Shown here in pieces: positions 1 through 64,000 of a stretch of 64,000 nt of DNA (positions are counted from its first letter, which is position 1; the number at the start of each line of letters is the position of its first letter). The position numbers and the translations under genes were made by a program. Under the pieces are notes generated by a model. The model was not told the DNA's origin, did no database searches, and saw only the letters and a list, made by a program, of their open reading frames with translations. This DNA is from Phyllobacterium endophyticum (GTDB taxonomy: Bacteria; Pseudomonadota; Alphaproteobacteria; Rhizobiales; Rhizobiaceae), in the NCBI RefSeq assembly GCF_003010935.1, contig NZ_PGGN01000003.1, positions 186,001 through 250,000 of the forward strand. The letters run 5' to 3'.

Positions 1-771
1 GTGCCCGAGCCTGGCGAAATCGATCTTGCCGAAGCCCGGCGCGCTCTGGACGATGCAGGACTTGGCGTCGTCCTCGCCGCGCGCGTCAATCTGCAGCGCA
101 ACCTTTCATCGCACGAGAAAGATGCCCACCGCGCCGGCATAGACTACCTGCGCTATACGGCTGACTGCGCGGCGGAACTCGGGGCGACCGTTGTTGGCGG
201 CCCTCTGACCGGCAACCCATTGGTGTTCGCCGGGCGTGCGCCAGTACCGGTAACCGAAGGGGAGCGGTTGGCGCGCAAGGACCGCTGTGTCGCGGGACTG
301 AAGGAAGCGGGCGATCACGCTGCAAAGGCCGGTATTCTGCTCGCCGTCGAACCGCTCAATCGCTTCGAAAGCGATGTGTTGTGCACGACACAACAGGCCA
401 AGGAGCTGCTCGATGCAGTGGACCATCCGGCAGTCAAATTGATGCTGGACACGTTTCACATGCACATGGAGGAGGCGTCGATCCCCGAGGCCATCCGGCT
501 TGGCGGGGAGCACCTAGTGCATTTCCAGGCCAACGAAAATCATCGCGGCTTCCCCGGCACAGGTTCGACCGACTGGGTTGCAGTTTGTCGGGCGCTGCAC
601 GAAGTGCATTATAAAGGCCCGGTATCGCTTGAGCCTTTCCGCCGCAATGATGATCGTTTTGGCGTTCCATTCGCGCAGTGGCGCCCACCGCATGAGGACG
701 AAAGCCAGCGCCTTGCGGCGAGCGCCGCCTTCATAAAATCCCATCTCACACTGACGGGATACCGGCGATGA
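1..771 (+). CDS. Sugar isomerase/epimerase, TIM-barrel family (5' end outside window)
   Basis: Cytoplasmic enzyme of the xylose isomerase-like TIM-barrel superfamily (D-tagatose/D-psicose 3-epimerase type), which moves a keto or hydroxyl group on free or phosphorylated sugars. The visible 256 residues carry the expected metal ligands: E117 in EPLNRFE, D150 in LDTFHM, H174 in HFQANENHRG and E211 in SLEPF. The family is usually 275-300 residues. The frame is still open at base 1, so the GTG there is probably internal and some 20-40 residues lie upstream. The stop overlaps the start of the next gene by 4 bases (ATGA), so the two are translationally coupled and act in one sugar pathway. The substrate cannot be read from sequence. 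Confidence 0.85.
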   Translation: MPEPGEIDLAEARRALDDAGLGVVLAARVNLQRNLSSHEKDAHRAGIDYLRYTADCAAELGATVVGGPLTGNPLVFAGRAPVPVTEGERLARKDRCVAGLKEAGDHAAKAGILLAVEPLNRFESDVLCTTQQAKELLDAVDHPAVKLMLDTFHMHMEEASIPEAIRLGGEHLVHFQANENHRGFPGTGSTDWVAVCRALHEVHYKGPVSLEPFRRNDDRFGVPFAQWRPPHEDESQRLAASAAFIKSHLTLTGYRR

Positions 772-1763
772 CATTGAAAATCGGCTGGATTGGTTGCGGC
801 ATTCACGCGACCCAGATGCTACTTCCCCAATTGGTCCGCCATGATGTCGAAATCGTCGCACTGTGCGATATCGATGGCAAGCGTCTTGGCGATGCGGGCC
901 GGCAGTTTGGCGTTGCGCGCCTGACCAGCGACGCCGAGGAGTTGATCCGTATGCCCGGTATCGATGCCATCGGCATGGCCGTGGGACCGGATCATCACCT
1001 GCATTTCGGCAAGCTTGCGCTCGATCGGGGTCTGCCTGTGTTTATGGAAAAGCCCCCGTCGGGAACAGCGGCTGGCGCGCGCGAGCTTCGTGCTGCGTCG
1101 GAGCGCGCTGGGAAGCCGTTGCTTGTTGGTTTCATGAAACGGTATTCGGTCGGTAACAAGATTGCCCACAACATCATCAAGTCGGGGCGGTTTGGGCCGG
1201 TGCTTGGCCTTACCGGATACTACATGACCGCGCCGGGATATTTTACCGGCAATGTCGATTATACCGGCTTCTTCCTGCATCACTGCGTGCACTATATGGA
1301 TCTGGTGTCATTCTTCGTGTCGCCGGTGCGAACCATTTCAGCGCGAAAAGTGGAAAAAACGCCGGGCAGGGTACTTTTCCACGTCGGGTTCGAGTTCGAG
1401 TGCGGCGCCATTGGAAATATCGCGATGGGTACGATCCAGTCGCGGGGCACGCCGGTCGAACGCATCGAGTTGATGGGTGACCACCAGCGTATCGAGGTGG
1501 ATGACGTGATTGAGGTGCGGTGGAACCGCAATCCGCCCTTCAAAATCGATGATCCTGACGCGACACTCGCCGACGATGTCGACACTCTGACATGGAAGCC
1601 AAATTTTACGGCAGCGGCGAACGAAGATCCGAAGGGTTATTACTCACTCTTGACCGATGTGGTTCCGGCCCTCGGCGGTGCGTCGACTGCTGCCCCGACA
1701 ATTCATGATGGCGTTAATGCCATGGAATGGCTGGAGATATTGCGGCGAGAGCTTGTTTTATAA
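768..1763 (+). CDS. Gfo/Idh/MocA-family NAD(P)-dependent oxidoreductase
   Basis: Cytoplasmic dehydrogenase of 331 residues, of the normal family length. The N-terminal Rossmann fold has the dinucleotide loop GWIGCGIHATQ (residues 6-16) and the family signature EKP at residues 94-96. The C-terminal alpha/beta domain has the conserved histidine-rich segment FFLHHCVHYMDL. Members oxidise sugars, inositols or sugar derivatives using NAD(P). The start codon overlaps the stop of the isomerase gene, so both belong to one operon for oxidation and isomerisation of a sugar or polyol. The exact substrate is unknown. This is the last gene of that operon, since a decayed DUF2235 gene follows after about 110 bases. 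Confidence 0.88.
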   Translation: MTLKIGWIGCGIHATQMLLPQLVRHDVEIVALCDIDGKRLGDAGRQFGVARLTSDAEELIRMPGIDAIGMAVGPDHHLHFGKLALDRGLPVFMEKPPSGTAAGARELRAASERAGKPLLVGFMKRYSVGNKIAHNIIKSGRFGPVLGLTGYYMTAPGYFTGNVDYTGFFLHHCVHYMDLVSFFVSPVRTISARKVEKTPGRVLFHVGFEFECGAIGNIAMGTIQSRGTPVERIELMGDHQRIEVDDVIEVRWNRNPPFKIDDPDATLADDVDTLTWKPNFTAAANEDPKGYYSLLTDVVPALGGASTAAPTIHDGVNAMEWLEILRRELVL

Positions 1764-1873
1764 GACCAAACGTCGGCCTGCAGTGATATCAGACGCGGAG
1801 ACATTTGTTGATTGACGGGAGAAAGCAATGCGACGGAAGCCTCTCGCAACAGCGCATGTTTCCTGCTGTATGA

Positions 1874-3084
1874 AAGCAGCACAGCCCTACCCGCGAGAAC
1901 TTCTTTCTCCGACTGTACCGCCGCGTCTACAACGTCATCAGTCAAGCCACCGGTCTCGGCCTCACCGGCAATGTTGTCGACTGTTATGCGGCGATCATCC
2001 GAATGTGGGAGCCGGGCGATCGCATCCTCCTTTTTGGCTTCAGCCGGGGTGCCTATACCGTCCGGTGTTTGGGTGGCGCACTGGCCTTTTTGCGGCGTCC
2101 CGACGCAGATGCCGGGTCCCGTGATCACGACTTCCAAGAAGATCGCGAGGGAAGCCGTGATGAACGTCTACCAGCACACGGCATCGGTCCATCCGGACAA
2201 GGCCTGTTCGCGCGAAAAAGAGTTACTTGAGCAGCGCAGGCTGCTCGCCTCACGTTCTCGGAAAGAAGCACGGCAGCGGCGACGAGACCGAACCAACAGA
2301 GGCGCCCTATTTCATCGGCGTGTTCGACACCGTGGCGTCTCTGGCCAATCCCATCGTGGTCGTTGTACTCGGGGTCATCGGGCTCTTTCTGATCGCCGGC
2401 TTAGCGTACCTGCTGTCGATCTGGCCCCTTTCATGGCGACTGTGGATGGTCGTTCTTGGCGGCGCGGCTGTACTTTTCTTTGGCGTTTGGTATGCACGCA
2501 CGCATTTCAAAATGCCTGGTGCTCTTCCGGGATACCCGCTCTGGCAGACCTTCACGCTCACCGAAATGGTGATGAACTTCTACGACAACCGGCTCAGCCC
2601 GCGCGTCAAATATGCCGGCCACGCCGTCTCCATTGACGAGGATCGCAAGACGTTTCAGCGCGTTGGCAGGGGAACCGAAGGCGTTGCCAACCAGCCCGAT
2701 GAGAGCGGGGTCAACTGGTTCGAGCAGTACTGGTTTGCCGGTAACCATCCGGCAATTGGCGGCAGCTACCCGGAGAACGAGGCTCGGCTATCGGATATCT
2801 CGCTGCAATGGATGCTGGACGCGGCGGCCAGCACAGGACTGAAATTCGACCCACGCTACACGCACCTTTATCCCGATCCGACTGGTCCGCAGCACGACGA
2901 ACGTCAGTCATGGCTATTGCGATGCGCGGGCGTCAGGCTAACGGACATCGTGCCGACCGCAACGCTGCATGAATCGGTTGCAAGGCGCTTCGAGGCCCGC
3001 GCTGTCCTCCACCATGATGTTATGAAGCCGTACCGGCCGCTTTCGTTGCGTGAGCATGAGAACGTCCGGCAATGGTACGTCTGA
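1874..3084 (+). pseudogene. DUF2235 alpha/beta hydrolase (Tle1-like), truncated and frameshifted
   Basis: Three reading frames must be joined to rebuild this protein. Frame A (1874 to about 2110) has the nucleophile motif FGFSRGAYTVR. Frame B (about 2110-2260) has AREAVMNVYQHTASVHP. Frame C (2260-3084) begins near PYFIGVFDTVASL, has two membrane spans (residues about 38-80 of the 2227 frame), and ends with the conserved AIGGSYPENEARLSDISLQWML block. The N-terminal part with the DGTGN motif is missing, and an in-frame TGA stands just upstream at 1871. Intact homologues are phospholipase-like hydrolases related to type VI secretion effectors, although many are ordinary membrane-bound enzymes. 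Two frameshifts and a lost start make a functional product unlikely. Confidence 0.8.
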
Positions 3085-3710
3085 GCGACGCCAGTTCGGA
3101 GCCGAGAGCCGATGGATCGTTTATAGGGGACGGGGGCAAGATAGTGGCCGCTGGACGAAGGCATGATTCCTGCGCCGGCACAATGACAGTTCGCCGTCCG
3201 GATGACGGTGGTGTCGGCGACAGATTTGTACCCTGCACAAGAATAATGTGACCCCGTCGATCGACGTTGGCTGCCACCTGGGATCGGAGCCGACATCGCC
3301 ACCGCATCGTCGCTGTTGCTCTAGAGCAACGGCACAAGAATCCTTCCATTGCAGGCCTATGTGCGGACAACCAGTGGTTGCAGTTTTGAACAATTGCTTG
3401 GTATTGGGTAGCCAAGACGTTTCTCACGGGTGGGCGAGCATGAGCGGGACTATGGGGTCTCTTCTGTACAACCGAAAGCAAAAACGCCTCGCCGTTGCCT
3501 GCGTGGCAGCGCTGCGCCTCGATGCGGGCCACAACAGCTTTGGCCTTTCGGCGATCGGCCCGCAAGACCAGAGCTTGGGGTACTTTGCGACGATCCCCTA
3601 TGTCGATTCTGAACTTTCGATGGGAATGTCTTCGGCGTGACACTGCGTGCAAATCTTCATCATATCCGAAATTTTTTTAGCTTCGACATCGGGTCGCGAG
3701 GCGGGTAAAT
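3085..3710. other. Intergenic stretch with no recognisable gene
   Basis: There are about 625 bases between the DUF2235 remnant and the autotransporter. Short open frames exist on both strands, including a 210-codon one on the minus strand, but none has a ribosome binding site with a recognisable product and their composition is that of random frames. The last 50 bases hold the autotransporter ribosome binding site (GAGG at 3698-3701). Nothing else is supported. Confidence 0.5.
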
Positions 3711-6700
3711 ATGAACCAGGCACGAGTGAACGCGCAATTTCATGGGTGTTGTTCGACCTCTGGACCATCGCTGCCCTCCAGACATATCCTCCGTACACGC
3801 ATGTTGCAGGGCGGGCGCATGACGAAGTGGAAGGGCAAGGCGGCGAGCTTTGCGCCTAATTTTTCCCATTGCGTTTCAGCAGCGCCCCGTGCTGCGGTGG
3901 GACGCATCCTGACCGCGACGCTGCTTCTGGCTCTTGTTGCAAGTTCGGCGAGTGCTGCCGATAGATATTGGGATCCTAACGGCACCGCAGCCAACCGCGG
4001 CGGTACGGGCACATGGGACACAAGCGCGTCTTTCTGGAGCCCCAACGGGGATGGCGTCAGCGGCCCCTATGGCGCCTGGAGCAATGGCGCACTGGACGAC
4101 GCTTTTTTTGGCGGAGCCACCGCCGCCACGGTGAACCTGGGAGTGCCGATCACCGTCCACAACCTGACGTTTGATGCCAGCACAACATATACACTCACCG
4201 GAAGCACCCTGACGCTGGGTGGCGCGACACCGACGATCACCACCAACGGCACCGCCACGGTCAACTCGATGATAGCCGGGAGCGCGGGGCTGACCAAGGC
4301 GGGCGCAGGCGCCCTGAACCTCACCGGTGCTAACACCTTCGCCGGCGGCATCAACATCTCTGCAGGCACCCTGAACGTCAGCGGCGATTCGTCGCTCGGC
4401 GCCGCGAGCAATACTATCAATCTGTCTTCGGGGGCAATCTTGCGGAGTACCGGCGCGCTGGCCAGCAGTCGCGTTGTCACACTGCTCTCCGGCTCCTCCT
4501 ACATTGGTGGGGGTGTCGGCTCTGCCCACATCACCGGGTCCGGCGGCTTATCCCTGGTCGCGCAGACAACGCTGAACGACGACACCAACGATTTCACCGG
4601 TCCGGTAGGTACCGATGGCTCCCACTTGATCTTTACATCGATCCGCAATCTTGGCGAGACGAGCGCCCTGGGAGCGGCGACCACGGCGGCCAACGGCGCA
4701 GTTTACGTCCGCAACGCCTCCGCCATCTATATTGGTAGCGGCGATACATCAAACCGTGGCTGGAGCATGGCCCCCTTCACCGGCTCCTCCGCTCTGAGAA
4801 ATCAGGGAAGCGGCACGCTAACGGTAACCGGAGATATAACCGCAGGAGGAGGGTATGCAGCGTCCGTCATTTTGGATGCGCAGACCGCAGATTTGGCGCT
4901 GTTGGGCGTCATCAGCAGCAACCTTCCAGCTCGACCGTTTATATTCATGGGCGGCGGGACAAACCGCAACATTACATTGAATAGTGCCAACACCTTTGGT
5001 GGCGCCGTAACGATCCAGAGCGTTACCGTAAGAGCGAGCTCGTTGGCCAACCAAGGCACCGGCAGTTCGCTGGGAACGGGTGCCGGCGCCGCGACAATCT
5101 CGCTCGCCAACGGTGCGCTCGCCTATACCGGCACGGGCGGCGGCACCAATCGCGGGCTGTGGCTCAACGGCGCCAACAGTGTCCTCAACGACGGTAACGG
5201 CGCGCTCGCCCTCAGTGGCACAGTGGCATTCAATGCCGCAGCCCCGGTCGACAGCCTCACCCTTGGCGGCAGCTTTACGGGCAACAACACATTGTCTGGC
5301 GTGCTTTCCGGCAATGGCGGCGTGATCATGAACGGCGCTGCCGGGAATGTCTGGCTGCTCAGCGGGACGAACTCCTATAACGGGGCGACCACCGTCGTGG
5401 GCGGCACCCTGCAGGCCGGCAGCGATCAGGCCTTTGGCGCACCCAACGCTGTGACCGTCAATGGCGGCACGCTCGATCTCAACACCCACGACATCACGGT
5501 CACATCGCTTGGCGGAACCGGCGGCAGCGTGGCGCTGAACGGCGGCGACCTGACGGTCAACGGCGCCGCCAGCACCAGCTATGCGGGCAGCATCACCGGC
5601 AACGGAAGCCTTCTGAAGCGGGGCACCGGCACGCTTACGCTTACCGGGCAAAACAGCTATACTGGCGGCACGACGATCAATGGCGGCACGCTGGGGCTGA
5701 ATTTCGCGGCGGCCGGAGCACCGGCCAGCAACATCCTCTCGAGCGCGTCGACATTGAACATGGCCGGGGGCACGCTCACCCTCGTCGGCGCTTCTGGCGT
5801 GTCGAACAGTCAGACCTTCAACGGACTGAACGTCGCGGCGGGCAACAACCGCATCATTGCGACGTCCGGCGCCGGCGGCAGCATGACGCTCAACCTTGGC
5901 GCGCTCACGCACTCGGGCGGCCTGACGGATTTCACGCTGCCCACCAGCGGCGCGATCACCACGACCAATGGCGACGGAGCCCTTGGCTGGGCGACGGTCA
6001 ACGGTACGGACCATGCGCAAGTGCTAGCGGGCACCATCACCGCTTTCACTAGCTATGCGAACAAGGACGATGCGAGCACCTGGCTGACCGGAGATGTCGT
6101 CAGTGACGCCGGAGGGGCGGCCAATACCGCTTTCTTCAACACCGTCACCGGCAACGTGCAGCTCGGCGGCCTCAAATATACCGCCGCGACCAATTCCACG
6201 GTCACCATTGGCGGCGGCAACACGCTCGGTGTGGGCGGCACGATCATCCTGGCTTCCAGCGTTGGCAATGCCAGCCAGACGATCACTGGCGGCACGCTCA
6301 CCGGCGGCGCCGGCGGCAGCCCCTTCGGCGCCCTTCACAATGGTACGGGCACCGGCACGTTCACGATCGCATCGACGATCGTCAACAATGGCGGCGCCAC
6401 CAGCTTCATCAAGGGCGGCACCGGTAAAGTCGCGCTGACCGGTGCCAACACCTACGCCGGCGGAACGACGCTCAGCGGCGGCACGCTCGCCATTGCCAGC
6501 GTCGCCAATGCCGGCGTTGCAAGCAGTATCGGCGCATCGACGGCGGATTCCGCGAATCTGGTGATCGAGAGCGGCACCCTGGAATATACAGGTATAGGTG
6601 CGGGGACGACCGATCGCGGCTTCACGCTTACGAACGGCGGTCCATCCCGAACGATCCAGGTCAACAACAGCGGCGCCAACCTGACCTTCGGCGGTGTGGT

Positions 6701-9700
6701 CGTCGGCTCCGATGACGCCAGCCTGATCAAGACCGGCGCGGGCACGCTGACGCTGGCGAACGCCGCCAATATTTTTACCGGCGTCACGACTGTGTCGGCA
6801 GGCACCCTCTCGGTCAACACGCTGGCGAACGGCGGTGTGGCGAGCGGCCTCGGCGCGTCGACTGCGGATTCCACGAACCTCGTGCTCCAGAGCACGGGCG
6901 GACTGCAATATACCGGCGGAACGGCCAGCACCGATCGAGGCTTCACGCTGGGAACGGGCAACGGCCGGATCGATGTCAGCAACGCTGCGACCGCGCTGAC
7001 GATGAGCGGCGTGGCGACAGGCGCCGGCGGCCTGGTCAAGCAAGGCGCCGGCACGCTGGTGCTGTCCGGCACCAATCTCTATCAGGGTGGAACGACGGTC
7101 AGTGCCGGCACGCTGCGCGCCGGCTCCGTTCAGGCCTTCGGCAATCAGACCGCGCTGATGGATGTCGCCACAGGCGCGACGTTGGATCTTGCCGGTTTTT
7201 CCAACACTGTCGGCGCGCTCAACGGCGCTGGCAATGTCATTCTGGGTTCGGCGACGCTCACCTCGGGCGGTGCCAATGGCATCTTCACCGGCACGATCAG
7301 TGGGAGCGGCGCCTTCACGCGGATGGGGGGTGGCACTCAGGCGATCACAGGCTGCAACAACAGCTATACGGGCGCCACCGCAGTGAATGGCGGCGGAACG
7401 CTGAGCGTGAACTGTCTCGCCAATGGCGGCCTTGCAAGCGGCATCGGTGCGTCCGGCAGCGCTTCGTCCAATCTCGTCCTTACCGGCGGGACCCTAGCCT
7501 ATACGGGAACCAATGTCACGACCAACCGCGGCTTCACCCTTGGCGGCGGTGACGGCAGCATTTCCGTCTCATCCGGCACGACGACGCTCGGGTTCACCGG
7601 TCAAGTCACCGGTGCGGGCCGGCTCAGGAAATTTGGTCCGGGCACACTCGCACTCTCCGGCACGAACAACTACAGCGGTGGTACCGTCGTCGATGCCGGC
7701 ACGTTGCGCGCGGGCTCCGCCAGCGCCTTCGGAACCGGCGGCATGGCGTTCAACAGCGCAGACGCAACGCTGGATCTCGCGGGTAACAACAACAGCGTAC
7801 TGAACCTTCAGAGCGTTGCGGGCCCTGGCCATGTGCTGTTGGGCGGCGCGACGCTGACGATCACTAACGGCAGCAACCTGAATTATTCCGGAACGATCGA
7901 GGGTACAGGAAACGTCGTGAAGTCTGGCGGCCCAGGGGCAGCCCAAGTGCTCGCGGGCTGCAACAGCAGCTACACCGGCAGCACGACAGTGGCGTCCGGC
8001 TGGCTGCAGGTCGCCTGCCTCAGCAACGGCAGCATCAACAGTTCGATCGGCGCTTCCACCTCTGGCGCGGGCAATCTCGTGCTCAATGGTGGTACGCTGC
8101 AATATATCGGCGCAGCCGGCAGTACCGATCGACAATTCACATTGGGCAGCAGTGGCGGCGGCCTCGACGCCTCCGGCACCGGCGCTATAAATTTCACCAG
8201 CACGGCGCCGGTCGCGCTGACCGGGAGCGGCAGCCGCACCCTGACGCTTGCGGGCTCCAATACGGGTGACAATAGGCTTTCAGCCCGGCTTGACGACCCG
8301 GCTGGCGGCACCACCGCGCTCACCAAGACCGGCACGGGCACCTGGATTCTCAACAATCCGAGCAGCACCTACACCGGCATCACCACGATCAACGGCGGCG
8401 TGCTCGGCGTCGACAAGCTGAGTAACGGCGGCTTGGCGAGCAGCGTCGGCGCGTCGTCGGCCGCCGCGTCCAATCTGGTGATCGGCAATGGGTCAACGTT
8501 GCGCTACACCGGCGCGGGTGATACCACCAACCGCCTGTTCACGCTTTCGGCGGGCACCACCTTCGTCGAATCCTCGGGCACCGGTGCAGTGGTCTTCACC
8601 GACACGGGACCGGTGACCCTGGCAGGCCTCAACCAGGCGCGCACGATCGCGCTCGGCGGCACCAACACAGGCAACAACACGCTCGCCGGATCGATCGGCA
8701 ATGCCGGCACTGGCGTCACAACGCTGGCCAAGAACGACAGCGGCACCTGGGTGCTGACCGGCAACAACACCTTCACCGGCAACACCGTTATCAACAATGG
8801 CAATCTGATGGTCGGAAATGGTGGCACATCAGGCAATGCCGGGGCTGGCAACGTGATCGTCAATTCCCCGACCTCGACGTTGTCATTCAACCGCAGCGAC
8901 TCCTTCAACTTCACGGGAACGCTGAGCGGCCCAGGCAGTATTGCGCAGGTCGGCACCGGAACAACTGTGCTCACCGCGGCAGGCAACGCCATAGGCGCGA
9001 CCAGCATCAGTGCCGGCACGCTACAGGTGAACGGCGACCTGACCACCTCGACCATCGCCATCAACGGTGCCGGCACGCTGACGGTGAACGGTACGGTGCA
9101 GGGGCCGGCTGCCGCCACGTCCACGATCACGGGGGACGCCGGTTCGAGCACGATCATCGTTCATGCCGGTGGCACGTTGCGGGCCAATGGAGACCTCGGT
9201 GCCGGCAACGATGTCGTCAATGTGGGTGGCACCCTCAACACGGGTGCCGCCACGCTGAATCTCGGCGCCGGAAATGATACGCTGGCGCTCAATGACACCG
9301 CCGTATTCGGCGGCACCGGTGTCAATGCCGGCACCGGCGGCGAGACGGGGGCGGGCGACACGCTGCAGGTGATCAACAACGCAGCTCGAACGCTAGACGG
9401 CGGCTATGTCAGCGGTTTCGAGAACCTCAACAAGCAGGGCACGGCCACGCTGACGCTCACCGGCAATCACAGCTACAGCGGCGGCACGACTATTTCGGCA
9501 GGGACGCTCCAGGTGGGCAACGGCGTGGTAGCGGGTGGCTTGACGACGCCGACTGTCGCCAACAATGGCACGCTCGCTTTCAACCTGAACAGTGATTATG
9601 CCTTTGCCGGCGTCATTTCCGGCACGGGTTCAGTCAACAAGCTCGGTAGCGGCACTACGAGGCTTACCGGCGCCAATACCTATTCCGGGGCGACCAACGT

Positions 9701-12700
9701 CACTACCGGTACTCTCTTCGTCGACGGCAACCAGTCCGGCGCGAGCGGACCAACCAATGTCTCGGCGACGGGCACTCTGGGCGGCACCGGCATCATCGGG
9801 GGCAGCGTCACGATCGCCGACGGCGGCACGCTCAGTCCCGGCGATCTGGGCAATGCCCCGGGGACACTGACCATCAACGGTAACCTGGCGCTCGGCAATT
9901 CCAACCTCAACATCAATTTCGGCCAGGCGAATGTGCCCGGCGGTCCGTTCAACGACCTCATCAACGTCGGCGGCAACCTGTCGCTCGACGGGACGCTTAA
10001 CGTCAGCCAAACGCCGGGCGGCACGTTCGGGCCAGGCGTCTATCGCGTCTTCACCTATGGCGGAACGCTGGCCGACAACGGGCTCGACGTCACCGATCCC
10101 GACTATTTCGTGCAGACTTCGGTTGCCAATCAGGTCAACCTTGTCAATTCGGCCGGACTTGAACTCAGCTATTGGGACGGCGATGCCGGCCCGCATTCAA
10201 ACGGAGCCGTCAATGGCGGCAACGGCACCTGGCGCGCCGCGGGCGACCAGAACTGGACCGACAGTAGCGGCATTTTTGCTGCACCTTTTGCAAATGGCAG
10301 CTTTGCCATCTTCCAGGGAACGGCCGGCACGGTGACCGTCTATGACGCCGGCGGGTCGGTCGCAGCGCTCGGCATGCAGTTTGCCAGCAATGGCTATGTG
10401 GTGAATGGCGACGGCATCGCGCTGGTCGACGACAGCACGCAGGCTGGTCTCCAGTCGGTCATCCGCGTCGGCGACGGCACGAGTGCTTCAGCAGGTTACG
10501 TTGCCACCATCTCGTCGGATCTTTCCGGTGCGACGCAACTGGTAAAGACAGACCTCGGTACCCTGGTATTGTCAGGCAGCAACACCTATACCTCCGGTAC
10601 TGCTGTCAATGGCGGCATTGTTGACATATCCGCAGACGCCAATCTCGGCGCGGCCGCAGGGACGCTCAGCCTTGACAGCGGTACACTGCGCAATACGGCC
10701 GCAGTTGTCTCGAACCGCACGGTAACGATCGCCAGTGCTGGCGGCACGTTCAATACGCTCGACAGCTTGATGCTCAATGGCACAATCGGCGGATCCGGAT
10801 CGCTCACCAAGACGGGTGCGGGCACGTTGGCGCTGACCGGCTCCAACACCTATCAGGGCGGAACGGTCATCAATGGCGGCGTGCTATCGGTTTCAAACAA
10901 CGCGAATCTGGGTGACGCTGCTGGCGGGATCACCTTGAACGGCGGCACGCTCAACAGTACTGCCAGCTTCAATTCGGCGCGCAGCGTTTTGCTCAATGCC
11001 GGTGGTGGTACGCTCGATACAGACAATCTGACGACGCTGACGCTTGCCGGGTCGATCAGCGGTACCGGCGCGCTGATTAAGGACGGTGACGGCACGCTGA
11101 CGCTCACCAATACCAACACCTATACCGGCGGAACGACCATTGCGGCCGGAACCTTGCGGCTGGGCAATGCTGGCGCCGGTGGTTCTATCAACGGAGATGT
11201 CACCAACAACGGAACGCTCATCTTCAGCCGCAACAATACCTACAGCTTTGCCGGTCTTATCTCCGGCACAGGCGGCATCGAGCAGAACGGCAACGGTGGC
11301 ATCAACGGCGGCATCACCGTTCTCACCGCCAATAACAGCTATGACGGCGCAACCAACGTGCGCGAAGGCACGCTCATTGTGAATGGCAACCAGTCGTCGG
11401 CAAACGGCGACACCACGGTCGAGGCCGGTGGCGTGCTGGGCGGCACAGGGACGATCGGCGGACATGTGACGGTGCAGGACTTCGGGGCGTTGAACCCGGG
11501 TGACCTGGCCTCGGCGCCCGGGACGTTGACCATCAACGGCGACCTCACACTTGGAACTACCGCGTCGCTCAACTACAATTTTGGCCAGGGGGGTGTCGTC
11601 GGCGGTGCTTATAACGATCTGACCGTCGTTCATGGCGATCTTCTGCTCGACGGGCAGCTGAACGTTGCCGAGACGGCGGGCGGGAATTTCGGGCCGGGCA
11701 TCTACCGCGTGATCAGCTATGACGGGACGCTGACCAATCTGGGGCTCGCGGGGAGCTCACCCAATTACGTGGTGCAGACCTCAGTCGAGGGCCAAGTGAA
11801 CCTGGTCGACATCAGCGCCATGACGCTGAACTTCTGGGACGGTGATGGCGGGCCGAAGGACAACTTTCTGGTCGATGGCGGCAACGGTGTCTGGCGCGCC
11901 GCCGGCGACGACAACTGGAGCGATGAGACCGGCGATATCAATGCAGCCTTCTCCAACGGCAGCTTTCCTATCTTTGCCGGCGCGGCGGGAACTGTCGAGG
12001 TCGATAACACCAACGGCCAGGTGCAGGCCTCTGGCATGCAGTTCGCCACCAGCGGCTATCTCATCGAGGGGGACAACATCACCCTGGTCGGGCCGCAGTC
12101 GACCATCCGGGTCGGCGACGGGACGTTGCCGGGGGCAGGCTATGTCGCAACCATCGGGTCCGTTCTCCTGGGCAGCTCGCAGCTGGTGAAGTCCGACCTC
12201 GGAACGCTCGTGCTGACGGGCGCCAACACCTATACCGGTGGCACCCGCGTCAACGCGGGCACGCTGCAGGTGGCGAGCGACGGGAATCTGGGCGATGCGG
12301 CCGGCGGGCTCAACCTTGATGGTGGCACACTGAACAATATGGCCGCTTTTGCTTCCGCTCGTGGTGTCGTGCTCGAAGCCGGCGGCGGTATCTTGGAGAC
12401 CGATGCCGATCTGACGCTATCAGGTTTGGTCGGCGGCACGGGCGGCTTAACAAAGGCAGGCAGCGCGGCGCTGATCCTGTCCGGCAACAACATCTACTCT
12501 GGCCCAACGACGGTCAGTGCGGGCGGGCTCTATGTCGATGGTGACCAAAGCGGGGCAACCGGGCCCGTTTCGGTGCAAGTCGGCGCTGGCCTCGGCGGCA
12601 ACGGCGTCATCGGCGGTGACGTCGCGGTGGCCGACGGGGCAACGCTGTCGCCCGGTTCCGCAAACGGTACGCCCGGCACACTCGCCATCAGCGGCAACCT

Positions 12701-15200
12701 TGCGCTTTCGAGCGGCTCGATCCTCAATTACAGCTTCGGCGAGGCGAATGTTCCTGGCGGCACGCTCAACGATCTGACCACCGTTGGCGGCAACCTCGTC
12801 CTTGATGGCACGCTCAACGTCTCGGTCTCGACAGGCGGCACTTTCGGCCCCGGCATCTACCGCGTATTCAGCTACAATGGCGCATTGACCAATAATGGGC
12901 TGTCGGTCGGGAGCATTCCTTCGACGAATTACTTCGTTCAGACGGCCATCGCCAACCAGGTGAATCTCGTCAATGCGCAGGGGCTGACCCTGAACTACTG
13001 GGACGGCGCTGCCGGTCCGAAATTTGACGGCGTCGTCAATGGCGGAGACGGTATCTGGCAGAGTGCGAGCGGCAACGACAGCTGGGCCGATGCGACGGGC
13101 ATCATCAATGCTCCCTTCTCGGACGGTTCCTTTGCCATCTTCGCAGGCGCCCCCGGCAAGGTGACGGTCGAAAACGGTCCTGGCCAGGTGACGGCCTCAG
13201 GCATGCAGTTCACGACCGACGGCTATCTCATCCAGGGCGGTTCCATTGCCCTCGACGGCGGGGCGACATCGACCATCCGCGTTGGCGACGGCACGAGCGC
13301 CGGTGCAGACATCACGGCGACCATCGCCTCACAGTTCAGCGGCAACACGCAACTCGTCAAGACCGATCGCGGGACGCTCGTGCTCACCGGGACCAACAGC
13401 TATAGCGGCGGCACGGCGATCAATGGCGGCACGCTGCAGGTGTCGACCAATGCCAATCTTGGCGACGCGGCCGGTGCCCTGAGCTTCAACGGCGGCACGC
13501 TGCATACGACGGCAAGCTTCATCTCCCGCCGGAACATCGATCTGCTGGGGCAGGGGACCTTCCTCACCGATGATGCAACCACACTTACCCTCGACGGAAC
13601 CCTCTCGGGCAGCGGGAGTTTCGTCAAGTCCGGCACCGGCAAGATGGTGCTTGCCTCCGACGGCTCCGGTTTTGCAGGCGTCACCTCGATTGATGGTGGC
13701 ACTCTCGCAGTCAACGGCAGCCTGTGCGGCGAGGTTAACGTTCGCTCGAGTGCCCGCCTGCAAGGCACGGGCACCGTTTGCGATACCAACAACTTCGACG
13801 GTGGTACGATAGCGCCCGGCAATTCGATCGGCACCCTGACGGTCGCCGGTGACTATGCCGGCAGCGGCGGCACGCTGGAGATCGAGACCGTTCTCGGCGG
13901 GGATGCTTCGCCGACCGATCGGCTTGTCGTCTCCGGCAACACCGCGGGCACGACCAGGGTCAAGGTTATCAACCTTGATGGCGGCGGCGCGCAGACCCAA
14001 AACGGCATAGAGGTCGTCGATGTCGGCGGCGCCTCGAACGGCAGCTTTTCACTGGCAGGCGACTATGTCTTTGACGGTGAGCAGGCCGCGGTGGGTGGTG
14101 CCTATGCCTACCGGCTCTACAAGAACGGCATCAGCACTCCCAACGACGGAGACTGGTACTTGCGTTCCACCTATCTCAGTCCCGACAATCCCGCGCCGCA
14201 GCCCCTCTACGCACCCGGCTTGCCGCTTTATGAGGCCTATGCGGGCGTCCTGCAGAGCTTCAATGAACTCGGCACGCTGCAACAGCGTGTCGGCAACAGA
14301 ACCTGGGGTGAGGGCGCTACACCGCAGGGGGCAGACGTTCCAGGCCAAGGCCCGGTTGACGGCAAGGCCATCTGGGCCCGCATCCAGGCAGCCCACAGCC
14401 AGCTCGATCCGGATGTCTCTACAACGGCGGCTGACTATGACGTGTCGACCTGGAAGCTGCAGGCAGGCCTCGACGGCCTGCTGCACGAAGGCGGGGCCGG
14501 TATGCTGATCGGAGGGCTCACCGTCCATTACGGAACGGTCTCCGCGGACGTGTCATCGCTCTTCGGCAATGGTTCGATCGACGCTACAGGCTATGGGTTC
14601 GGCGGGACGCTCACATGGTACGGGAACAACGGCTTATACATCGACGCCCAGGCCGAGGCGACCTGGTATGACAGCGATATCCGGTCGGCCACACTCGGCA
14701 GCACGCTTGCCAATGGCAATGACGGCTTCGGTTACGCGCTGAGCATAGAGGCGGGGCAGAAGATCGCGCTTGACGGCAATTGGTCGCTGACACCGCAGGC
14801 TCAGCTTGCTTATTCCGCAGTGGATTTTGTCGATTTCACCGACCCGTATGGTGCCGGCGTGGCGCTCGGCAACAGCGATGGCCTGATCGGACGCCTCGGC
14901 TTGTCCGTCGACTATGAGAGTCAATGGGCAAATGCGGCAGGACAGGCGAGCCGCTCGCATGTCTATGGCATCGCCAATCTCTATTATGACTTCCTCGACG
15001 GCTCCGACGTCAATGTGTCCGGCGTCAGTCTCGTCAGCCAGAACCAGGCCCTGTGGGGCGGGCTCGGGCTCGGCGGTTCAATAAGCTGGGCAGATAGCCG
15101 TTATACCCTCTATGGCGAGGCTATAGCGAGAGGAAGCTTCGAAGATATGTCAGACAACAACGCCATAAGCGCTAAAGTCGGGTTCAGTGTGAACTGGTGA
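3711..15200 (+). CDS. Giant autotransporter adhesin with PATR beta-helix repeats (type Va secretion)
   Basis: Surface protein of 3829 residues. The start at 3711 has GAGG 9 bases upstream and gives a long N-terminal extension before the signal peptide; M37 (base 3819) is an alternative start. The signal core LTATLLLALVASSASA lies at about residues 65-81 with cleavage before DRYWDP. Residues 85-3500 are passenger, built from dozens of autotransporter-associated repeats of the form SGxNTYxGGTTxxxGTL, which fold as a right-handed beta-helix. The last 280 residues (from GKAIWARIQ, residue 3551) form the autotransporter beta-barrel, ending in the terminal aromatic FSVNW used for outer-membrane insertion. 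The passenger has only three pairs of cysteines that I could find. A likely role is adhesion or biofilm formation. It stands alone, with an IalB-like gene 110 bases downstream. Confidence 0.95.
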   Translation: MNQARVNAQFHGCCSTSGPSLPSRHILRTRMLQGGRMTKWKGKAASFAPNFSHCVSAAPRAAVGRILTATLLLALVASSASAADRYWDPNGTAANRGGTGTWDTSASFWSPNGDGVSGPYGAWSNGALDDAFFGGATAATVNLGVPITVHNLTFDASTTYTLTGSTLTLGGATPTITTNGTATVNSMIAGSAGLTKAGAGALNLTGANTFAGGINISAGTLNVSGDSSLGAASNTINLSSGAILRSTGALASSRVVTLLSGSSYIGGGVGSAHITGSGGLSLVAQTTLNDDTNDFTGPVGTDGSHLIFTSIRNLGETSALGAATTAANGAVYVRNASAIYIGSGDTSNRGWSMAPFTGSSALRNQGSGTLTVTGDITAGGGYAASVILDAQTADLALLGVISSNLPARPFIFMGGGTNRNITLNSANTFGGAVTIQSVTVRASSLANQGTGSSLGTGAGAATISLANGALAYTGTGGGTNRGLWLNGANSVLNDGNGALALSGTVAFNAAAPVDSLTLGGSFTGNNTLSGVLSGNGGVIMNGAAGNVWLLSGTNSYNGATTVVGGTLQAGSDQAFGAPNAVTVNGGTLDLNTHDITVTSLGGTGGSVALNGGDLTVNGAASTSYAGSITGNGSLLKRGTGTLTLTGQNSYTGGTTINGGTLGLNFAAAGAPASNILSSASTLNMAGGTLTLVGASGVSNSQTFNGLNVAAGNNRIIATSGAGGSMTLNLGALTHSGGLTDFTLPTSGAITTTNGDGALGWATVNGTDHAQVLAGTITAFTSYANKDDASTWLTGDVVSDAGGAANTAFFNTVTGNVQLGGLKYTAATNSTVTIGGGNTLGVGGTIILASSVGNASQTITGGTLTGGAGGSPFGALHNGTGTGTFTIASTIVNNGGATSFIKGGTGKVALTGANTYAGGTTLSGGTLAIASVANAGVASSIGASTADSANLVIESGTLEYTGIGAGTTDRGFTLTNGGPSRTIQVNNSGANLTFGGVVVGSDDASLIKTGAGTLTLANAANIFTGVTTVSAGTLSVNTLANGGVASGLGASTADSTNLVLQSTGGLQYTGGTASTDRGFTLGTGNGRIDVSNAATALTMSGVATGAGGLVKQGAGTLVLSGTNLYQGGTTVSAGTLRAGSVQAFGNQTALMDVATGATLDLAGFSNTVGALNGAGNVILGSATLTSGGANGIFTGTISGSGAFTRMGGGTQAITGCNNSYTGATAVNGGGTLSVNCLANGGLASGIGASGSASSNLVLTGGTLAYTGTNVTTNRGFTLGGGDGSISVSSGTTTLGFTGQVTGAGRLRKFGPGTLALSGTNNYSGGTVVDAGTLRAGSASAFGTGGMAFNSADATLDLAGNNNSVLNLQSVAGPGHVLLGGATLTITNGSNLNYSGTIEGTGNVVKSGGPGAAQVLAGCNSSYTGSTTVASGWLQVACLSNGSINSSIGASTSGAGNLVLNGGTLQYIGAAGSTDRQFTLGSSGGGLDASGTGAINFTSTAPVALTGSGSRTLTLAGSNTGDNRLSARLDDPAGGTTALTKTGTGTWILNNPSSTYTGITTINGGVLGVDKLSNGGLASSVGASSAAASNLVIGNGSTLRYTGAGDTTNRLFTLSAGTTFVESSGTGAVVFTDTGPVTLAGLNQARTIALGGTNTGNNTLAGSIGNAGTGVTTLAKNDSGTWVLTGNNTFTGNTVINNGNLMVGNGGTSGNAGAGNVIVNSPTSTLSFNRSDSFNFTGTLSGPGSIAQVGTGTTVLTAAGNAIGATSISAGTLQVNGDLTTSTIAINGAGTLTVNGTVQGPAAATSTITGDAGSSTIIVHAGGTLRANGDLGAGNDVVNVGGTLNTGAATLNLGAGNDTLALNDTAVFGGTGVNAGTGGETGAGDTLQVINNAARTLDGGYVSGFENLNKQGTATLTLTGNHSYSGGTTISAGTLQVGNGVVAGGLTTPTVANNGTLAFNLNSDYAFAGVISGTGSVNKLGSGTTRLTGANTYSGATNVTTGTLFVDGNQSGASGPTNVSATGTLGGTGIIGGSVTIADGGTLSPGDLGNAPGTLTINGNLALGNSNLNINFGQANVPGGPFNDLINVGGNLSLDGTLNVSQTPGGTFGPGVYRVFTYGGTLADNGLDVTDPDYFVQTSVANQVNLVNSAGLELSYWDGDAGPHSNGAVNGGNGTWRAAGDQNWTDSSGIFAAPFANGSFAIFQGTAGTVTVYDAGGSVAALGMQFASNGYVVNGDGIALVDDSTQAGLQSVIRVGDGTSASAGYVATISSDLSGATQLVKTDLGTLVLSGSNTYTSGTAVNGGIVDISADANLGAAAGTLSLDSGTLRNTAAVVSNRTVTIASAGGTFNTLDSLMLNGTIGGSGSLTKTGAGTLALTGSNTYQGGTVINGGVLSVSNNANLGDAAGGITLNGGTLNSTASFNSARSVLLNAGGGTLDTDNLTTLTLAGSISGTGALIKDGDGTLTLTNTNTYTGGTTIAAGTLRLGNAGAGGSINGDVTNNGTLIFSRNNTYSFAGLISGTGGIEQNGNGGINGGITVLTANNSYDGATNVREGTLIVNGNQSSANGDTTVEAGGVLGGTGTIGGHVTVQDFGALNPGDLASAPGTLTINGDLTLGTTASLNYNFGQGGVVGGAYNDLTVVHGDLLLDGQLNVAETAGGNFGPGIYRVISYDGTLTNLGLAGSSPNYVVQTSVEGQVNLVDISAMTLNFWDGDGGPKDNFLVDGGNGVWRAAGDDNWSDETGDINAAFSNGSFPIFAGAAGTVEVDNTNGQVQASGMQFATSGYLIEGDNITLVGPQSTIRVGDGTLPGAGYVATIGSVLLGSSQLVKSDLGTLVLTGANTYTGGTRVNAGTLQVASDGNLGDAAGGLNLDGGTLNNMAAFASARGVVLEAGGGILETDADLTLSGLVGGTGGLTKAGSAALILSGNNIYSGPTTVSAGGLYVDGDQSGATGPVSVQVGAGLGGNGVIGGDVAVADGATLSPGSANGTPGTLAISGNLALSSGSILNYSFGEANVPGGTLNDLTTVGGNLVLDGTLNVSVSTGGTFGPGIYRVFSYNGALTNNGLSVGSIPSTNYFVQTAIANQVNLVNAQGLTLNYWDGAAGPKFDGVVNGGDGIWQSASGNDSWADATGIINAPFSDGSFAIFAGAPGKVTVENGPGQVTASGMQFTTDGYLIQGGSIALDGGATSTIRVGDGTSAGADITATIASQFSGNTQLVKTDRGTLVLTGTNSYSGGTAINGGTLQVSTNANLGDAAGALSFNGGTLHTTASFISRRNIDLLGQGTFLTDDATTLTLDGTLSGSGSFVKSGTGKMVLASDGSGFAGVTSIDGGTLAVNGSLCGEVNVRSSARLQGTGTVCDTNNFDGGTIAPGNSIGTLTVAGDYAGSGGTLEIETVLGGDASPTDRLVVSGNTAGTTRVKVINLDGGGAQTQNGIEVVDVGGASNGSFSLAGDYVFDGEQAAVGGAYAYRLYKNGISTPNDGDWYLRSTYLSPDNPAPQPLYAPGLPLYEAYAGVLQSFNELGTLQQRVGNRTWGEGATPQGADVPGQGPVDGKAIWARIQAAHSQLDPDVSTTAADYDVSTWKLQAGLDGLLHEGGAGMLIGGLTVHYGTVSADVSSLFGNGSIDATGYGFGGTLTWYGNNGLYIDAQAEATWYDSDIRSATLGSTLANGNDGFGYALSIEAGQKIALDGNWSLTPQAQLAYSAVDFVDFTDPYGAGVALGNSDGLIGRLGLSVDYESQWANAAGQASRSHVYGIANLYYDFLDGSDVNVSGVSLVSQNQALWGGLGLGGSISWADSRYTLYGEAIARGSFEDMSDNNAISAKVGFSVNW
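9720..13520 (+). repeat. Three long tandem-like modules within the autotransporter passenger
   Basis: A module of about 320 residues occurs three times, at 9720-10700, 11379-12350 and 12534-13520. Each runs through a G-N-Q/D-Q-S segment, a GGxGxIGG segment, FGPGxYRVxxYxGxLxxxGL, QVNLV, (Y/F)WDG(D/A)xGP, NGxFxIFxGxxGxVxV, GMQFxxxGYxxxG, IRVGDGT and LVKxDxGTLVL(S/T)GxNxYxxG. Spacing between the first and second module is longer because extra PATR repeats separate them. The copies are clearly diverged, so this is old internal duplication rather than a recent one. Confidence 0.85.
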
Positions 15201-15310
15201 GGAGCATATATATGATCCACGACGATGCTGTCTGTCTGATCGCATCGACAGCACACCAACTCACGTAACGTTTTCAGAAGCTACGGCGTCAGCATCAGAG
15301 AGGTAATCGC

Positions 15311-15850
15311 GTGCGCATACCCTGTTTGGCTCAATTGGCTGCAACCGCAGCTTTGGTGACCCCCCTCCTAACAGCCCCGGCCCTGGCACAGGAAGCGCGC
15401 TCAGTTTTGCCTGGCGGCGCCACTTCACTGCAGGAGACATACCAGGATTGGAGCCTGAACTGCCAAGGCACGCCACAGGCGATGTGTGTCGTGTCGCAAC
15501 AGCAGATGCAGCAGAACGGTCAACGGGTTATGGCTATCGAACTACGTGGGAAGAGCGATGGCACCCTTTCCGGCAACCTGATCCTGCCCTTTGGGCTAAC
15601 CCTCGACGCGGGTGCTGCACTTCAGATCGATGAGGCTGCGCCGCAGAAACCGTTGCGTTTTTCGACCTGTCTGCCAGCCGGTTGCCTGGTGCCGCTCAGT
15701 TTCGACGCGAAAACCGTAGCTACCTTGAGAACCGGCACTTCTCTCAAGGTCAAAGTACAAAGTGTCGATGCGAAGGAAGCCACGCTGTCGATTTCACTTA
15801 GTGGTCTTGCTGCGGCGGTTGATCGGCTGGCAGCTCTTGGTGGAGGTTGA
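15311..15850 (+). CDS. IalB-family (invasion-associated locus B) periplasmic protein
   Basis: Exported protein of 179 residues. GTG start with GAGAGG 7 bases upstream. Signal peptide at residues 1-27 (core LAATAALVTPLLTAPALA). The mature part shows the family pattern: W48 followed by a cysteine (DWSLNCQG), a second cysteine in QAMCVVSQQQ, the LPFGLTLDAGAALQID strand pair, then FSTCLPAGCLVPLSF with two cysteines, and a C-terminal amphipathic segment. The four cysteines probably form two disulfides in the periplasm. The family was named from Bartonella, where it is linked to erythrocyte invasion, but most members in soil Hyphomicrobiales have no known role. It lies 110 bases after the autotransporter and may be co-transcribed with it. 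Confidence 0.85.
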   Translation: MRIPCLAQLAATAALVTPLLTAPALAQEARSVLPGGATSLQETYQDWSLNCQGTPQAMCVVSQQQMQQNGQRVMAIELRGKSDGTLSGNLILPFGLTLDAGAALQIDEAAPQKPLRFSTCLPAGCLVPLSFDAKTVATLRTGTSLKVKVQSVDAKEATLSISLSGLAAAVDRLAALGGG

Positions 15851-15872
15851 GCAATCGCCGCCTCGGGTGTCA

Positions 15873-16661
15873 TCAAGCAAATTTTGATTTCAACCGGCAG
15901 ACCGATCCTACACCCTGCATGTTCGGAGTATCACGCAATTTATAGTTCGGGCGCGGAATTGGTTTCGATGCACTGGTTCCACTGACCAGGAGCGGCACCC
16001 GCTCTTGGCTTACTCGGCGAAGGATCGTCAGCGAACAGATCGATAATGCGCAGCAAGCCAAAATGGACGGCAAGCTGTGCAAACGGCACGAATATCCAGA
16101 GCTTCCGGTCATAGCGGAAACGTGAATCAGAACTGGCGAGACGACAACATTGGGGGTACGGGCTGCAAACTCGTGTAACAGCAATGTGATGCTCGTCAGA
16201 GCCGATCCACAAATCTTCATGTCTGGTCCGGATAGTTCATACCTGCTGCTCGGGCCCACATAGGATTGTATGACGGTGCCGATCAAATCGCCAAGCGTGG
16301 TCACTTTGCTCAAGGCGATCACCTGAGGTGGAGGAGCGCGGTACCGGCAGACTATCAAATCTTTTACTGGCGTTTGCGGCAAGTTCGTAGCGGCGAAGCG
16401 GGCACTCAGCGAAACTATTCCACTGGCAAGCGCAAACAGGTTCTTGATCCTGTGGTCATTTTCACGGATCAGCATATGCTGCTGTTGCTCGGCACGCCTT
16501 GGATCGGTCATGTCCCTGGCAATCTTCGATGCGAACGCCGCCTCGCAGCTTCCAATGTCGTCGGTTATCGTCGTTGAAGTCAAATCGATGAGGAGGGAAC
16601 GCGTGCCCGTTTCCAGACCGATCTCAAGGATACGTTCCAGCCACAAGTCGCCTTGCATCAC
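15873..16661 (-). pseudogene. HWE-family sensor histidine kinase, truncated remnant
   Basis: Residues 50-168 match the dimerisation and phosphoacceptor part of HWE kinases: ARDMTDPRRAEQQQ (end of a PAS domain), then ENDHRIKNLFALASGIVSL with phosphoacceptor H70, then TTLGDLIGTV, LSGPDMKICGSALTS and LLLHEFA. After HEFA (about base 16165) similarity stops, the frame reads into unrelated sequence, and the ATP-binding half is absent. The region between residues 92 and 117 is also degraded, and the PAS sensor domain is missing. HWE kinases often feed the PhyR-EcfG general stress pathway. This copy cannot bind ATP and is judged non-functional. Confidence 0.75.
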
Positions 16662-16743
16662 GGCTGGTCAAGACTATGGGTGACGGCATATTGCCCAAAT
16701 TTCGCGGGATTTTTGGGCAGTCCCCGCAGGCGGCGAGCGTCCG

Positions 16744-17433
16744 CTAGCCCCGATAACCGCCTTCATCCAGATATTGCTGTTCTTCAGGGCGCATGGTGCG
16801 CCCCAAAATCGGATTGCGATGCGGAAAGCGTCCAAACCTTTGGACGATGGCGCAATGCCGCCGGGCATGTGAAAGGTTCGGTTCGCCAAGGCGCTTGCCA
16901 AGCTCTACGGATAGCAACTGGTCCGGCAGACTTTCCGAATGAGCAAACGGCAGATACAGGAACAGGCGCATTTCCGCTTCGATAGCTTCGTCGTAACCGG
17001 CCACTATCGCATCGCTGGCAATCTCCCGCGCCATTTGGTCCGTTTTGTACATGCGCGGCGTTCCGCGAAAGGCATTGCGCGGGAACTGATCGAGCAGAAT
17101 GACCAACGCCAGCGCCCCTGTCGGTGTCGAAAGCCAATCGGAAAGCTCGCCGCGGGCCGCCGCCTCGTGCAGATCAAGGAATCGCTCTCGAAACCGGCGG
17201 TCGAAGTCGGCGTCTTTGGCGAACCAAAGTGTTGGGCCTGCTGCACGCCAGAATTCGACAACGGCTTCACCCGATATAACCTTGGTCGGATTTACTGAGT
17301 CTGAAATCGCGTGACCCGCATGGTTGCGGGCCGTCCTTCCGCGATCCGCCTGTGCAAAGGGTAGACCTCCAGCCAGCCATGCGATTTCCAGAAAGGCTTC
17401 CGGACTGGCGGGCGTTTTCACTTTCCAGGACAT
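16744..17433 (-). CDS. DUF924 family protein
   Basis: Cytoplasmic all-helical (TPR-like) protein of unknown function. The core from about residue 52 is typical of the family: VVEFWRAAGPTLWFAKD, FDRRFRERF, ALALVILLDQFPRNAFRGTPRMY, then HSESLPDQ, a FGRFPHRNPILGR block and the terminal EEQQYLDEGG. The ATG at 17433 has an excellent AGGAG 6 bases upstream, but it adds about 50 residues that relatives lack, and no other ATG/GTG/TTG is well placed between. The extra N-terminus is therefore either real or the leftover of another frame. The gene is divergent from the LysR gene at 17521. Confidence 0.82.
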   Translation of the reverse strand: MSWKVKTPASPEAFLEIAWLAGGLPFAQADRGRTARNHAGHAISDSVNPTKVISGEAVVEFWRAAGPTLWFAKDADFDRRFRERFLDLHEAAARGELSDWLSTPTGALALVILLDQFPRNAFRGTPRMYKTDQMAREIASDAIVAGYDEAIEAEMRLFLYLPFAHSESLPDQLLSVELGKRLGEPNLSHARRHCAIVQRFGRFPHRNPILGRTMRPEEQQYLDEGGYRG

Positions 17434-17520
17434 TTCAAGCTCCTATGTTGCTGGACCACAATTGGTGGTCGCAACATTTCAGATGCATAATGATGAATCC
17501 AATGATATGATTTCAACGAC

Positions 17521-18468
17521 ATGATGAAAGAAATTAATTTAGCCCGTATCGACCTTAACCTGCTCGTGCTTTTCGCGATCGTCTTCGATGAGCGCCATGT
17601 CGGCCGTGCTGCCGAGAAGCTCAATCTCTCGCCCTCGGCCGTCAGTCATGGTTTGAAGCGGCTGCGGCGGTTGTTGAACGATCCGCTGTTTCTCAGGATG
17701 CCGAAGGGCGTGGTGCCTACCGTCCGTGCAATAGAGTTGCGGGAACCGGTGTCGGACGTGCTCGCGCGCATTGGCGAGATTGTCTCGACAGCCGAAGCCT
17801 TTGATCCGTCCACATCACGACGGCGTTTTACGATTGGCGCACCGGATGGTGTTTCAGCGGTGTTACTGCCGCCGCTGCTCAATGAACTTCAGTTGTCCGC
17901 ACCGCACATCGATCTTGGCGTACGACAGCTTCTGCCGCCCAACAGGGCAAGAGGCCTTCAGACCGCCTGGGAGCCTGTGCTCGATGAGCTGGAGGCGGGA
18001 ACCCTAGACGTAGCAATTGCGCCCCTTCAGTCGGTACCCGCCCGCTTCACAAGGGCGATGCTGTACGAAGAGAGTTTCGTCGTTGTGACGAGGGCCGGTC
18101 ATGGCTATCCCAAAGATCCCTCACTCGATCGGTACTGCGAAATGCAGCATATCGTTGTATCGCTTACAGGCGATAGTTACGGCATGTTTGACGATTATCT
18201 CACTGCGCTCGGCCGTTCGCGCAGGGTCGCTCTGACTGTACCCAACTTTATGCAGGCGATGCTGACGCTGTCCGGGACGGATTTCGTGACTGCGGTGCCC
18301 CGACGCCTGGCGGAGACACATGCAGGGCGGCTCGACCTTGAGATTGCCGAGATTCCTCTAGCACGGCCGCGCGATCAGATTCTGGCCGTCGCGACCAAGG
18401 CGGCAATGATGGACAGGGGAGTCGACTGGCTCTTTGGCGTGGTTGAGAAGACGGGGCGGCGTTGTTGA
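17521..18468 (+). CDS. LysR-family transcriptional regulator (NodD-like subgroup)
   Basis: DNA-binding regulator of 315 residues. The winged helix lies at about residues 8-66 (DLNLLVLFAIVFDERHVGRA, then LNLSPSAVSHGLKRLRRLL) and begins with the IDLNLL pattern of the NodD/LeuO subgroup. The effector-binding domain spans about residues 95-300. It is transcribed away from the DUF924 gene with an 87-base gap, the usual arrangement for a LysR protein and its target, so it may control that gene. Two ATGs follow directly (17521 and 17524) without a clear ribosome binding site. The inducer is unknown. Confidence 0.88.
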   Translation: MMKEINLARIDLNLLVLFAIVFDERHVGRAAEKLNLSPSAVSHGLKRLRRLLNDPLFLRMPKGVVPTVRAIELREPVSDVLARIGEIVSTAEAFDPSTSRRRFTIGAPDGVSAVLLPPLLNELQLSAPHIDLGVRQLLPPNRARGLQTAWEPVLDELEAGTLDVAIAPLQSVPARFTRAMLYEESFVVVTRAGHGYPKDPSLDRYCEMQHIVVSLTGDSYGMFDDYLTALGRSRRVALTVPNFMQAMLTLSGTDFVTAVPRRLAETHAGRLDLEIAEIPLARPRDQILAVATKAAMMDRGVDWLFGVVEKTGRRC

Positions 18469-18489
18469 CTGTAGGGTCTGGCCGGGCAA

Positions 18490-18670
18490 GCTAGGACGGG
18501 GTTGTTTCGCGCCTGCTGCTTTGCGGACACCGGATCATCGAGAAGAGCAGAGGTGACCACGCGCATCCAGCCTGGCTGGCCTGTCATGATGCGCACTCCT
18601 TGAACGGTCTTTCTTTCATCAGCAGCAAACGACTCCCTTTGCGACCCAGTTCCGTGACCCCGGATAGCCA
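18490..18670 (-). pseudogene. DUF982 gene remnant
   Basis: On the minus strand this stretch encodes RMxGQPGWMRVVTSAL-like sequence that matches the start of the DUF982 gene at 44004-44228 (MTSQPSRMRVVTSALQ). The upstream leader (18605-18670) is also alike at the base level, including ACGGTCTTTC and CAAACGACTCC. After the TSAL codons an internal deletion and frame change destroy the rest of the domain. It is immediately followed on the plus strand by a tiny membrane protein gene, as in other DUF982 cassettes of this window. Confidence 0.6.
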
Positions 18671-18730
18671 ATATTCATTAATGCCTTAATTAGCCGTGAC
18701 TTTCTCGCGCCAGCGGATAATGATCCGCCA

Positions 18731-18811
18731 ATGGAATATTATGTTCTGATTGTAGTGGTTGCGCTTGGAGTCGTTGTTCTTCTGACGATCTACTCAGTCC
18801 CCCACGACTAG
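18731..18811 (+). CDS. Tiny single-span membrane protein (26 aa), family copy 1
   Basis: A 26-codon gene starting at ATG 18731 and ending at TAG. The product is MEYY followed by about 17 hydrophobic residues (LIVVVALGVVVLLTI) and a polar tail YSVPHD. It is closely related to the product at 48271-48351 (MELL, then LIAVVVLGVGVVLAI, then YSGPRD) and to the one at 38041-38124. Conservation of the start, span, xIYxxPxx tail and stop position in separated copies argues for real translation. It probably lies in the inner membrane with the short tail outside the bilayer. An 8-bp inverted repeat (GCGGATAATGATCCGC) ends just before the start. Function unknown. Confidence 0.65.
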   Translation: MEYYVLIVVVALGVVVLLTIYSVPHD

Positions 18812-19425
18812 GTCTCTGCGCAACCTATGCCGATCGTCATCCTGTTGCGGGATCTCGGCGCCGGCGGCAGCTATAACTGGAACATGACAAATGCCCGCTC
18901 TACAGCAAGGTCTCTCTCAACACCAGCTGTCCAACTTCGCGGAGAGCTACAGCGTCAATGGTACCGCAGGTTCAGGGAGAAGTTCTAGGAGAGCCCCGAC
19001 GGGGTGGACTTGTCACGCTCTGAAAATGAGAGGCACCACGGCATGGGCTTGCGCGGTTCTGACTTCCGTAACGAGCAGGTTCCAGCTTGCGTCTACCTTT
19101 GCGAGACCAGCCCGATAGGCCAGGCGCAGGGTGGTGCTTTGCCAGCTCAATGATCTCGTCAAAAAGCGCTTCTCAAGCGCGAATCCTTTGGTGACGGCGA
19201 TGCCGCCCTCGCCACTTTCACTTGGGAGCCGATTAAGCGGGAGACTGGAGCTCTGTTTGGAGAAGCCAGCGTGGCCCGATGCATAAACCTCAACAGACAT
19301 ACGCCCCTGCACGCAGCTTCAATCGCCATCGTCCCCATCATCATCACGAATATCGAGGGATCGACAAGACGAAAGCAGGAAGATGCCCCTGTCCCCGTGC
19401 AGTGCGTTCGCTTACGAGTGGCAAG
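18812..19425. other. No supported gene; probably decayed sequence
   Basis: About 600 bases between the tiny membrane protein and the periplasmic protein gene. Open frames of 60-130 codons occur on both strands but each lacks a ribosome binding site or recognisable domain. A minus-strand frame at 19013-19312 is open for 99 codons with no identifiable motif. I see no repeat or RNA gene here. Confidence 0.4.
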
Positions 19426-19953
19426 TCAATGCTTGAGGCATTTGCGGCCCGCTGCCATTGCCCTGTAGGTCCCCTTGAGATCTACGATAAAGGTCCCCTT
19501 GGTTTCCGGAAACACAATCATTGTGTATTTCTTCGCCACGTCGCGCTTGAACTTAGGGTCGTCTGTCAGGATGTAGCCGCCAGAAAAGCCGCCCTTCAGT
19601 TCGCCGCTCGTGCTGGTGGCGACGCCCTTGTAGAGATTGCCGTCGATGGAGACGAAGATGTCTGAGGTGGTGCCGTTCCTTAGGCCGATATCCTGCTTCG
19701 TGAACACACCGAGATACCCGACCTCCTGATCTGCGGTAACACCCATTTGCACCGAACTGGGGCCATCCGAGCGCACGATCAGGCAGTCACCGCGGGTTTG
19801 ATTTGTATAGACGGTCCATCCCTCGATATCGTCTCCATATCGGACTAGCACGTCGCTGGCCTTGGGAAGAGGATTTTGGTTTTGTGCGTAGGCTGCCGTC
19901 GCAGACAAAAGTGCTACGGACGTTACAGCGATGAGCGTCATGGAATTTCGCAT
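19426..19953 (-). CDS. Periplasmic protein of unknown function
   Basis: The start at 19953 is chosen over the longer frame (20052) because GAGGGA stands 7-8 bases upstream and a signal peptide follows at once (MRNSMTLIAVTSVALL, then SATAAYAQ). The mature protein is about 150 residues with a DDIEGWTVYTNQTRGDCLIVR strand and a C-terminal DLKGTYRAMAAGRKCL; the two cysteines could form one disulfide. The layout (signal peptide, GW-V-xx-C-like strand, late GT-x-A-x-C motif) recalls small exported proteins of rhizobia of unknown role. It is flanked by decayed genes on both sides and is not in an obvious operon. Confidence 0.7.
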   Translation of the reverse strand: MRNSMTLIAVTSVALLSATAAYAQNQNPLPKASDVLVRYGDDIEGWTVYTNQTRGDCLIVRSDGPSSVQMGVTADQEVGYLGVFTKQDIGLRNGTTSDIFVSIDGNLYKGVATSTSGELKGGFSGGYILTDDPKFKRDVAKKYTMIVFPETKGTFIVDLKGTYRAMAAGRKCLKH

Positions 19954-20133
19954 GGATATTCCCTCGTTGGCGGGCTGAACTGTTCTGTGGACGTGTGCAA
20001 CATATTGGATGGCTCCAAAATAATGTTGCTCCTCCAATGTCCTCACTGACACATCATCGGGTCATAGTCACGTAACCTACTGTATCCTACATGGAGTGGC
20101 GACGTTTAGGTCATTTCTCGGGCAGGCTTGGTC

Positions 20134-20475
20134 GGCAAGTCTGGTGCCTCAGTCGCCTGGGCGATGGAGACTGCGTTCAAATGGGTGAAGCAGGTGCCGC
20201 CGCACTTGGGTGGAACGGCGCAGGGCGTTGCAATGTCGTGCCCGGCCGCATTACCGATCTGGGTGGTATCCCCCGGCAGTTCCAGCACATGATCGACATT
20301 GTACCCTCCGCCCTGGCGGCGACCGGTGTTGCTGAACTCGAGATGATCAATGGCATCAAGCAGCAGCCCGGCGAAGGCACGAACATCATGTACGCTTGGG
20401 ACAAGGCGAACGCCGACGCGCCGACGCGACACACGCCGCAATGTTTGAGATGCTCGGGGTTCTGTGCGAAAGGTC
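20134..20475 (+). pseudogene. Arylsulfatase fragment
   Basis: The plus strand from 20134 reads GKSGASVAWAMETAFKWVKQ, then PPHLGGTAQGVAMS; a frame change near 20240 continues with GRITDLGGIPRQFQHMIDIV, then GIKQQPGEGTNIMYAWD; a second change near 20425 continues with ATHAAMFEMLG. These segments are the central part of large arylsulfatases (the stretch after the catalytic domain core, with the QFxHxIDIVPT and EGxSMxY motifs). The N-terminal half with the formylglycine site and the C-terminus are absent. It is clearly non-functional. Confidence 0.65.
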
Positions 20476-20644
20476 CATTGAGCACGCTTGGCGATCTCCG
20501 GGCTTGGGAACACCACAGGGTGGCGGTTGGTTCCCTCAAGGCGTTGGCAGACCCGAAAGCGGGCCTCCTATCGGACGAGTTTAACCAGACGCAAGTCGTC
20601 ATGAGCCGACGGCGAAGTCGGTCGATACCGAGCCGGTGCGCCAT

Positions 20645-21294
20645 TCAGATAGAATGGCTGAGACCGGCGGCTATCGTGCGGACCTCGCCGACAGTGTCTG
20701 CATAATCGCCGATGATCTTGCCGCTGATGGCCCGGCGCATGAAGGGCAGCACAGCACGGGTTACGTTGAGGAGGCCGAACACATTGGTGCGATAGACAGC
20801 CTCTATTTCGGATACCGTCGCCTCCCCGACAGCGCCCATCAGTCCGAAACCCGCATTGTTGAGCGGGATATCGACACGCCCGAAGCGATCGATCGCGGCT
20901 TTCGCCGCTGCGGCCGCCTGTTTGTCGCCGGTGACATCAGTGCGACCGGAAGCAGGTTGGGGTGCTCACCGAACAGCTCGACTGACGCCCGGATCGTGTG
21001 AAGGCCGCAGCAACATTGGTGGCGAGGCAGTCCGTAACCTCGTCGTCGCGCATGCTGAACAGGTCCTGTGCCCGCAACGACTGCGGCATTGAAAAGGACG
21101 CCCTTCAGCCCGCCGGTGATCCGTTTGGCCTCCGCGTTCGCCTTGCGCAGCGTGAGCGGGTCGGTCGCATCGGCTTGCAAAGTGGAGACGTGGAGACCTT
21201 GCTCGGAAAGGGGCGCGGACAGATCGGCCAGACTGAGCTCATCCGAGAGAGGAGTTGAACTAGCGGTCGTGATTGCTACACACATCGATGTCAC
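20645..21294 (-). pseudogene. Remains of one or two short-chain dehydrogenase (SDR) genes
   Basis: The segment 20990-21230 encodes VSTLQADATDPLTLRKANAE and GGLKGVLFNAAVVAG, an SDR beta4 with its N(N)AA-like motif. After a frame change, 20645-20950 encodes a second set of the same elements: AAIDRFGRVDIPLNNAGFGL, VYRTNVFGLLNVTRAVLPFM and SGKII. The duplication of beta4-type motifs suggests that two SDR genes were fused by deletion and then frameshifted. No complete cofactor loop (TGxxxGIG) or catalytic YxxxK survives in frame. The remnant is non-functional. Confidence 0.65.
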
Positions 21295-21374
21295 CCCTTA
21301 CAGCTGGCAAGGAGCAACCCGCCTGGCTTCAGCGCTCTGTATAAGACAGCAGTATGCGGTTGAGTGTGCGGGGG

Positions 21375-22624
21375 TCAGCCACCCAGTTTATGGAGCTCCA
21401 CCCGGTTGCGACCGTTTTGTTTGGCACGATATAGCGCCGCGTCTGCCCGTCGCTGAAGCTGCTCTGGTAAGATGCTGTCGCCGGGTGCCTGAACTGCAAC
21501 GCCGATGCTGAGTGTGATGCAATTTGAGGCACGGATTGAAGGATTCGGAAGGGCGGCCGCCTCGATGCTCTCTCGAATACGTTCAGCCACACCAAGGGCT
21601 TCCTGCTCCTCCATCTCAGGAAGAACGACAAGAAATTCCTCGCCACCATAACGAGCGACGTGATCGCGCTCTCGTCTCATATTGCTTTGAATGATGCCAG
21701 CCACTTTGATGAGACATCGATCGCCCTCGGCATGGCCAAGTCGATCGTTCAGATTCTTGAAGTCATCTATGTCGCACATCAGCATGGCGGCTCCACCACC
21801 GAATTCCGTGCTACGGCTCCAAAGCCGCTCAAGCGTTTCCATCATCCAGCGTCGGTTGGCGATCCCGGTTAAGGGGTCAGTCCTTGCAAGCTGCTCGAGC
21901 CTGGCATTTGCCTCCGCGAGTTGGCTGACTCGGCGCCTATCCCTAAGTTCGAGGAGAAAGGTCTTCTGGGCGAGAATGGTCATCGTTCGTCGCGCGGCAA
22001 TTGTCGCGATGATGCCCGTTGCAAAAAACAACGTGGCATCCACAATGCTTGCAACTTTCAGATATGGATTGTGCAGTTGAAAGACGAGATAGAGGCCGAG
22101 TGCAATACCGGCAATCGTTATCGTCAACGACAGGGGAATTGCAAAGATGATGATCGCTGTGATCGCCACGAACAACATAATATTCAGATGCCGTTCGTAG
22201 AATTCTCCGCCGGCGCTCGTGCCAACCAATGCAACAGACAAGAGGATAAGAAGCATCCAGCCAAGAGGACGCTCCTCTGGAGCCAGGGCGGGCGAGGTTT
22301 GCGCCAAACGAAGGCGACACCGAGTGCGACTGGGGGCAGTAAAGAGCCGGGTAAAAGCATAGGTAGCGCTACCTCTGATGGCAGCATGAAAAAGTTGAGC
22401 GCCAGCGTCAAAACGCCCAGCACGGCGACCCAGATCATCCAGGCCCGGATAATCTTGGCAGTTTGCGACCAGATTCGGTTTCGAAATACGCGGCCTATTT
22501 TGCCTTTAAGGCGGATGTCGCGCGTTCGGCCAGCCAGCAGGCGCTCGACTTCAGCCACTATAAAAGGATCATTTTGTACGTCGTACTGTTTAGGAATAGC
22601 CGAATCTGTCTCCTGTATATTCAT
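21375..22624 (-). pseudogene. Membrane GGDEF diguanylate cyclase with a single-base frameshift
   Basis: The gene starts at 22624 (MNIQETDSAIPKQYDVQ) and encodes several membrane spans (AWMIWVAVLGVLTLALN; LLPGSLLPPVALGVAFVW). At about 22256-22257 the reading frame is lost: one missing base after codons LLAG would restore MLLILLSVALVG in the next frame. That frame then runs to 21375 with further spans and a full GGDEF domain, including DPLTGIANRR, the active loop RYGGEEF and a C-terminal DAALYRAKQNGRN. The C-terminal piece alone (from 22307) is a 310-codon open frame. If translated it would still hold an intact catalytic domain with fewer membrane spans. This may be a true mutation or a sequencing error. 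Confidence 0.8.
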
Positions 22625-23002
22625 CCGAGAAGAGTTATAGGAAATTTGCGACTTGGCAAAGGAGATCAGACTTTTTGCGTTGATCCATAACTTTGCCGCT
22701 TAAGTCGCTGCTTCATCACGCCACCAGTCATTACCGACGCTACGACTATTTCGGAGATGGTGTTATGGCCGCCCTCTAGAATGGTTTGAACACGCGACGA
22801 TTAAAACGTCGTCGCTAATAAGGCACTGATTTAGCCTCTGTTTTGCGCCAACGCTGGTTGAGCGTCGATCCACGAGCCGTGCGGACTACAGGAAACGGAA
22901 TGGCGGATGCCAAAAGTTCACTTGCGATTCACTAAAGCGTCGCGTCTTGATGGTGAAACTAATCCATATGATCTATTATGCGAAGTAAATCGAGGAACGG
23001 AA

Positions 23003-23509
23003 ATGAACATCATTCGCCTTTTTACCTATATCGCCTTGTCGATTGCCACAATCACAAATGCGTCCGCCGGGTCGCTTGCCAAGCCTGAAGGCAAGGCAAT
23101 TCTAAGCATATCCGGAAAGATCGAAAACACGAATAATGGGACCGCGGCAGAATTTGATCGAACCATGCTGGAAAATATCGGATTGGAGACAATAGAAACA
23201 ACCACTCCCTGGTACGACAGCCGCGTGCGCTTCGAGGGCGTGCCGCTTGATAAGCTCATGCAACTGGTGGGAGCCACAGGAACGAAGATGACTGCGATTG
23301 CGCTGAACGATTACGTCACCACCATTCCCATGGAGGACTTCAAGAAATTCAAGGTCGTGCTTGCCCTCAAACGCGATGGCAATTACATGCCCGTTCGCGA
23401 TAAGGGGCCGTTATTCATTGTTTATCCTTACGAGAGCGATCCGCAGCTGCAAAGTCAAACCTATTACACCCGGTCAGCGTGGCAGGTAGCAAAACTGATT
23501 ATCGAGTAA
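23003..23509 (+). CDS. Periplasmic molybdopterin-oxidoreductase-fold (SUOX-like) sensor protein
   Basis: The start at 23003 has GAGGAAC 7 bases upstream and is followed by a signal peptide (MNIIRLFTYIALSIATITNA). The mature 145 residues show the fold of the molybdopterin-binding domain of sulfite oxidase: ILSISGKIENTN, FEGVPLDKLMQLVGA, ALNDYVTTIPMEDF and GPLFIVYPYESDP, with no heme domain. Members this small usually lack the Mo-ligating cysteine, and I see no cysteine in the mature part, so it probably binds a ligand rather than catalysing. Its 3' end overlaps the GGDEF-EAL gene by 31 bases, which points to a periplasmic input subunit for that c-di-GMP enzyme. Confidence 0.78.
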   Translation: MNIIRLFTYIALSIATITNASAGSLAKPEGKAILSISGKIENTNNGTAAEFDRTMLENIGLETIETTTPWYDSRVRFEGVPLDKLMQLVGATGTKMTAIALNDYVTTIPMEDFKKFKVVLALKRDGNYMPVRDKGPLFIVYPYESDPQLQSQTYYTRSAWQVAKLIIE

Positions 23510-25518
23510 AGACGAAAGTGAAACGGGTTCTCGGGATCATCATTTGTTGCTTCGTCGTGGCCACGGCCTATATCGCCTATGTCATTGCCGAGCGGCAAAC
23601 AGCGCTGCAGAAGTTTGCCCGCTATAATGACTCCTGGGCCGTCGGCCAGACCGTTTCCGAATATATGAGACTGGAACATCGCCTGGCCGCCTATGCTCTG
23701 GGTGTGGAAGGGGTTGACCGGGATGAGGTTCGCCTGCGTCTCGACATTATGATCGGCCGAGCCGAACTCCTGAAGCAGGGCAATCTTCGTGTTTTTGTGG
23801 AGCAAGACCCTCAACGACGCGAGCTCCTGGTAAAGCTCGCCAATGTTCTCGACATGCTCGATCGAGAGCTTGACGCCTTGGACACGGATCGTCTCAAAAC
23901 TATATTGCAATCGTTGGCAGCCTTGGATGCATCAATGACATCGCTTGCATCCACAGCGGTCGAGTACGATGTGGCCTTGATTGATGCTGCACAGGAGGAG
24001 CTACGGCAGCTGCATTTGATCTACACTGGTCTGGCAGGGGGCCTGATCCTGTGCGGGGTAGTCCTGGTGGTTTTGCTCCTGCGCCACAACAGACTTTTGA
24101 ATCGTGCTCACCGCAAGATGAAGGACCTGACGGACAATCTGAGTGAGGCGTCAGGGGAACTGAAGTCCCAAAATTCCCGACTGAACCATGTTGCCCATCA
24201 CGACGCTCTTACCGGGCTGCCCAATCGTATTTTGTTTCGGCAGGATCTGGAAGCACGGTTGCAAACAGCGCTGGCAGGTGGACCTACTGCTCTGGTCTTT
24301 CTGCTTGACCTTGATGGCTTCAAGGATGTCAACGATGCGTTGGGGCATGATGTGGGGGACGGTCTTCTCCAGGCAGTCGCAATCCGCCTTACCAAACTCA
24401 GTCGCGAAGGTGACCTCGTCTGCAGGTTGGGAGGCGATGAGTTCGCCATTCTGACTGCAGGACTGACTGAGCAAGAGGCTTTGGATTTTGCCCGTATAAT
24501 CATGGATGTGGTCAGTCTTGCGTACCAGATCAGCGAACGAGAAATAAAAATCGGCACTTGCGTTGGTGTTGCTCTATCAAACGCGCACTCCGGGACCGAT
24601 GAGCTGTTCAAACATGCGGACCTGGCGCTTTATGAAGCAAAGTCTTTCGGCTCCGCGCATGCGTGTGTCTTCCAATCCGAGATGCAAACACGATTGATGG
24701 AGAAGAAGTCATTCGAAGCAGATCTTAGGCAGGCGCTGCGCAAAGGTGAGCTGCAGGTCTTCTATCAGCCGCAAGTAAACACTACCACTCGCGAAATTCG
24801 CGGTTACGAAGCCCTCATGCGATGGTTTCATCCGGTCCGCGGCGAGGTACCTCCTTCTGAATTTATTCCCGTGGCAGAAAACATCGGCTTAATCCATGAA
24901 CTGGGAGGCTGGGTCTTGAGAACGGCTTGCACGGAGGCGGTTCGATGGCCAAGGCGGCTGAAAGTTGCGGTCAATCTGTCCCCCGTACAATTCCGCAGTC
25001 GAAATCTTATTCAGAGCGTCGTCGCCATACTTTCTCAAAGTGGCCTCGAGCCCGGTCGACTTGAGCTGGAAATCACTGAATCCGTGCTGCTGGACAAGAA
25101 CGAACAGACGCTTGACACTTTGAAGGAATTGAAAGCTGTTGGCATTCAGATCGCCATGGACGATTTTGGCACAGGATACTCATCACTGGGCAGCCTGAGG
25201 AGTTTTCCCTTCGACAAAATCAAGATCGACCGCTCGTTCATCCGCGATATCACGACCCGCGCAGATGCGATCGCCATAGTGGAACTGGTGACCGGCGTCG
25301 CACGAAGCCTGGGAATGACGACGATCGCTGAAGGCATCGAAACCGAGGAACAATTCGCATGCGTCAAACAGGTGGGATGCGACCAGGTCCAAGGCTACCT
25401 GATTGGCAGGCCCGTACCAGCGGCGCAGTTGATCCATTTACGCCAAATAGGTCACCGGTTTGGGTCTATGGAGGACGAAGACCTGATCGATGCCCAAGCT
25501 GTGTCCGGCAGAATGTAA
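23479..25518 (+). CDS. Membrane GGDEF-EAL dual-domain c-di-GMP protein
   Basis: Inner-membrane protein of 679 residues. Membrane spans are at about residues 17-36 (VLGIIICCFVVATAYIAYVI) and 179-200 (LAGGLILCGVVLVVLLL), enclosing a periplasmic sensor loop of about 140 residues. A coiled linker leads to a GGDEF domain with the complete active loop RLGGDEFAIL and DALTGLPNRI, then an EAL domain with YEALMRW, the ExE of LELEITESVLL, the DDFGTGYSSL loop and EGIETEEQ. Both catalytic sites look intact, so it could make or break c-di-GMP. The start at 23479 overlaps the upstream gene; GTG 23518 is an alternative. Control through the overlapping periplasmic protein is inferred. Confidence 0.92.
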   Translation: MAGSKTDYRVKTKVKRVLGIIICCFVVATAYIAYVIAERQTALQKFARYNDSWAVGQTVSEYMRLEHRLAAYALGVEGVDRDEVRLRLDIMIGRAELLKQGNLRVFVEQDPQRRELLVKLANVLDMLDRELDALDTDRLKTILQSLAALDASMTSLASTAVEYDVALIDAAQEELRQLHLIYTGLAGGLILCGVVLVVLLLRHNRLLNRAHRKMKDLTDNLSEASGELKSQNSRLNHVAHHDALTGLPNRILFRQDLEARLQTALAGGPTALVFLLDLDGFKDVNDALGHDVGDGLLQAVAIRLTKLSREGDLVCRLGGDEFAILTAGLTEQEALDFARIIMDVVSLAYQISEREIKIGTCVGVALSNAHSGTDELFKHADLALYEAKSFGSAHACVFQSEMQTRLMEKKSFEADLRQALRKGELQVFYQPQVNTTTREIRGYEALMRWFHPVRGEVPPSEFIPVAENIGLIHELGGWVLRTACTEAVRWPRRLKVAVNLSPVQFRSRNLIQSVVAILSQSGLEPGRLELEITESVLLDKNEQTLDTLKELKAVGIQIAMDDFGTGYSSLGSLRSFPFDKIKIDRSFIRDITTRADAIAIVELVTGVARSLGMTTIAEGIETEEQFACVKQVGCDQVQGYLIGRPVPAAQLIHLRQIGHRFGSMEDEDLIDAQAVSGRM

Positions 25519-25608
25519 GACCGTGCGGTCCATTCCGTGTCCCCATAGTGTCCTGATGTCGTCACTCCACCTTGCCGCCTCAACCCACACAGACCGAAGG
25601 AGTTTGGT

Positions 25609-26304
25609 TTGGATTTGCTGACGATTCATGGGATTACGATACCTTTGTCACAAGACGAGGTTTCTCCGATTATTTGGCAATCGCTCACCTGTGGGAGCTA
25701 TGAGGCGAAAGAGGCCAAATGGGTCTGCAAGGCCGTAAGACCGCATGACCGGGTGCTGGAGCTTGGGACAGGGCTCGGCGTGATAACCTCGCTGATAGCT
25801 AAAGTTCCTGATGTGCAGGTCTGGTCATTTGAGGCCAATCCCTCGACTGCAACGCTGGCACGACGCGTGATCGATGCAAACGATCTCGGCAATGTCGTGT
25901 TGATCCCAGGTCTTCTAGCGGCAGGCGAACCACGTACCTCGTCTTTCTATGTTCGAGAGGACCTCTGGATGTCGTCCATGGATAAAAATCAAGGACCGTA
26001 CCAACGGGAAATATCACTGACGTCAGCCAACATCGATGAATTTATATCCGACCACTCCATAAATGTTCTGGTCATGGACATCGAGGGGGCCGAAAAGGAT
26101 CTCCTTGGAAGATCCGAGCTTCTTGGCATCGAGCGGGTCTTTCTAGAGCTGCACGATCATCTCTACGGATTGTCAGGTATTCGTGAAATTATGCAGGCTT
26201 TGGCGGAAAAAGGCTTCGCATACGACCCGCGTGGGTCGTATGGCGCCTGCGTCCTTTTCGCCAAGGAGCATGGCCTCCGCGCATATGAGCCGGAGGTATT
26301 TTAG
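25609..26304 (+). CDS. FkbM-family SAM-dependent methyltransferase
   Basis: Cytoplasmic methyltransferase of 231 residues. TTG start with AAGGAG 6 bases upstream. Rossmann fold motif I VLELGTGLGVITSLI (about residues 48-62), the acidic end of beta2 in WSFEANP, and the FkbM-type segment VMDIEGAEKDLL with the late LELHDHLYG. The family methylates hydroxyls of sugars or other small molecules, often in polysaccharide or antibiotic pathways, but this gene has no such neighbours. It stands alone between the GGDEF-EAL gene and the OsmC-like gene. Confidence 0.82.
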   Translation: MDLLTIHGITIPLSQDEVSPIIWQSLTCGSYEAKEAKWVCKAVRPHDRVLELGTGLGVITSLIAKVPDVQVWSFEANPSTATLARRVIDANDLGNVVLIPGLLAAGEPRTSSFYVREDLWMSSMDKNQGPYQREISLTSANIDEFISDHSINVLVMDIEGAEKDLLGRSELLGIERVFLELHDHLYGLSGIREIMQALAEKGFAYDPRGSYGACVLFAKEHGLRAYEPEVF

Positions 26305-26383
26305 ACGATGGTCATCCGTTCCCAATTTTCGGCCGTAATCGACTATCCTAACTGCAGAGACCCCATGCGGACGGAGTAATATA

Positions 26384-26788
26384 ATGGTCCAGTCGATCGT
26401 GGAATTGCGCAATGTGGCGGGAACGGAAGCGGCAGTCGGTTGGGCCGGCGGCCATACGATCGTGGTCGATAGGCAAGAAGGAAAGGCCGGTGGAATGGGC
26501 CTCGGCTTCAATGGCGGCCAGTTGCTCGCTTTGGCAGTGGGAGGTTGCTACTGCAATGACCTCCGTTATGTGGCCCACGATCTCGGTATCGAGATCGGAG
26601 AAATAGCCGTGACGGTACAACTGGAACTGGATGGTGCGCCCCTGGTTGCCACCAACGCCGTCCTGTCCGTGAGATGCACGACATTGGATGGGTCCGACCC
26701 AAAGACCTTGATTGAGCATGCATGGTCAGTCTGCACAGTGGCGAACTCCCTTAATCGTGGCGTGCTGACGACGCTGAAGGTGGTCTGA
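26384..26788 (+). CDS. OsmC-family peroxiredoxin-like protein
   Basis: Cytoplasmic protein of 134 residues, of the usual length. The family redox cysteines are visible as C55 in AVGGCYCNDLRY and C117 in WSVCTVANSLNR; a third, C57, lies beside the first. The N-terminal strand AGGHTIVVDR and the glycine-rich GGMGLGFNGGQLLAL turn match OsmC proteins. OsmC/Ohr enzymes reduce organic hydroperoxides using dihydrolipoamide or thiols. It is monocistronic. No EcfG-type promoter is visible in the 80 bases upstream. The extra cysteine and the absence of the conserved catalytic Arg region that I could confirm leave the activity uncertain. Confidence 0.75.
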   Translation: MVQSIVELRNVAGTEAAVGWAGGHTIVVDRQEGKAGGMGLGFNGGQLLALAVGGCYCNDLRYVAHDLGIEIGEIAVTVQLELDGAPLVATNAVLSVRCTTLDGSDPKTLIEHAWSVCTVANSLNRGVLTTLKVV

Positions 26789-28030
26789 TTATAGGGGAAG
26801 GGGAATAATCCGCTTGCTCGAAAGCGCTGTCCTTATCGTGAAGGATATCTTCGATTCGAACCATTCGAGGCGACACCGACGCGGTGGACGCCGCCTTTAT
26901 TGATTTTGATCCTTGACCAATTCAGGCGTTTCATTCGTTGGGCTGCGGCTATCCCAGCGTCGGCCCGACGCGGCGGACGAGCGGTTCTCAATGGCCGCGT
27001 TGATCGACATAGCGCTTGGGATCTGGTTGCGTCCGATCCCGGCGCTCTGCATTACCTCCAAAGCGGCTCTACAAGATCATGCCTGCGCTGCGCCGGCGTT
27101 CGCGCCGTCTATTGTCGGGAAATGTCGATCCAGCGTTTCGAGCAGTAACCGGGCACATCCGCGCAGCGACGCGACCGGTGCCGAGCGCACAAGTACGCTA
27201 TGCTTGCCGATCGAGGGCTGTATCGATCAGCGTGGTGAGGTCGAGCAATATGAAGCTGAACCGCGACTCTGAATAGAGGGGCTCCCTAAAGCGAAAGCAG
27301 AACAGCAGCGGGATAGAAGTGGGGCCTCCTTGGCCATTGCGATTGGACGCACGAGGTTGCCCAGTTCGCTGGTGGTGTTGCTGAAATCCCCACCCGGGCT
27401 CAGCCGGGCCAGCATGTCGGCCGCGTCGCCAGTGCCGCCGGGCATCAAGTCGACGGTGGGCGCCAGGGCATGCCGCTCGCGGAGGGCGGAGTAGACCTGC
27501 ACAAGAGAGCTCAGAACGAGCCACAGCACCGATGCGCCGATCAGCGCGTTGAAAAGGAAGAGGATGCGCGTCCAGTCGTGTGCGGCGAATATCGCTGCGA
27601 AGTCCCTACGTTCTGCGGTCGACGATGTACGTCACCGCATCTCACATTCAGGACTCGCCCTGGTTCCATCAGGGCTGGACTGACAAATCTTTCACCCTCT
27701 TCACGTTCGCTCCGCCAAAATGATCCGTCATGCTTATGAGATCTGCGCCGGCCCAAGGGGAGACAATCTGGTTTGCTCCAAGCTTCTGTTCGTCGTTGCG
27801 CTTAGGTCAGATGCGCGGCATTCGCTGCATTTGTTATGTTGCATTCGCTCGCGATACCCCGATTTGTACCCAACGATAAGTTTCTGGACGCTGGTCTAAC
27901 GACAGGATCCGTCCAAAAAAGTAAAGACGATGTCAGGAACTGCATCGTCATTTGCCGGTCTTTTTTCCGGATAGGCAAACCACTGCAGCAACTTTCGTGA
28001 AACGGGCCGCTGCAAAGTCATGAACGCGAC
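26789..28030. other. Gene-poor stretch with a decayed membrane-protein frame
   Basis: No complete gene is supported in these 1.2 kb. On the minus strand, 27227 to about 27650 is open and reads FAAIFAAHDWTRILFLFNAL and then LWLVLSSLVQVYSAL, a convincing membrane span, followed by a linker TVDLMPGGTGDAADMLARL and a break near 27320 where the frame changes. It looks like a piece of an inner-membrane protein whose ends are gone. The segment 26880-27230 has only short frames. The last 200 bases are the downstream region of the cold-shock gene. Confidence 0.4.
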
Positions 28031-28231
28031 TCAAAGCACCCGAACGTTTTCTGCCTTTGATTTTCCAGTCTTGCTATCTTGACCCAAATCGTAGCTCACA
28101 CGTTGCCCTTCATTCAGCGCATCACCCTCAATAGCGGAGACGTGCACGAACACATCCGTACCTCCACCTTCGGGCGCGATGAACCCGAAACCCTTCTGCG
28201 TATTGAAAAACTTGACTGTACCAGTTGCCAT
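28031..28231 (-). CDS. Cold-shock family RNA-binding protein
   Basis: A 66-residue single OB-fold protein with both RNA-binding motifs: KGFGFI (RNP1, residues 13-18) and DVFVHVSAI (RNP2, residues 26-34). It binds single-stranded RNA or DNA and melts secondary structure. It is shorter than enteric CspA but of the usual size for alphaproteobacteria. About 60 percent of its residues fall in the two strands and the rest in a charged tail [14 protein letters not shown]. The gene has a long upstream gap of about 210 bases before the HNH-like gene, consistent with the long 5' leader typical of cold-shock mRNAs. Monocistronic. Confidence 0.95.
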
Positions 28232-28442
28232 ACACTTTTCCTCGAAGGTTCAGCAGCTGATTGCCACTGGGCAAACCTATAGCCAACGAAGCGGATTGGC
28301 AATGAGCGTGGTGCGCGAAACGAGCTTGAAGGATCGTTGAGCATCGTTGTTCAGTTCGGCTATTGATGAAGATCTTGCGTCTTGGCACGATAATGGTGAG
28401 TCGTTGGCTTCACGCCCTTTAGGATTGCCAAGTCTCGGCGTT

Positions 28443-28700
28443 TTACCCACATGAGTTGATTGGAAACATGTCTTCACCAAAGTGATGAAGGCGAGTGTGA
28501 TGTCGCCGGCATAGCCAACGGACGTGCAGTGGCTCCTCGTATCGGTCGTGATGTGCGTCGACCGATGCAATACCGCAGACTTCACAGGCATGTCTTTCCA
28601 ACTGTCCAGCTTTCAGCGCTCTTTGCACCGCCAAATGGGCATCATATTTTTTCGGGTTTGCTCGACGCCAATCTGCCTGCCTTGTGTCACTTTCAATCAT
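28443..28700 (-). CDS. Small HNH-like zinc protein
   Basis: An 85-residue protein. A likely zinc site is formed by C39xxC42 (ACEVCG) and C64 (WLCRRHH), with H50-H51 in VDAHHDRY and H67-H68 close by; this CxxC...HH...CxxHH order is that of small HNH nucleases and phage-borne relatives. The N-terminus (RQADWRRANPKKYDAHLAVQRAL) is a basic helix that could bind nucleic acid. Whether the second metal-binding histidines needed for cleavage are complete is uncertain. It has no operon partner and sits at the left edge of the small-gene region. Confidence 0.65.
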   Translation of the reverse strand: MIESDTRQADWRRANPKKYDAHLAVQRALKAGQLERHACEVCGIASVDAHHDRYEEPLHVRWLCRRHHTRLHHFGEDMFPINSCG

Positions 28701-28906
28701 TATGTCGGGTTCCTGTCACTGGAAGCGGCAACGAAGCTGAAATATAACATCAAACCTATTCGCAGGATATGATGGCCTGAAACCATTCTCCAACTACGTC
28801 ATCTGGCAAAAGCCCAACGGTTCTATCTCACCGAGGAAAACGTACGCGAATTGTTCATATTGTCGGTGCGATCAGCCTGTTAGCGGCAAGCGATAAGATG
28901 ATAGTG

Positions 28907-29107
28907 CTACTCGCCACTCCAGGATAGGCCTCTCGCCCGCCAGACGCTCTTCAGCTTCGTGAGAATTTCATCGACGCTGCGGTGGGGGAAGTCGCGTTGG
29001 AGTGCATTTGCCAACGCTAGTACGTCAGCTACCTTCGGGCGACCTTGCTCTGCGATCTGAGCTTGCGCACTGATCTCCGTCATTAGCTCTCGGTCATCGA
29101 CGGTCAT
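28907..29107 (-). CDS. Small helical protein of unknown function
   Basis: The start at 29107 is preferred over a frame extending to 29170 because the upstream gene ends at 29109 and AAGGAG lies about 10 bases before. The product is 66 residues, acidic at the N-terminus (MTVDDRELMTEISAQAQI), with a helical core VADVLALANALQRDFPHRSV and a short basic end LTKLKSVWRARGLSW. No family recognised. It is coupled to the gene at 29109-29336 with one base between stop and start, so the two are made together. Confidence 0.6.
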   Translation of the reverse strand: MTVDDRELMTEISAQAQIAEQGRPKVADVLALANALQRDFPHRSVDEILTKLKSVWRARGLSWSGE

Positions 29108-29108
29108 G

Positions 29109-29336
29109 CTAGTCACGCTCCTTCGACGCTTCGCTGGGCAGCAGTCCGTCAAAGACTTCCAAGAGCGCATGTGTAATTTCCTTGCCTAGCGCATTGCCAG
29201 CTTCCCTGATCGCATCCTCTCCACTCTCACGAGCCGCTAAGGCCAGCGCTGTCCCCTGATCAGATACGATTGCGTGGGCCCGTTCGATTGCCCAGAGCGC
29301 GAACTCATTGCGATTGTCGATTGCGGCGGTTTCCAT
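29109..29336 (-). CDS. Small helical protein, first gene of a two-gene operon
   Basis: A 75-residue acidic protein predicted as helices throughout: METAAIDNRNEFALWAIERA, then AIVSDQGTALALAARESGED and ITHALLEVFDGLLP. No cysteine, no membrane span, no motif I recognise. The stop TAG is separated by one base from the ATG of the gene at 28907-29107. The two products may form a complex. No EcfG-type promoter or other recognisable control site is visible upstream. Confidence 0.6.
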   Translation of the reverse strand: METAAIDNRNEFALWAIERAHAIVSDQGTALALAARESGEDAIREAGNALGKEITHALLEVFDGLLPSEASKERD

Positions 29337-29914
29337 GGCGCTGCCCCTCCTGTTAGCCTGCGTGGTGTAGCTCTACCTCGGCCTCCGCTTTTTGCAAACC
29401 CCGTCAACCGGGAGAAGAACTACCTCCGCCGTTCGAACCCGTCCTGGGCGCGCGCCCGTTATAGCCTGTGCCAACCGTGTTGCCGTACGCCAATTACGCA
29501 TCATCGGAAATTTTGTGCAAATCCTTCAGCGTCTTTACCCGTTGCTTTCCCGCGCCTTTGTAAACGTGTCGCATAACGTCACTCCAACCATTGGTGAAAG
29601 ATAAGTAGAGACATCCAGTTGAGAGGTTCGCACGAAGCGCTCTCCGTCCACGGCGTTGTCAGAGCTTTAATTCGAATCCGGCGTCGAGTGAAAGCACCGC
29701 TGTCGTACTGTTCGAAGCAACGCACCTGCGGTGCATGAAACCGTGCCGCCCCTGCGCTAGCGCGGTCGCGTCGCCTCTCGTTTGTTCACGCTCGGTAGGA
29801 ACTGGCAACCGAAAACGCGCCGGAACCTGTCTCCCGCACACCTAGAACCACCTGACCACTCCCATACCAGGACAGGGTTCGCGACAGACACCGACATAGC
29901 TTCCAGAAGGCGAC
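29337..29914. other. Intergenic, nothing supported
   Basis: Roughly 580 bases. The open frames at 29392-29604 (+) and 29659-29841 (-) have no ribosome binding site and no recognisable product. I see no terminator with a T-run, repeat or sigma-factor motif. Confidence 0.4.
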
Positions 29915-30208
29915 TTAATTACTGAACTTCCGGTTCAGCCAAAAGCTGCCACCTAGACGTACCATGCGGCGGAACAAGGCAGCGTCGTTTCTTTGGGACT
30001 GTTCAAGGCGCTTTATGAGCACCGCCAGTTTGTGAACTTCCCACATTTCATCTTCAATTATTAACTTATTGAACGCGATCTCATCCCCGTCGCTCGCTCG
30101 TAAAACGGTTCGCAATTCAAACAGTCTCCTTTGAGAGGCCTCGATGTTACGATGGTGCAAATCTAGCAGCGTTTTGTAGGACGCGATCTTCTCCTCGCGA
30201 TTGGGCAA
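29915..30208 (-). CDS. Small coiled-coil protein of unknown function
   Basis: A 97-residue protein rich in charged helix formers. Residues 4-45 (EEKIASYKTLLDLHHRNIEA, then SQRRLFELRTVL) and 50-85 form two predicted amphipathic helices, with a basic end RRMVRLGGSFWLNRKFSN. No cysteine or membrane span. GGAGGAACGGAGGG stands upstream of the start. I do not recognise the family. It is isolated, with no gene for 570 bases downstream and 1 kb upstream. Confidence 0.6.
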   Translation of the reverse strand: MPNREEKIASYKTLLDLHHRNIEASQRRLFELRTVLRASDGDEIAFNKLIIEDEMWEVHKLAVLIKRLEQSQRNDAALFRRMVRLGGSFWLNRKFSN

Positions 30209-31136
30209 CGTTCTGTCCCTCCGTTCCTCCAGCCCAACTTTACCATACTTCTCCTGGGCTTCCGACCGTCAGGGGTTAATTACTAAGGGGGGTAAAACGC
30301 GGACAGAGTGGCGAAGCTCGGATCGAATTAGATCCTAAGTCGCGTGTTGGTCGGGCCTTGCGAGGGAATGAATCTGCAAATCTGCAATTCGCGAATTGCT
30401 GCAGGCCTGTTGGCGGACCATTGTAAGCGCTGCCATGGCCGAACGATACACGAACTGTGTGATACTTTCTCGACTTTCCTTCGCGGTGAACGGAGGCTTC
30501 ACAATGACAACTATTGGCAAGTAGCAGGCACTACGCAAGGGCTGCTTCGTGGGCGCGAAGCGGTCAGTCGCTCCACAATCGCCAAACGCCAGTTTCGGGG
30601 CCAAGATCGGACCGTTCCCTGCCAGGCCTGGAGCGGCAGGTGAACCAGAACGGCGGCTCGTCCTCCAAAAAGTGAGGCCCGCCGCCTGTGGTAACTTCTA
30701 CAGGTGCGGAGAGCTTGGCGACGAGCCTCCATCGGAAAGGTGGCTTCCGACGCGCACGGAACTGCGACGTCGGCCTAATGTTCCGGCACTCGAACCCATA
30801 ATCCACATCTAGGAATCGGCAAAGGGCCGTCGATTGGATGCAAGCTGGACGGCCTTTTGAAGCCCGGCAGAGCGACCGGTGGATTTAGCACCGGGTACGG
30901 CCGCACTCTGGCAAGATCGCATAGAACACCACATAGGTCCGGTGGCGCTTCCGTCTCCATGGCCCGGGAAGCCAGAACCTCAAGCGTTAGATTGGCGAGA
31001 TCAAGCAGACGGGTCCGGGTTCTTCGGTCAGCGAGATCTGAACATGCAGGTACTCGTCAGACTGTAGCGCATTGAGAGAGATCGGCGTGCCGCCAGCCTT
31101 GAATAGAAACTGAATATATAATGTTCGTTTTCAAAT
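30209..31136. other. Decayed stretch containing a copy of the stress-promoter leader
   Basis: No intact gene is supported. The segment 30650-30790 is related at the base level to 33340-33470 (shared CGGCTCGTCCTCC, AGTGAGGC, CCGCCTGT and AACTTCTACA), which is the leader of a small membrane protein there; here the ATGAGAATG start has been lost. A plus-strand frame at 30879-31067 (PWPGKPEPQALDWRDQADG) may be the end of a lost gene, since a terminator follows at 31137. Confidence 0.5.
30760..30784 (-). promoter_or_regulatory. EcfG/RpoE2-type promoter (degenerate cassette)
   Basis: On the minus strand GGAAC, 16 bases, then AGTT. This fits the alphaproteobacterial general-stress promoter (RpoE2 of Sinorhizobium: GGAAC-N18/19-TT). 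The downstream open frame has lost its start codon, so the promoter may be orphaned. Confidence 0.55.
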
Positions 31137-31166
31137 GAGGCCCACTGTCCTTTGGTGGGGCTTTTT
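31137..31166 (+). terminator. Rho-independent terminator
   Basis: A hairpin with arms GGCCCAC and GTGGGGC (one mismatch) around TGTCCTTTG, followed by TTTTTGC. It would end a plus-strand transcript from the decayed region upstream, before the small gene at 31231. Confidence 0.6.
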
Positions 31167-31230
31167 GCATTTAAGACGGAACTGATTGCTGGCCCAATTG
31201 TTCAGTAGAGGACAATTCAAGGAAATTGAG

Positions 31231-31389
31231 ATGACAGAGAAGCCAGGCCATGTGGTGAGGCTGGAACCATTCAGGCCGGAATACCGTCTTGCGCTTCGTT
31301 TTCGTTTCCGCTTGTGGTGGGACTGCAAGTTCTTGCCGCTGCTGGATCGGCTGGACCGCGCCGAAGTGAGACGTCAAGTCCGTCGTTAA
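31231..31389 (+). CDS. Small aromatic/arginine-rich protein (52 aa), copy 1
   Basis: Starts at ATG 31231 with AAGGAAA upstream. The product is 52 residues: MTEKPGHVVRLEPFRPEYR, then LALRFRFRLWWDCKFLPLL and a basic end. The middle alternates arginine with large hydrophobics and could lie on a membrane surface. A paralogue stands at 41772-41936 with the same start, the WWD-x-KFLPLL core and the same neighbours (DUF3606 and LigD on the opposite strand). Two-copy conservation supports translation. Function unknown. Confidence 0.65.
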   Translation: MTEKPGHVVRLEPFRPEYRLALRFRFRLWWDCKFLPLLDRLDRAEVRRQVRR

Positions 31390-31434
31390 GGCTTGCTTGT
31401 GCCAGCGGAGGGTTTCTGCCTCAACAACCATTCG

Positions 31435-31508
31435 TAAAAAGAGCCGAGCTACCCGCTCGGCTCAATTATTGGGGCATGCGTCCAATAATCAGGGCAGATA
31501 CTGGACAT
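31435..31508 (-). ncRNA. Candidate stress-induced small RNA, copy 1
   Basis: Defined by an EcfG-type promoter at 31515-31539 and a strong terminator ending at 31436 on the minus strand, with about 73 bases between. No start codon with a ribosome binding site lies inside. It holds a hairpin ATTATTGG/CCAATAAT (8 pairs) and the terminator hairpin GAGCCGAG/CTCGGCTC followed by TTTTT. Copy 2 at 41934-42000 keeps promoter, length, the GTATCTGC and TTGGACG segments and the terminator, while the first stem has changed to GATTT/AAATC. It is convergent with and antisense to the 3' flank of the small gene at 31231. Confidence 0.6.
31436..31463 (-). terminator. Rho-independent terminator of the sRNA candidate
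   Basis: Perfect 8-bp arms, 31441-31448 and 31456-31463, with a 7-base loop; on the minus strand five T follow directly. It may also stop read-through from the DUF3606 gene. Confidence 0.8.
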
Positions 31509-31514
31509 GTGTCT

Positions 31515-31539
31515 AACCTTTATTTTCGCCGATCGTTCC
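31515..31539 (-). promoter_or_regulatory. EcfG/RpoE2-type promoter of the sRNA candidate
   Basis: Minus strand: GGAAC, 16 bases, GGTT. It begins 6 bases after the DUF3606 stop codon. The same site with the same spacing is kept in the duplicated block at 42007-42031, including the inner CGGCGAAAATA. Confidence 0.65.
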
Positions 31540-31544
31540 ATTTT

Positions 31545-31736
31545 TTATGAGCGCTTTTTTCGCTTCGAGACCTCTTGCTCGATCTTTTCCCGATTGCCGT
31601 TGTATTTGAGAATAAGCTGCTCGGCATCGTCCCGGCCAAGCTTCAGCGCTTGCATCAGGTAATTGACCTCGTATTTCTCTTCTGCGGCAACCGTGCTGCG
31701 GTCGCGTGCACCTCGTTTGTTTTTGTCGTCAGCCAT
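31545..31736 (-). CDS. DUF3606 family protein, copy 1
   Basis: A 63-residue basic protein: MADDKNKRGARDRSTVAAEE followed by YEVNYLMQALKLGRDDAEQL and a lysine-rich end. This is the DUF3606 pattern, common in rhizobia: a positively charged arm and one helix-turn-helix-like helical pair. It could bind nucleic acid, but no function is established. Its start overlaps the 3' end of the LigD remnant by 8 bases, so it was probably translated together with the ligase. The copy at 42036-42224 has the same relation to a second LigD remnant. Confidence 0.82.
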   Translation of the reverse strand: MADDKNKRGARDRSTVAAEEKYEVNYLMQALKLGRDDAEQLILKYNGNREKIEQEVSKRKKRS

Positions 31737-32734
31737 CGCCTTCCTCCTTGGCGGTCAGTTCAAACACCTCCGCATGGTCCGCGACTTCCCGCAGTCCCTT
31801 GAAGGACGTGTGTCGGAGCTTGCCGTCATGCGTCCACGCTCCGAACGTAACTTCCGCTATGAGTCTTGGTTCCGTGAAGACGAGTGTTTTGCCTTTGACC
31901 GCAGCGGCGGGTTTATCGGTACGAATGCCGTCCAGCTGCCTTTTAAGGTCCCTGGCGAGTTTTGCTGAGAAACCGGTTCCGACTGAACCGACATAGACCA
32001 GGTCATCACCCTTACGGGCGGCAAGCAACAGGCTGGCAATCGAGCCGCGCACCTTGACCGAAGGCTCATAACCGATGCCGGCAAAGCTCTCGCTCGTGTT
32101 GCATTTGATCTTGAGCCAGTCGCCATGCATGCTTGAGCAGAGCTTCGCCATCTCCCTCGATCTCTTCCGACAGCCGGATCGCACCATCTGCACCCTCCAA
32201 AAGACCGTTGAGCAGGTGCCGGCGGGTTGATAGCTCGGTACCGGTCAGATCGTGACCGTCGAAATACAGAAGGTCGAAGGCGTAGAGGATTGCATTTCGC
32301 GCAGCGCGCGTCGCACGCCGGCCGCCGAGGTCCTGTTGCAGCAGGCCGAAGTTCGGCAAGCCTCTCTCGTCAAGCACAACCGCCTCTCCATCTAGGATCA
32401 TGGTTGCAGGTCCAAGTTCCTTTGCAGCCGCTACAATGCTCGGGAAATATGACGTCCAGTCGTGGCCGCCCCGGGTGATGATCCGTATGCGCCTCGGTTC
32501 AATGTGTACGGCAAGCCTATAGCCGTCCCATTTCACCTCGTAGAGCCACTGATCGCCACTTGGCGGCTTCTTGACCAGCAGGGCGAGGGCTGGTTCAACA
32601 CGCGCTGGCATGGGATCGAATGCAAGCTGAGGTTGCCGCTCATCACGCAGTTTAGCCGGTTTGCTCTTGAGTGCGGCATCCGGATCGGAGAGAAGGCCGA
32701 TTGTTTTTGGCTTTCGAGATGAGCTTCTTGCCAT
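31729..32734 (-). pseudogene. LigD-type ATP-dependent DNA ligase, internally deleted and frameshifted
   Basis: The N-terminal part (32734 to about 32130) contains the adenylation motif I EVKWDGYR with catalytic K68, MILDGEAVVLDE (motif III region) and AFDLLYFDGHDLTG. Near 32125 the frame changes and the stretch between GEALLKHA and GDWLKIKC is missing; that stretch normally holds the EG(I/V)xxK motif IV. The other frame then gives WLKIKC, YVGSVGTGFS and the OB-fold end VTFGAWTHDGKLRHTSFKGL. LigD ligase works with Ku in end joining, and in Sinorhizobium one such pair is under RpoE2 control. With motif IV lost, the enzyme should be dead. No Ku gene is in the window. Confidence 0.82.
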
Positions 32735-32812
32735 GCTTCTATTGAGGCAGACTTGAAGTGCGACGTAAATTACTCATAGTTCTTAGGGTTTCCAGAAGGT
32801 TTCAGGTGTGGT

Positions 32813-32853
32813 GAGGCCCGACGGGGTGGGATTGGGCGGTTACGCCGGGCCTC
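32813..32853. repeat. Palindromic intergenic element (GAGGCCCG...CGGGCCTC)
   Basis: Perfect 8-bp arms around 25 bases. Related GAGGCCCGACG hairpins stand at 33487-33530, 44871-44916 and 51917-51959, always between small genes. They resemble the palindromic intergenic mosaic elements known from rhizobia. No T-run follows, so simple termination is unlikely. Confidence 0.5.
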
Positions 32854-33012
32854 GTGCCGGAGTTGTCAACGCCCCGGCGGAAAACCAACCCGTCCTTCTG
32901 ACCCACGCTCCGGGATTAGTACTAAGTGGTTAGCTGAGATGCCGCCCTTGGCTCCCGCCAAGCAGCAACTTCTTCCATCTGGTGCGCGTTTAAAGCTTCG
33001 GGAGGAACTGCC

Positions 33013-33219
33013 ATGCGAAATCCAGCCACTGGTGGCAAAATCAGAAGGTCTCTAAACCGAGGTGATCCTGTCAAAGTTTTCCGAGGCGAATGGGTACAGG
33101 CAACAGTTGTCTCGAACTCCGAGGCTGCCATAAGAGTGAAATATTCAGATGACGGTCAGGAGGTCATACCCTGGGTATCAGGTCGCATCTGCGTAGAGGT
33201 GGCCCGCAAGGCTGGATAG
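33013..33219 (+). CDS. Small beta-rich protein, copy 1
   Basis: A 68-residue protein with GGGAGGAACTGCC before its ATG. The sequence GDPVKVFRGEWVQATVVSNS, then RVKYSDDGQEVIPWVSGRIC suggests a small SH3/Tudor-like barrel with charged edges. The paralogue at 54535-54747 shares RRGDPIKV, VVSNxEAA, QEVIPWVSGRIC and the ribosome-binding leader. No function known. Its 3' end overlaps the convergent small membrane protein gene (33156-33332) by 64 bases, so the two mRNAs are antisense to each other. Confidence 0.7.
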   Translation: MRNPATGGKIRRSLNRGDPVKVFRGEWVQATVVSNSEAAIRVKYSDDGQEVIPWVSGRICVEVARKAG

Positions 33220-33332
33220 GCCCAAACCAGCCCAACTGTAAGCGGATCCGCAAAAAACATGACCACGGCGAAGTAAACAACCGCGATCAGGATGAAGACG
33301 AGTATGCAAGCTACCAAGGCAAACATTCTCAT
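33156..33332 (-). CDS. Small membrane protein (MRMFA family), copy 1
   Basis: ATG 33332 with GGAGGA about 10 bases upstream. The first 36 residues are almost one hydrophobic span: MRMFALVACILVFILIAVVY, then FAVVMFFADPLTVG. The paralogue at 51357-51470 keeps MRMFAxVACILVFILIAxVY, FAxVxFFAxPLTVG and stops there at residue 37; here the frame runs on for 22 residues antisense to the gene at 33013. An EcfG-type promoter lies 108 bases upstream (33440-33464). It is probably an inner-membrane peptide of the stress response. Confidence 0.65.
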   Translation of the reverse strand: MRMFALVACILVFILIAVVYFAVVMFFADPLTVGLVWAYPALRATSTQMRPDTQGMTS

Positions 33333-33439
33333 AACGGCTCGTCCTCCGGAAAGTGAGGCCGGCCGCCTGTAACTTCTACATGTGCAGAGAGGTTGGCGAC
33401 GATCCTCGCGTCCAAGGGGGGAGACTCCGACCCACATCG

Positions 33440-33464
33440 AACCATGGCGCCGGATAAATGTTCC
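33440..33464 (-). promoter_or_regulatory. EcfG/RpoE2-type promoter of the small membrane protein gene
   Basis: Minus strand: GGAAC, 16 bases, GGTT. Its transcript would have a leader of roughly 100 bases before ATG 33332. The leader is one of the repeated segments (related copies at 30650 and 42430). Confidence 0.65.
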
Positions 33465-33486
33465 TGCACTAACTGGTGAAAAAGGA

Positions 33487-33530
33487 GAGGCCCGACGCTT
33501 ATCAAAGGGCTCTGTTTAGCGCCGGACCTC
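33487..33530. repeat. Palindromic intergenic element, second copy
   Basis: Arms GAGGCCCGACGC and GCGCCGGACCTC pair over 12 positions with two imperfect pairs. Same family as 32813-32853 and 51917-51959. Confidence 0.5.
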
Positions 33531-33557
33531 GGCCAACGGGGCGTCTCAGCTGCCTGA

Positions 33558-34421
33558 TTAGCTTGCCTTAACAAGCTCAGCCACCACGTCCAGCAGCCGC
33601 GTGGTGCCTTTCATCGCCCCGCGCCCGTTATCCCAGAATTCGATCCAACCCTCGTTGAAGCCATCGATCATGCGTATGCGCGGTAGCGGATTGTGCGTGC
33701 CTTGGTCCCGGAAGATCGACTCCCAATTCTCACGGGCTATCGTCTCGACGCTGACCGGACGATTCAGCACCGAAGCGAAGGCTCGGGCAATATCATTCGG
33801 TGAGACGCGGACTGGACCTTCCAACTCGACTACTCGCGTGCCGCTCCAGGACTCGCGCAGCAAAGTGGCGGCTAGCCGCCCGACGTCCTGAGTGGCCACC
33901 ATTGGGAATGCCTTGCCGGCGGGCTGCAAGAAGCTACGCAAGATACCTTCGTCGCGCGCCGGCGCAATGTCCCACATTGTGTTCTCCATGAACCAGGCGG
34001 GGCGCAGAAAGGTGATCGCGAGGCCTAGACCGCTAAGCGACTGTTCCAGCATTGTGCGCTGGGTCAACAGGTTCTCGTGCGGCGCATCGGCGCCGATGGT
34101 CGAGAGACACACGACTTTGCCGGGGCGGACTGCGGTAAGCGCGGCGCTCACTGCTTCAATTACGCGCTGAGCTTCGGGAAAACCGGGCTCTGGATCAAAT
34201 TCCGACGGCGGCAGGATAAAGACGCCTTCGGCGCCCTGAAAGGCCGCAGTTAGGCTAGCAGCATCATCCATTTCGGCAATGGCGATCTGGCAGCCTAGCG
34301 CTCTCCATTCTGCCGCCTTTGCGGCATCGCGCATGATGGCGCGCGTCGTCAACTTGTCGGCGAGAAGTTTGCGGGCGAGCGACCCACCCACCTTCCCGGT
34401 TATTCCGGTAATTGCGTACAT
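33558..34421 (-). CDS. NmrA-like NAD(P)-binding protein
   Basis: Cytoplasmic protein of 287 residues with an atypical SDR fold. The dinucleotide loop is TGITGKVGGSLARKLL (residues 5-20), followed by an arginine in TRAIMRD that would select NADP. Other family features are GAEGVFILPP, VCLSTIGAD, FLRPAWFMEN and DVGRLAATLL. The SDR catalytic YxxxK is absent, as is usual for NmrA/HSCARG and quinone-reductase-like relatives, which act as redox sensors or quinone reductases. It is divergent from the LysR gene at 34596 across 174 bases, so it is the likely target of that regulator. Confidence 0.85.
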   Translation of the reverse strand: MYAITGITGKVGGSLARKLLADKLTTRAIMRDAAKAAEWRALGCQIAIAEMDDAASLTAAFQGAEGVFILPPSEFDPEPGFPEAQRVIEAVSAALTAVRPGKVVCLSTIGADAPHENLLTQRTMLEQSLSGLGLAITFLRPAWFMENTMWDIAPARDEGILRSFLQPAGKAFPMVATQDVGRLAATLLRESWSGTRVVELEGPVRVSPNDIARAFASVLNRPVSVETIARENWESIFRDQGTHNPLPRIRMIDGFNEGWIEFWDNGRGAMKGTTRLLDVVAELVKAS

Positions 34422-34544
34422 GATTTACTCCAAAGTCCGGCGTTTAAGCTCTGCGGGTCCTTACGTCAGGCCGCTCGCAGCAGCCATGAAGTATGGTTCG
34501 CATCCGTTATACGTTGTAAATTCATGTGATTATCGCGCATTAAT

Positions 34545-34572
34545 GTCACTTCTGTAGTGACTGTGATTCACT
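34545..34572. promoter_or_regulatory. Overlapping inverted repeats, probable LysR operator
   Basis: GTCACT-N5-AGTGAC (34545-34561) overlaps AGTGA-N7-TCACT (34556-34572). Both lie just upstream of the LysR start in the divergent region with the NmrA-like gene. LysR proteins bind such dyads and usually regulate themselves and the divergent gene. Confidence 0.6.
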
Positions 34573-34595
34573 ACATTGAACGAGGGGAGATTTGG

Positions 34596-35507
34596 ATGGT
34601 ATTCGATACGCGATTGCTGACGGGTGTCGGTGTTCTGGCTGCTGTCTCCGAGGTGGGGAATTTCGCCAGAGCGGCGGAGATGCTGGGCCTCACTCCTTCA
34701 GGCGTGAGCCGGGCCGTCGCGCGTTTGGAGACGCGGGTGGGCGTTCGGTTGTTCGATCGAAATCCACGGCAGGTGACCCTCACCGACGAAGGCCGACGCT
34801 TCCACGCGCAAGTCATGCCGCTTCTTGCTGGTCTCGACGAGGCAGCGGCGGAAGCCGCAGGCGCGGCTGCAACGGTGCGCGGGCGACTGCGCGTATCGGT
34901 GGATCCTTGGTTCGCGCGAACGGTCCTGGCTTCGAGGCTCCAGCAGTTTCTCGCCTGCTATCCTGAGCTCACGATCGATTTCTTCACCAGCAACTACCGG
35001 GAGGAGATGATGGCTGGCGTCGACGTGGCAGTGCGCTTCGGTCCGCCGGACGCGTCATCACTCATCGCACGCAAACTGTTGGAAACTCCTATTCTGACAG
35101 TTGCAGCGCCAGCCTACCTCAAGCGGTGCGGCCAACCGCAATCACCTCACGATCTGGTTCATCACGAGGCGCTTCTCTTTCGTGACCCGCGGACCGGTCT
35201 GCCGTTTCCGTGGGGATTTCATAACCACGGGGAGTTCACCGAGGTCAAGGTCTCGGGCCGTCTGGTATTGGATGATCCGACCGTCGCGGTGTCTGCTTGC
35301 GTGGCGGGTCAAGGTATTTTCCAGAGTCTCGCTATCGGATTGGCGCCGTACATTGCGCGCGGCGAACTGGTCCAGATCCTGCCAGAATGGTCCGACGAGC
35401 TCTACCCGCTCTACGCCTATCATTCTTCTCGGCATCATCCGCCCGCCAAAGTGCGAGCGTTTCTGGAATTTATTCACGAGTCCGCCGCTGAAACTGCCGG
35501 CGCCTGA
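34596..35507 (+). CDS. LysR-family transcriptional regulator
   Basis: The start at 34596 is chosen because GAGGGGAG lies 6 bases upstream and it gives the standard N-terminus; the upstream GTG at 34557 falls inside the operator. Winged helix at residues 5-63 with NFARAAEMLGLTPSGVSRAV and ETRVGVRLFDRNPRQVTLT. Effector domain at about residues 90-295. The layout is that of the large LysR subgroup regulating divergent oxidoreductases. It probably controls the NmrA-like gene from the dyads at 34545-34572. Just after its stop lies a fragment of a foreign SRAP gene, a duplication breakpoint. Confidence 0.88.
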   Translation: MVFDTRLLTGVGVLAAVSEVGNFARAAEMLGLTPSGVSRAVARLETRVGVRLFDRNPRQVTLTDEGRRFHAQVMPLLAGLDEAAAEAAGAAATVRGRLRVSVDPWFARTVLASRLQQFLACYPELTIDFFTSNYREEMMAGVDVAVRFGPPDASSLIARKLLETPILTVAAPAYLKRCGQPQSPHDLVHHEALLFRDPRTGLPFPWGFHNHGEFTEVKVSGRLVLDDPTVAVSACVAGQGIFQSLAIGLAPYIARGELVQILPEWSDELYPLYAYHSSRHHPPAKVRAFLEFIHESAAETAGA

Positions 35508-35513
35508 GATCAT

Positions 35514-35577
35514 TGACCGGCAGAAACAGCTGCCGCATCGCTTCATGGGTGGTGGTTGCGTTGTAGAGGTTGCACAT
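35514..35577 (-). pseudogene. Fragment of an SRAP (SOS-response peptidase) gene start
   Basis: The 64 bases are nearly identical to 39751-39814, the first 21 codons of the intact SRAP gene (MCNLYNATTTHEAMRQLFLP). Homology stops at the LysR 3' end. An upstream GGAAC site at 35638-35642 is followed by a poor -10. It is a truncated duplicate and cannot be functional. Confidence 0.75.
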
Positions 35578-35674
35578 CGACTATTCTCTAGAAGGCTCTT
35601 TCTCCGGCGCGCAGAAAACAATCTGACCACTAGAAATGTTCCAGTATGCTCGGGCCGACGCTCTGGATGTCACT

Positions 35675-35692
35675 CTGTCCGCCAGCGGACAG
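35675..35692. promoter_or_regulatory. TGTCC/GGACA palindrome 1
   Basis: Perfect 8-bp arms CTGTCCGC and GCGGACAG with a 2-base centre, followed by GCAACC. It ends 32 bases before the ATG of the DUF982 copy at 35725. Confidence 0.65.
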
Positions 35693-35724
35693 GCAACCTA
35701 GTTCCAAACTAAGAGTTGTGTGAT

Positions 35725-35975
35725 ATGAACAAGCTCGAATTCTCCCCCCCGTCAATTTAGTAGGTCCTCGCAACTATGAGAGCCGGGAACTGAACACCGT
35801 GCTCGCAGCATTAGCCTTCATGGAGGAGCATTGGCCCGGGGATACCGGACCCAAAAGACAAGTGGCTCTGGATGTGCTGACACTCGCAATCGCTGGAAAT
35901 GCTTCCGCTGATGACGCACGAGCGGCGTTTGTGTATGCGGCTGATGAGGCGGGAATACTAGCCACGACGGTGTGA
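35725..35975 (+). pseudogene. DUF982 gene frameshifted in a C-tract
   Basis: The leader and start (ATGAACAAGCTCGAATT) match the intact gene at 48011. A run of seven C at 35744-35750 makes the sequence two bases longer than the intact copy, so the ATG frame stops within 12 codons while the next frame encodes VNLVGPRNYESRELNTVLAA, then WPGDTGPKRQVALDVL and ASADDARAAFVYAADEAGIL. The domain is otherwise complete and about 90 percent alike to copy 48011. The homopolymer makes slippage or phase switching possible; simple inactivation is more likely. Confidence 0.8.
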
Positions 35976-36126
35976 TCTGAAGAGGTCTTCGGTTTGAGGA
36001 GCTCATTGAGGATTTGGAACGGAACCAGTCTCAATACTAGTTGGCCCATATACGCCTGCAGAAATGGTATAATGAGTTTTTCGAGAGCGCTGGATCGTCG
36101 CTTTGTTCCTCGCGGAGAGGGACGAA

Positions 36127-36867
36127 ATGGACACGGTACAATCTTCGATCCAAAACAAGCTCCTTAGACTGCTGTCAGTCGAAGATTTCAATCTGCTTGC
36201 CCCGGATCTGGTTTACGTAACGTTCTCCGTGCGCGATCAAATCGAGGTTGCAGGCAGGACGATCGAGCACGCCATTTTTTTGGAGGACGGGATATCATCG
36301 ACCGTGGCCAAAAGTCCCCAAGGCCGCGACGTAGAAGTCGGATTAACCGGCTATGATGGAGTGACAGGGACATCGCTTGTGCTGGGCGGCGAAAGCACAC
36401 CGCTTTCCGTCTACATCCAGCTTGCCGGTTCGGGGTACCGTATAGCTGCGGACAAATTTCTGCTTGCCGTCGAGAAAAGTCGGTCACTTGAGCAGGTGCT
36501 GCTCAGGTATATTCAGTCAATGGTGATCCAGACCGCTACAACGGCCCTTGTTAACGGCCAGGCCGATGCCGAAACGCGACTGGCACGATGGCTTTTGATG
36601 GTGCACGACCGCAGCTCCGGGCACAATCTGCAGCTCACCCACGAGTTCATGTCGGTGATGCTTGGTGTAAGAAGGCCATGGGTCACGGAGACGCTGCACT
36701 TGCTCGAAGGCAAGGGATATATTCGCTCAACTCGTGGCAACGTCTCGATCCATGACCGTGTTGGCCTGGTAGCCGAGGCGGGAGGTTTTTATGGAGTAGC
36801 AGAGCGCGAATACGAGAAACTACTCGGCGTCAGTTTAAGCAAAACTTGCGGTTTTGACAGACGCTAG
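36127..36867 (+). CDS. Crp/Fnr-family transcriptional regulator
   Basis: Regulator of 246 residues. The start at 36127 has GAGAGGGA 4 bases upstream. Residues 15-130 are a cyclic-nucleotide-binding-like beta barrel (TIEHAIFLEDGISSTVAKSP, then VGLTGYDGVTGTSLVLGG). Residues 145-235 hold the C-terminal helix-turn-helix, with recognition region LTHEFMSVMLGVRRPWVTET. The cAMP-binding residues of true Crp and the iron-sulfur cysteines of Fnr are missing, as in the large rhizobial subgroup of unknown signal. It lies between DUF982 genes and could respond to the same stress. Confidence 0.88.
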   Translation: MDTVQSSIQNKLLRLLSVEDFNLLAPDLVYVTFSVRDQIEVAGRTIEHAIFLEDGISSTVAKSPQGRDVEVGLTGYDGVTGTSLVLGGESTPLSVYIQLAGSGYRIAADKFLLAVEKSRSLEQVLLRYIQSMVIQTATTALVNGQADAETRLARWLLMVHDRSSGHNLQLTHEFMSVMLGVRRPWVTETLHLLEGKGYIRSTRGNVSIHDRVGLVAEAGGFYGVAEREYEKLLGVSLSKTCGFDRR

Positions 36868-36876
36868 TCCGTAATT

Positions 36877-37041
36877 TCACGTGCTGTCCTTCTTCTGAGT
36901 AGCGCCGGATTGGAGGTGGATTCGGCTGTGCATGTCGAGCACCCTCCTCAGGGCACGACTGATCCATCTCCGCGAGTTACCCATACGCCTTCGGTATTTC
37001 ATTCTGAGAAAGTTGCCCAGCTTTGCACCACTGTTTTTCAT
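36877..37041 (-). CDS. Small very basic protein
   Basis: ATG 37041 with GAGGG 5 bases upstream gives a 54-residue protein with a run of arginines: MKNSGAKLGNFLRMKYRRR, then NSRRWISRALRRVLDMHSRI. High basic charge and amphipathic helix suggest nucleic acid or membrane binding. No family recognised and no second copy in the window, so support rests on the ribosome binding site and composition only. It is convergent with the Crp/Fnr gene. Confidence 0.4.
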   Translation of the reverse strand: MKNSGAKLGNFLRMKYRRRMGNSRRWISRALRRVLDMHSRIHLQSGATQKKDST

Positions 37042-37090
37042 GATACCCTCTATTCGCCAGCATTTCCCTTGTGCTCGCTGTAAGATAGCT

Positions 37091-37108
37091 CTGTCCTGTA
37101 ATGGACGG
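37091..37108. promoter_or_regulatory. TGTCC/GGACA palindrome 2
   Basis: CTGTCC, 6 bases, GGACGG, then CAAC. It is the least symmetrical copy (4-bp core arms). It ends 32 bases before ATG 37141 of a DUF982 gene, the same distance as in the other DUF982 cassettes. Confidence 0.5.
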
Positions 37109-37140
37109 CAACATTTCACGCAATTGGATGTTTGGGCATT

Positions 37141-37398
37141 ATGGACGAGCTTAGATTTGCAAGTGTATTTGTAAAAGGACCTCGCTTCGGTGAGTGCCGC
37201 GAACTGGACACGGTGCCCGCCGCACTGGCTTTCATGCTGGAGCACTGGTCGGGAGACACCGGACCAAAGAAAGTAATCGCCCTTGAAAAATTAATGCAAG
37301 CGGTTGCCGGGAATGCGTCAGCAGAGGACGCACGAGTAGGGTTTTTACAGGCCGCCTACGAGGCGGACCTGTTGGCATCACCTGATGTTTCGGAGTGA
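37141..37398 (+). CDS. DUF982 family protein
   Basis: An 85-residue protein starting at ATG 37141 (a TTG 9 bases earlier is less likely). It has the family layout: N-terminal strand LRFASVFVKGPRFGECREL, then VPAALAFMLEHWSGDTGPKK, and the diagnostic end ASAEDARVGFLQAAYEADLL. DUF982 proteins are small alpha/beta proteins found mostly in Hyphomicrobiales, of unknown function. The palindrome at 37091-37108 lies at the fixed distance upstream. This is one of four intact or nearly intact copies of the GPR/EHWxGxTGPK subgroup (35725, 37141, 48011, 52357). Confidence 0.85.
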   Translation: MDELRFASVFVKGPRFGECRELDTVPAALAFMLEHWSGDTGPKKVIALEKLMQAVAGNASAEDARVGFLQAAYEADLLASPDVSE

Positions 37399-37420
37399 GC
37401 AGCTTTCGGCGCGGTATAAT

Positions 37421-37445
37421 GGAACCATCATCGCGTTCCGTGGTT
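37421..37445 (+). promoter_or_regulatory. EcfG/RpoE2-type promoter, target unclear
   Basis: Plus strand: GGAAC, 16 bases, GGTT, starting 23 bases after the DUF982 stop. The transcript would run antisense into the zinc-ribbon gene at 37477-37689. No plus-strand start with a ribosome binding site follows closely. Confidence 0.45.
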
Positions 37446-37476
37446 TATCGGCGGAATTGAAGCCGCAATAGCATCC

Positions 37477-37689
37477 TCATCTTTTGAATATATGGCCGTC
37501 ATGTAGCTCGAATATTCCGCTCGATCCGCCCTGACTCATAAAACTACTTTCGACGTCATACCAGCGGCCAATATAGTTTCCGCAGGTAGTACAGAATACC
37601 GGACTATCAGTTGCAACTTGTTTAGGGATGCGCAGGTACGTCGTGCCGCATTCGGAGCACTCCATAAGGCCATTTAACTGCGTAGCCAT
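37477..37689 (-). CDS. Small zinc-ribbon protein, copy 1
   Basis: A 70-residue protein; the start at 37689 has GGAGG 5 bases upstream. Two CxxC knuckles, C11xxC14 (MECSECGTTYL) and C33xxC36 (VFCTTCGNYIG), form a zinc ribbon, followed by the shared tail W-x-x-(V/L)-(E/Q)-x-x-F-x-(S/A)-Q-G-G, FELHDGHIFKR. Paralogues are at 47642-47869 and 52886-53209. Such ribbons may bind nucleic acid or protein; the function is unknown. The leader, the palindrome at 37749 and the flank up to 38130 are duplicated at 50100-50560, where this gene survives only as its first codons. Confidence 0.78.
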   Translation of the reverse strand: MATQLNGLMECSECGTTYLRIPKQVATDSPVFCTTCGNYIGRWYDVESSFMSQGGSSGIFELHDGHIFKR

Positions 37690-37748
37690 GGCAGCCTCCA
37701 TGTGTTTCAAAATTAAACGATATCGGCCCGCAAGTTTTGCGCAATACT

Positions 37749-37766
37749 ATGTCCGGTAAAGGACAT
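37749..37766. promoter_or_regulatory. TGTCC/GGACA palindrome 3
   Basis: ATGTCC-GGTAAA-GGACAT, perfect 6-bp arms, 59 bases upstream of the zinc-ribbon start on the minus strand. The duplicate at 50194-50211 keeps both arms while the centre differs. Confidence 0.6.
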
Positions 37767-37845
37767 GCGACCGTTTGTTCCTACTCCTTTTGGAGGATCA
37801 TCCGGATGGCCACACATACCTAGGGCGGCAACGGGTGTATCCTCT

Positions 37846-37966
37846 CCCCACTGACCGGACTATTTTTCCCTTCCGCCTTTAATAACGGTCAGCCTACTTG
37901 GGAGGAGAAAGAAGGTGGTGGGCTCTCTCCGTGCCCAATGCAGCATCCTTCCTCTTCTCCCTCTTC
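37846..37966 (+). ncRNA. Candidate structured RNA element, copy a
   Basis: Two stems: CTGACCG (37851) with CGGTCAG (37886), and a long one of GGGAGGAGAAAGAAGG (37900) with CCTTCCTCTTCTCCC (37947) enclosing GGGC/GCCC. Copies b-d (44985, 48421, 50292) keep the first stem with wobble or compensating changes and the GGGAGGAGA-like strand. It lies about 75-195 bases upstream of the tiny membrane gene at 38041. On the other strand it would present CTCCTCCC, an anti-Shine-Dalgarno motif known from rhizobial sRNAs, so the strand is uncertain. Confidence 0.5.
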
Positions 37967-38040
37967 GATGTGACTATTTCCGTGCCCTCTTTGCCAGATA
38001 GCACCGCGGGTGCTCATAGACCTCAGGATGATGGTTTCAC

Positions 38041-38124
38041 ATGGACCACAACTTTGTTGTCTTTGCTGCGATAGTGGTTGGAGTTTATATCCTGTTGGCG
38101 ATCTATCTCCCGCCACATGCCTAG
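38041..38124 (+). CDS. Tiny single-span membrane protein (27 aa), family copy 2
   Basis: ATG 38041 with AGGATG upstream; 27 codons ending TAG. MDHNFVV leads into the span FAAIVVGVYILLAIY and the tail LPPHA. It shares the (V/L)L(L/A)xIYxxP end and the position of the stop with 18731-18811 and 48271-48351. The leader with the structured element is duplicated at 50190-50480, where the gene is broken by an inversion. Function unknown, probably inner membrane. Confidence 0.62.
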   Translation: MDHNFVVFAAIVVGVYILLAIYLPPHA

Positions 38125-38184
38125 GTGCCTATCTCTGCCCCGTGAACGGGTTTAAGTTTTTCCGGGGATTGGAGAGGCGACAGC

Positions 38185-38490
38185 CCGTTGGCTTGGTACT
38201 TCGGAAACCTGGCTTTCGCCTATTATCTCGCCGGTCGTCCTGCCGATGCCGTCGCCGCTGTATCACAGAAAATGGAGCATCCCTGGTACTCAACACTTGC
38301 TGCAGCCCATGCGCGCCTTGGTCACCTGGACGAAGCCCGTGCGAGCATTGACAAGTTTCTCCTTGAGAGGCCCGGCTGGACCATCGGAAAAGAAGCGGTC
38401 TGGCCTTCGGCCAAAAAGCCCCAGCTCACAGAGAAGCTTTTGAAGCCTTACCTAGCTGACCTCGCCAAGGCCGGTCTGCCAGCGGAATAG
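38185..38490 (+). pseudogene. C-terminal TPR fragment of an adenylate/guanylate cyclase-type protein
   Basis: The frame reads LAWYFGNLAFAYYLAGRPAD, AAHARLGHLDEARASIDKFL and RPGWTIGKEAVWP, which are the last tetratricopeptide repeats of large class III cyclase proteins. There is no cyclase domain, and homology begins abruptly at 38185. A TTG at 38188 could serve as a start with GGAGAGG upstream, so a short TPR peptide might still be made. I judge it a 5'-truncated remnant. Confidence 0.6.
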
Positions 38491-38608
38491 GTCGCGGTTG
38501 TCCAAAACAGGTGGGTCTAGTCAAAGTTGTTACAGAACAGAATATTCTTATTAAATTCGTCGTGATGGAGTGAGAAGAGATCATCGCTCCAAATATGGGA
38601 GATCCAGA

Positions 38609-38878
38609 ATGGACATTGATATAGGCGCAGTGCTTGATCCCTTTAAAAGGCACGTCATCGACATCAAAGATGTACTTGCGCATGCCCGTTATCGCTACGA
38701 TGGGCTTGAGCTGATATTGGAGGGGGTCGAAGATTCCAAGATCCGTGGTGCCTCGCAGGAAATATTTGCCTTAGCAGGCGAAAAGATGAACGTCGTCGAT
38801 GACATGCTGGATGAACTTTATCGCCAGTTGTCCGAGGTGGATCGTATGCTGGAAACCTACGAATCGAAACAAGAATGA
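38609..38878 (+). CDS. Small helical protein of unknown function
   Basis: The start at 38609 has GGGAG 8 bases upstream. The 89-residue acidic product (MDIDIGAVLDPFKRHVIDIK ... VVDDMLDELYRQLSEVDRML) is predicted to be helical with a coiled-coil C-terminal half. The FKRHVxDIKDVLAHARYRYDG segment has no family I can name. It is convergent with the small gene at 38913 and has no obvious partner. Confidence 0.6.
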   Translation: MDIDIGAVLDPFKRHVIDIKDVLAHARYRYDGLELILEGVEDSKIRGASQEIFALAGEKMNVVDDMLDELYRQLSEVDRMLETYESKQE

Positions 38879-38912
38879 GGGCATCGATGCCCGTCAGCTC
38901 CGTGCTTAAAAA

Positions 38913-39143
38913 TCAAGGCCTTAATTTGCGCAACGCAGCTTCCACCGATAACCCCATGTTTTTGTGCATTGCCAGGCTCGTATTGTTGGCAACCTCGATA
39001 ATAGCCGCCAGAATTTCTGTCCGTGTCCACCCGGCCGTTATGGCATCACCAAGCAGCTCAAGCAAACGGTCCTCAATTGCCCTTTGGCAATCCGCAAAGC
39101 GGTCTGGATGGTTCTTAGGGTGATGAGGGCGGGGAATGGTCAT
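38913..39143 (-). CDS. Small helical protein downstream of SRAP, copy 1
   Basis: A 76-residue protein: MTIPRPHHPKNHPDRFADCQ, then EDRLLELLGDAITAGWTRTE and NTSLAMHKNMGLSVEAALRK. The start overlaps the SRAP stop by 4 bases (ATGA), so it is translated with the DNA-damage peptidase. A paralogue with the same PRPHHPxNHPDRF start is at 47211-47447. The histidine-rich N-terminus could bind metal. Function unknown; a role linked to SRAP is inferred from the coupling only. Confidence 0.7.
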   Translation of the reverse strand: MTIPRPHHPKNHPDRFADCQRAIEDRLLELLGDAITAGWTRTEILAAIIEVANNTSLAMHKNMGLSVEAALRKLRP

Positions 39144-39814
39144 AGCAGCAACGGCTCTTCCTCGGCAGTATCTGGTTGCGGCAAAACGATCAAACCCTCA
39201 TCAGGCAAGGGTCTTTGTAGTTGCAGTGCTTCTTCGGCCGGCGCATTCATCCAGATATCGATCTCCTCGGCAGTACGCAGAATGACCGGCATCGCCTTTT
39301 CATGAATGGGCTTCACTACGGCGTTTGGCTCCGTTGTCAGGAAGGCAAAAATGTCGGCCTGCACCGGCCCCTCTTTTTTCTTTCTTATACTGTACCAAGG
39401 GGTCCAGATACCGGCGAACCAGAACAGCGGCTTTTCTTCATTAAGGGCAAACCAGAAGAGCGGCTTCTTCTTCGTGACGGGATCCAGGTGCGGGCCATAT
39501 TCCGAAAAGCTCGTTGCCGGAACCACGCAGCGGCTTTCCGGTCCCATCCAGCGCCGCCAATGTGGTGACCGCGGATTGCGGATGTTGGTAACGCCGTAAT
39601 CGACATCGCCTTTGATGAATTGCGGCGGTGTTGGCATGCCCCATCTGGCAATGGCCAATTCGCGGTCGCCGCTTGCATCCTTGCGGCCGATCGGGGCAGG
39701 GTAGTCGGGAAAGACGTCCATCTGCGGGGTCAGCCTGTTGGTGAGATCACTGACCGGCAGGAACAGCTGCCGCATCGCTTCATGAGTGGTGGTGGCGTTG
39801 TAAAGGTTGCACAT
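39140..39814 (-). CDS. SOS-response-associated peptidase (SRAP/HMCES/YedK family)
   Basis: A 224-residue protein that forms a covalent thiazolidine link with abasic sites in single-stranded DNA and so shields them. All key residues are present: C2 (after Met removal the N-terminal Cys), N77 in GVTNIRN, E105 in SFSEYG and H171 in PIHEKAMPVIL. The start has no strong ribosome binding site. It is followed by an overlapping small gene. A truncated second copy lies at 35514-35577. The placement fits a DNA-protection role in the stress region. Confidence 0.92.
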   Translation of the reverse strand: MCNLYNATTTHEAMRQLFLPVSDLTNRLTPQMDVFPDYPAPIGRKDASGDRELAIARWGMPTPPQFIKGDVDYGVTNIRNPRSPHWRRWMGPESRCVVPATSFSEYGPHLDPVTKKKPLFWFALNEEKPLFWFAGIWTPWYSIRKKKEGPVQADIFAFLTTEPNAVVKPIHEKAMPVILRTAEEIDIWMNAPAEEALQLQRPLPDEGLIVLPQPDTAEEEPLLL

Positions 39815-39859
39815 GAGCAGAATGATAAACGATCAATTGATGTTCACAAGCCGCTGATC

Positions 39860-40191
39860 GCGGCTTCTTAACAAGGGCAATCTGCGATTGTGTTTCGTTA
39901 AGCCATTCGAACGTCGTGCCGTTGCCGAGAACCGGGAGGCCGACGAAAAACGCGCCGTTGTTCATCTCCGGATGGATGAGATCGTGCTCGAGGTCAGCGA
40001 CACAGCGACATAAAGATCCATGTCGCCAACATCAATGGCCAAGTTGCAGACAGCAAGGCGTCACCGACGAGGTGCGCAAGTGGAAGCTGATGGGGATCGG
40101 CGCGCTCGGGGTTGTCGGCATTGGCGGAACGGCCCTCGGTGTCAGCTTACCCATCTCATTCGAGTGGGTCTCTCGGTTTTTTCAGAAATAG
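39860..40191 (+). pseudogene. Remnant of a small membrane-anchored coiled-coil protein
   Basis: In one frame EADEKRAVVHLRMDEIVLEV leads to a stop; in another, after a frame change near 40065, the sequence continues as GVTDEVRKWKLMGIGALGVV followed by GIGGTALGVSLPISFEWVSRFF. Together they resemble small rhizobial proteins with an HxRMDEL coiled coil, a V(T)D-x-V-x-x-W linker and one C-terminal membrane span. At least two breaks are needed to join the pieces, so it is decayed. Confidence 0.5.
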
Positions 40192-40288
40192 TAGGACTGA
40201 TCCATGTGCCAATTTGCAGGGTGACGTGAAACCGTAACGCATGCCAATGAGTTAGGTCTCGTCCAGTTAAAGCATCTGTTCCACTCAA

Positions 40289-41536
40289 ATGAGGCCACCT
40301 GTGCGCTTCCCTAGGCGGTTTTCCAGACTACGTGCGGGCCTATGGTTCATCCCGCTCACTTGTGTGCTGGCCGGCGTTGCCCTGTCGTTTGGCACGATCG
40401 CGATCGATCAGGCCTACGACTATAAGCTCGTGCCGCAATGGCTCAGTGGTGGGCCGGATGCGGCTATTGAAATCTTCGGAACGATAGCGGCGTCAATGAT
40501 CAGCCTCGCGGCGCTTGTGCTGACAATCACAATGGTTGTGGTGCAGCTTGCCATGGGCCAATTCTCTCCTCGGATCGTTCAGCAAATCCTTCAGGACAAG
40601 CCAAGTCAGCTCGCGATCGGCATTTTCGTAGGTACATTCGCCCACGCCATGCTGGCAATTCGTGAGGTGCAAACGGATGAAGGCGTGGTTCCTGGCGTCG
40701 CGGTTCTGGTCGCTCTCGCGCTTGTAGTGGTAAGCATAATGGTTCTGGTCTGGTATGTTAATCATATCGGGCTAGCGCTCAGAGTGTCGGCACTGATTGA
40801 GCTTGTGGGCAACGATACGCGCAAACTGCTCGACCAGATCTATGCGGATCCTGGCGCTACAAACTCCGATCAGGCGACCATCCCCGCTCCCAAATCGGGG
40901 GTGATCATCCGAATAGACCAAGACAAGCTGGTCCGGCTTGCCAAGGCTGGCGGCTGTGTTCTCACGCTGCGGCCAGCACTGGGCGAGTTCGTGCCGGCTG
41001 GTGCCCCACTTTTTGAGATCACCGGAAACAGGGAGCGCCTCGACGTGAACGCAGCGATACGTTCCATCGAGCTCGGACTTGAGCGCACCCTTGACCAGGA
41101 CATGGCATATGGTCTGCGACTGTTGGTTGACATCGGTGAACGGTCGCTGTCGGACGGACCCTTCCAAGACCCAACGACGTCGGTACAGGCCATTGATCGG
41201 CTCCACGATTGCCTTCGACAACTGGCGCCGCGTCCTTTTCCAGATGGTCGATACCGCGACGAGGCGGGCGAGGTTCGCCTGGTAACGTCGTCGATGACAT
41301 GGGAAGACTACGTTCATCTTGCCTTCGATGAGATCCGACTTGCTGGTTCAGGCTCACCACAGATTGCACGACGGCTGCGCGCAGCCCTCGAAGATTTGCT
41401 CGCTGTCGCTCCGCCCGAACGCAAGCGCCCGCTGCAAGAACAACTCGACTTGCTGCGGTCCGAGACCGAGGATTCGATGAGTGAGGCTGTGGACCGGAAT
41501 AATTCTTCGCACGCAGACTCAAGCGGACTCGGCTGA
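40289..41536 (+). CDS. DUF2254 predicted membrane protein
   Basis: Inner-membrane protein of 415 residues. Membrane spans at about residues 16-38, 62-88, 108-124 and 132-154, including the conserved AASMISLAALVLTITMVVVQ and QFSPRIVQQILQDKPSQLAI of the DUF2254 family. The C-terminal two thirds is soluble and contains GVIIRIDQDKLVRLAKAGGC and AIRSIELGLERTLDQDMAYG, also typical. Some family members affect membrane stability, but the role is unknown. ATG 40289 lacks a clear ribosome binding site; GTG 40301, with GAGG 6 bases upstream, is a good alternative. Monocistronic. Confidence 0.85.
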   Translation: MRPPVRFPRRFSRLRAGLWFIPLTCVLAGVALSFGTIAIDQAYDYKLVPQWLSGGPDAAIEIFGTIAASMISLAALVLTITMVVVQLAMGQFSPRIVQQILQDKPSQLAIGIFVGTFAHAMLAIREVQTDEGVVPGVAVLVALALVVVSIMVLVWYVNHIGLALRVSALIELVGNDTRKLLDQIYADPGATNSDQATIPAPKSGVIIRIDQDKLVRLAKAGGCVLTLRPALGEFVPAGAPLFEITGNRERLDVNAAIRSIELGLERTLDQDMAYGLRLLVDIGERSLSDGPFQDPTTSVQAIDRLHDCLRQLAPRPFPDGRYRDEAGEVRLVTSSMTWEDYVHLAFDEIRLAGSGSPQIARRLRAALEDLLAVAPPERKRPLQEQLDLLRSETEDSMSEAVDRNNSSHADSSGLG

Positions 41537-41771
41537 TCAGGGCCGAAGGTTGCATCAGTGTCCGCTTCAAAATGCCCTCGACCGAAAGCTTCCAGCCCCA
41601 AATCGGCCGCAAAGCGTTCACGCATCCGACCCTCGTTCACGAAGCTGGATTCACCCGAGATGCGCGAACTGCCAGCGCGGGGAGTGAACGAGCAGGCCGG
41701 ATGGCTGTTTTTTGCGTTTCGGGAGAACCGACAGTCGTGCCGGGTGGTTTTCTTACTTTGGGAGCGCGACA

Positions 41772-41936
41772 ATGACTGAGAAGCCAGGGCAGGTGGTGAG
41801 GCTGGAGGCATTCAGGCTAGAGTACCGGTTTTCACTTTGCTTTCGCTTCCGTGTGTGGTGGGACTTCAAGTTCCTGCCCCTGCTGAATCGACCTGCCCGC
41901 GCCGATAAAAGATGGCTCGTCGATACTCAGTCATAA
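41772..41936 (+). CDS. Small aromatic/arginine-rich protein (54 aa), copy 2
   Basis: ATG 41772 with GGGAG 7 bases upstream. MTEKPGQVVRLEAFRLEYR, then FSLCFRFRVWWDFKFLPLL. It is roughly 80 percent alike to copy 1 (31231) at the base level over the first 135 bases, diverging at the C-terminus. Its stop codon overlaps the T-run of the opposite-strand sRNA terminator. Function unknown. Confidence 0.65.
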   Translation: MTEKPGQVVRLEAFRLEYRFSLCFRFRVWWDFKFLPLLNRPARADKRWLVDTQS

Positions 41937-42000
41937 AAAGAGCCGAGCTTTTCATCCCGGCTCGATTTGAGACGTCCAAAATCAGCGCAGATACGGGAAT
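41934..42000 (-). ncRNA. Candidate stress-induced small RNA, copy 2
   Basis: About 66 bases between the promoter at 42007-42031 and a terminator with arms GAGCCG/CGGCTC (41940-41945 and 41958-41963) followed on the minus strand by TTTTT. It shares GTATCTGC, GCTGATT and TTGGACG with copy 1 and keeps a first stem (GATTT/AAATC) of different sequence. No start codon with a ribosome binding site. Confidence 0.55.
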
Positions 42001-42006
42001 GTGGCT

Positions 42007-42031
42007 AACCACTATTTTCGCCGATTGTTCC
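42007..42031 (-). promoter_or_regulatory. EcfG/RpoE2-type promoter of sRNA copy 2
   Basis: Minus strand: GGAAC, 16 bases, GGTT. It corresponds in position and inner sequence to 31515-31539. Confidence 0.65.
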
Positions 42032-42035
42032 ATTC

Positions 42036-42224
42036 TTATGGGCGCTTTTTTCGCTTGAAGACCTTGCTCGATCCTTGCCGATTGCCGTTGTAATTGAGAA
42101 TGAGCTGCTCCGCGTCGTCACGGCCAAGCTTCAGCGCTTGCATCAGGTACTTGACCTCGTATTTCTCTTCTGCGGCAACCGTGCTGCGGTCGCGTGCACG
42201 TCGTTTGGTCTTGTCGTCAGCCAT
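42036..42224 (-). CDS. DUF3606 family protein, copy 2
   Basis: A 62-residue protein identical to copy 1 at most positions (MADDKTKRRARDRSTVAAEE, EVKYLMQALKLGRDDAEQLI), with a changed end NYNGNRQGSSKVFKRKKRP caused by a short local frame difference of the C-terminal codons. It overlaps the 3' end of the second LigD remnant by 8 bases. Both copies share the downstream sRNA promoter. Likely a nucleic-acid-binding or structural small protein; the function is not established. Confidence 0.8.
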   Translation of the reverse strand: MADDKTKRRARDRSTVAAEEKYEVKYLMQALKLGRDDAEQLILNYNGNRQGSSKVFKRKKRP

Positions 42225-42425
42225 CGCCTTGCTCCTTGGCGGTTAGATCAAACACCTCCGCATGGTCGGCGACTTCCCGAAGTCCTTTGAAGGACGTGTG
42301 CCGTAGCTTGCCGCCATGCGTCCAGGCGCCAAATGTAACTTCGGCAACGAGTGGTTCCATGAAGACGGGCGTTTTGCCTTTCACGGGCGACTCGCCAGAG
42401 ATCTCAAAAGGCAACTGGATGACAT
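42217..42425 (-). pseudogene. Second LigD remnant (last ~65 codons of the OB-fold)
   Basis: Encodes SPVKGKTPVFMEPLVAEVTF, then GAWTHGGKLRHTSFKGLREV and ADHAEVFDLTAKEQGDG, matching the end of the ligase at 31729. Upstream homology stops near 42425, where a copy of the stress-promoter leader begins. The catalytic domain is absent. Confidence 0.8.
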
Positions 42426-42518
42426 GCGATAATCCCGCGGGGAGTGAGGCCCGCCTCATGGGCCGCAATCCTGACGAAACGAGCCTCTGTCGGGGATTGA
42501 GCGCCCCGACTCGCATCG

Positions 42519-42543
42519 AACCGTAAGGTCGGTCTAATGTTCC
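42519..42543 (-). promoter_or_regulatory. EcfG/RpoE2-type promoter fused before the LigD remnant
   Basis: Minus strand: GGAAC, 16 bases, GGTT. The leader (42430-42520) belongs to the same repeated family as 33340-33440. Here it reads into the LigD remnant and then DUF3606 copy 2, which could thus still be stress-expressed. Confidence 0.6.
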
Positions 42544-42556
42544 TGCACTAGTGAAG

Positions 42557-42648
42557 ATTGCGCATTTGCGGGCCAACACGTCCCGGTCCGCCTCATAGGG
42601 TACGCACAGATTAAACAGGCAGAGCGGGGTGCCGACACGTTGGTACAT
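42557..42648 (-). pseudogene. Truncated duplicate of the small protein at 51626
   Basis: MYQRVGTPLCLFNLCVPYEADRD compares with MYQLVGNPVRLLSSCVPHKADRD at 51820. The upstream flank (GTTGGTACATATCAGC and TTAAT/CAAAAGG) is also shared. After about 30 codons it runs into the stress-promoter leader and is lost. Confidence 0.6.
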
Positions 42649-42776
42649 ATCAGCTACACGAACGGGCGCTTGTATAATTAATAAAAGGTGTTCCCAACCT
42701 GCCGATAGCCATCAACCGGCTTCTTGCTCTGATATTCGGCTCGCCCGACGCACACACCCTCTAAGATGCACCTCAG

Positions 42777-43145
42777 TCAAGATTGACGGAGTCGCTTTAT
42801 CCGGTCGGCAAGTTTCTGCGGGTGATAAGGATGGTCCAACGGGCCTTCTTCACATAGGTCATCCACTGCGGCTGAAGTTCGCTCGGCGGAGCGCGTAACG
42901 ATGACCTTGATGCCTGGTCTAATCTCTTTCGCATGGGCCGATAGTTGAAAGCCGCTAGCATCTCGCAACTCGACGTCTGTTACGAGTACATGGACTTCAT
43001 GGCTGCTGAGGACTTCGATAGCTTCGGCGGCGTTTGTGGCTTCAATCACGCGGTAGCCACAACCGCGCAAGTACTCTGACACTGTGGCTCGCAGAACAGG
43101 ATGTGTCTCCACTAAGAGAATGGTCTCTAATTCTATCGACGTCAT
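42777..43145 (-). CDS. Single-domain response regulator, atypical phospho-site pocket
   Basis: A 122-residue stand-alone receiver. The phosphoacceptor aspartate in LVTDVELRD is present and the T/S position is T in VIVTRSAE. However, the acidic pair after beta1 is ETH (LLVETHPVL) instead of the usual ED/DD, and the conserved lysine of beta5 is replaced (GPLDHPYHPQKL). It may therefore be phosphorylated poorly or act as a decoy or scaffold. The start overlaps the stop of the upstream receiver gene by 4 bases (ATGA), so the two are co-translated and could compete for one kinase. Confidence 0.85.
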   Translation of the reverse strand: MTSIELETILLVETHPVLRATVSEYLRGCGYRVIEATNAAEAIEVLSSHEVHVLVTDVELRDASGFQLSAHAKEIRPGIKVIVTRSAERTSAAVDDLCEEGPLDHPYHPQKLADRIKRLRQS

Positions 43146-43612
43146 GAATTCTTGCTTTCCACCAGCCTTCTTAAAGTACCGGCAACGTCAAAAACAGGCT
43201 TTGAGAGAAACGCTTGGAAAAAAATCGTTTCATCATCCGCCGGAACGTGTTGGCCGGACATAACGACGACCTTAACTTCGGGACTGGTCTGGGTAACAAT
43301 CCGGGCCAAGTCCAACCCGGTTAAATCCCCAGGCAGGTGGACGTCAGTTAGCACGAGATCAAATGACTCGGTCTTCAGGGCTGTCAAGGCATCGCCCACT
43401 GTCCCAGCCTCGACAACGTCCCACCCAGCAGCCCTCAAGCTGTCAGCAACATCCATCCGGATCAGGACTTCATCCTCTACAAGAAGAACTTTTAAGCGTG
43501 GAGCTCCCGCCGACTCAACATCAATCTTGTCTTGTGGTGACACTCGGATCGCCCCCTGCAGCGCTTTTGCATCCGAAGGACGAGCGCCCCCATATGCCTC
43601 AGTTCTGCTCAA
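43142..43612 (-). CDS. Single-domain response regulator
   Basis: Receiver protein with complete chemistry: VLLVEDEVLIRMD, phosphoacceptor D in LVLTDVHLPG, S in VVVMSGQ and K in FLSKPVFD. No output domain. The longest frame begins at TTG 43612; GTG 43543 with GGGGG upstream is more likely if the nearer of two EcfG-type promoters (43611-43635) is used. Single-domain receivers modulate the kinases of the general stress response in several alphaproteobacteria. It forms a coupled pair with the atypical receiver at 42777. Confidence 0.88.
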   Translation of the reverse strand: MSRTEAYGGARPSDAKALQGAIRVSPQDKIDVESAGAPRLKVLLVEDEVLIRMDVADSLRAAGWDVVEAGTVGDALTALKTESFDLVLTDVHLPGDLTGLDLARIVTQTSPEVKVVVMSGQHVPADDETIFFQAFLSKPVFDVAGTLRRLVESKNS

Positions 43613-43698
43613 CTCTGACGCGGGACAATAGTTCCCGGCCCCTGTCAGAGGTGTGGGCTTCCGACTCGCACCGAACTGCGCCGCCGGTCTAATGTTCC
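43611..43698 (-). promoter_or_regulatory. Tandem EcfG/RpoE2-type promoters of the receiver pair
   Basis: Two sites on the minus strand, 43674-43698 and 43611-43635, each GGAAC, 16 bases, AGTT. The outer one gives a leader of about 50 bases to TTG 43612; the inner one would need the internal GTG at 43543. Confidence 0.6.
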
Positions 43699-43828
43699 GG
43701 CACCCTTGGGAAACATGGCCCGATCTACCGCTAGCCCCTCAGTCACCGATAAACCGGGCCTGACTGACGGGAGGACCTTCAGCGCCATCTAAAATACCCT
43801 CCAACCCGCCGATCAAGGAAATCACAAA

Positions 43829-43909
43829 ATGAAACCCGTCCGTTATTGGCGCGTGGTGCTTCGCTATGGGTGGAGCATACGATTGATACTGCTCGCCGGT
43901 CTACCTTGA
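43829..43909 (+). CDS. Tiny basic/hydrophobic peptide (26 aa)
   Basis: ATG 43829 with AAGGAA 8 bases upstream. MKPVRYWRVVLRYGWSIRL then a short hydrophobic end ILLAGLP. The W/R-rich start followed by a hydrophobic half resembles the N-terminus of slightly longer rhizobial peptides, so it may be truncated. It overlaps the 3' end of the opposite-strand gene at 43901. Confidence 0.4.
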   Translation: MKPVRYWRVVLRYGWSIRLILLAGLP

Positions 43910-44011
43910 CAATGCCGCACCCAGAAACTCGGCAAGTAAGCTGGGAGCAGCGCCAAAAATGCCTCCGATGATAAAGCGGATAATCCCATGCGCCTTTATT
44001 TGCTCATCCAT
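43901..44011 (-). CDS. Tiny hydrophobic protein (36 aa) coupled to DUF982
   Basis: ATG 44011 overlaps the end of the DUF982 gene by 8 bases. The product MDEQIKAHGIIRFIIGGIFG, AAPSLLAEFLGAALSR has one possible membrane segment rich in glycine and alanine. The tight coupling with DUF982 mirrors the DUF982-tiny membrane protein pair at 48011-48351. No homologue recognised. Confidence 0.5.
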   Translation of the reverse strand: MDEQIKAHGIIRFIIGGIFGAAPSLLAEFLGAALSR

Positions 44012-44228
44012 ATGGTAGAGCGAACCGTGCAGCGCCGGGTGAGAGCTCTCCCTCAAGGGATTTGAGCAGCGCGTGCTTCGTTGCGGTTAGGATCTCGCTT
44101 TCCTCGATCGGCCAATCTGTGAGGATCAGTTCTGCTGCTTGCAGTGCGGAAGTCACGACGCGCATCCGGCTGGGCTGGCTTGTCATGACGCGCACTTCCT
44201 TGAACGGTCTTTCTTCGATCGTTGGCAA
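44004..44228 (-). CDS. DUF982 family protein, shortened
   Basis: A 74-residue member: RPFKEVRVMTSQPSRMRVVT, then AAELILTDWPIEESEILTAT, HALLKSLEGELSPGAARFAL. It stops at ARFALPYG, about ten residues before the usual AA-x-EA-x-(I/L) end, where the coupled tiny gene begins. It may have been trimmed by the fusion or may still fold. Its leader is shared with the remnant at 18490-18670. Confidence 0.75.
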   Translation of the reverse strand: MPTIEERPFKEVRVMTSQPSRMRVVTSALQAAELILTDWPIEESEILTATKHALLKSLEGELSPGAARFALPYG

Positions 44229-44291
44229 ACGACTCCTGTCGAGACTCAGTTCCGCGAACCCGGATAGTCAAATTTTGCTGCGGGAGTGAGA

Positions 44292-44732
44292 TCAGCTTGA
44301 CGGAGACTTTTTTGCGTCCAACGGCTGCGCTTCAACTGAAGCAGTTGCGCTGGCCGAGTTCAAGAGAGTCGCAACCGCTGTGATAAGTTGTGCGCCTACG
44401 AATGGCTTTTGCAGCATCACACTCTCCGGCACGCCGTTGGCTGACCAATCGTGCGCGCTATCGCCGCTCATGTAGATGATCGGCATAGACGGTACCAATT
44501 CCCTTGCGCGGCGTCCAACGTCCCAGCCGTCGGGTCCAGTACCCAGCCGTATGTCGGTAATCACGGCTTTGAACTCTGTTGCACCCGCCTCGAGTTCCTG
44601 AAGGGCGGTGTTGCCATCATGGGCGGTTACAACGTTGAAACCTTCGTCTGAAAGAGCATCTTCCAGAATTGGAACAAGAAGATTTTCATCTTCAACGAGC
44701 AACAAAACGGGGAAATTCGTGTCTGTGGACAT
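44292..44732 (-). CDS. Single-domain response regulator
   Basis: The start at 44732 has GGAGAG 6 bases upstream and avoids an unlikely 14-residue extension. The receiver is complete: LLLVEDENLLV, phosphoacceptor D in AVITDIRLGTGPDGWDV, S in IYMSGD and K in VMLQKPFVG. The DIRLGxGPDGW and RAREL segments are those of the FixJ/CheY-like rhizobial receivers that pair with HWE kinases. It has a 25-residue disordered tail and no output domain. The HWE kinase remnant at 15.9 kb is the only kinase seen in the window. Confidence 0.88.
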   Translation of the reverse strand: MSTDTNFPVLLLVEDENLLVPILEDALSDEGFNVVTAHDGNTALQELEAGATEFKAVITDIRLGTGPDGWDVGRRARELVPSMPIIYMSGDSAHDWSANGVPESVMLQKPFVGAQLITAVATLLNSASATASVEAQPLDAKKSPSS

Positions 44733-44870
44733 CGCTGCTCTCCGAGCTAGGGGGAAAGCAGGACGGCGGGCCATCGACCTCTCGACGCCAGCAACCCGTT
44801 AAGCTGACGATACCAGATCATATCGCAGTTGATCCTGAGTTACAAATCACGGATTGAGGGCGCGTTAGGT

Positions 44871-44916
44871 GAGGCCCGACGCCGTCCTTGGGCTCGGAAG
44901 CGGGCGCCGGAGCCTC
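44871..44916. repeat. Palindromic intergenic element, third copy
   Basis: GAGGCCCGACGCC pairs imperfectly with GGGCGCCGGAGCCTC. It stands between the receiver gene and structured element b. Same family as 32813, 33487 and 51917. Confidence 0.45.
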
Positions 44917-44984
44917 TGCCAACCCTTGTCAGGCCTATCATCTTCTTTCGCGGGTTGGCAGAATGATGCAGGCGGATGTAGTCT

Positions 44985-45105
44985 GTCGTTCTTGACCGGA
45001 CTTGCCCCTTTCATTCACCGGTCAGGCTGCTTCGGGAGGGAGAGAAAGAGACTGCTGCGGTGGGGGGCCTCCGCTCGTCGTGTCTTCACTCACCTCTCGA
45101 TTTCA
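44985..45105 (+). ncRNA. Candidate structured RNA element, copy b
   Basis: Stem GACCGG (44994) with CCGGTC (45018), then GGGAGGGAGAG and a GCGG/CCGC inner hairpin. It is over 90 percent alike to copy c over some 200 bases, including the flank to the DUF982 stop. Strand uncertain; it is convergent with the DUF982 gene at 45121. Confidence 0.5.
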
Positions 45106-45120
45106 GATCGACCAAGGGCT

Positions 45121-45375
45121 CTAAAGCCGCTTTTCGTCAACGTAGATATCTGCCTCTCTGGCAGCCTCAATAAAGGCATCCCTGCACTCCGTACAAGTAA
45201 TCTCGCCATCGAGCGCATCCAGGCAGGCTTGTCTTGCAAGTTTGAATTTTTCACCCTGCACCGGCCAGTGTTCAACCAGCCAAAGTGCAGCTTCACCCAC
45301 GGACGCGACGCTCTTCGTCTCGCCGGAGTCTCCCAACATCACTATCACTTGCGGAAATGGAAGGTTCTTGTGCAT
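45121..45375 (-). CDS. DUF982 family protein (VASVGEAALWL subgroup), copy 1
   Basis: An 84-residue protein: PFPQVIVMLGDSGETKSVAS, then AALWLVEHWPVQGEKFKLAR, QACLDALDGEITCTECRDAF. The C-terminal ECRDAFIEAAREADIYV is the family end. One cysteine pair (CTEC) is specific to this subgroup and shared with 48557-48814, to which it is about 70 percent alike. No EcfG-type promoter or TGTCC palindrome is seen upstream, so this subgroup is controlled differently. It is convergent with structured element b. Confidence 0.85.
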   Translation of the reverse strand: MHKNLPFPQVIVMLGDSGETKSVASVGEAALWLVEHWPVQGEKFKLARQACLDALDGEITCTECRDAFIEAAREADIYVDEKRL

Positions 45376-45392
45376 TTAATGGGGAACCGGCG

Positions 45393-45655
45393 TTAGTAGC
45401 GGTAATAGTCGGCCGAGCGACGAGAGCCGCGTTTGCACTTTCTCTCTTCCTTGTATTCGTCGCCGTCCCATTTTCGCTCAATCCTGCAGCCGCCGCGCCG
45501 GTCGCGGTAATAGCGGTCATTGTCACGCTAATAGTGCGGCCAAAATCCGTTACCGCTCTCGTCTTTCCATGGATCAGCTGTAGCTCCTGCAACAGCCGGG
45601 AAGCCAAGGGCGATGCCGAATGCAGTTATCAAACTGAGAGTTTTCCTAGGGTAAC
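45393..45655 (-). pseudogene. Small exported protein with an internal stop and lost start
   Basis: The minus strand encodes RKTLSLITAFGIALGFPAVA (a signal peptide), then ADPWKDESGNGFWPHY, a TAG stop at 45528-45530, then RDNDRYYRDRRGGCRIERKW and DGDEYKEERKCKRG to a TAA. The nearby ATG is in another frame and stops after three codons. The two-cysteine basic tail is typical of small periplasmic rhizobial proteins. The stop and missing start make it non-functional unless a TTG within the signal peptide and read-through are used. Confidence 0.65.
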
Positions 45656-45777
45656 ATACTTCTAGCGGGATTTATGACAAGCCTTCAGTTTCTCACTTCG
45701 AGCCTGAACACCAAGTGAACGCGTTAGACAGGAGCGGTAGATCAAGAATGTGAACCACAGCCCCTTCAAGCTTGCCG

Positions 45778-47052
45778 CTACAAGCGGGATGCCAAGACTT
45801 TGTCAACGCGGCGGTGATCGAGGTCAACGACCTCGAATCGCCAATTGTCGACTTCTATTGCCTCTCCCGTTACAGGTATCCTTTCAAGGTGAGCGATTAC
45901 AAAGCCCGCCACCGTCTCGTATTGGCGGTGTTCTGGCAGGTCGAGACCAAGCAAATCCGCCATTTCATCGGCCGGCATCCACCCCGCAAGAAGCCAGGAG
46001 CCGTCCTCCCGCCGCACCGCCTCGTTCTCTGACTGATCCTCATCCGAGCGGAACGCCCCTGCAATGGCGTCGAGGATGTCGCCGGGTGTCAATAGTCCCT
46101 CAAAGTGACCATATTCGTCGTGGATGAGCGCCATTGGCACGTCCGCGTCTCGAAGCACCTTGAGCGCCGCCAAGGCATCCATCGTATCCGGAATGATCGG
46201 AGCATGACGCACATGTTCGCGGATGACCACTGCCGAGGATGCAAGCATCGGCTCGATCATATCCCGAAGCATAATGACGCCGACGACATTGTCGCGATCA
46301 CCGTCAAACGCCGGGAGACAGGAGTGGTTGGCTGCGATAAGTTTACGTTTCAATGAGCCCGCATCTTCGCCGACGTCGACCATTTCGACCTCGGTTCGGG
46401 GCGTCATCACAGCCCGCACGCTGCGGTCACCGAGCCGGATGACACCGGATATCATGGAGCGCTCTGCTTCCTCGATTACCCCTGTGCTACCCGCCTCGGC
46501 AACAATCGTCAAGATTTCCTCATCAGTAATGGCGCTTTCGGAAGCAGTCGATATGCCAAGGAGCCTGAACACACCGCGCGTCGACGCATCCAGCGCCCAT
46601 ACCGCCGGGGCAGCGATCAGCGAGAGGACATTCATGGGGCGGGCGATGAAGCAGGCAATGCGCTCCGGGTTTTTCAATGCCAGATGTTTGGGAACAAGTT
46701 CGCCGATGATCACCGAGAGATAAGTGATGATGCCTATAACCAGGGTATATCCTGCGACATCGGCGATATCGGCACGCACGCCCATACCGGCAAGGAATAC
46801 GCTCATGCGCGAACCGAGGGTTGCACCGGAGAATGCACCCGCGACGATACCGACGAGTGTGATGCCAATTTGTACTGTTGACAGAAACTTTCCAGGATTC
46901 TCGGCAAGCTCAATAGCGGCGCTCGCTCCTGCGACACCGCGATCGAGCAACATCTCCAGCCGAGCCTTGCGAGCCGAGACCACCGCGAGTTCAGAAAGTG
47001 CGAAAACTCCATTAAGGAGAATAAGAAAGCCGACGACCAGCAATTCAAACAT
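45778..47052 (-). CDS. CNNM/HlyC-CorC family membrane protein (hemolysin-like)
   Basis: A 424-residue inner-membrane protein. The start at 47052 (MFELLVVGFLILLNGVFALS) is preferred over a 43-residue upstream extension. An N-terminal CNNM (DUF21) domain with four membrane segments contains the conserved ELAVVSARKARLE and VQIGITLVGIVAGAFSG. A pair of CBS domains follows (RSVRAVMTPRTEVEMVDVGE; DVPMALIHDEYGHFEGLLTP), and a C-terminal CorC_HlyC domain ends in DHRRVDKVLASRL. Relatives export or sense Mg2+ and Co2+; the name hemolysin is historical. Monocistronic. Confidence 0.92.
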   Translation of the reverse strand: MFELLVVGFLILLNGVFALSELAVVSARKARLEMLLDRGVAGASAAIELAENPGKFLSTVQIGITLVGIVAGAFSGATLGSRMSVFLAGMGVRADIADVAGYTLVIGIITYLSVIIGELVPKHLALKNPERIACFIARPMNVLSLIAAPAVWALDASTRGVFRLLGISTASESAITDEEILTIVAEAGSTGVIEEAERSMISGVIRLGDRSVRAVMTPRTEVEMVDVGEDAGSLKRKLIAANHSCLPAFDGDRDNVVGVIMLRDMIEPMLASSAVVIREHVRHAPIIPDTMDALAALKVLRDADVPMALIHDEYGHFEGLLTPGDILDAIAGAFRSDEDQSENEAVRREDGSWLLAGWMPADEMADLLGLDLPEHRQYETVAGFVIAHLERIPVTGEAIEVDNWRFEVVDLDHRRVDKVLASRL

Positions 47053-47210
47053 AAGATTTGGGTTAACCTCGGGACGGAAGTTTCTGCAGACGGATTGATC
47101 AATGGCCAGCTGCAATCTATTAGGTGATTGCCCCATTAGCCAAGCATGGAAACCGGTCCGTTTGCAACCAATCCAGCGCACCTAGAAGAGGCGCCCTCGC
47201 AGATTTGACA

Positions 47211-47447
47211 TCAACGCTTGCGCCTTAACTTGCGCAACTCTCTTTCTACCGACAGCAATATATTTTGGTGCATAGCCAGGTTCGTATTGTCGGCAACCTC
47301 GGTGACAGCCGTTAGAACTTCGCCTCTACTCCACCCTGCTATATAGGCTTCTCTGAGCAGCTCAAGCAAGCGGTCCTCAATTGCCCTTTGGCATTCCGTA
47401 AAGCGGTCTGGATGATTTCTAGGATGATGAGGACGGGGAATAGCCAT
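47211..47447 (-). CDS. Small helical protein, copy 2 (PRPHHPxNHPDRF family)
   Basis: A 78-residue protein: MAIPRPHHPRNHPDRFTECQ, EDRLLELLREAYIAGWSRGE, then NTNLAMHQNILLSVERELRK. Paralogue of the gene after SRAP at 38913. Here the upstream partner is a 33-codon gene whose stop is one base before this ATG; SRAP itself is missing, which suggests the pair was moved without it. Function unknown. Confidence 0.7.
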   Translation of the reverse strand: MAIPRPHHPRNHPDRFTECQRAIEDRLLELLREAYIAGWSRGEVLTAVTEVADNTNLAMHQNILLSVERELRKLRRKR

Positions 47448-47448
47448 T

Positions 47449-47550
47449 CTAGTAATCTTCAACGAGCGCCCGGAGGGGCATGTTGTTATTCACCCATCGG
47501 TGATAGTTGCGATCAACCCTGCCAGCGCGAATATCCTCGATCCGCTTCAT
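47449..47550 (-). CDS. Very small protein (33 aa) in a stress-type operon
   Basis: ATG 47550 to TAG. MKRIEDIRAGRVDRNYHRW, then VNNNMPLRALVEDY. No weight from homology that I can name. Support comes from its one-base coupling to the gene at 47211-47447 and from an EcfG-type promoter 63 bases upstream. It may be the end of a longer ancestral gene. Confidence 0.45.
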   Translation of the reverse strand: MKRIEDIRAGRVDRNYHRWVNNNMPLRALVEDY

Positions 47551-47612
47551 AAAAGGGCTTTGCTTCAACGTCGAGCCTCCAGCCGAAGACTGGCGTTCCT
47601 GGGCCGGCGACA

Positions 47613-47637
47613 AACTGTGCATCTCTATAAATGTTCC
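47613..47637 (-). promoter_or_regulatory. EcfG/RpoE2-type promoter of the 47550-47211 operon
   Basis: Minus strand: GGAAC, 16 bases, AGTT. It lies just downstream of the zinc-ribbon stop codon, and the transcript would start near 47605. Confidence 0.6.
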
Positions 47638-47641
47638 GCTG

Positions 47642-47869
47642 TCAGGCCTTACGGATGATCTGGCCGTGGTCCACCTGGAATATGCCATCCCGGCCGCCTT
47701 GGGCGTAGAAGTCCGCCTGGAGTTCGGCCCACATTCCCAAATAGCGGTTGCAGCTGCTGCAATGGATGGGCGTGATCGGCGTCACATCCGTGGTTAGAGT
47801 GAGATATACTGTGCGACACTTGGGACACTCAAGTTTGTGGCCTAAGCGTTGCAGCATTGCGCTGTGCAT
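47642..47869 (-). CDS. Small zinc-ribbon protein, copy 2
   Basis: A 75-residue protein with C15xxC18 (ECPKCRTVYL) and C37xxC40 (IHCSSCNRYLG), then the shared W-x-ELQADFYAQGGRDGIFQVD tail ending GQIIRKA. Start at 47869 or at the second Met 12 bases on. It differs from copies 1 and 3 at about half of the positions but keeps the ribbon and the F-x-(S/A)QGG motif. Nucleic-acid or protein binding is likely; the function is unknown. Confidence 0.75.
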   Translation of the reverse strand: MHSAMLQRLGHKLECPKCRTVYLTLTTDVTPITPIHCSSCNRYLGMWAELQADFYAQGGRDGIFQVDHGQIIRKA

Positions 47870-47963
47870 CTTACGACCCCGAAGTGCGCTATGGCTATCG
47901 CGCCCTTTTTATCCAAGGCCAACGTTTAATCAAGCGCTTCTTGATCCAGGAGGTCAATGGTAT

Positions 47964-47979
47964 GTCCGCCAGCGGACCG
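47964..47979. promoter_or_regulatory. TGTCC/GGACA palindrome 4
   Basis: GTCCGC-CA-GCGGAC (perfect 6-bp arms) followed by CGCAACC. It ends 31-33 bases before ATG 48011 of a DUF982 gene. The sequence between palindrome and ATG is nearly the same as at 35693-35724. Confidence 0.65.
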
Positions 47980-48010
47980 CAACCTAGTTCGGAACTGCGG
48001 GTTGTGTGTT

Positions 48011-48259
48011 ATGAACAAGCTCGAATTTCCCCGCGTCAATTTAGTAGGTCCTCGCAACTATGAGAGCCGGGAACTGAGCACCGTTGTGGCGGCACTGGCC
48101 TTCATGACGGAGCATCGGCCGGGCGAGACAGGACCCAAGCGGCAGGTGGCTCTTGACGCGCTGACCCTTGCGATTGCCGGGAACGCTTCCGCTGACGACG
48201 CAAGAGCCGCCTTTGTGTACGCGGCTGACGGAGCGGGAATTCTGGCACCTGTCGAATGA
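48011..48259 (+). CDS. DUF982 family protein
   Basis: An 82-residue intact member: MNKLEFPRVNLVGPRNYES, then VVAALAFMTEHRPGETGPKR and ASADDARAAFVYAADGAGIL. ATG 48011 lies 32 bases after a TGTCC/GGACA palindrome. Eleven bases after its stop begins the tiny membrane gene at 48271, so the two form an operon. It is the intact counterpart of the frameshifted gene at 35725. Confidence 0.85.
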   Translation: MNKLEFPRVNLVGPRNYESRELSTVVAALAFMTEHRPGETGPKRQVALDALTLAIAGNASADDARAAFVYAADGAGILAPVE

Positions 48260-48270
48260 GGACGGGGGCA

Positions 48271-48351
48271 ATGGAATTGCTCTTTCTGATTGCCGTGGTC
48301 GTGCTTGGAGTTGGCGTTGTGCTGGCGATCTACTCAGGTCCACGCGACTAA
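48271..48351 (+). CDS. Tiny single-span membrane protein (26 aa), family copy 3
   Basis: ATG 48271 with GGGGGC 3 to 8 bases upstream; 26 codons ending TAA. MELL, span FLIAVVVLGVGVVLAIY, tail SGPRD. It follows the DUF982 gene by 11 bases and is therefore co-transcribed, which is the best evidence for expression of this family. Copy 1 at 18731 also follows a DUF982 remnant. The sequence after the stop (GTCTCT...CAGCCT) is shared with copy 1. Confidence 0.68.
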   Translation: MELLFLIAVVVLGVGVVLAIYSGPRD

Positions 48352-48420
48352 GTCTCTCAGCAGCCTGAGCCTATATCTTCCTTTCGCGGATTGGCAGAAC
48401 GATGCAGACGGATGTAGTCT

Positions 48421-48541
48421 GTAGTTCTTGACCGGGCTTGCCCCTTTCATTCACTGGTCAGGCTGCTTCGGGAAGGAGAGAAAGAGACTGCTGCGGTGGA
48501 GGGCCTCCGCTCGTTGTGTCTTCACTCACCTCTCGATTTCA
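48421..48541 (+). ncRNA. Candidate structured RNA element, copy c
   Basis: Stem GACCGG (48430) with CTGGTC (48454); the C-to-T change relative to copy b turns a G-C into a G-U pair and keeps the stem. Followed by GGGAAGGAGAG and the GCGG/CCGC hairpin. It lies between the tiny membrane gene (upstream) and the convergent DUF982 gene at 48557. Confidence 0.5.
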
Positions 48542-48556
48542 GGTCGACCAAGGGCT

Positions 48557-48814
48557 CTAAAGCCGCCTTTCGTCAACGTAGACATGTGCCCCTTTGACAG
48601 CCTCGATGAAGGCATCCCTGCACTCCGTGCAAGTATTCTTGCCGTCGAGGGCATCCAAACAGGCCTGCTTTGCAAGCTTGAATTTTTCGCCATCCAGCAC
48701 GGCGCTTTGCTCGAACAGCCACAGCGCCGCTTCACCGACGGAATCTACATTTTTCGTCGTGCCGGATGCGTCGATTGTGATCGTCACGCTCTGAAATAAG
48801 AGGCGCTGTTGCAT
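48557..48814 (-). CDS. DUF982 family protein (VDSVGEAALWL subgroup), copy 2
   Basis: An 85-residue protein: LLFQSVTITIDASGTTKNVD, then AALWLFEQSAVLDGEKFKLA and CTECRDAFIEAVKGAHVYVD. Paralogue of 45121-45375 with which it shares the downstream structured element. The HWP of the family core is replaced by QSA here, so folding or partner binding may differ. A separate upstream flank of 40 bases leads to the glycine-rich gene. Confidence 0.83.
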   Translation of the reverse strand: MQQRLLFQSVTITIDASGTTKNVDSVGEAALWLFEQSAVLDGEKFKLAKQACLDALDGKNTCTECRDAFIEAVKGAHVYVDERRL

Positions 48815-48857
48815 GCCGCGTACAACGCCGCTTTCAAAGTACTGTTCAACGAACGCA

Positions 48858-49496
48858 TCAACGGGTGAGTGATTGCAGTCTTGTTGCGTCCGGCGCTGTC
48901 GCTCGTCGATTTATGATCGTGCGGCCTTTCGCGTCTTTCATAATATAGCGGCCGTCTGTGATGCGTTCACTCATGCCATTTGTGTGTTGAACTTGCATCT
49001 GACCGCTTATACTCAACCCGGCAGGCGCTGCTGCTTGTCCGATATTGCCAGTTGCAGCGCTGCTCTTATTCCCAGCATTGTCGCCTTTCGCATCGCCTTT
49101 GTGGCTTGAACTGCCGCCTTTATTACCCGCAGCGTTGCCACTGGCTCCGCTGCCACTATTCGCTCCGCTGCCGTTGCTGGCTCCGTTGCCATTGCTGGCA
49201 CCATTGCTGCTATTTCCTCCGTTGCCATTGCTCGCACCGTCGCCCTTGCCGGTGGCGCTACCGCCGTTGCCGTTGTTGCCACCTCCCTTGTTGCCGCCAT
49301 TTCCGTTGTTACCACCATCACCGTTACCGCCGCCATTATTGCCGCCGCCTTTGTCTTTGGCCCAAGCGGCATCAGGCTGAAATCGTAAGAGGTTATCCTT
49401 AAAAGTTATCTTGAAGGGTGCTATTAAGAGCGCGACCGCGAACGTTGCGCAACAAAGCGTGGGAACTAGTTTTCTCAGGGTAGGCATCACTCGCAC
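48858..49496 (-). CDS. Exported glycine/asparagine-rich low-complexity protein
   Basis: A 212-residue secreted or surface protein. Signal sequence at residues 1-27 (PTLCCATFAVALLIAP). Residues 48-145 are low-complexity, made of GGGNNG, GNGG and ASNGNG units (simple triplet repeats in the DNA). The last 50 residues form a small domain, SISGQMQVQHTNGMSERITD then GRYIMKDAKGRTIINRRATA, typical of exported rhizobial proteins with this layout. An EcfG-type promoter is 120 bases upstream (49616-49640). A protective or matrix role is inferred. Long open frames on the opposite strand here are shadows of the repeat. Confidence 0.8.
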   Translation of the reverse strand: MRVMPTLRKLVPTLCCATFAVALLIAPFKITFKDNLLRFQPDAAWAKDKGGGNNGGGNGDGGNNGNGGNKGGGNNGNGGSATGKGDGASNGNGGNSSNGASNGNGASNGSGANSGSGASGNAAGNKGGSSSHKGDAKGDNAGNKSSAATGNIGQAAAPAGLSISGQMQVQHTNGMSERITDGRYIMKDAKGRTIINRRATAPDATRLQSLTR

Positions 49497-49615
49497 CGTC
49501 CTCCTGCAGTAACGAGACGATCATAAGCCGCCAGCATGAACTAGCCCCAGCGCGACCTTCCCTGGTGCTATAGAGAGTTTTTGATGATATTGTCGGGTAT
49601 GTACCTTTTCAAGCC

Positions 49616-49640
49616 AACCCATTCAGTTAAAAAACGTTCC
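49616..49640 (-). promoter_or_regulatory. EcfG/RpoE2-type promoter of the glycine-rich protein
   Basis: Minus strand: GGAAC, 16 bases, GGTT. A weaker site (GGAAC, 16 bases, TGTT) is at 49783-49807. The leader to ATG 49496 would be about 110 bases. Confidence 0.6.
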
Positions 49641-49665
49641 CCTGAGCGGTCCCGTTCTAAAGAGA

Positions 49666-49701
49666 AGGCGACCGCACCGGATATTTTCCCGTCGGTCGCC
49701 T
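49666..49701. other. Strong inverted repeat
   Basis: Perfect 9-bp arms AGGCGACCG and CGGTCGCCT around 18 bases. No T-run follows on either strand. It could be an mRNA-stabilising hairpin or protein-binding site; the rest of 49502-50100 shows no gene. Confidence 0.5.
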
Positions 49702-50124
49702 GAGTTGAAGGTGGATTCTAAGTCCGTGAAAAACGCCGCTCTCACTCAAATGGCAAGTTTGAAATTTTTCTACCGACTCCAAAACATTCAGCCCATCGCT
49801 TTGTTCCGGCAGCTATGATTTGGCGGGGGATTTCAGACCTTTGCCTTCCCGGATCGGACCTTTGTCTGATGTCCGATACGATTTTCAAGCATCTAAGTGG
49901 CAGCCGCGAATTGTGTTCTGGTGATCTTGTATTATCTGCTGAGAGCCGGAGTTTTCAAAGTCTCTTACCGGACAAAGTGGTAAAAAACTTTGTCGACCTG
50001 CTATAGAATTTGCAGTGACTTTCCCTCGCCTGCAGATAGGGCGTATAGACCTTGTAACGTTCACTATTATTCTGCCGCCACCTTACGGCCCAGTTTGAAA
50101 CAGTGTGCTTTTGCGACTGACTGC

Positions 50125-50211
50125 GCAGCCCATCGCAGCCTCCATGTGTTCCAAAGATCAAAGGATATCGGCTGGCAAATTTTGCACAATACTATGTCCG
50201 CCGGAGGACAT
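50125..50211 (-). pseudogene. Zinc-ribbon gene start remnant with palindrome 5
   Basis: The minus strand keeps the leader of the zinc-ribbon gene at 37477 (ACACATGGAGGCTGC and GGACATAGTATTG) and then loses homology after the first codons. The palindrome ATGTCC-GCCGGA-GGACAT at 50194-50211 is intact, so the control site has outlived its gene. Confidence 0.6.
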
Positions 50212-50291
50212 GCGTCCGTTCGTTCCTACGCCTTTTGGGGGATAGCCAGATGGCCACACATACCACGGCGCGCAATGGGTGTATTCTCTCC

Positions 50292-50410
50292 ATCCACTGA
50301 TCGGATAATTTCCTCCAATCGAAATGACGGTCAGCTTAACTGGGAGGAGAAGGAGGTTGTGGGCGCTCTGTGGACTCATGCGAGCATCTTTCCTCTTCTC
50401 CCTCTTTGAT
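50292..50410 (+). ncRNA. Candidate structured RNA element, copy d
   Basis: Stem CTGATCG (50297) with CGGTCAG (50328), a T-G wobble replacing C-G of copy a, then GGGAGGAGAAGGAGG pairing with a TCCTCTTCTCCC strand near 50395. About 70 percent alike to copy a across the block. It again lies upstream of a tiny membrane gene, here broken. Confidence 0.45.
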
Positions 50411-50481
50411 GTGGCTTTTCCGCGCCCTCTTTGCCAGGCGGTACTGGGGGCGCCCCTAGACCTCCGGACGGGTTTTCGCGC

Positions 50482-50550
50482 ATGGACTACAACTTTGCTG
50501 TCTTTGCGCACTAGGCATGGGCGAGAGATAGATCGCCAAACCTCTAAGGA
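50482..50550 (+). pseudogene. Tiny membrane protein gene, copy 4, split by an inversion
   Basis: The plus strand keeps the first codons (MDYNFAVFA) and then meets a stop. The next 30 bases (to about 50545) are the 3' end of the same gene in reverse: on the minus strand they encode LAIYLSPMP and a stop, compared with LAIYLPPHA in copy 2. The two ends therefore sit head to head with the middle lost. Confidence 0.65.
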
Positions 50551-50591
50551 AAAACACGATAGCAACTGATCTGCGCAAACTAGGAGGCAAT

Positions 50592-51320
50592 ATGACCGAT
50601 CCTATTTCATTGCAGCAAGATTTTTGGAATAGATGGAACTCATCGACGCGGGAGAAACACATCGATGAAATATCATTCCGCCAAGCAGAGGTAGTGCGAA
50701 ATTGGTTGGCGACGACACCTTTCCCCCGGCAAATTCTTGAGGTTGGTTGCGGAGCGGGGTGGTTCTGCCGAGAGCTCTCGACGTTCGGGGAGCTTACGGC
50801 GACCGATTTGTCGGACGAGGTGCTCGTGAGAGCGGCGGAGCGGCTGCCTCAAGTAGAATTTGTCGCCGGTGACTTCATGCAGCTCGACTTCGGCAGGAAG
50901 TTCGACGTGATCGTCACACTCGAAGTTTTGTCGCATGTGGCGAACCAGCAAGCGTTCGTCACCAAACTTGCCAGCCACCTGCGCGAAGGTGGCCAATTGA
51001 TGCTGGCGACGCAAAACAAACCCGTGCTTCAGAAGTACAATCGTGTTCCGCCGCCAAGCCGCGGCCAGCTCCGGCGCTGGGTGGATAAGAAAGAACTGAC
51101 CTTGCTTCTTTCGAAGGACTTCGACGTCGTAGAGCTTTTTTCGGTTACCCCCCGCGCGAATAAAGGGATTTTGCAGTTCTTACACTCCAGGACATTCAAC
51201 CGACCAATTCGCGCCCTCATTGGCAAAAGGCTTGACGCCTTCAAGGAATCGATAGGCCTCGGTTGGACGCTGATGGCGAGGGCACGAAAAAAGGCAGTCA
51301 CAATGGGCAGAGCCTGTTGA
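50592..51320 (+). CDS. Class I SAM-dependent methyltransferase
   Basis: A 242-residue cytoplasmic enzyme; TAGGAGGCAAT gives a near-ideal ribosome binding site. Motif I is ILEVGCGAGWFCRELS (residues 48-63), the acidic end of beta2 is TATDLSDE, motif II region VAGDFMQLDFGRKFDVIVTL, and the post-motif EVLSHVANQQAFVTKLASHL. The N-terminus FWNRWNSSTREK resembles methyltransferases acting on small molecules or sugars. No pathway neighbours. It is one of few enzymes in the small-gene region. A UbiE/UbiG-like fold gives no substrate. Confidence 0.85.
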   Translation: MTDPISLQQDFWNRWNSSTREKHIDEISFRQAEVVRNWLATTPFPRQILEVGCGAGWFCRELSTFGELTATDLSDEVLVRAAERLPQVEFVAGDFMQLDFGRKFDVIVTLEVLSHVANQQAFVTKLASHLREGGQLMLATQNKPVLQKYNRVPPPSRGQLRRWVDKKELTLLLSKDFDVVELFSVTPRANKGILQFLHSRTFNRPIRALIGKRLDAFKESIGLGWTLMARARKKAVTMGRAC

Positions 51321-51356
51321 TTAGTCTCGACTAAACAGAGCGGGTGGACGCTTCCT

Positions 51357-51470
51357 TTACTGCGGCATCCCAACGGTAAGCGGGGTCGCGAAAAACGTCA
51401 CCGCGGCGAAGTAAACGAGCGCGATCAGGATGAAAACGAGTATGCAGGCCACCACTGCAAACATTCTCAT
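51357..51470 (-). CDS. Small membrane protein (MRMFA family, 37 aa), copy 2
   Basis: ATG 51470 with GAGGT upstream; 37 residues, MRMFAVVACILVFILIALVY then FAAVTFFATPLTVGMPQ. Paralogue of the product of 33156-33332. It lies 17 bases after another tiny membrane gene (51488-51610), so the two are probably one operon. Single-span inner-membrane peptide, function unknown. Confidence 0.65.
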   Translation of the reverse strand: MRMFAVVACILVFILIALVYFAAVTFFATPLTVGMPQ

Positions 51471-51487
51471 GACGGCTTGACCTCGCG

Positions 51488-51610
51488 TTACCTCATTCGA
51501 CGACGCGCAACGAAGAATAGGCAAACGATCACGATAGCGCCAATGGCCACAAGGGCATACATATTCAATGTTGAAAGGGTTGAAACCGCATCAGCTGACA
51601 TGGGTGTCAT
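51488..51610 (-). CDS. Tiny single-span membrane protein (40 aa)
   Basis: ATG 51610 (a second ATG follows 9 bases later). MTPMSADAVSTLSTLNMY, span ALVAIGAIVIVCLFFVA, then a basic anchor RRRMR that would hold the C-terminus in the cytoplasm. It precedes the MRMFA-family gene by 17 bases. No homologue recognised. Confidence 0.6.
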   Translation of the reverse strand: MTPMSADAVSTLSTLNMYALVAIGAIVIVCLFFVARRRMR

Positions 51611-51625
51611 GGGCTTTTCAAATCT

Positions 51626-51820
51626 TTACGGTCGATCGATTACAGGTCCACGACGCCAGACGACCTTTGAATAGTCCGCTAATGGACTGAGATAGTCAAT
51701 CAAATACCAATAGTCGAACAGGAACTTGAGCTTACGCATGCACGGCCTGACGTCCCGGTCCGCCTTATGGGGTACGCACGAACTAAGAAGGCGGACCGGG
51801 TTGCCGACAAGTTGGTACAT
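51626..51820 (-). CDS. Small protein of unknown function
   Basis: 64 residues from ATG 51820: MYQLVGNPVRLLSSCVPHK, then MRKLKFLFDYWYLIDYLSPL. Its N-terminal third and upstream flank are duplicated at 42557-42690. Aromatic-rich middle, one cysteine. A TTG at 51856 would add 12 residues. Two-copy conservation of the first 23 residues supports translation, although no function can be given. Confidence 0.5.
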   Translation of the reverse strand: MYQLVGNPVRLLSSCVPHKADRDVRPCMRKLKFLFDYWYLIDYLSPLADYSKVVWRRGPVIDRP

Positions 51821-51861
51821 ATCAGCGAAAGAACGTTGCGCTTGTATGATTAACAAAAGGT

Positions 51862-51905
51862 AAGCCCGACCTACCGGACCGCAATTACTGATAGATCGGG
51901 CTTTT
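51862..51905 (+). terminator. Terminator-like hairpin
   Basis: AGCCCGA and TCGGGCT arms followed by TTTT on the plus strand; the other strand has a weaker CTTTTG. No plus-strand gene ends immediately upstream, so it may close an antisense transcript or be a remnant. Confidence 0.5.
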
Positions 51906-51916
51906 GCTAATAAGGA

Positions 51917-51959
51917 GAGGCCCGACGCTCATCAAAAGGCTTTGCTTCAACGTCCGGCC
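51917..51959. repeat. Palindromic intergenic element, fourth copy
   Basis: GGCCCGACG pairs with CGTCCGGCC (one mismatch). The inner CATCAAAAGGCTTTGCTTCAA is shared with 33500 and, in part, with 47555. Confidence 0.5.
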
Positions 51960-52032
51960 CCAGCCGAAGACTGGTCCTTTCGGCTCCCCTGAACTGCTAG
52001 GATAGTAAACGTTTTGGTCTTCCTCAATGCTG

Positions 52033-52048
52033 TGTCCGCCTCCGGACA
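52033..52048. promoter_or_regulatory. TGTCC/GGACA palindrome 6
   Basis: TGTCCG-CCTC-CGGACA, perfect arms, ending 13 bases before the -35 of the promoter at 52062. Its place fits an activator or repressor site for the NepR-like gene. Confidence 0.6.
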
Positions 52049-52061
52049 TTGCATTACGGGT

Positions 52062-52086
52062 GGAACAATTTTCACGAGTCGTGGTT
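52062..52086 (+). promoter_or_regulatory. EcfG/RpoE2-type promoter of the NepR-like gene
   Basis: Plus strand: GGAAC, 16 bases, GGTT, 29 bases before ATG 52116. nepR genes are often under the sigma factor that they inhibit, which would fit. Confidence 0.65.
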
Positions 52087-52115
52087 TGCTCCCGAAGTTT
52101 TCCTAAAGCCGCCCC

Positions 52116-52286
52116 ATGAATGACGAAGAAGAAAATCCCGCAAGTCACCGGGTTCTGGAACAACGAGCCCGTCGTCGCGAACTCAACGAAGCGCTACGAG
52201 CAATTTTCCCCGCTGTAGCAACGGATGATCGATTCGAAGAGTTGCTGAAGCGATTGGACGATTCAGAACCGACGAAGCAAGACTGA
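52116..52286 (+). CDS. NepR-like anti-sigma factor candidate (56 aa)
   Basis: 56 residues with a disordered acidic start (MNDEEENPASHRVLEQRARR), a helix RELNEALRAIFPAVATD and the NepR-like end DRFEELLKRLDD. NepR proteins have two short helices with the pattern LRxxYxxxxxxxxP(D)RFxxLLxxL and bind the EcfG sigma factor until phosphorylated PhyR displaces them. Here the match covers the second helix well, but the Pro before DRF is absent and Y is F. An EcfG-type promoter lies 29 bases upstream, supporting the assignment. No ecfG or phyR is in the window. A look-alike helical peptide cannot be excluded. Confidence 0.55.
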   Translation: MNDEEENPASHRVLEQRARRRELNEALRAIFPAVATDDRFEELLKRLDDSEPTKQD

Positions 52287-52305
52287 GTTTGAACGACCAT
52301 CAGCT

Positions 52306-52323
52306 CTGTCCGCTACAGGACAG
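52306..52323. promoter_or_regulatory. TGTCC/GGACA palindrome 7
   Basis: CTGTCC-GCTACA-GGACAG, perfect 6-bp arms, followed by CAACC. It ends 33 bases before ATG 52357. Confidence 0.65.
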
Positions 52324-52356
52324 CAACCTTTCTTGTGGTTCCGTATTCGGGATGAA

Positions 52357-52623
52357 ATGGATGATCTCAAGTTTCCTAATGTCCCGATTCTCGGTCCACG
52401 CTCGGGAGAGCATCGGTTGATAAACTCCGTGAATGCGGCTCTCGCGTTCATGCTGGAACATTGGCTTGGCGAAACAGGACCCAAAAGGCAGATTGCTCTC
52501 GATGCCTTGGAAAGTGCAATTGCTGGCAATGTTTCCGCCGAAGACGCAAGAACCGCGTTCCTCTATGCAGCTGACGAAGCGGGTATTTTAGAACCTTTAG
52601 ATAACCGAAGAGCCCCTGCATAG
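52357..52623 (+). CDS. DUF982 family protein
   Basis: An 88-residue intact member. ATG 52357 is preferred over TTG 52333. MDDLKFPNVPILGPRSGEH, then VNAALAFMLEHWLGETGPKR and VSAEDARTAFLYAADEAGIL. It is 70 bases after the NepR-like gene and carries its own TGTCC/GGACA palindrome at the fixed distance, so it may be read both from the upstream EcfG-type promoter and from its own. Confidence 0.85.
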   Translation: MDDLKFPNVPILGPRSGEHRLINSVNAALAFMLEHWLGETGPKRQIALDALESAIAGNVSAEDARTAFLYAADEAGILEPLDNRRAPA

Positions 52624-52885
52624 GTACCAGCAGGCCATGCTGCCCCGCTGGGTGCCGATAGCCGAGACCAGTGTTTCCTGATCAGCCGCAGCAACCGCAA
52701 TCTCCTTTGGATCGCGCATCCCTTGATCTAATAGCTTCATGACCGCCGGGCTAACCGGTGCGTTCTCGTGGGTGTTGGATCGCGCTGAAGGATTGCCGAG
52801 ACCATCATATGAGCCGTCTGCATCATCATCCAGCTTCGGTGGAGTAGGTGAGATTTTCTTTTATGCCGAACATGCTAATTCCCCG
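52624..52885. other. No gene; probable remnant on the minus strand
   Basis: On the minus strand a short open stretch reads SPAVMKLLDQGMRDPKEIAV then AAADQETLVSAIGTQRGSMA, protein-like but without start, end or recognised family. Nothing else is supported in these 260 bases. Confidence 0.35.
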
Positions 52886-53209
52886 TCACTCGTACACGGC
52901 GGGAGCACATACCTCTTTACGCTCAGACTCGATCAATACCGCTCGAAGTTGTTCTGGGCCACCGCTGGCCAGTTCGTGCGCGTGCATAGTATCCTGATCG
53001 ATCCTTGTAAAGTGGCCCTCATCGAGGCGAAACGCCCCATTCATACCACCTTGTGAGAAGAAATCGGCTTCGAGCTCTCCCCAGGTGCCAAGGAACTCGC
53101 CACACGTCGTGCACGTGATAGGTGTGTGATCCGACAGCACTGTTGGGAGTTTAAGGTAAGTCGTCCTGCAATTGGGGCAGTCCAGCTTGTGGTCCAGTTC
53201 CTGAGACAT
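52886..53209 (-). CDS. Small zinc-ribbon protein, copy 3, with longer tail
   Basis: 107 residues from ATG 53209. Ribbon cysteines in DCPNCRTTYLKL and ITCTTCGEFLG, then the family end GELEADFFSQGGMNGAFRLD. Unlike the other two copies it continues for about 35 residues (DQDTMHAHELASGGPEQLRA ... EVCAPAVYE), perhaps by loss of the original stop. It has no promoter motif of the EcfG type upstream. Function unknown. Confidence 0.72.
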   Translation of the reverse strand: MSQELDHKLDCPNCRTTYLKLPTVLSDHTPITCTTCGEFLGTWGELEADFFSQGGMNGAFRLDEGHFTRIDQDTMHAHELASGGPEQLRAVLIESERKEVCAPAVYE

Positions 53210-53322
53210 CTTGATGATCCCATGAAAGAGGCACTGTCTTGCATACGAATATTCTGAAATTTGCGGTTTGCAAGTATGTGTCTTCCAGCAGACACTGCGT
53301 CGCTGGTGCCATCTGAACGCAA

Positions 53323-53712
53323 ATGCCCATGTTTGAACCTTTGGCACCTGTGGGAGTTCAACAAGAGTTGACAGAACCTCCTTTGGCCGTACTGGAGCAG
53401 CATAAGCACATGAGATGGGAAGCGCGTACACTTTTCCAGAATATTGGCTTGGGAACTACGTTTTCCCTTATGGCAACGGTTCAATCATCAATCATTAAAG
53501 TTGAACTGAAAGACGGGGATGACGTTTTTGTGGTGGACTTCGAGAACAAATACATTCCCTACAGAGCGCAACGACCGTCAAAGACACAGATAACTCTGTT
53601 ACGCAAAAATTCCCCGACTCTCCATCTTGTGCCAGTCGCATCGGGACAGCTTGGCTCAAACATCACATCGTCGTTGGTAACTGAAGACTGGATCGTGGAA
53701 AGAACCTCCTGA
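53323..53712 (+). CDS. Hypothetical protein
   Basis: 129 codons from ATG 53323; a second candidate start is ATG 53470 (80 residues, MATVQSSIIKVELKDGDDVF). The C-terminal part looks like a genuine beta-rich domain (FVVDFENKYIPYRAQRPSKT, then LHLVPVASGQLGSNIT). The first 49 residues run antisense to the upstream region of the zinc-ribbon gene and may not be coding. I do not recognise the family. Confidence 0.5.
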   Translation: MPMFEPLAPVGVQQELTEPPLAVLEQHKHMRWEARTLFQNIGLGTTFSLMATVQSSIIKVELKDGDDVFVVDFENKYIPYRAQRPSKTQITLLRKNSPTLHLVPVASGQLGSNITSSLVTEDWIVERTS

Positions 53713-53801
53713 TACTGCATCAGAGCTCAGTTGCCGCACAAATCGCTTGCTTTATCACCAGATAGGCTGCTGTTAGCCGCCAAGCCCCGGAGGCGGCTGC
53801 T

Positions 53802-54029
53802 ATGACAACCACTATATGTCCCATCTCAAATGAGCCTGTTGACCTCATTTCGACTGCCAGTGACTACTCAGAATTCAATTGCCCAAGTTGCGGGCGCTTC
53901 CGTATATCTCCCGCAGCATTGAAGCTGATCGTCAACCACTCCCGCAGGAGGCGGGAATCTTTGCTGGACAAGGCAAGGGCCGACGCACAAGGCGGCGATG
54001 GCATACCCTTTATCAGAAACATCCTCTAA
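53802..54029 (+). CDS. Small single-knuckle zinc protein
   Basis: 75 residues, MTTTICPISNEPVDLISTA then SEFNCPSCGRFRISPAALKL. C6 and the CPSC pair (C31, C34) can bind a metal together with a further ligand. The C-terminal half is basic and helical (IVNHSRRRRESLLDKARADA). It resembles the N-terminal zinc segment of some nucleic-acid-binding accessory proteins, but no family is certain. The 3' ends of this gene and 54026-54394 overlap by 4 bases. Confidence 0.6.
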   Translation: MTTTICPISNEPVDLISTASDYSEFNCPSCGRFRISPAALKLIVNHSRRRRESLLDKARADAQGGDGIPFIRNIL

Positions 54030-54394
54030 AAACGGCGTACATTCGCGTCTTTTAATGCTTGGTGATGTACGATGGACTGGACGAAGTCCCTGCCTACCAT
54101 CATGCGCACATTCTTAGACCGCCAAGTGCATTTCTTCCGCTGTTCTGGTGTAATCCATTCGCCATCGAACGCCTTGAGAAAGCACTCGGCGCTCTCCTTT
54201 TTATGAAAGCGATAGATGATGAAACCCTCGCCATCCACAGACAGACTCCTGTGCGGTCTCCAAGCTCCTAGCTTGTCAGCAAGGAACATCACGTTCTCAA
54301 ACCGCCGGGATACCTCACAAGCAAGCACTGCGACCTGACAAGGATATCCGCGGTTAATCAGGCCTTCAGGCGGCTCGCCTCGACTTCTGCTCAT
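54026..54394 (-). CDS. Hypothetical protein with an RRM-like or DUF-type fold
   Basis: 122 residues. RFENVMFLADKLGAWRPHRS, then GEGFIIYRFHKKESAECFLK, AFDGEWITPEQRKK. The strand-helix-strand order with FxxxxxAxxFLxxFxGE is like small ferredoxin-fold proteins that replace a mobile helix. No motif for catalysis. A GGAAC, 17 bases, GGTT site lies at 54416-54441, only about 20-45 bases upstream, so it may belong to the stress set. Confidence 0.6.
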   Translation of the reverse strand: MSRSRGEPPEGLINRGYPCQVAVLACEVSRRFENVMFLADKLGAWRPHRSLSVDGEGFIIYRFHKKESAECFLKAFDGEWITPEQRKKCTWRSKNVRMMVGRDFVQSIVHHQALKDANVRRF

Positions 54395-54415
54395 GGGGAT
54401 GTTCTCAGCAGTATA

Positions 54416-54441
54416 ACCCTGTATGTTCTTTATTTGTTCCA
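54416..54441 (-). promoter_or_regulatory. EcfG/RpoE2-type promoter
   Basis: Minus strand: GGAAC, 17 bases, GGTT. The transcript would begin about 10 bases before ATG 54394. Confidence 0.5.
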
Positions 54442-54534
54442 GACGGGAAGCAAAGTCAATGAATGTTGCCTGGGATGACAGCCAAGCAGCAACTTGTTGT
54501 CCTCGTGGGAGTTTGGAGTCAGGAGGAAACTGCC

Positions 54535-54747
54535 ATGCAACATCCAGATACGGGAGATAAGATCAGTTCGAAACGACGAGGCGATCCCATCAAAGTTCTC
54601 CGGCGCGGTCTTGCCGGCGAGGATGACGAAGAATGGGTATACGCAGTGGTTGTGTCGAATTTCGAAGCCGCTATGACCGTGCAATACTCAGACGGTGTGC
54701 AGGAAGTTATACCATGGGTATCAGGTCGCATCTGCGAACGACCCTGA
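54535..54747 (+). CDS. Small beta-rich protein, copy 2
   Basis: 70 residues from ATG 54535, with AGGAGGAAACTGCC upstream as in copy 1 (33013). MQHPDTGDKISSKRRGDPI, then an insert GLAGEDDEE absent from copy 1, and QEVIPWVSGRIC. The 60-base leader (GCCAAGCAGCAACTT) is shared with copy 1, so leader and gene were duplicated together. Function unknown. Confidence 0.7.
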   Translation: MQHPDTGDKISSKRRGDPIKVLRRGLAGEDDEEWVYAVVVSNFEAAMTVQYSDGVQEVIPWVSGRICERP

Positions 54748-55101
54748 CCACTCATGAGACGAAAGCCGGATGCACATGCAGTGACGGCCCTGATGGCGTT
54801 TCAACTTCTGCTTCTTTTACCTAGGCTATCGCGCGCTGGAATCTGAAAGCTTTAAAACGACAATCTAACGGTCTGCCACGCCGGAATTCTACCATCACAA
54901 AAAACGCGCTTGCCGATCAGACTGCGCGAAGATCCGCGACAACGCGTTGTCCTCGCGCATGTTACTGTAACGTACTTGGCAACTCTACTGTTCGTGCCAA
55001 AGATTGCGCGTAGGCTGGTCCCAGGTTCGATACAAGAGCCAAGGGACACAAAAGTCCAGGCAGCCGATAATACTAAATGCATGCCTAACGGGGGTAATAT
55101 C

Positions 55102-56730
55102 ATGGCGTCGACATTGCGCAAATTTTCATTGTGGGCAGTGCTTTTGGCTGCAACCGTATCCAACGGCGGTGGAGAGGCCATCGCTCAAACGAAGTCCATG
55201 ATCCCGCCCGCCCTTGTCACACCCGATAAGGTCGAGTCGCCGCTTGGTGCGCTCGAATTCAAGGACGGCGTGCCGAGCAAGGCAACCGCCGACAAACTCT
55301 ACGACAATCTCGACTTCACCTACGCCCACCGTGCGTTCATGGACAATTTGCGTGGTGTCAGCATCCACGCGCTGCGCGACGGCATGATGAGTATTGGCAT
55401 GAAGGACAACGAGGTCGTCGTCTTCGAAACGTTGATGGATGCCAAGTCGCTGTACCTGACCGCAAACGCCGATACGATCTACGTGATGGGCTTCCTCGAT
55501 CTCAGCAAGGGTCCCGTCGTGGTGGAGACCCCGCCTAAGTTTCTTGGCGCTGTGCAGGACGCCTGGTTCCGCTGGGTGATTGATCTAGGTGCGCCTGGAC
55601 CCGACCGCGGGGAGGGTGGGAAGTATCTGATTGTGGGGCCTGACTACACCGGAACGCTGCCGCAAGGCGGGTTCTTTGTCGCGCGTGCCCGCACCAATTC
55701 CATCGTGTGGTTCGGCCGGTCGTTCCTGGAGAGTCACAACGATCCCAAGCCGGTGGTCGAAGGGATCAAGAAGTTTACCAAGGTCTATCCTTACGAAGAA
55801 GGCGGTATCGGCACACCTGTCGCCGACTTCCTCGCCGGTAAGACCAAGCTTGGCAAAATCACCCCGCCGCCGCCGACCGTGTTCCACGACGGAAGCGGCA
55901 AGGTGATGAATACAATTCCGCCCAACGACTGGGGCTTCTACGAGATGCTCAATGAGATCGTGCAGAAGGAACCGGCCACTTCGCTCGACCCGGAACTGAT
56001 GGGCCCGATTGCGGCGATCGGCATTGTCAAGGGCAAGCCCTTTGCGCCAGACGAGCGCATGAAGAAGCTCATGACCGAAGCGCTGGCTGTTGCCAACGCA
56101 AGCTCGCGCACCCTCTTCATATCGCCGCGTGATCCGAGTTGGTACTACTATCCCAACTCGTCGTGGTTCAACTACCTGTTCGAGACCGGATACGAATTCG
56201 AGACGCCAATCCCGGAAGTAACGCCCGAGGGCGTCAAGCCCTATCCAGCCACGGGATACCGGACAATGAATGAGCGGACCAACTTCTTTTATGGCGTCAC
56301 CGGTATCACGCCTGGCATGGCCATGCGCCTCACGGGCATCGGCTCGCAGTATCTGTTGGCGATGACGGACGCGGATAAGAACCATTTCGACGGCGCCAAG
56401 ACCTATAAGGTCACGCTTCCGAAGGGCATTCCCGAAGAAAACTTCTGGTCGCTCACGCTCTACGACAACATGACTCGCTCGATGCTCGATACGCCGCAGC
56501 GCTATCCTCGGGCCGGCAGCCAAAACTACCCTTCTCCTGCGGCAGAGGCTGCGGCCGATGGCTCCACGACCGTCTACTTCGGGCCATCTCAGCCCGACGG
56601 CGTGCCGCGCGGCAACTGGATCCAGACCGACCCAAAAAAAGGCTGGTTCACGATCCTGCGCCTCTATAGCCCTACCGAACCCTTCTTCACGAAGGAATGG
56701 CGGCTAAGCGAGATCGAGTTGGTTAACTGA
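55102..56730 (+). CDS. Exported DUF1254/DUF1214 protein
   Basis: A 542-residue periplasmic protein. The start at 55102 gives a signal peptide (LRKFSLWAVLLAATVSNGGG, cleavage after EAIAQ). The N-terminal DUF1254 domain (DFTYAHRAFMDNLRGVSIHA) carries strands around TLTANADTIYVMGFLDL. The C-terminal DUF1214 domain includes FWSLTLYDNMTRSMLDTPQR and WIQTDPKKGWFTILRLYSP, usual for the family. The enzymatic role is unknown; relatives are often beside haloalkane or steroid genes. Upstream 54910-55101 is open but lacks a ribosome binding site. It is monocistronic, with a decayed gene behind it. Confidence 0.88.
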   Translation: MASTLRKFSLWAVLLAATVSNGGGEAIAQTKSMIPPALVTPDKVESPLGALEFKDGVPSKATADKLYDNLDFTYAHRAFMDNLRGVSIHALRDGMMSIGMKDNEVVVFETLMDAKSLYLTANADTIYVMGFLDLSKGPVVVETPPKFLGAVQDAWFRWVIDLGAPGPDRGEGGKYLIVGPDYTGTLPQGGFFVARARTNSIVWFGRSFLESHNDPKPVVEGIKKFTKVYPYEEGGIGTPVADFLAGKTKLGKITPPPPTVFHDGSGKVMNTIPPNDWGFYEMLNEIVQKEPATSLDPELMGPIAAIGIVKGKPFAPDERMKKLMTEALAVANASSRTLFISPRDPSWYYYPNSSWFNYLFETGYEFETPIPEVTPEGVKPYPATGYRTMNERTNFFYGVTGITPGMAMRLTGIGSQYLLAMTDADKNHFDGAKTYKVTLPKGIPEENFWSLTLYDNMTRSMLDTPQRYPRAGSQNYPSPAAEAAADGSTTVYFGPSQPDGVPRGNWIQTDPKKGWFTILRLYSPTEPFFTKEWRLSEIELVN

Positions 56731-56881
56731 GAGACAATTGATCGCGGCATTTGCCGGGCTTCTTCGCAAAGGAGGAACAGTCCTTCGGCGGGGAACCGCG
56801 CTTGCGGCACGCCTTGCCCTGCCTCGATGATGACCAGGTCAGCCATCTCTGGACGGATCCTTCAAAGCAGTTTGAGAATTT

Positions 56882-57415
56882 TCATACTCCACCGTACCAG
56901 ACACACTTTGTCAGGGCCGCATCAAGGTTGGGGATAAACTCCCGGGCGGCCGGTAGCGGGATACGGTCAAACGCGAGATTGATTTTCTGCTCGCTGCCAT
57001 CCGGCCGAATTTGATTGTAGTAACAATACTGCGTGGCCGGCGCCCTACTGCTACCGCTCGAATACCGCCATCCGGTGACAATCGTCCCTTGGCCGAATGA
57101 GACCTCATTGAACACAGTCACTTCGATTTTGATTGCGTCTCCGTCGCTTGTCTTGTGCGGTTGCGACGAGAGTTGCGGCTGGACCGGTTGCTGTGCCGTG
57201 ATGGTACCCTTGACATCAACCGTTGCAGACGGATCGAAGCTGACGATGCCGCCATCTGCAATCTTGACTGTGCCTTCCTCCAGCCTGAACGGCGCCGGCT
57301 TTTCCCGTGTGAGCGCCGGGAGTTGGCATAGATGATGGCAGCTACGCCAATCCCGGCAACAACAAGAGCGGCGGGCTCATATGGTATATTGCGTGTAGTT
57401 GGGACTTTAGCGTGT
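56882..57415 (-). pseudogene. Membrane-anchored periplasmic protein, frameshifted
   Basis: Near 57400-57320 the minus strand encodes EPAALVVAGIGVAAIIYANS, a membrane anchor, without a start codon. Close to 57320 the frame changes, and PALTREKPAPFRLEEGTVKI, then VSFDPSATVDVKGTITAQQP and EVSFGQGTIVTGWRYSSG to WYGGV follow to 56882. The mature part looks intact. The start loss and the frameshift make function doubtful. It follows 57462-57653 on the same strand. Confidence 0.6.
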
Positions 57416-57461
57416 GCGCGCTACCGATTCAGCTCTTAGAGCTCTCGTTAGATTAATGTCT

Positions 57462-57653
57462 TCAGGCAGACTGTCCATTTGAGGTCCGACCTTTCATCAC
57501 TTCGGAAGCGGTCGATCGGACGAATGCCGCGGGCCTGCCGTCTGTGTTGATATCCAGATCGAACTTTTCCTGACGTTTCGCAGGCACTCGTTCGTAGGCG
57601 GCCATCATCAGCAAGGAAGATGCAAGGGCGATCATCAGCACGAAGAAGCGCAA
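57462..57653 (-). CDS. Small exported or membrane protein
   Basis: 63 residues. MRFFVLMIALASSLLMMAA is a signal peptide or membrane anchor, followed by a charged mature part AYERVPAKRQEKFDLDINTD. No cysteine or family motif. It lies downstream of a cluster of TGTCGAT half-sites (57711-57770) and upstream of the decayed anchored protein, with which it may have formed an operon. Confidence 0.55.
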   Translation of the reverse strand: MRFFVLMIALASSLLMMAAYERVPAKRQEKFDLDINTDGRPAAFVRSTASEVMKGRTSNGQSA

Positions 57654-57710
57654 GAATCAGTGAATTGCCGAATCCGAAACCTCGGTTTTCATCGACGTAT
57701 CATTCTTACA

Positions 57711-57770
57711 TGTCGATTGGATCGACACGACGCCCTCATATGTCGTTGAATTCAATTTATATCGACATAT
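57711..57770. promoter_or_regulatory. Cluster of TGTCGAT inverted repeats
   Basis: TGTCGAT-TGG-ATCGACA at 57711-57727 is a perfect dyad. ATATGTCG (57738-57745) and CGACATAT (57763-57770) form a second, wider one. Together they give four half-sites in 60 bases between the small exported gene and the LysR gene, and probably bind a regulator. Confidence 0.6.
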
Positions 57771-57899
57771 CGGGGTAGAAGCAGCCGGGCAAGCGGTGTT
57801 CGATCATGTGAGCGCCACACGTTACAGGCTTCTCAGGCGCATGGCCACAAGATGAAGTCCTGATCACGGTCACTTTACGTCGGTGATTAAATCTGCAGT

Positions 57900-58844
57900 G
57901 TGGAAGCTCTGCGAAACCAGAGAGTTCCAACGAGGCGTCCCTTGGACCTACGACAATTGACGTACTTCCTTCGGGTAGCGGAACGCAAGAGCATCACTCT
58001 TGCCGCGGAGGAACTCAACGTGGCGCAGCCAACCCTGACGAAGAGCATGAGACTGCTCGAGGAAGAACTTGGCAGTCAGCTCTTTTGCCGCTTACCACGA
58101 GGGGTAGAACTTACCGAAGCCGGCAAGCACCTCGTTCGCCACGCCCAGGGCATCAAAGTCCAGATGGCGGAAGCGCGTTCGGAACTCAATTCGCTTCAAA
58201 AAGGGGATAGCGGTACGGTCACAATTGGCGCTGGCCCGGCATGGTTGCGCCGGCATTTGCCAGAGGCTATTGCACGCTCGATCGCGACGCGGCCGGAGCT
58301 AAGGATAAACATCTATGACGGCTTTGATGAGGCGCTTTTTCGCAAGTTGCGCCGTGGTGAAGTCGACTTCGTAGTGTCTGAAACTCCCTCGCAGAATGCC
58401 GGCGACCTGGACGTCGAGGTCCTGACATCTATTGATGTATGTGTCATCGCACGAAAAGGCCACCCATTGGCACACAGGAAGTCTATCAGTCTGGTGGAAC
58501 TGCTGGCTTATCCGTGGGTCCTGCCATTCGCAGTAACGCGCGCGCGACAAAGGCTCGACGCCCAGTTCATGCTGCGCAATGTTTCGCCGCCAGAACCTGC
58601 AGTCGAAACCGATTCACTTGCCTTCATGATCAGTATGGTGCGGTGTTCAGACGCGCTTTCCTATACGACGAGCACCGCGGTTACCAATCCGGAAGGAGCA
58701 GGGTTGGTGATACTCCCGATCACGGCGCTGACGTGCGAGCGCGATGCAGGCATTGTCAGACGTAAGGATTCGTGGGTCTCGCCAGCCGCTGCAATTGTCA
58801 TCCAGGCCATCAGGTCAATAAGCGCCGAAGACCCCCACAACTAG
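57900..58844 (+). CDS. LysR-family transcriptional regulator of the sulfatase-transporter operon
   Basis: 314 residues from GTG 57900. Winged helix LDLRQLTYFLRVAERKSITL then LNVAQPTLTKSMRLLEEELG and LFCRLPRGVELT. The CbbR/PcaQ-like effector domain follows (GTVTIGAGPAWLRRHLPEAI). The gene is on the same strand as, and 158 bases ahead of, the ABC transporter operon, which it is likely to control in response to the imported sugar or its breakdown product. A start at 57942 (L14) would give a more usual length. Confidence 0.85.
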   Translation: MEALRNQRVPTRRPLDLRQLTYFLRVAERKSITLAAEELNVAQPTLTKSMRLLEEELGSQLFCRLPRGVELTEAGKHLVRHAQGIKVQMAEARSELNSLQKGDSGTVTIGAGPAWLRRHLPEAIARSIATRPELRINIYDGFDEALFRKLRRGEVDFVVSETPSQNAGDLDVEVLTSIDVCVIARKGHPLAHRKSISLVELLAYPWVLPFAVTRARQRLDAQFMLRNVSPPEPAVETDSLAFMISMVRCSDALSYTTSTAVTNPEGAGLVILPITALTCERDAGIVRRKDSWVSPAAAIVIQAIRSISAEDPHN

Positions 58845-59002
58845 CCCTGCCATTACTTCCAGCTATGGGTTTCGCATTCGAAGTTAGTTGTTAGAAAAAA
58901 CTGAAAATGCCAGTCTTGCTGCGGTGGACCACACCGACGGGCTGGGAGGCCCCGTGTCCGACGATACGGGTAGGTGGTTGCGGTTTGCGAGAGGAGAGAA
59001 GA

Positions 59003-60340
59003 ATGAACGTCAGTGCGAGAATACGAGGTGCACTCTTTGCGGTCTTTACCTTGCCCCTTGCCGCCATGAACGCATCAAACGCGCAAGACCAAGTTCCCAT
59101 TACGATCGTTATCAATCAATCGCCCTGGTTTGCGGGATTTCAGACTGTTGTCGGGCAATATCAGGAAAAGACCGGCAACACGGTCTCGCTCGACGTCAAT
59201 CCGTTCGCAGGAAGTCTGGAAAAGCAGCGGAGTGCGGTCCGTTCCAAAGAGAGCCCCTATGACATTCTCATCATGAATGCCGGCTTCTTTATCGAGATGT
59301 ATAAGGGCGGCTTTTTGTCTCCGCTGAACGACATCGATCCGACGTTCGCCCTCGATAAGGATCTCTATACCTTTGACGATTCCGTCTACTGGGACGCATC
59401 GACCAACAAGATTGATGCAAAGAGCGGCAAACTTATGTCGGTTCCCATCAACCCGTTCATTCCGATCCTTCACTATCGGTCAGACCTTTATGCGGAGAAA
59501 GGACTGAAAGTCCCTGAAACCTGGGACGATCTCCTTGCCAATGCCAAGGCACTGAACAATCCTCCGAGCATGTACGGCATTGTTCAACGTGGCGCGCGCG
59601 GAACCTTCGATGTCACCTACGACGTCCTGCCTTATATCTGGAGCTATGGTGGCGGTCTGTTGAAGGATCAGAAGGCAGGCGACTACACCATAATCGTCAA
59701 TAGCCCGGAGACCAAGGCGGCGATGGAGATGTACCTGAAGCTGGCCAAGGAAGCCGGACATCCGTCAACCGCCGGCCAGACGCAAGCCAACGTTCTCCAG
59801 AACATGGCTACGGGCAAGGCAGGCAATATCATTGCTGTTCTGGCTGCTTCCATATTTGACGATCCGAACCAGTCTGCCGTGGTCGACAAGGTCGGGTTCG
59901 CCCCGCCGCCGCATGCGCCGGGCTTCCCGTCGTCGCCCGGGCTCGGACATTGGCTGGGAGGCATCCCGAAGAACATCCCCGGAGATCGTCAAAAGGCTGC
60001 GCTCGCTTTTCTGAACTGGTTCCAGTCCAAGGACGCTCAAATGGCGTATGCCGAGGCAGGATCGCCACCCGTCAGCCGGGCCGTATTGGAATCGGACCTC
60101 GGAAATCAGCCTAAATACCGATGGATGAAGGCGCTCTCCAAAGGTTTGACTACCGCCCGGCTGCCATTTTTCATTGCCGAATCCGCTCAAATACTGGCAA
60201 TCACCGAACTCGGATTCAATCAAATCATCTCCGGCCAAACGACCGTCAACGACGGACTGAACAATATGGCGAAAGAGATGGAGAAAGTGATGACTGCAGC
60301 CGGATACAAGGCTCCAGTCCTTCCTGACCTGAAGGATTGA
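59003..60340 (+). CDS. Sugar ABC transporter substrate-binding protein
   Basis: A 445-residue periplasmic protein, start at 59003 with GAGGAGAGAAG upstream and a signal peptide (ARIRGALFAVFTLPLAAMNA, cleavage after SNAQ). Family 1 extracellular solute-binding protein: FAGFQTVVGQYQEKTGNTVS, then SPYDILIMNAGFFIEMYKGG, and the hinge and lobe II features GGIPKNIPGDRQKAALAFLN and YAEAGSPPVSRAVL. It delivers an oligo- or monosaccharide to the two permeases that follow directly. The sulfatase in the operon suggests a sulfated sugar or glycan fragment. The operon's ATPase is not in the window. Confidence 0.9.
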   Translation: MNVSARIRGALFAVFTLPLAAMNASNAQDQVPITIVINQSPWFAGFQTVVGQYQEKTGNTVSLDVNPFAGSLEKQRSAVRSKESPYDILIMNAGFFIEMYKGGFLSPLNDIDPTFALDKDLYTFDDSVYWDASTNKIDAKSGKLMSVPINPFIPILHYRSDLYAEKGLKVPETWDDLLANAKALNNPPSMYGIVQRGARGTFDVTYDVLPYIWSYGGGLLKDQKAGDYTIIVNSPETKAAMEMYLKLAKEAGHPSTAGQTQANVLQNMATGKAGNIIAVLAASIFDDPNQSAVVDKVGFAPPPHAPGFPSSPGLGHWLGGIPKNIPGDRQKAALAFLNWFQSKDAQMAYAEAGSPPVSRAVLESDLGNQPKYRWMKALSKGLTTARLPFFIAESAQILAITELGFNQIISGQTTVNDGLNNMAKEMEKVMTAAGYKAPVLPDLKD

Positions 60341-61293
60341 AAGTGTATCTTTCCTCTACCGAGAATGCCCGCTCCGCCAGTCCGGAAGGTCTGGTGGACA
60401 ATGGCAGCATTCATTCCTTCAGCCGTGACCGATTCTTTAGAAATCTTACGCTAGCGCCTGCGATAGTTTTGTTTTTCGCGCTGACGGTCTTGCCGATGAT
60501 CAATCTGGCAGTCCTCAGCCTCCACGACATAGATTGGGCGCAAGGGCTTTCAAGCTGGACGTATGTTGGCCTGAAGCATTACGCATCTCTCGCAGCGGAT
60601 TCTCTTTTCAAGGCAAGCATCCTCAATACTCTGGTCTTCGCCACCGTGGCGGTGTCGGTCCAAATGGTTCTTGGCTTTGGCCTTGCTCTGCTTACCAGTT
60701 CCATTGTCCATGGCCGGCTGTTTTACCGAACGATATTCCTGTTGCCGATACTTGTTCCGGGAATCATCATCGGTGCAATCTGGAAGTTGATGTTCAGCTT
60801 CGATTTCGGCGTGCTGAATGAAATGGCGGGCGCGATCGGCATCATGCCGCGTGACTGGCTGGGGGACGCCACCTATTCCCTTGCTTCGATCATTGTCGTC
60901 GACATCTGGCATTGGACGCCGTTCTGTTTCCTGCTTCTGCTCGCTTCACTGGAGACCTTGCCTCAGGATGTCTATGAAGCAGGCGATATCGACGGCGCAA
61001 CCCGCTGGCAAAGTCTTTGGTACATCACAATCCCCCTGATGCTCCCGGCAATTGCAGTGACTTTCGTCTTCCGCCTGATTCTCGCGTTCAAGGTCTTTGA
61101 TGAAGTCTATCTGCTGACGGGCGGGGGGCCGGGGACATCGACGGAAGTGGTCAGCTTTACCATTTTCCGCCGCTTTTTTACGGAGGATCGGCCCGGCTAT
61201 GGGTCGGCGATGTCGATCACAACGTTTGCCTTCATTGGGCTGGTAATCGTTGTCGTCTCGGCAGTGACCCGGCGGAAAGGAAGCGCGTCATGA
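60337..61293 (+). CDS. Sugar ABC transporter permease (MalF-like)
   Basis: 318 residues with six predicted membrane spans; ILFFALTVLPMINLAVLSL is the first. The EAA loop that contacts the ATPase is EAGDIDGATRWQSLWYITIP with G at the conserved position. TTG 60337 overlaps the previous stop; GTG 60343 is an alternative start. It pairs with the second permease, whose start overlaps this stop by 4 bases. Confidence 0.9.
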   Translation: MKVYLSSTENARSASPEGLVDNGSIHSFSRDRFFRNLTLAPAIVLFFALTVLPMINLAVLSLHDIDWAQGLSSWTYVGLKHYASLAADSLFKASILNTLVFATVAVSVQMVLGFGLALLTSSIVHGRLFYRTIFLLPILVPGIIIGAIWKLMFSFDFGVLNEMAGAIGIMPRDWLGDATYSLASIIVVDIWHWTPFCFLLLLASLETLPQDVYEAGDIDGATRWQSLWYITIPLMLPAIAVTFVFRLILAFKVFDEVYLLTGGGPGTSTEVVSFTIFRRFFTEDRPGYGSAMSITTFAFIGLVIVVVSAVTRRKGSAS

Positions 61294-62129
61294 GTGCAGC
61301 TTATGGCGCTCCCTTGCGTCCCATGCTCGTTCGACACGGGCTTTTGCTTATAGCCGCAGCCCTGGTCCTGTTTCCCTTCCTGTGGATTGTGGCAGCCGCC
61401 TTCAAGACACAGATCGCGCTTCTGACCGGCCAGCTGCTGTTTCAGCCGACTTTGGCAAATTTCATGAACGTGCTTTTCTCCAGCACGTCCGACTATGTCC
61501 GCAACTTCAGCAACAGTTTGGTGATTGCGAGTGTCAGTACGGTTCTTGTCCTGGCGGTCGCGACGCTCGCTGCCTATTCGTTGCAATGCATGCAGTGGCC
61601 GTCATGGGTGCTTCACTCCCTGCTCGGTTGGTCCGTGATATTCCATATGGTGCCCCCGATCACCCTTGCTGGTGCTTGGTTTTCGATGTTCCGGACAATC
61701 GGACTCGATAATACCTATACGGGGCTCATACTGGCGCACACGACACTCAATCTGCCCATGGCGCTATGGATGATGGGGGTCTTTGTCCGGGACGTTCCGA
61801 AGGAACTGATCGAAGCCGCCAAGATCGACGGGGCCGGAACGCCTCGCATTTTACGGCATGTCATCGTGCCGCTTGTCAGTCCGGGTCTGGCCGCCGCCGG
61901 CATATTGTCGTTCATCTTCAGCTGGAATGAATTTGCGGTCGTATTGACGCTGAGCCAGCGGCAGACGGCCACTGTACCCGTCGCTATCGGCAAATATGCC
62001 CAGGAGAATACCATCGCCTACACCGAGATGGCGGCCGCCTCGGTGCTTTCAATGCTGCCCGCGGTGCTCCTGCTACTCATTGCCCAACGTTTCATTGTCC
62101 GCGGCCTCACCACGGGCGCGGTGAAATAA
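61290..62129 (+). CDS. Sugar ABC transporter permease (MalG-like)
   Basis: 279 residues, six predicted spans, and the EAA loop EAAKIDGAGTPRILRHVIVP. The periplasmic segment with FMNVLFSSTSDYVRNFSNSL is characteristic of the MalG group. ATGA overlap with the upstream permease. After 20 bases comes the sulfatase gene with its own ribosome binding site, so the operon continues. Confidence 0.9.
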   Translation: MSAAYGAPLRPMLVRHGLLLIAAALVLFPFLWIVAAAFKTQIALLTGQLLFQPTLANFMNVLFSSTSDYVRNFSNSLVIASVSTVLVLAVATLAAYSLQCMQWPSWVLHSLLGWSVIFHMVPPITLAGAWFSMFRTIGLDNTYTGLILAHTTLNLPMALWMMGVFVRDVPKELIEAAKIDGAGTPRILRHVIVPLVSPGLAAAGILSFIFSWNEFAVVLTLSQRQTATVPVAIGKYAQENTIAYTEMAAASVLSMLPAVLLLLIAQRFIVRGLTTGAVK

Positions 62130-62149
62130 CCGACCGAAGGAATGACGCC

Positions 62150-63682
62150 ATGAAAGTTGTTTTCGCGCTTTTCGATTCGCTGAACCGCCATATGCTTGGT
62201 CCTTATGGCGGCACGCGCATCCCCACGCCGAACTTTGACCGTCTTGCTCAACATACCATTACCTTTGACAATCACTACGTTGGAAGCATGCCTTGTATGC
62301 CGGCCCGACGCGATCTGCTGACCGGGCGTTTGAGTTTCCTTCATCGCAGTTGGGGCCCGATGGAGCCTTATGACAATTCATTCCCGGAGCTGCTTGCTGC
62401 CTCCGGTGTCTACAGCCATCTCATCACGGATCATTATCATTACTTTGAAGATGGCGGAGCTACATATCACAACCGGTATGACTCTTATGATTTCGTCCGC
62501 GGACAGGAAGGTGACCGCTGGAAAGCGATGGTACAACCGCATTGGGAGCGGCTTCGCGAGATGTACCACGAGCGTCAATTCTCGGCCAAGCGGCGGGACT
62601 ATAAGTCTCAGCACATCATCAACCGCGGGTTCATCAAAGAAGAAGAGGATTTCCCTTCGGTGCAGGTGTTCCAGGCGGGATTCGATTTCCTCGACCTGAA
62701 CCGCGATGCGAACGATTGGATCGTGCAGATAGAAACGTTCGATCCACATGAGCCCTTCTATGCGCCAAAGCGGTTCAAGGACAAATTCGCCAGCGGATGG
62801 AATGGACCCATTCGCGACTGGCCGCGATACGGACGAGTGGATGAACTGCCGGAAGAATGTGAAGAACTGCGCGCCAACTACTATGCGACAGTCGCCTTAT
62901 GCGATTCCTTGCTGGGCGATCTGTTGGATTATTTCGATCGGCACGACATGTGGAAGGACACCGCATTGGTCGTGACCACCGACCACGGCTTCTTATTGGG
63001 AGAACACGACTTCTGGGCAAAGAACCGCATGAACATGTATCAGGAGATCGTCCATATCCCATTGTTCATGCATGACCCGCGCAAGCCATCTTTTGACGGA
63101 ACCAGATGCGGCAACCTGACCCAAACAGCCGACCTCGCTCCCACTTTTCTCGACTTCTTTAGCGTGCAGGCGCCGGCAGAAATGGCGGCACCGTCGCTGT
63201 TCGCCTCGTTGAAAAAACCAATGCGCGAGGGATTGTTGTTTGGGTATTTCGGTGGCGCAGTCAACGTCACGGACGGTCGATACAGTTATCACTGCTATCC
63301 CGCAGATCTTATACGGCAGGAGATCAACCAATATACGCTGATGCCTACGCACATTTCCAGTTTTTTCACAACGGAAGAACTGTCCAATGCGACCCTGTCA
63401 GAACCGTTTCAGTTCAGCAAAGGCGTTCCCCTTCTTAAAATCCCGGTCATCGAGCGCTCCCCCATGAATGAACACTATGGACCTGGAGCAATGATTGAAA
63501 ATGATACGAGACTTTATGATTTGGTCTCGGATCCCGGACAAAACACTCCTCTTGATGATCCGGCAATGGAGGCCGAGATGTCCAATTTGATGGCCTGCCT
63601 CATGCGCGTCAACGAAGCGCCTCCCGAAGCATACCGACGTTTGGAAATTCCCGTTCCCGTTGCTGACTCTGTGGCTACCTGA
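62150..63682 (+). CDS. Type I sulfatase (formylglycine-dependent)
   Basis: A 510-residue enzyme without a signal peptide, so it acts in the cytoplasm after uptake. The formylglycine signature is C49-M-P-A-R53 (MPCMPARRDLLTGR); the metal ligands D9 (ALFDSLNRH) and the later DH pair in VVTTDHGFLLGEHDFW are present. The family hydrolyses sulfate esters of sugars or lipids. Formylglycine-generating enzyme is not in the window and must come from elsewhere. With the ABC importer it suggests import of a sulfated sugar and release of sulfate inside the cell. Confidence 0.9.
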   Translation: MKVVFALFDSLNRHMLGPYGGTRIPTPNFDRLAQHTITFDNHYVGSMPCMPARRDLLTGRLSFLHRSWGPMEPYDNSFPELLAASGVYSHLITDHYHYFEDGGATYHNRYDSYDFVRGQEGDRWKAMVQPHWERLREMYHERQFSAKRRDYKSQHIINRGFIKEEEDFPSVQVFQAGFDFLDLNRDANDWIVQIETFDPHEPFYAPKRFKDKFASGWNGPIRDWPRYGRVDELPEECEELRANYYATVALCDSLLGDLLDYFDRHDMWKDTALVVTTDHGFLLGEHDFWAKNRMNMYQEIVHIPLFMHDPRKPSFDGTRCGNLTQTADLAPTFLDFFSVQAPAEMAAPSLFASLKKPMREGLLFGYFGGAVNVTDGRYSYHCYPADLIRQEINQYTLMPTHISSFFTTEELSNATLSEPFQFSKGVPLLKIPVIERSPMNEHYGPGAMIENDTRLYDLVSDPGQNTPLDDPAMEAEMSNLMACLMRVNEAPPEAYRRLEIPVPVADSVAT

Positions 63683-63685
63683 CCC

Positions 63686-64000
63686 ATGTGGCAGGCAGCA
63701 CAAGGTGGAAGAGAGCTTCGCCCCCTTGTTGGCGATTTGCGGCAGCTTGCATCTGTCCGTCGAATAATCCTCGATGATGGACCCGAACGAGGCGTTCAGG
63801 CTCTGGCATTTTCCACCGGCGGGGGTCTGGATTTTTGGGTTCTGTGCGACCGAAGCTTTGACATCGGTCCGCTGTGGTGGCGAGGCACGCCCATCGCTTG
63901 GCAAAGCCCGTCAGGTTTTGCTTCACCGTACCTGCGTGATCCCCATGGAGATGGCGGGTTTGGCTTTGAACGGTTGTTCTCGGGTTTTCTGGTGACTTGC
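63686..64000 (+). CDS. DUF4432/aldose 1-epimerase-like protein (3' end outside window)
   Basis: The first 105 codons, from ATG 63686, are four bases after the sulfatase stop. They read IILDDGPERGVQALAFSTGG, then LDFWVLCDRSFDIGPLWWRG and SGFASPYLRDPHGDGGFGFE. DUF4432 proteins have the galactose mutarotase fold and probably interconvert sugar anomers. It is the next step in the same operon, acting on the desulfated sugar. The rest, and probably the ATPase, lie beyond the window. Confidence 0.8.
   Translation, partial: MWQAAQGGRELRPLVGDLRQLASVRRIILDDGPERGVQALAFSTGGGLDFWVLCDRSFDIGPLWWRGTPIAWQSPSGFASPYLRDPHGDGGFGFERLFSGFLVTC

Follow-up and report, generated by a model that had tools for sequence, protein, structure and literature searches.

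Why should a short stretch of the genome of Phyllobacterium endophyticum, a bacterium of plants and soil, carry so many sequences resembling promoters of the general stress sigma factor EcfG, and what would they drive? In the window, i.e. the whole 64-kb stretch of DNA that was analyzed, the motif GGAAC-N16/17-RGTT occurs 16 times, compared to a mean of 1.53 (sd 1.32) in shuffled sequence. None of 100 shuffles reached 16, in agreement with the original prediction that random sequence would hold few matches. All 12 sites listed in that prediction are present, the one placed at 54416 spanning positions 54415-54440 with a spacing of 17. An additional site in the region, 31849-31873 on the minus strand, was absent from that list.

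Density and spacing of the promoter motif

The region 30760-54441 contains 13 motif matches versus ~0.8 expected from the genome rate (98 + 89 = 187 matches in 5,508,378 bases, ~34 per Mb), and thus the predicted local enrichment holds, the 24-kb region being ~16-fold denser than the whole genome. Over the whole genome, most matches to the bare motif represent background, since a reversed pattern used as control gave 124 + 124 = 248 matches and exceeded the 187 of the true motif. Between 28 and 56 kb, RGTT was found 12 times at spacing 16, versus 8 times at all 13 remaining spacings between 10 and 23 combined. Spacing 16 is the sole enriched spacing in the region, and the promoter cluster is real. 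Since spacing 17 contributed a single match in the same interval, site 54415 is at background level and probably a chance match. Site 31849 was rejected as a promoter; it lies within the coding sequence of ligD and recurs with ligD-like sequence on contig C5.

The assignment to EcfG-type promoters is favored by density, by the fixed spacing and by the linkage to two multi-copy families described below, and is qualified by the -10 box. The window has the -35 box GGAAC and the spacing of 16-17, followed by RGTT and not by CGTT, the consensus of R. etli EcfG1, which was found at spacing 16 in none of the window sites, in 1 of 57 RNA copies and in 4 of 34 NepR-like promoters.

Table 1 Features of the promoter-rich region (positions in the window)
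Feature	Position	Strand	Basis
Two-hairpin RNA copy, no recognizable gene behind	30672..30751	-	R2 52.6 bits, GGAAC 33 nt upstream
GGAAC-N16-AGTT, RNA-copy promoter	30760..30784	-	motif scan, R2 model
GGAAC-N16-GGTT directly past DUF3606 stop codon; copy of 42007 (D3)	31515..31539	-	motif scan, repeat comparison
DUF3606 protein, 63 aa	31545..31736	-	Pfam E 7.1e-9
ligD piece, frameshifted, two overlapping frames (31729-32193, 32066-32734)	31729..32734	-	Pfam ligase domains
GGAAC motif inside ligD, probably fortuitous	31849-31873	-	motif scan
Two-hairpin RNA copy 76 nt ahead of ligD frame; -35 is GGAGC (32887-32911)	32811..32878	-	R2 55.4 bits
58-aa ORF with hydrophobic stretch, behind RNA copy; C5 counterpart 37 aa	33156..33332	-	ORF comparison
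Two-hairpin RNA copy, then Shine-Dalgarno-like GGAGG and ATG	33353..33431	-	R2 43.6 bits
GGAAC-N16-GGTT, RNA-copy promoter	33440..33464	-	motif scan, R2 model
GGAAC-N16-GGTT past DUF982 gene; no recognizable ORF downstream	37421..37445	+	motif scan
GGAAC-N16-GGTT, second copy of 31515, then terminator-like hairpin (by eye)	42007..42031	-	motif scan, D3
Two-hairpin RNA copy	42444..42510	-	R2 54.2 bits; fold z -2.1, lowest of five
GGAAC-N16-GGTT, RNA-copy promoter	42519..42543	-	motif scan, R2 model
Two receiver-domain proteins (42777-43145, 43142-43612)	42777..43612	-	Pfam Response_reg
Degenerate RNA copy, intact GGAAC-N16-AGTT (43674-43698)	43604..43703	-	R1 45.9 bits, no R2 match
Second site inside degenerate RNA copy, ahead of receiver-domain gene	43611-43635	-	motif scan
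Third receiver-domain protein	44292-44774		Pfam Response_reg
GGAAC-N16-AGTT ahead of small ORF and 83-aa ORF (47211-47462)	47613..47637	-	motif scan
GGAAC-N16-GGTT, 119 nt ahead of 212-aa Gly/Asn-rich ORF (48858-49496)	49616..49640	-	motif scan
GGAAC-N16-GGTT, NepR-like gene promoter, 29 nt to ATG	52062..52086	+	motif scan
NepR-like miniprotein, 56 aa	52116..52286	+	Pfam NepR 15 bits (cut-off 25.7), hhalign 91.6%
DUF982 protein, 46 nt past NepR-like gene	52333..52623	+	Pfam E 8.5e-14
GGAAC-N17-GGTT, probably chance	54415..54440	-	spacing 17 at background

The sites are in part non-independent. Sites 31515 and 42007 stand beside a duplicated ligD-end/DUF3606 segment (D3, 91%) and, judged from this repeat comparison, are copies of one duplicated segment; sites 30760, 33440, 42519 and 43674 are members of a single family of repeats (D5). 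A terminator-like hairpin with a T run follows site 31515 (31463-31436, by eye).

Many of the sites had been predicted to precede small genes with mostly unknown products. Some do precede small genes; several start a structured RNA, one (37421) has no recognizable ORF behind it and two are probably chance matches. As for the products, the 83-aa ORF, the 212-aa Gly/Asn-rich ORF and the longer frame of the ORF at 33156..33332 had no Pfam match, but one product is NepR-like and others are DUF982 and DUF3606 proteins, ligD pieces, receiver-domain proteins and SRAP. A general-stress island of unknown genes, as originally proposed, hence covers only part of the region, which also holds members of a structured RNA family and of a NepR-like gene family. 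An open 356-aa copy of ligD is located on C5 behind the RNA copy at 382017. In the literature on LigD and end joining RpoE2 was absent among the matches listed, and ligD is therefore not claimed as a published EcfG target.

A two-hairpin RNA family behind the promoters

Three promoters of the window, together with two degenerate copies, start a two-hairpin RNA of ~80 nt, in which a 5' hairpin is followed by a long, terminator-like one whose loop is C-rich (41% C versus 36% over the whole match; a CCC run in 43 of 57 copies). Two covariance models were used. R1 includes the promoter and has its inner pairs one column off; R2, a hairpin-only model, was built with the pairs counted beforehand, and its first hairpin is partly misaligned, with 67-75% of the cells paired. 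As the training sequences of R2 had been found by R1, promoter included, matches outside the training set were counted separately. R2 matched in 13 of 20 Phyllobacterium genomes, and GGAAC was located 31-36 nt upstream in 57 of the 82 matches (28 of 48 outside training) and absent at this distance in 25; many matches are orthologues or near-identical paralogues, and these counts do not represent independent events. In 51 of the 57 promoter-bearing copies, NGTT followed GGAAC at spacing 16 or 17. The stems are conserved by covariation, with 146 two-sided changes, compared to 37 after shuffling and 17-46 after sliding.

The window gave no Rfam match at the gathering cut-off, and at E ≤ 1 the sole match in seven loci with RNA copies was a plant miRNA family (E 0.54) located away from the copies. 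A family scan with stricter filters and 16 candidates scored per genome matched 2 of 297 genomes, both Phyllobacterium. Of 40 contig stretches, 24 are not named Phyllobacterium, and none of the 29 weak R2 matches in these 24 has GGAAC at 31-36 nt. The two-hairpin RNA was found in one genus only.

Instead of a free small RNA, the RNA may form a leader or attenuator at the 5' end of stress-gene transcripts, acting on read-through or translation downstream, a possible reading that we consider doubtful. It would account for the Shine-Dalgarno sequence and ATG 20 nt behind the copies at 33353-33431 and C5:383580, for the ligD frame 76 nt behind two copies and for DUF3606-like frames (by eye) behind copies in P. 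trifolii (G018). Nevertheless, although an ORF of at least 55 aa starts within 260 nt behind 43 of the 57 promoter-bearing copies, the largest related group comprises two, and a single leader for one gene family was discarded, as the ORFs that follow differ from copy to copy. Moreover, on contig C9 the promoter of a second, tandem copy directly follows the first copy, and many copies end T-rich (mean of 3.6 T in 9 nt).

A NepR-like family with its own promoter

The 56-aa NepR-like protein belongs to a multi-copy family. GGAAC-N16/17-NGTT was located at most 160 nt upstream in 34 of 41 distinct NepR-like genes (32 at N16 and 2 at N17), versus 7 at 16 other spacings together, and the promoter was present at all six NepR-like loci from five other genera. 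The 41 genes result from sequence de-duplication and include those of other genera; 30 NepR-like loci correspond to 28 genes, as L211 and L220 duplicate a neighbor, and the promoter-distance table comprises 31 of 36 genus genes, leaving out G003, G010, G015, G016 and G019:C85.

At the sequence level, a distant homology to NepR is shown by profile comparison: hhalign to canonical NepR gave 91.6% (E 8e-7), and the best PDB match was NepR (2lfw_B, E 0.019). The window protein scored below the Pfam NepR cut-off (Table 1); at E ≤ 1, 8 of 19 family members matched (best E 0.0052). BLASTP against the genome's own NepR returned nothing. A weak AF2 model (pLDDT 73.1, pTM 0.31) predicts helices at residues 8-30 and 38-50, and Foldseek found no match to it. 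PLSDB plasmids gave no match to the window protein.

Of 44 NepR-like loci, two pairs of which repeat each other, 17 have a DUF982 gene at a distance of at most 1.5 kb, versus 10 of 58 loci used for comparison; five sequences went into the DUF982 profile, among them one, from the relative G019, in which DUF982 and the NepR-like protein share one open frame. A literature search found no paper linking DUF982 with stress. Gene families linked to these promoters, e.g. DUF982, become candidate players in the stress response.

Sigma factors, proposed function and known systems

The canonical NepR gene is located on contig C4, adjoined by EcfG and PhyR (recognized by eye), and the window on C6; the NepR-like gene is hence not beside ecfG or phyR. 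The genome also encodes two EcfG2-type sigma factors, and these, rather than the canonical EcfG, might read the RGTT promoters. One of the two genes lies within another group of NGTT sites (C5:682-692 kb), and EcfG2 of R. etli acts preferentially on its own promoter, whereas its promoter motif was not found in that species (PMC3892343). Across the 20 genomes of the genus, eight have both an EcfG2-type gene and the promoter-bearing RNA, one has only the gene and seven have neither. However, four (G006, G014, G017 and G019) carry the promoter-bearing RNA without an EcfG2-type gene, and RGTT occurs there as well, which weakens an EcfG2-only reading. In addition, EcfG promoters of M. extorquens, with a -10 box described as C/GGTT, already permit GGTT (PMC4814048). 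We regard this alternative as unlikely.

Still less probable is that the RNA copies are dispersed palindromic repeats (RIME- or REP-like) or duplication relics whose promoter-like parts were carried along and mean little. The region is rich in duplicated and degenerate pieces, among them the frameshifted ligD copy, and the RNA copies are gathered in clusters, but in the diverged copies compensating changes preserve the stem, the two promoter boxes stay at a constant distance, and this promoter also occurs, independently, at the NepR-like genes. Chance in a G+C-rich region holding many matches, as the genome-wide background and the two probably fortuitous sites could suggest, runs counter, as regards the entire cluster, to the shuffles and to the enrichment of spacing 16 alone, and has a negligible probability.

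On balance, we lean slightly towards an accessory general-stress-response island of Phyllobacterium, with promoters read by EcfG, small RNAs and NepR-like feedback. Promoter density and spacing, the linkage to both families, the covariation of the hairpins and the distant NepR homology were established by the analysis; transcription, EcfG dependence, RNA targets, function and the direction of the feedback are what we infer. The GGAAC-N16-NGTT promoters, here mostly RGTT, would be read by an EcfG-type sigma factor after PhyR frees it from NepR, and would drive ordinary stress genes along with the two amplified families. The ~80-nt RNA starting at the promoter would most likely be a base-pairing small RNA, like GsrN in Caulobacter. 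The NepR-like miniprotein would be made during the active response and most likely feed back on the NepR-PhyR-EcfG switch via binding of PhyR or a sigma factor. Since an EcfG-driven NepR homologue of M. extorquens, META2p0735, was proposed to exert negative feedback (PMC4814048), the island can be regarded as one element in a distributed network of EcfG feedback. More tentatively, Phyllobacterium might have converted the single NepR brake of the stress response in alphaproteobacteria into such a distributed network, one that limits itself. Several NepR-like miniproteins and as many as ten paralogous small RNAs, all EcfG-driven and gathered in accessory islands, would each be induced by the response and would each damp or re-target it, and DUF982 would belong to the switch. 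Literature searches yielded nothing relevant by title on Phyllobacterium with NepR or with sRNA, and no paper on Phyllobacterium, small RNA and the general stress response. With dozens of NepR-like and RNA genes under their own promoters in one genus, the feedback design, the NepR-PhyR specificity and the recognition of the -10 box become directly testable.

The promoters share with those of the EcfG/RpoE2/SigT type in alphaproteobacteria the GGAAC -35 box, the spacing of 16 and GTT in the -10 box, and differ in its first base, here mostly A or G; the -10 box of R. etli EcfG1 is CGTT (PMC3892343), and the S. meliloti motif is quoted as GGAAC-N18-TT (PMC6011840). With NepR and its homologues (META2p0735; RsiA1 and RsiA2 of S. 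meliloti) the miniprotein has in common the small size and a NepR-like C-terminal half, and with META2p0735 also the EcfG-type promoter upstream. In contrast to NepR, the family is encoded far from phyR-ecfG in several copies per genome, scores below the Pfam cut-off and has an inter-helix linker shorter by ~3 residues. ReC64 of R. etli, an 88-nt ncRNA behind an EcfG1 promoter, resembles the two-hairpin RNA in being a short ncRNA behind an EcfG-type promoter, but differs, as far as its description goes, in its single locus beside phyR and its CGTT motif (PMC3892343). GsrN, the EcfG/SigT-dependent sRNA of Caulobacter, likewise combines, by its description, an EcfG-type promoter, a short RNA and a C-rich loop (PMC5869019), although this loop is the 5' one in GsrN and that of the second hairpin in the RNA described here, which is present in many paralogous copies per genome.

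Motif density and gene content of the island

The promoter-dense region between window positions 30760 and 54441 (~24 kb, here the island) had been interpreted as a general-stress-response gene island with mostly unknown products, and its listed motif positions were borne out by a motif search. GGAAC-N16/17-RGTT occurs 16 times in the window versus 1.53 times in shuffled sequence, and the 13 matches in 24 kb correspond to about 16 times the density of the genome (187 matches in 5,508,378 bases on 12 contigs, or ~34 per Mb). Between 28 and 56 kb of the window, RGTT was located 12 times at spacing 16 versus 8 times summed over 13 other spacings (10 to 23). Across the genome the bare motif is mostly noise, since the reversed pattern yields 248 matches. 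A second cluster of 8 matches lies on contig C5 of the same genome (364.0 to 398.7 kb); two of these are a ligD-like word also present at window 31849. The island contains many duplicated and decayed gene pieces.

Features of the window (window coordinates)
Feature	Position	Strand	Remarks
NepR-like open reading frame	52116-52286	+	56 aa; promoter site 52062 lies 29 nt upstream
Repeated gene pieces	28000-54700		DUF982 copies; SRAP start repeated at 35505-35577; ligD-end/DUF3606 twice
Open frame	3711-15200	+	3,829 aa, single
Putative ABC sugar-type transporter (binding protein, two permeases) and sulfatase-like protein	58907-63682	+	translations by eye

The two-hairpin RNA family

Four promoter sites share far more sequence than the promoter alone. 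The shared element, a predicted RNA of ~80 nt, consists of a 5' hairpin located 3' of the -10 box (type GUCGGA..UCCGAC) and a second, long hairpin (type GAGGCUCGUCGC..GGCGGGCCUC), the loop of which contains 41% C versus 36% C in the whole match. A covariance model including the promoter (R1), built on five copies from this genome, matched 10 of 59 genomes, every one in this genus. A second model (R2), trained on the sequences found by R1, comprised the hairpins only and left the promoter out. In the genome under study it yielded 15 matches at E <= 0.1, including 10 at E <= 0.001; matches were present in 13 of 20 genus genomes, and promoter-bearing copies in 12 of those 13. In a DNA-pattern search, 16 of 40 matching stretches carried Phyllobacterium species names. 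Rfam gave no match for the family in the window and the loci holding copies.

R2 recovered 82 matches on 54 fetched loci, 57 of them with GGAAC 31-36 nt upstream; outside the training set the proportion was 28 of 48, against a chance expectation of ~0.3 of 48 (48 x 6 / 1024, simple arithmetic). The -10 box, which is no part of R2 or of the GGAAC selection, reappeared unasked: AGTT 29, GGTT 17, TGTT 4, CGTT 1 and none 6 among the 57 copies, and AGTT 18, GGTT 4, TGTT 2 and none 4 among the 28 outside training. The loop of the second hairpin has a CCC run in 43 of the 57. Covariation was strong: two-sided changes numbered 146, compared with 37 for shuffles and 17-46 for slid versions. Single-sequence folding of five copies from this genome was without significance (z +0.8 to -2.1), and the case for a structured RNA is comparative.

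Some copies are followed by a small hydrophobic open reading frame or a ligD piece, copies in P. trifolii by DUF3606-like frames, and others by nothing recognisable. On contig C9 of this genome two copies stand head to tail, the second promoter directly 3' of the first copy. We favour a small RNA, some copies of which would serve as leaders. R2 also matched several promoterless hairpins resembling the second RNA hairpin (in the window, 33485-33550 and 44869-44934, minus strand), which perhaps share the stem type GAGGYCCGGCG..GTCGGGCCTC with the RNA and are perhaps plain terminators. GGAAC-N16-GGTT at 31515-31539 and 42007-42031 (minus strand) lies directly 3' of the DUF3606 stop in both copies and is followed, as judged by eye, by a terminator-like hairpin and T run; these sites possibly mark a second short RNA.

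The NepR-like protein family

The island encodes a 56-aa protein that scored 15 bits against Pfam NepR, under the cut-off of 25.7; the single Pfam NepR match in the genome lies on contig C4, adjoined by EcfG and PhyR (recognised by eye). BLASTP with the canonical NepR found nothing, and NCBIfam gave no NepR match. An hhalign comparison with NepR gave 91.6% (E 8e-7), and the best match among 177,635 distinct PDB sequences was NepR (2lfw_B, E 0.019), with two further NepR chains (E 1.4 and 6.2) among the 16 matches listed. The AF2 model was weak, and Foldseek found no match with it.

With the 56-aa sequence as query, matches came from 10 of 19 genus genomes, at 30 places in all, and a profile search matched 11 of 297 family genomes (5 of this genus, 6 from five other genera). 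Both searches combined place a NepR-like gene in no fewer than 14 of the 20 genus genomes; the profile search took in few of the remaining ones. GGAAC-N16/17-NGTT was found within 160 nt upstream of 34 of 41 distinct NepR-like genes (32 N16, 2 N17); in the same genes, 16 other spacings together gave 7. The 34 -10 boxes were GGTT 15, TGTT 8, AGTT 7 and CGTT 4. All six loci from other genera carried the motif within this distance, with three CGTT and two TGTT at N17.

For 31 of the 36 genus NepR-like genes found, the distance to promoter-bearing RNA copies was compared: 6 have such a copy no more than 2.5 kb away, and 9 no more than 10 kb away. At a distance of up to 1.5 kb, DUF982 accompanies 17 of 44 NepR-like loci versus 10 of 58 loci used for comparison (1 of 30 EcfG loci and 9 of 28 RNA loci); it is hence frequent around the RNA as well. 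In the window a DUF982 gene lies 46 nt 3' of the NepR-like gene. At one locus of another Phyllobacterium genome (L222, G019:C76 near 28299), a NepR-like and a DUF982-like part share one open frame, possibly a fusion linking DUF982 to the stress switch.

Sigma factors and known systems

In this genome, -10 boxes near the core locus on C4 are mostly CGTT and TGTT, and those of the island RGTT. Two EcfG2-type paralogues are encoded on C5 (near 686.3 kb) and C7 (near 320.8 kb), with 46% and 44% identity to EcfG. Whether such factors explain the A at the first -10 base was tested over 20 genus genomes. An EcfG2-type gene and promoter-bearing RNA copies occur together in 8 of these; 1 has just the gene, 4 have just the RNA and 7 have neither. 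The four genomes with the RNA but without the gene speak against a requirement for EcfG2. The EcfG2-type gene on C5 lies amid several GGAAC-N16-NGTT sites (C5:682-692 kb; L014, L015), another candidate stress island.

In other species, PhyR removes NepR from EcfG under stress, and EcfG then transcribes such promoters. M. extorquens has a NepR homologue whose gene carries an EcfG promoter. This homologue binds PhyR, its induction runs through EcfG and PhyR, and it lowers the stress response when overexpressed; binding to any EcfG was not found for it (PMC4814048). GsrN, an RNA driven by EcfG whose loop is C-rich, is able to act on a G-rich leader (PMC5869019). By analogy we infer functions in Phyllobacterium: the NepR-like proteins would be brakes that the response itself raises, and the RNA may act after the manner of GsrN. 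A search of open-licence PubMed Central found no paper on either family in Phyllobacterium. New are two multi-copy families linked to EcfG-type promoters: the RNA family, which is without an Rfam entry, and the NepR-like family.

The promoters described are GGAAC-N16-CGTT for R. etli EcfG1, with no motif found for EcfG2 (PMC3892343), GAAC-N16,17-C/GGTT for M. extorquens EcfG (PMC4814048) and, as quoted, GGAAC-N18-TT for S. meliloti RpoE2 (PMC6011840). The stress-island interpretation is supported in part. The -35 box, the spacing of 16 and the GTT of the island sites fit known EcfG-type promoters, whereas A at the first -10 base is unusual among them.
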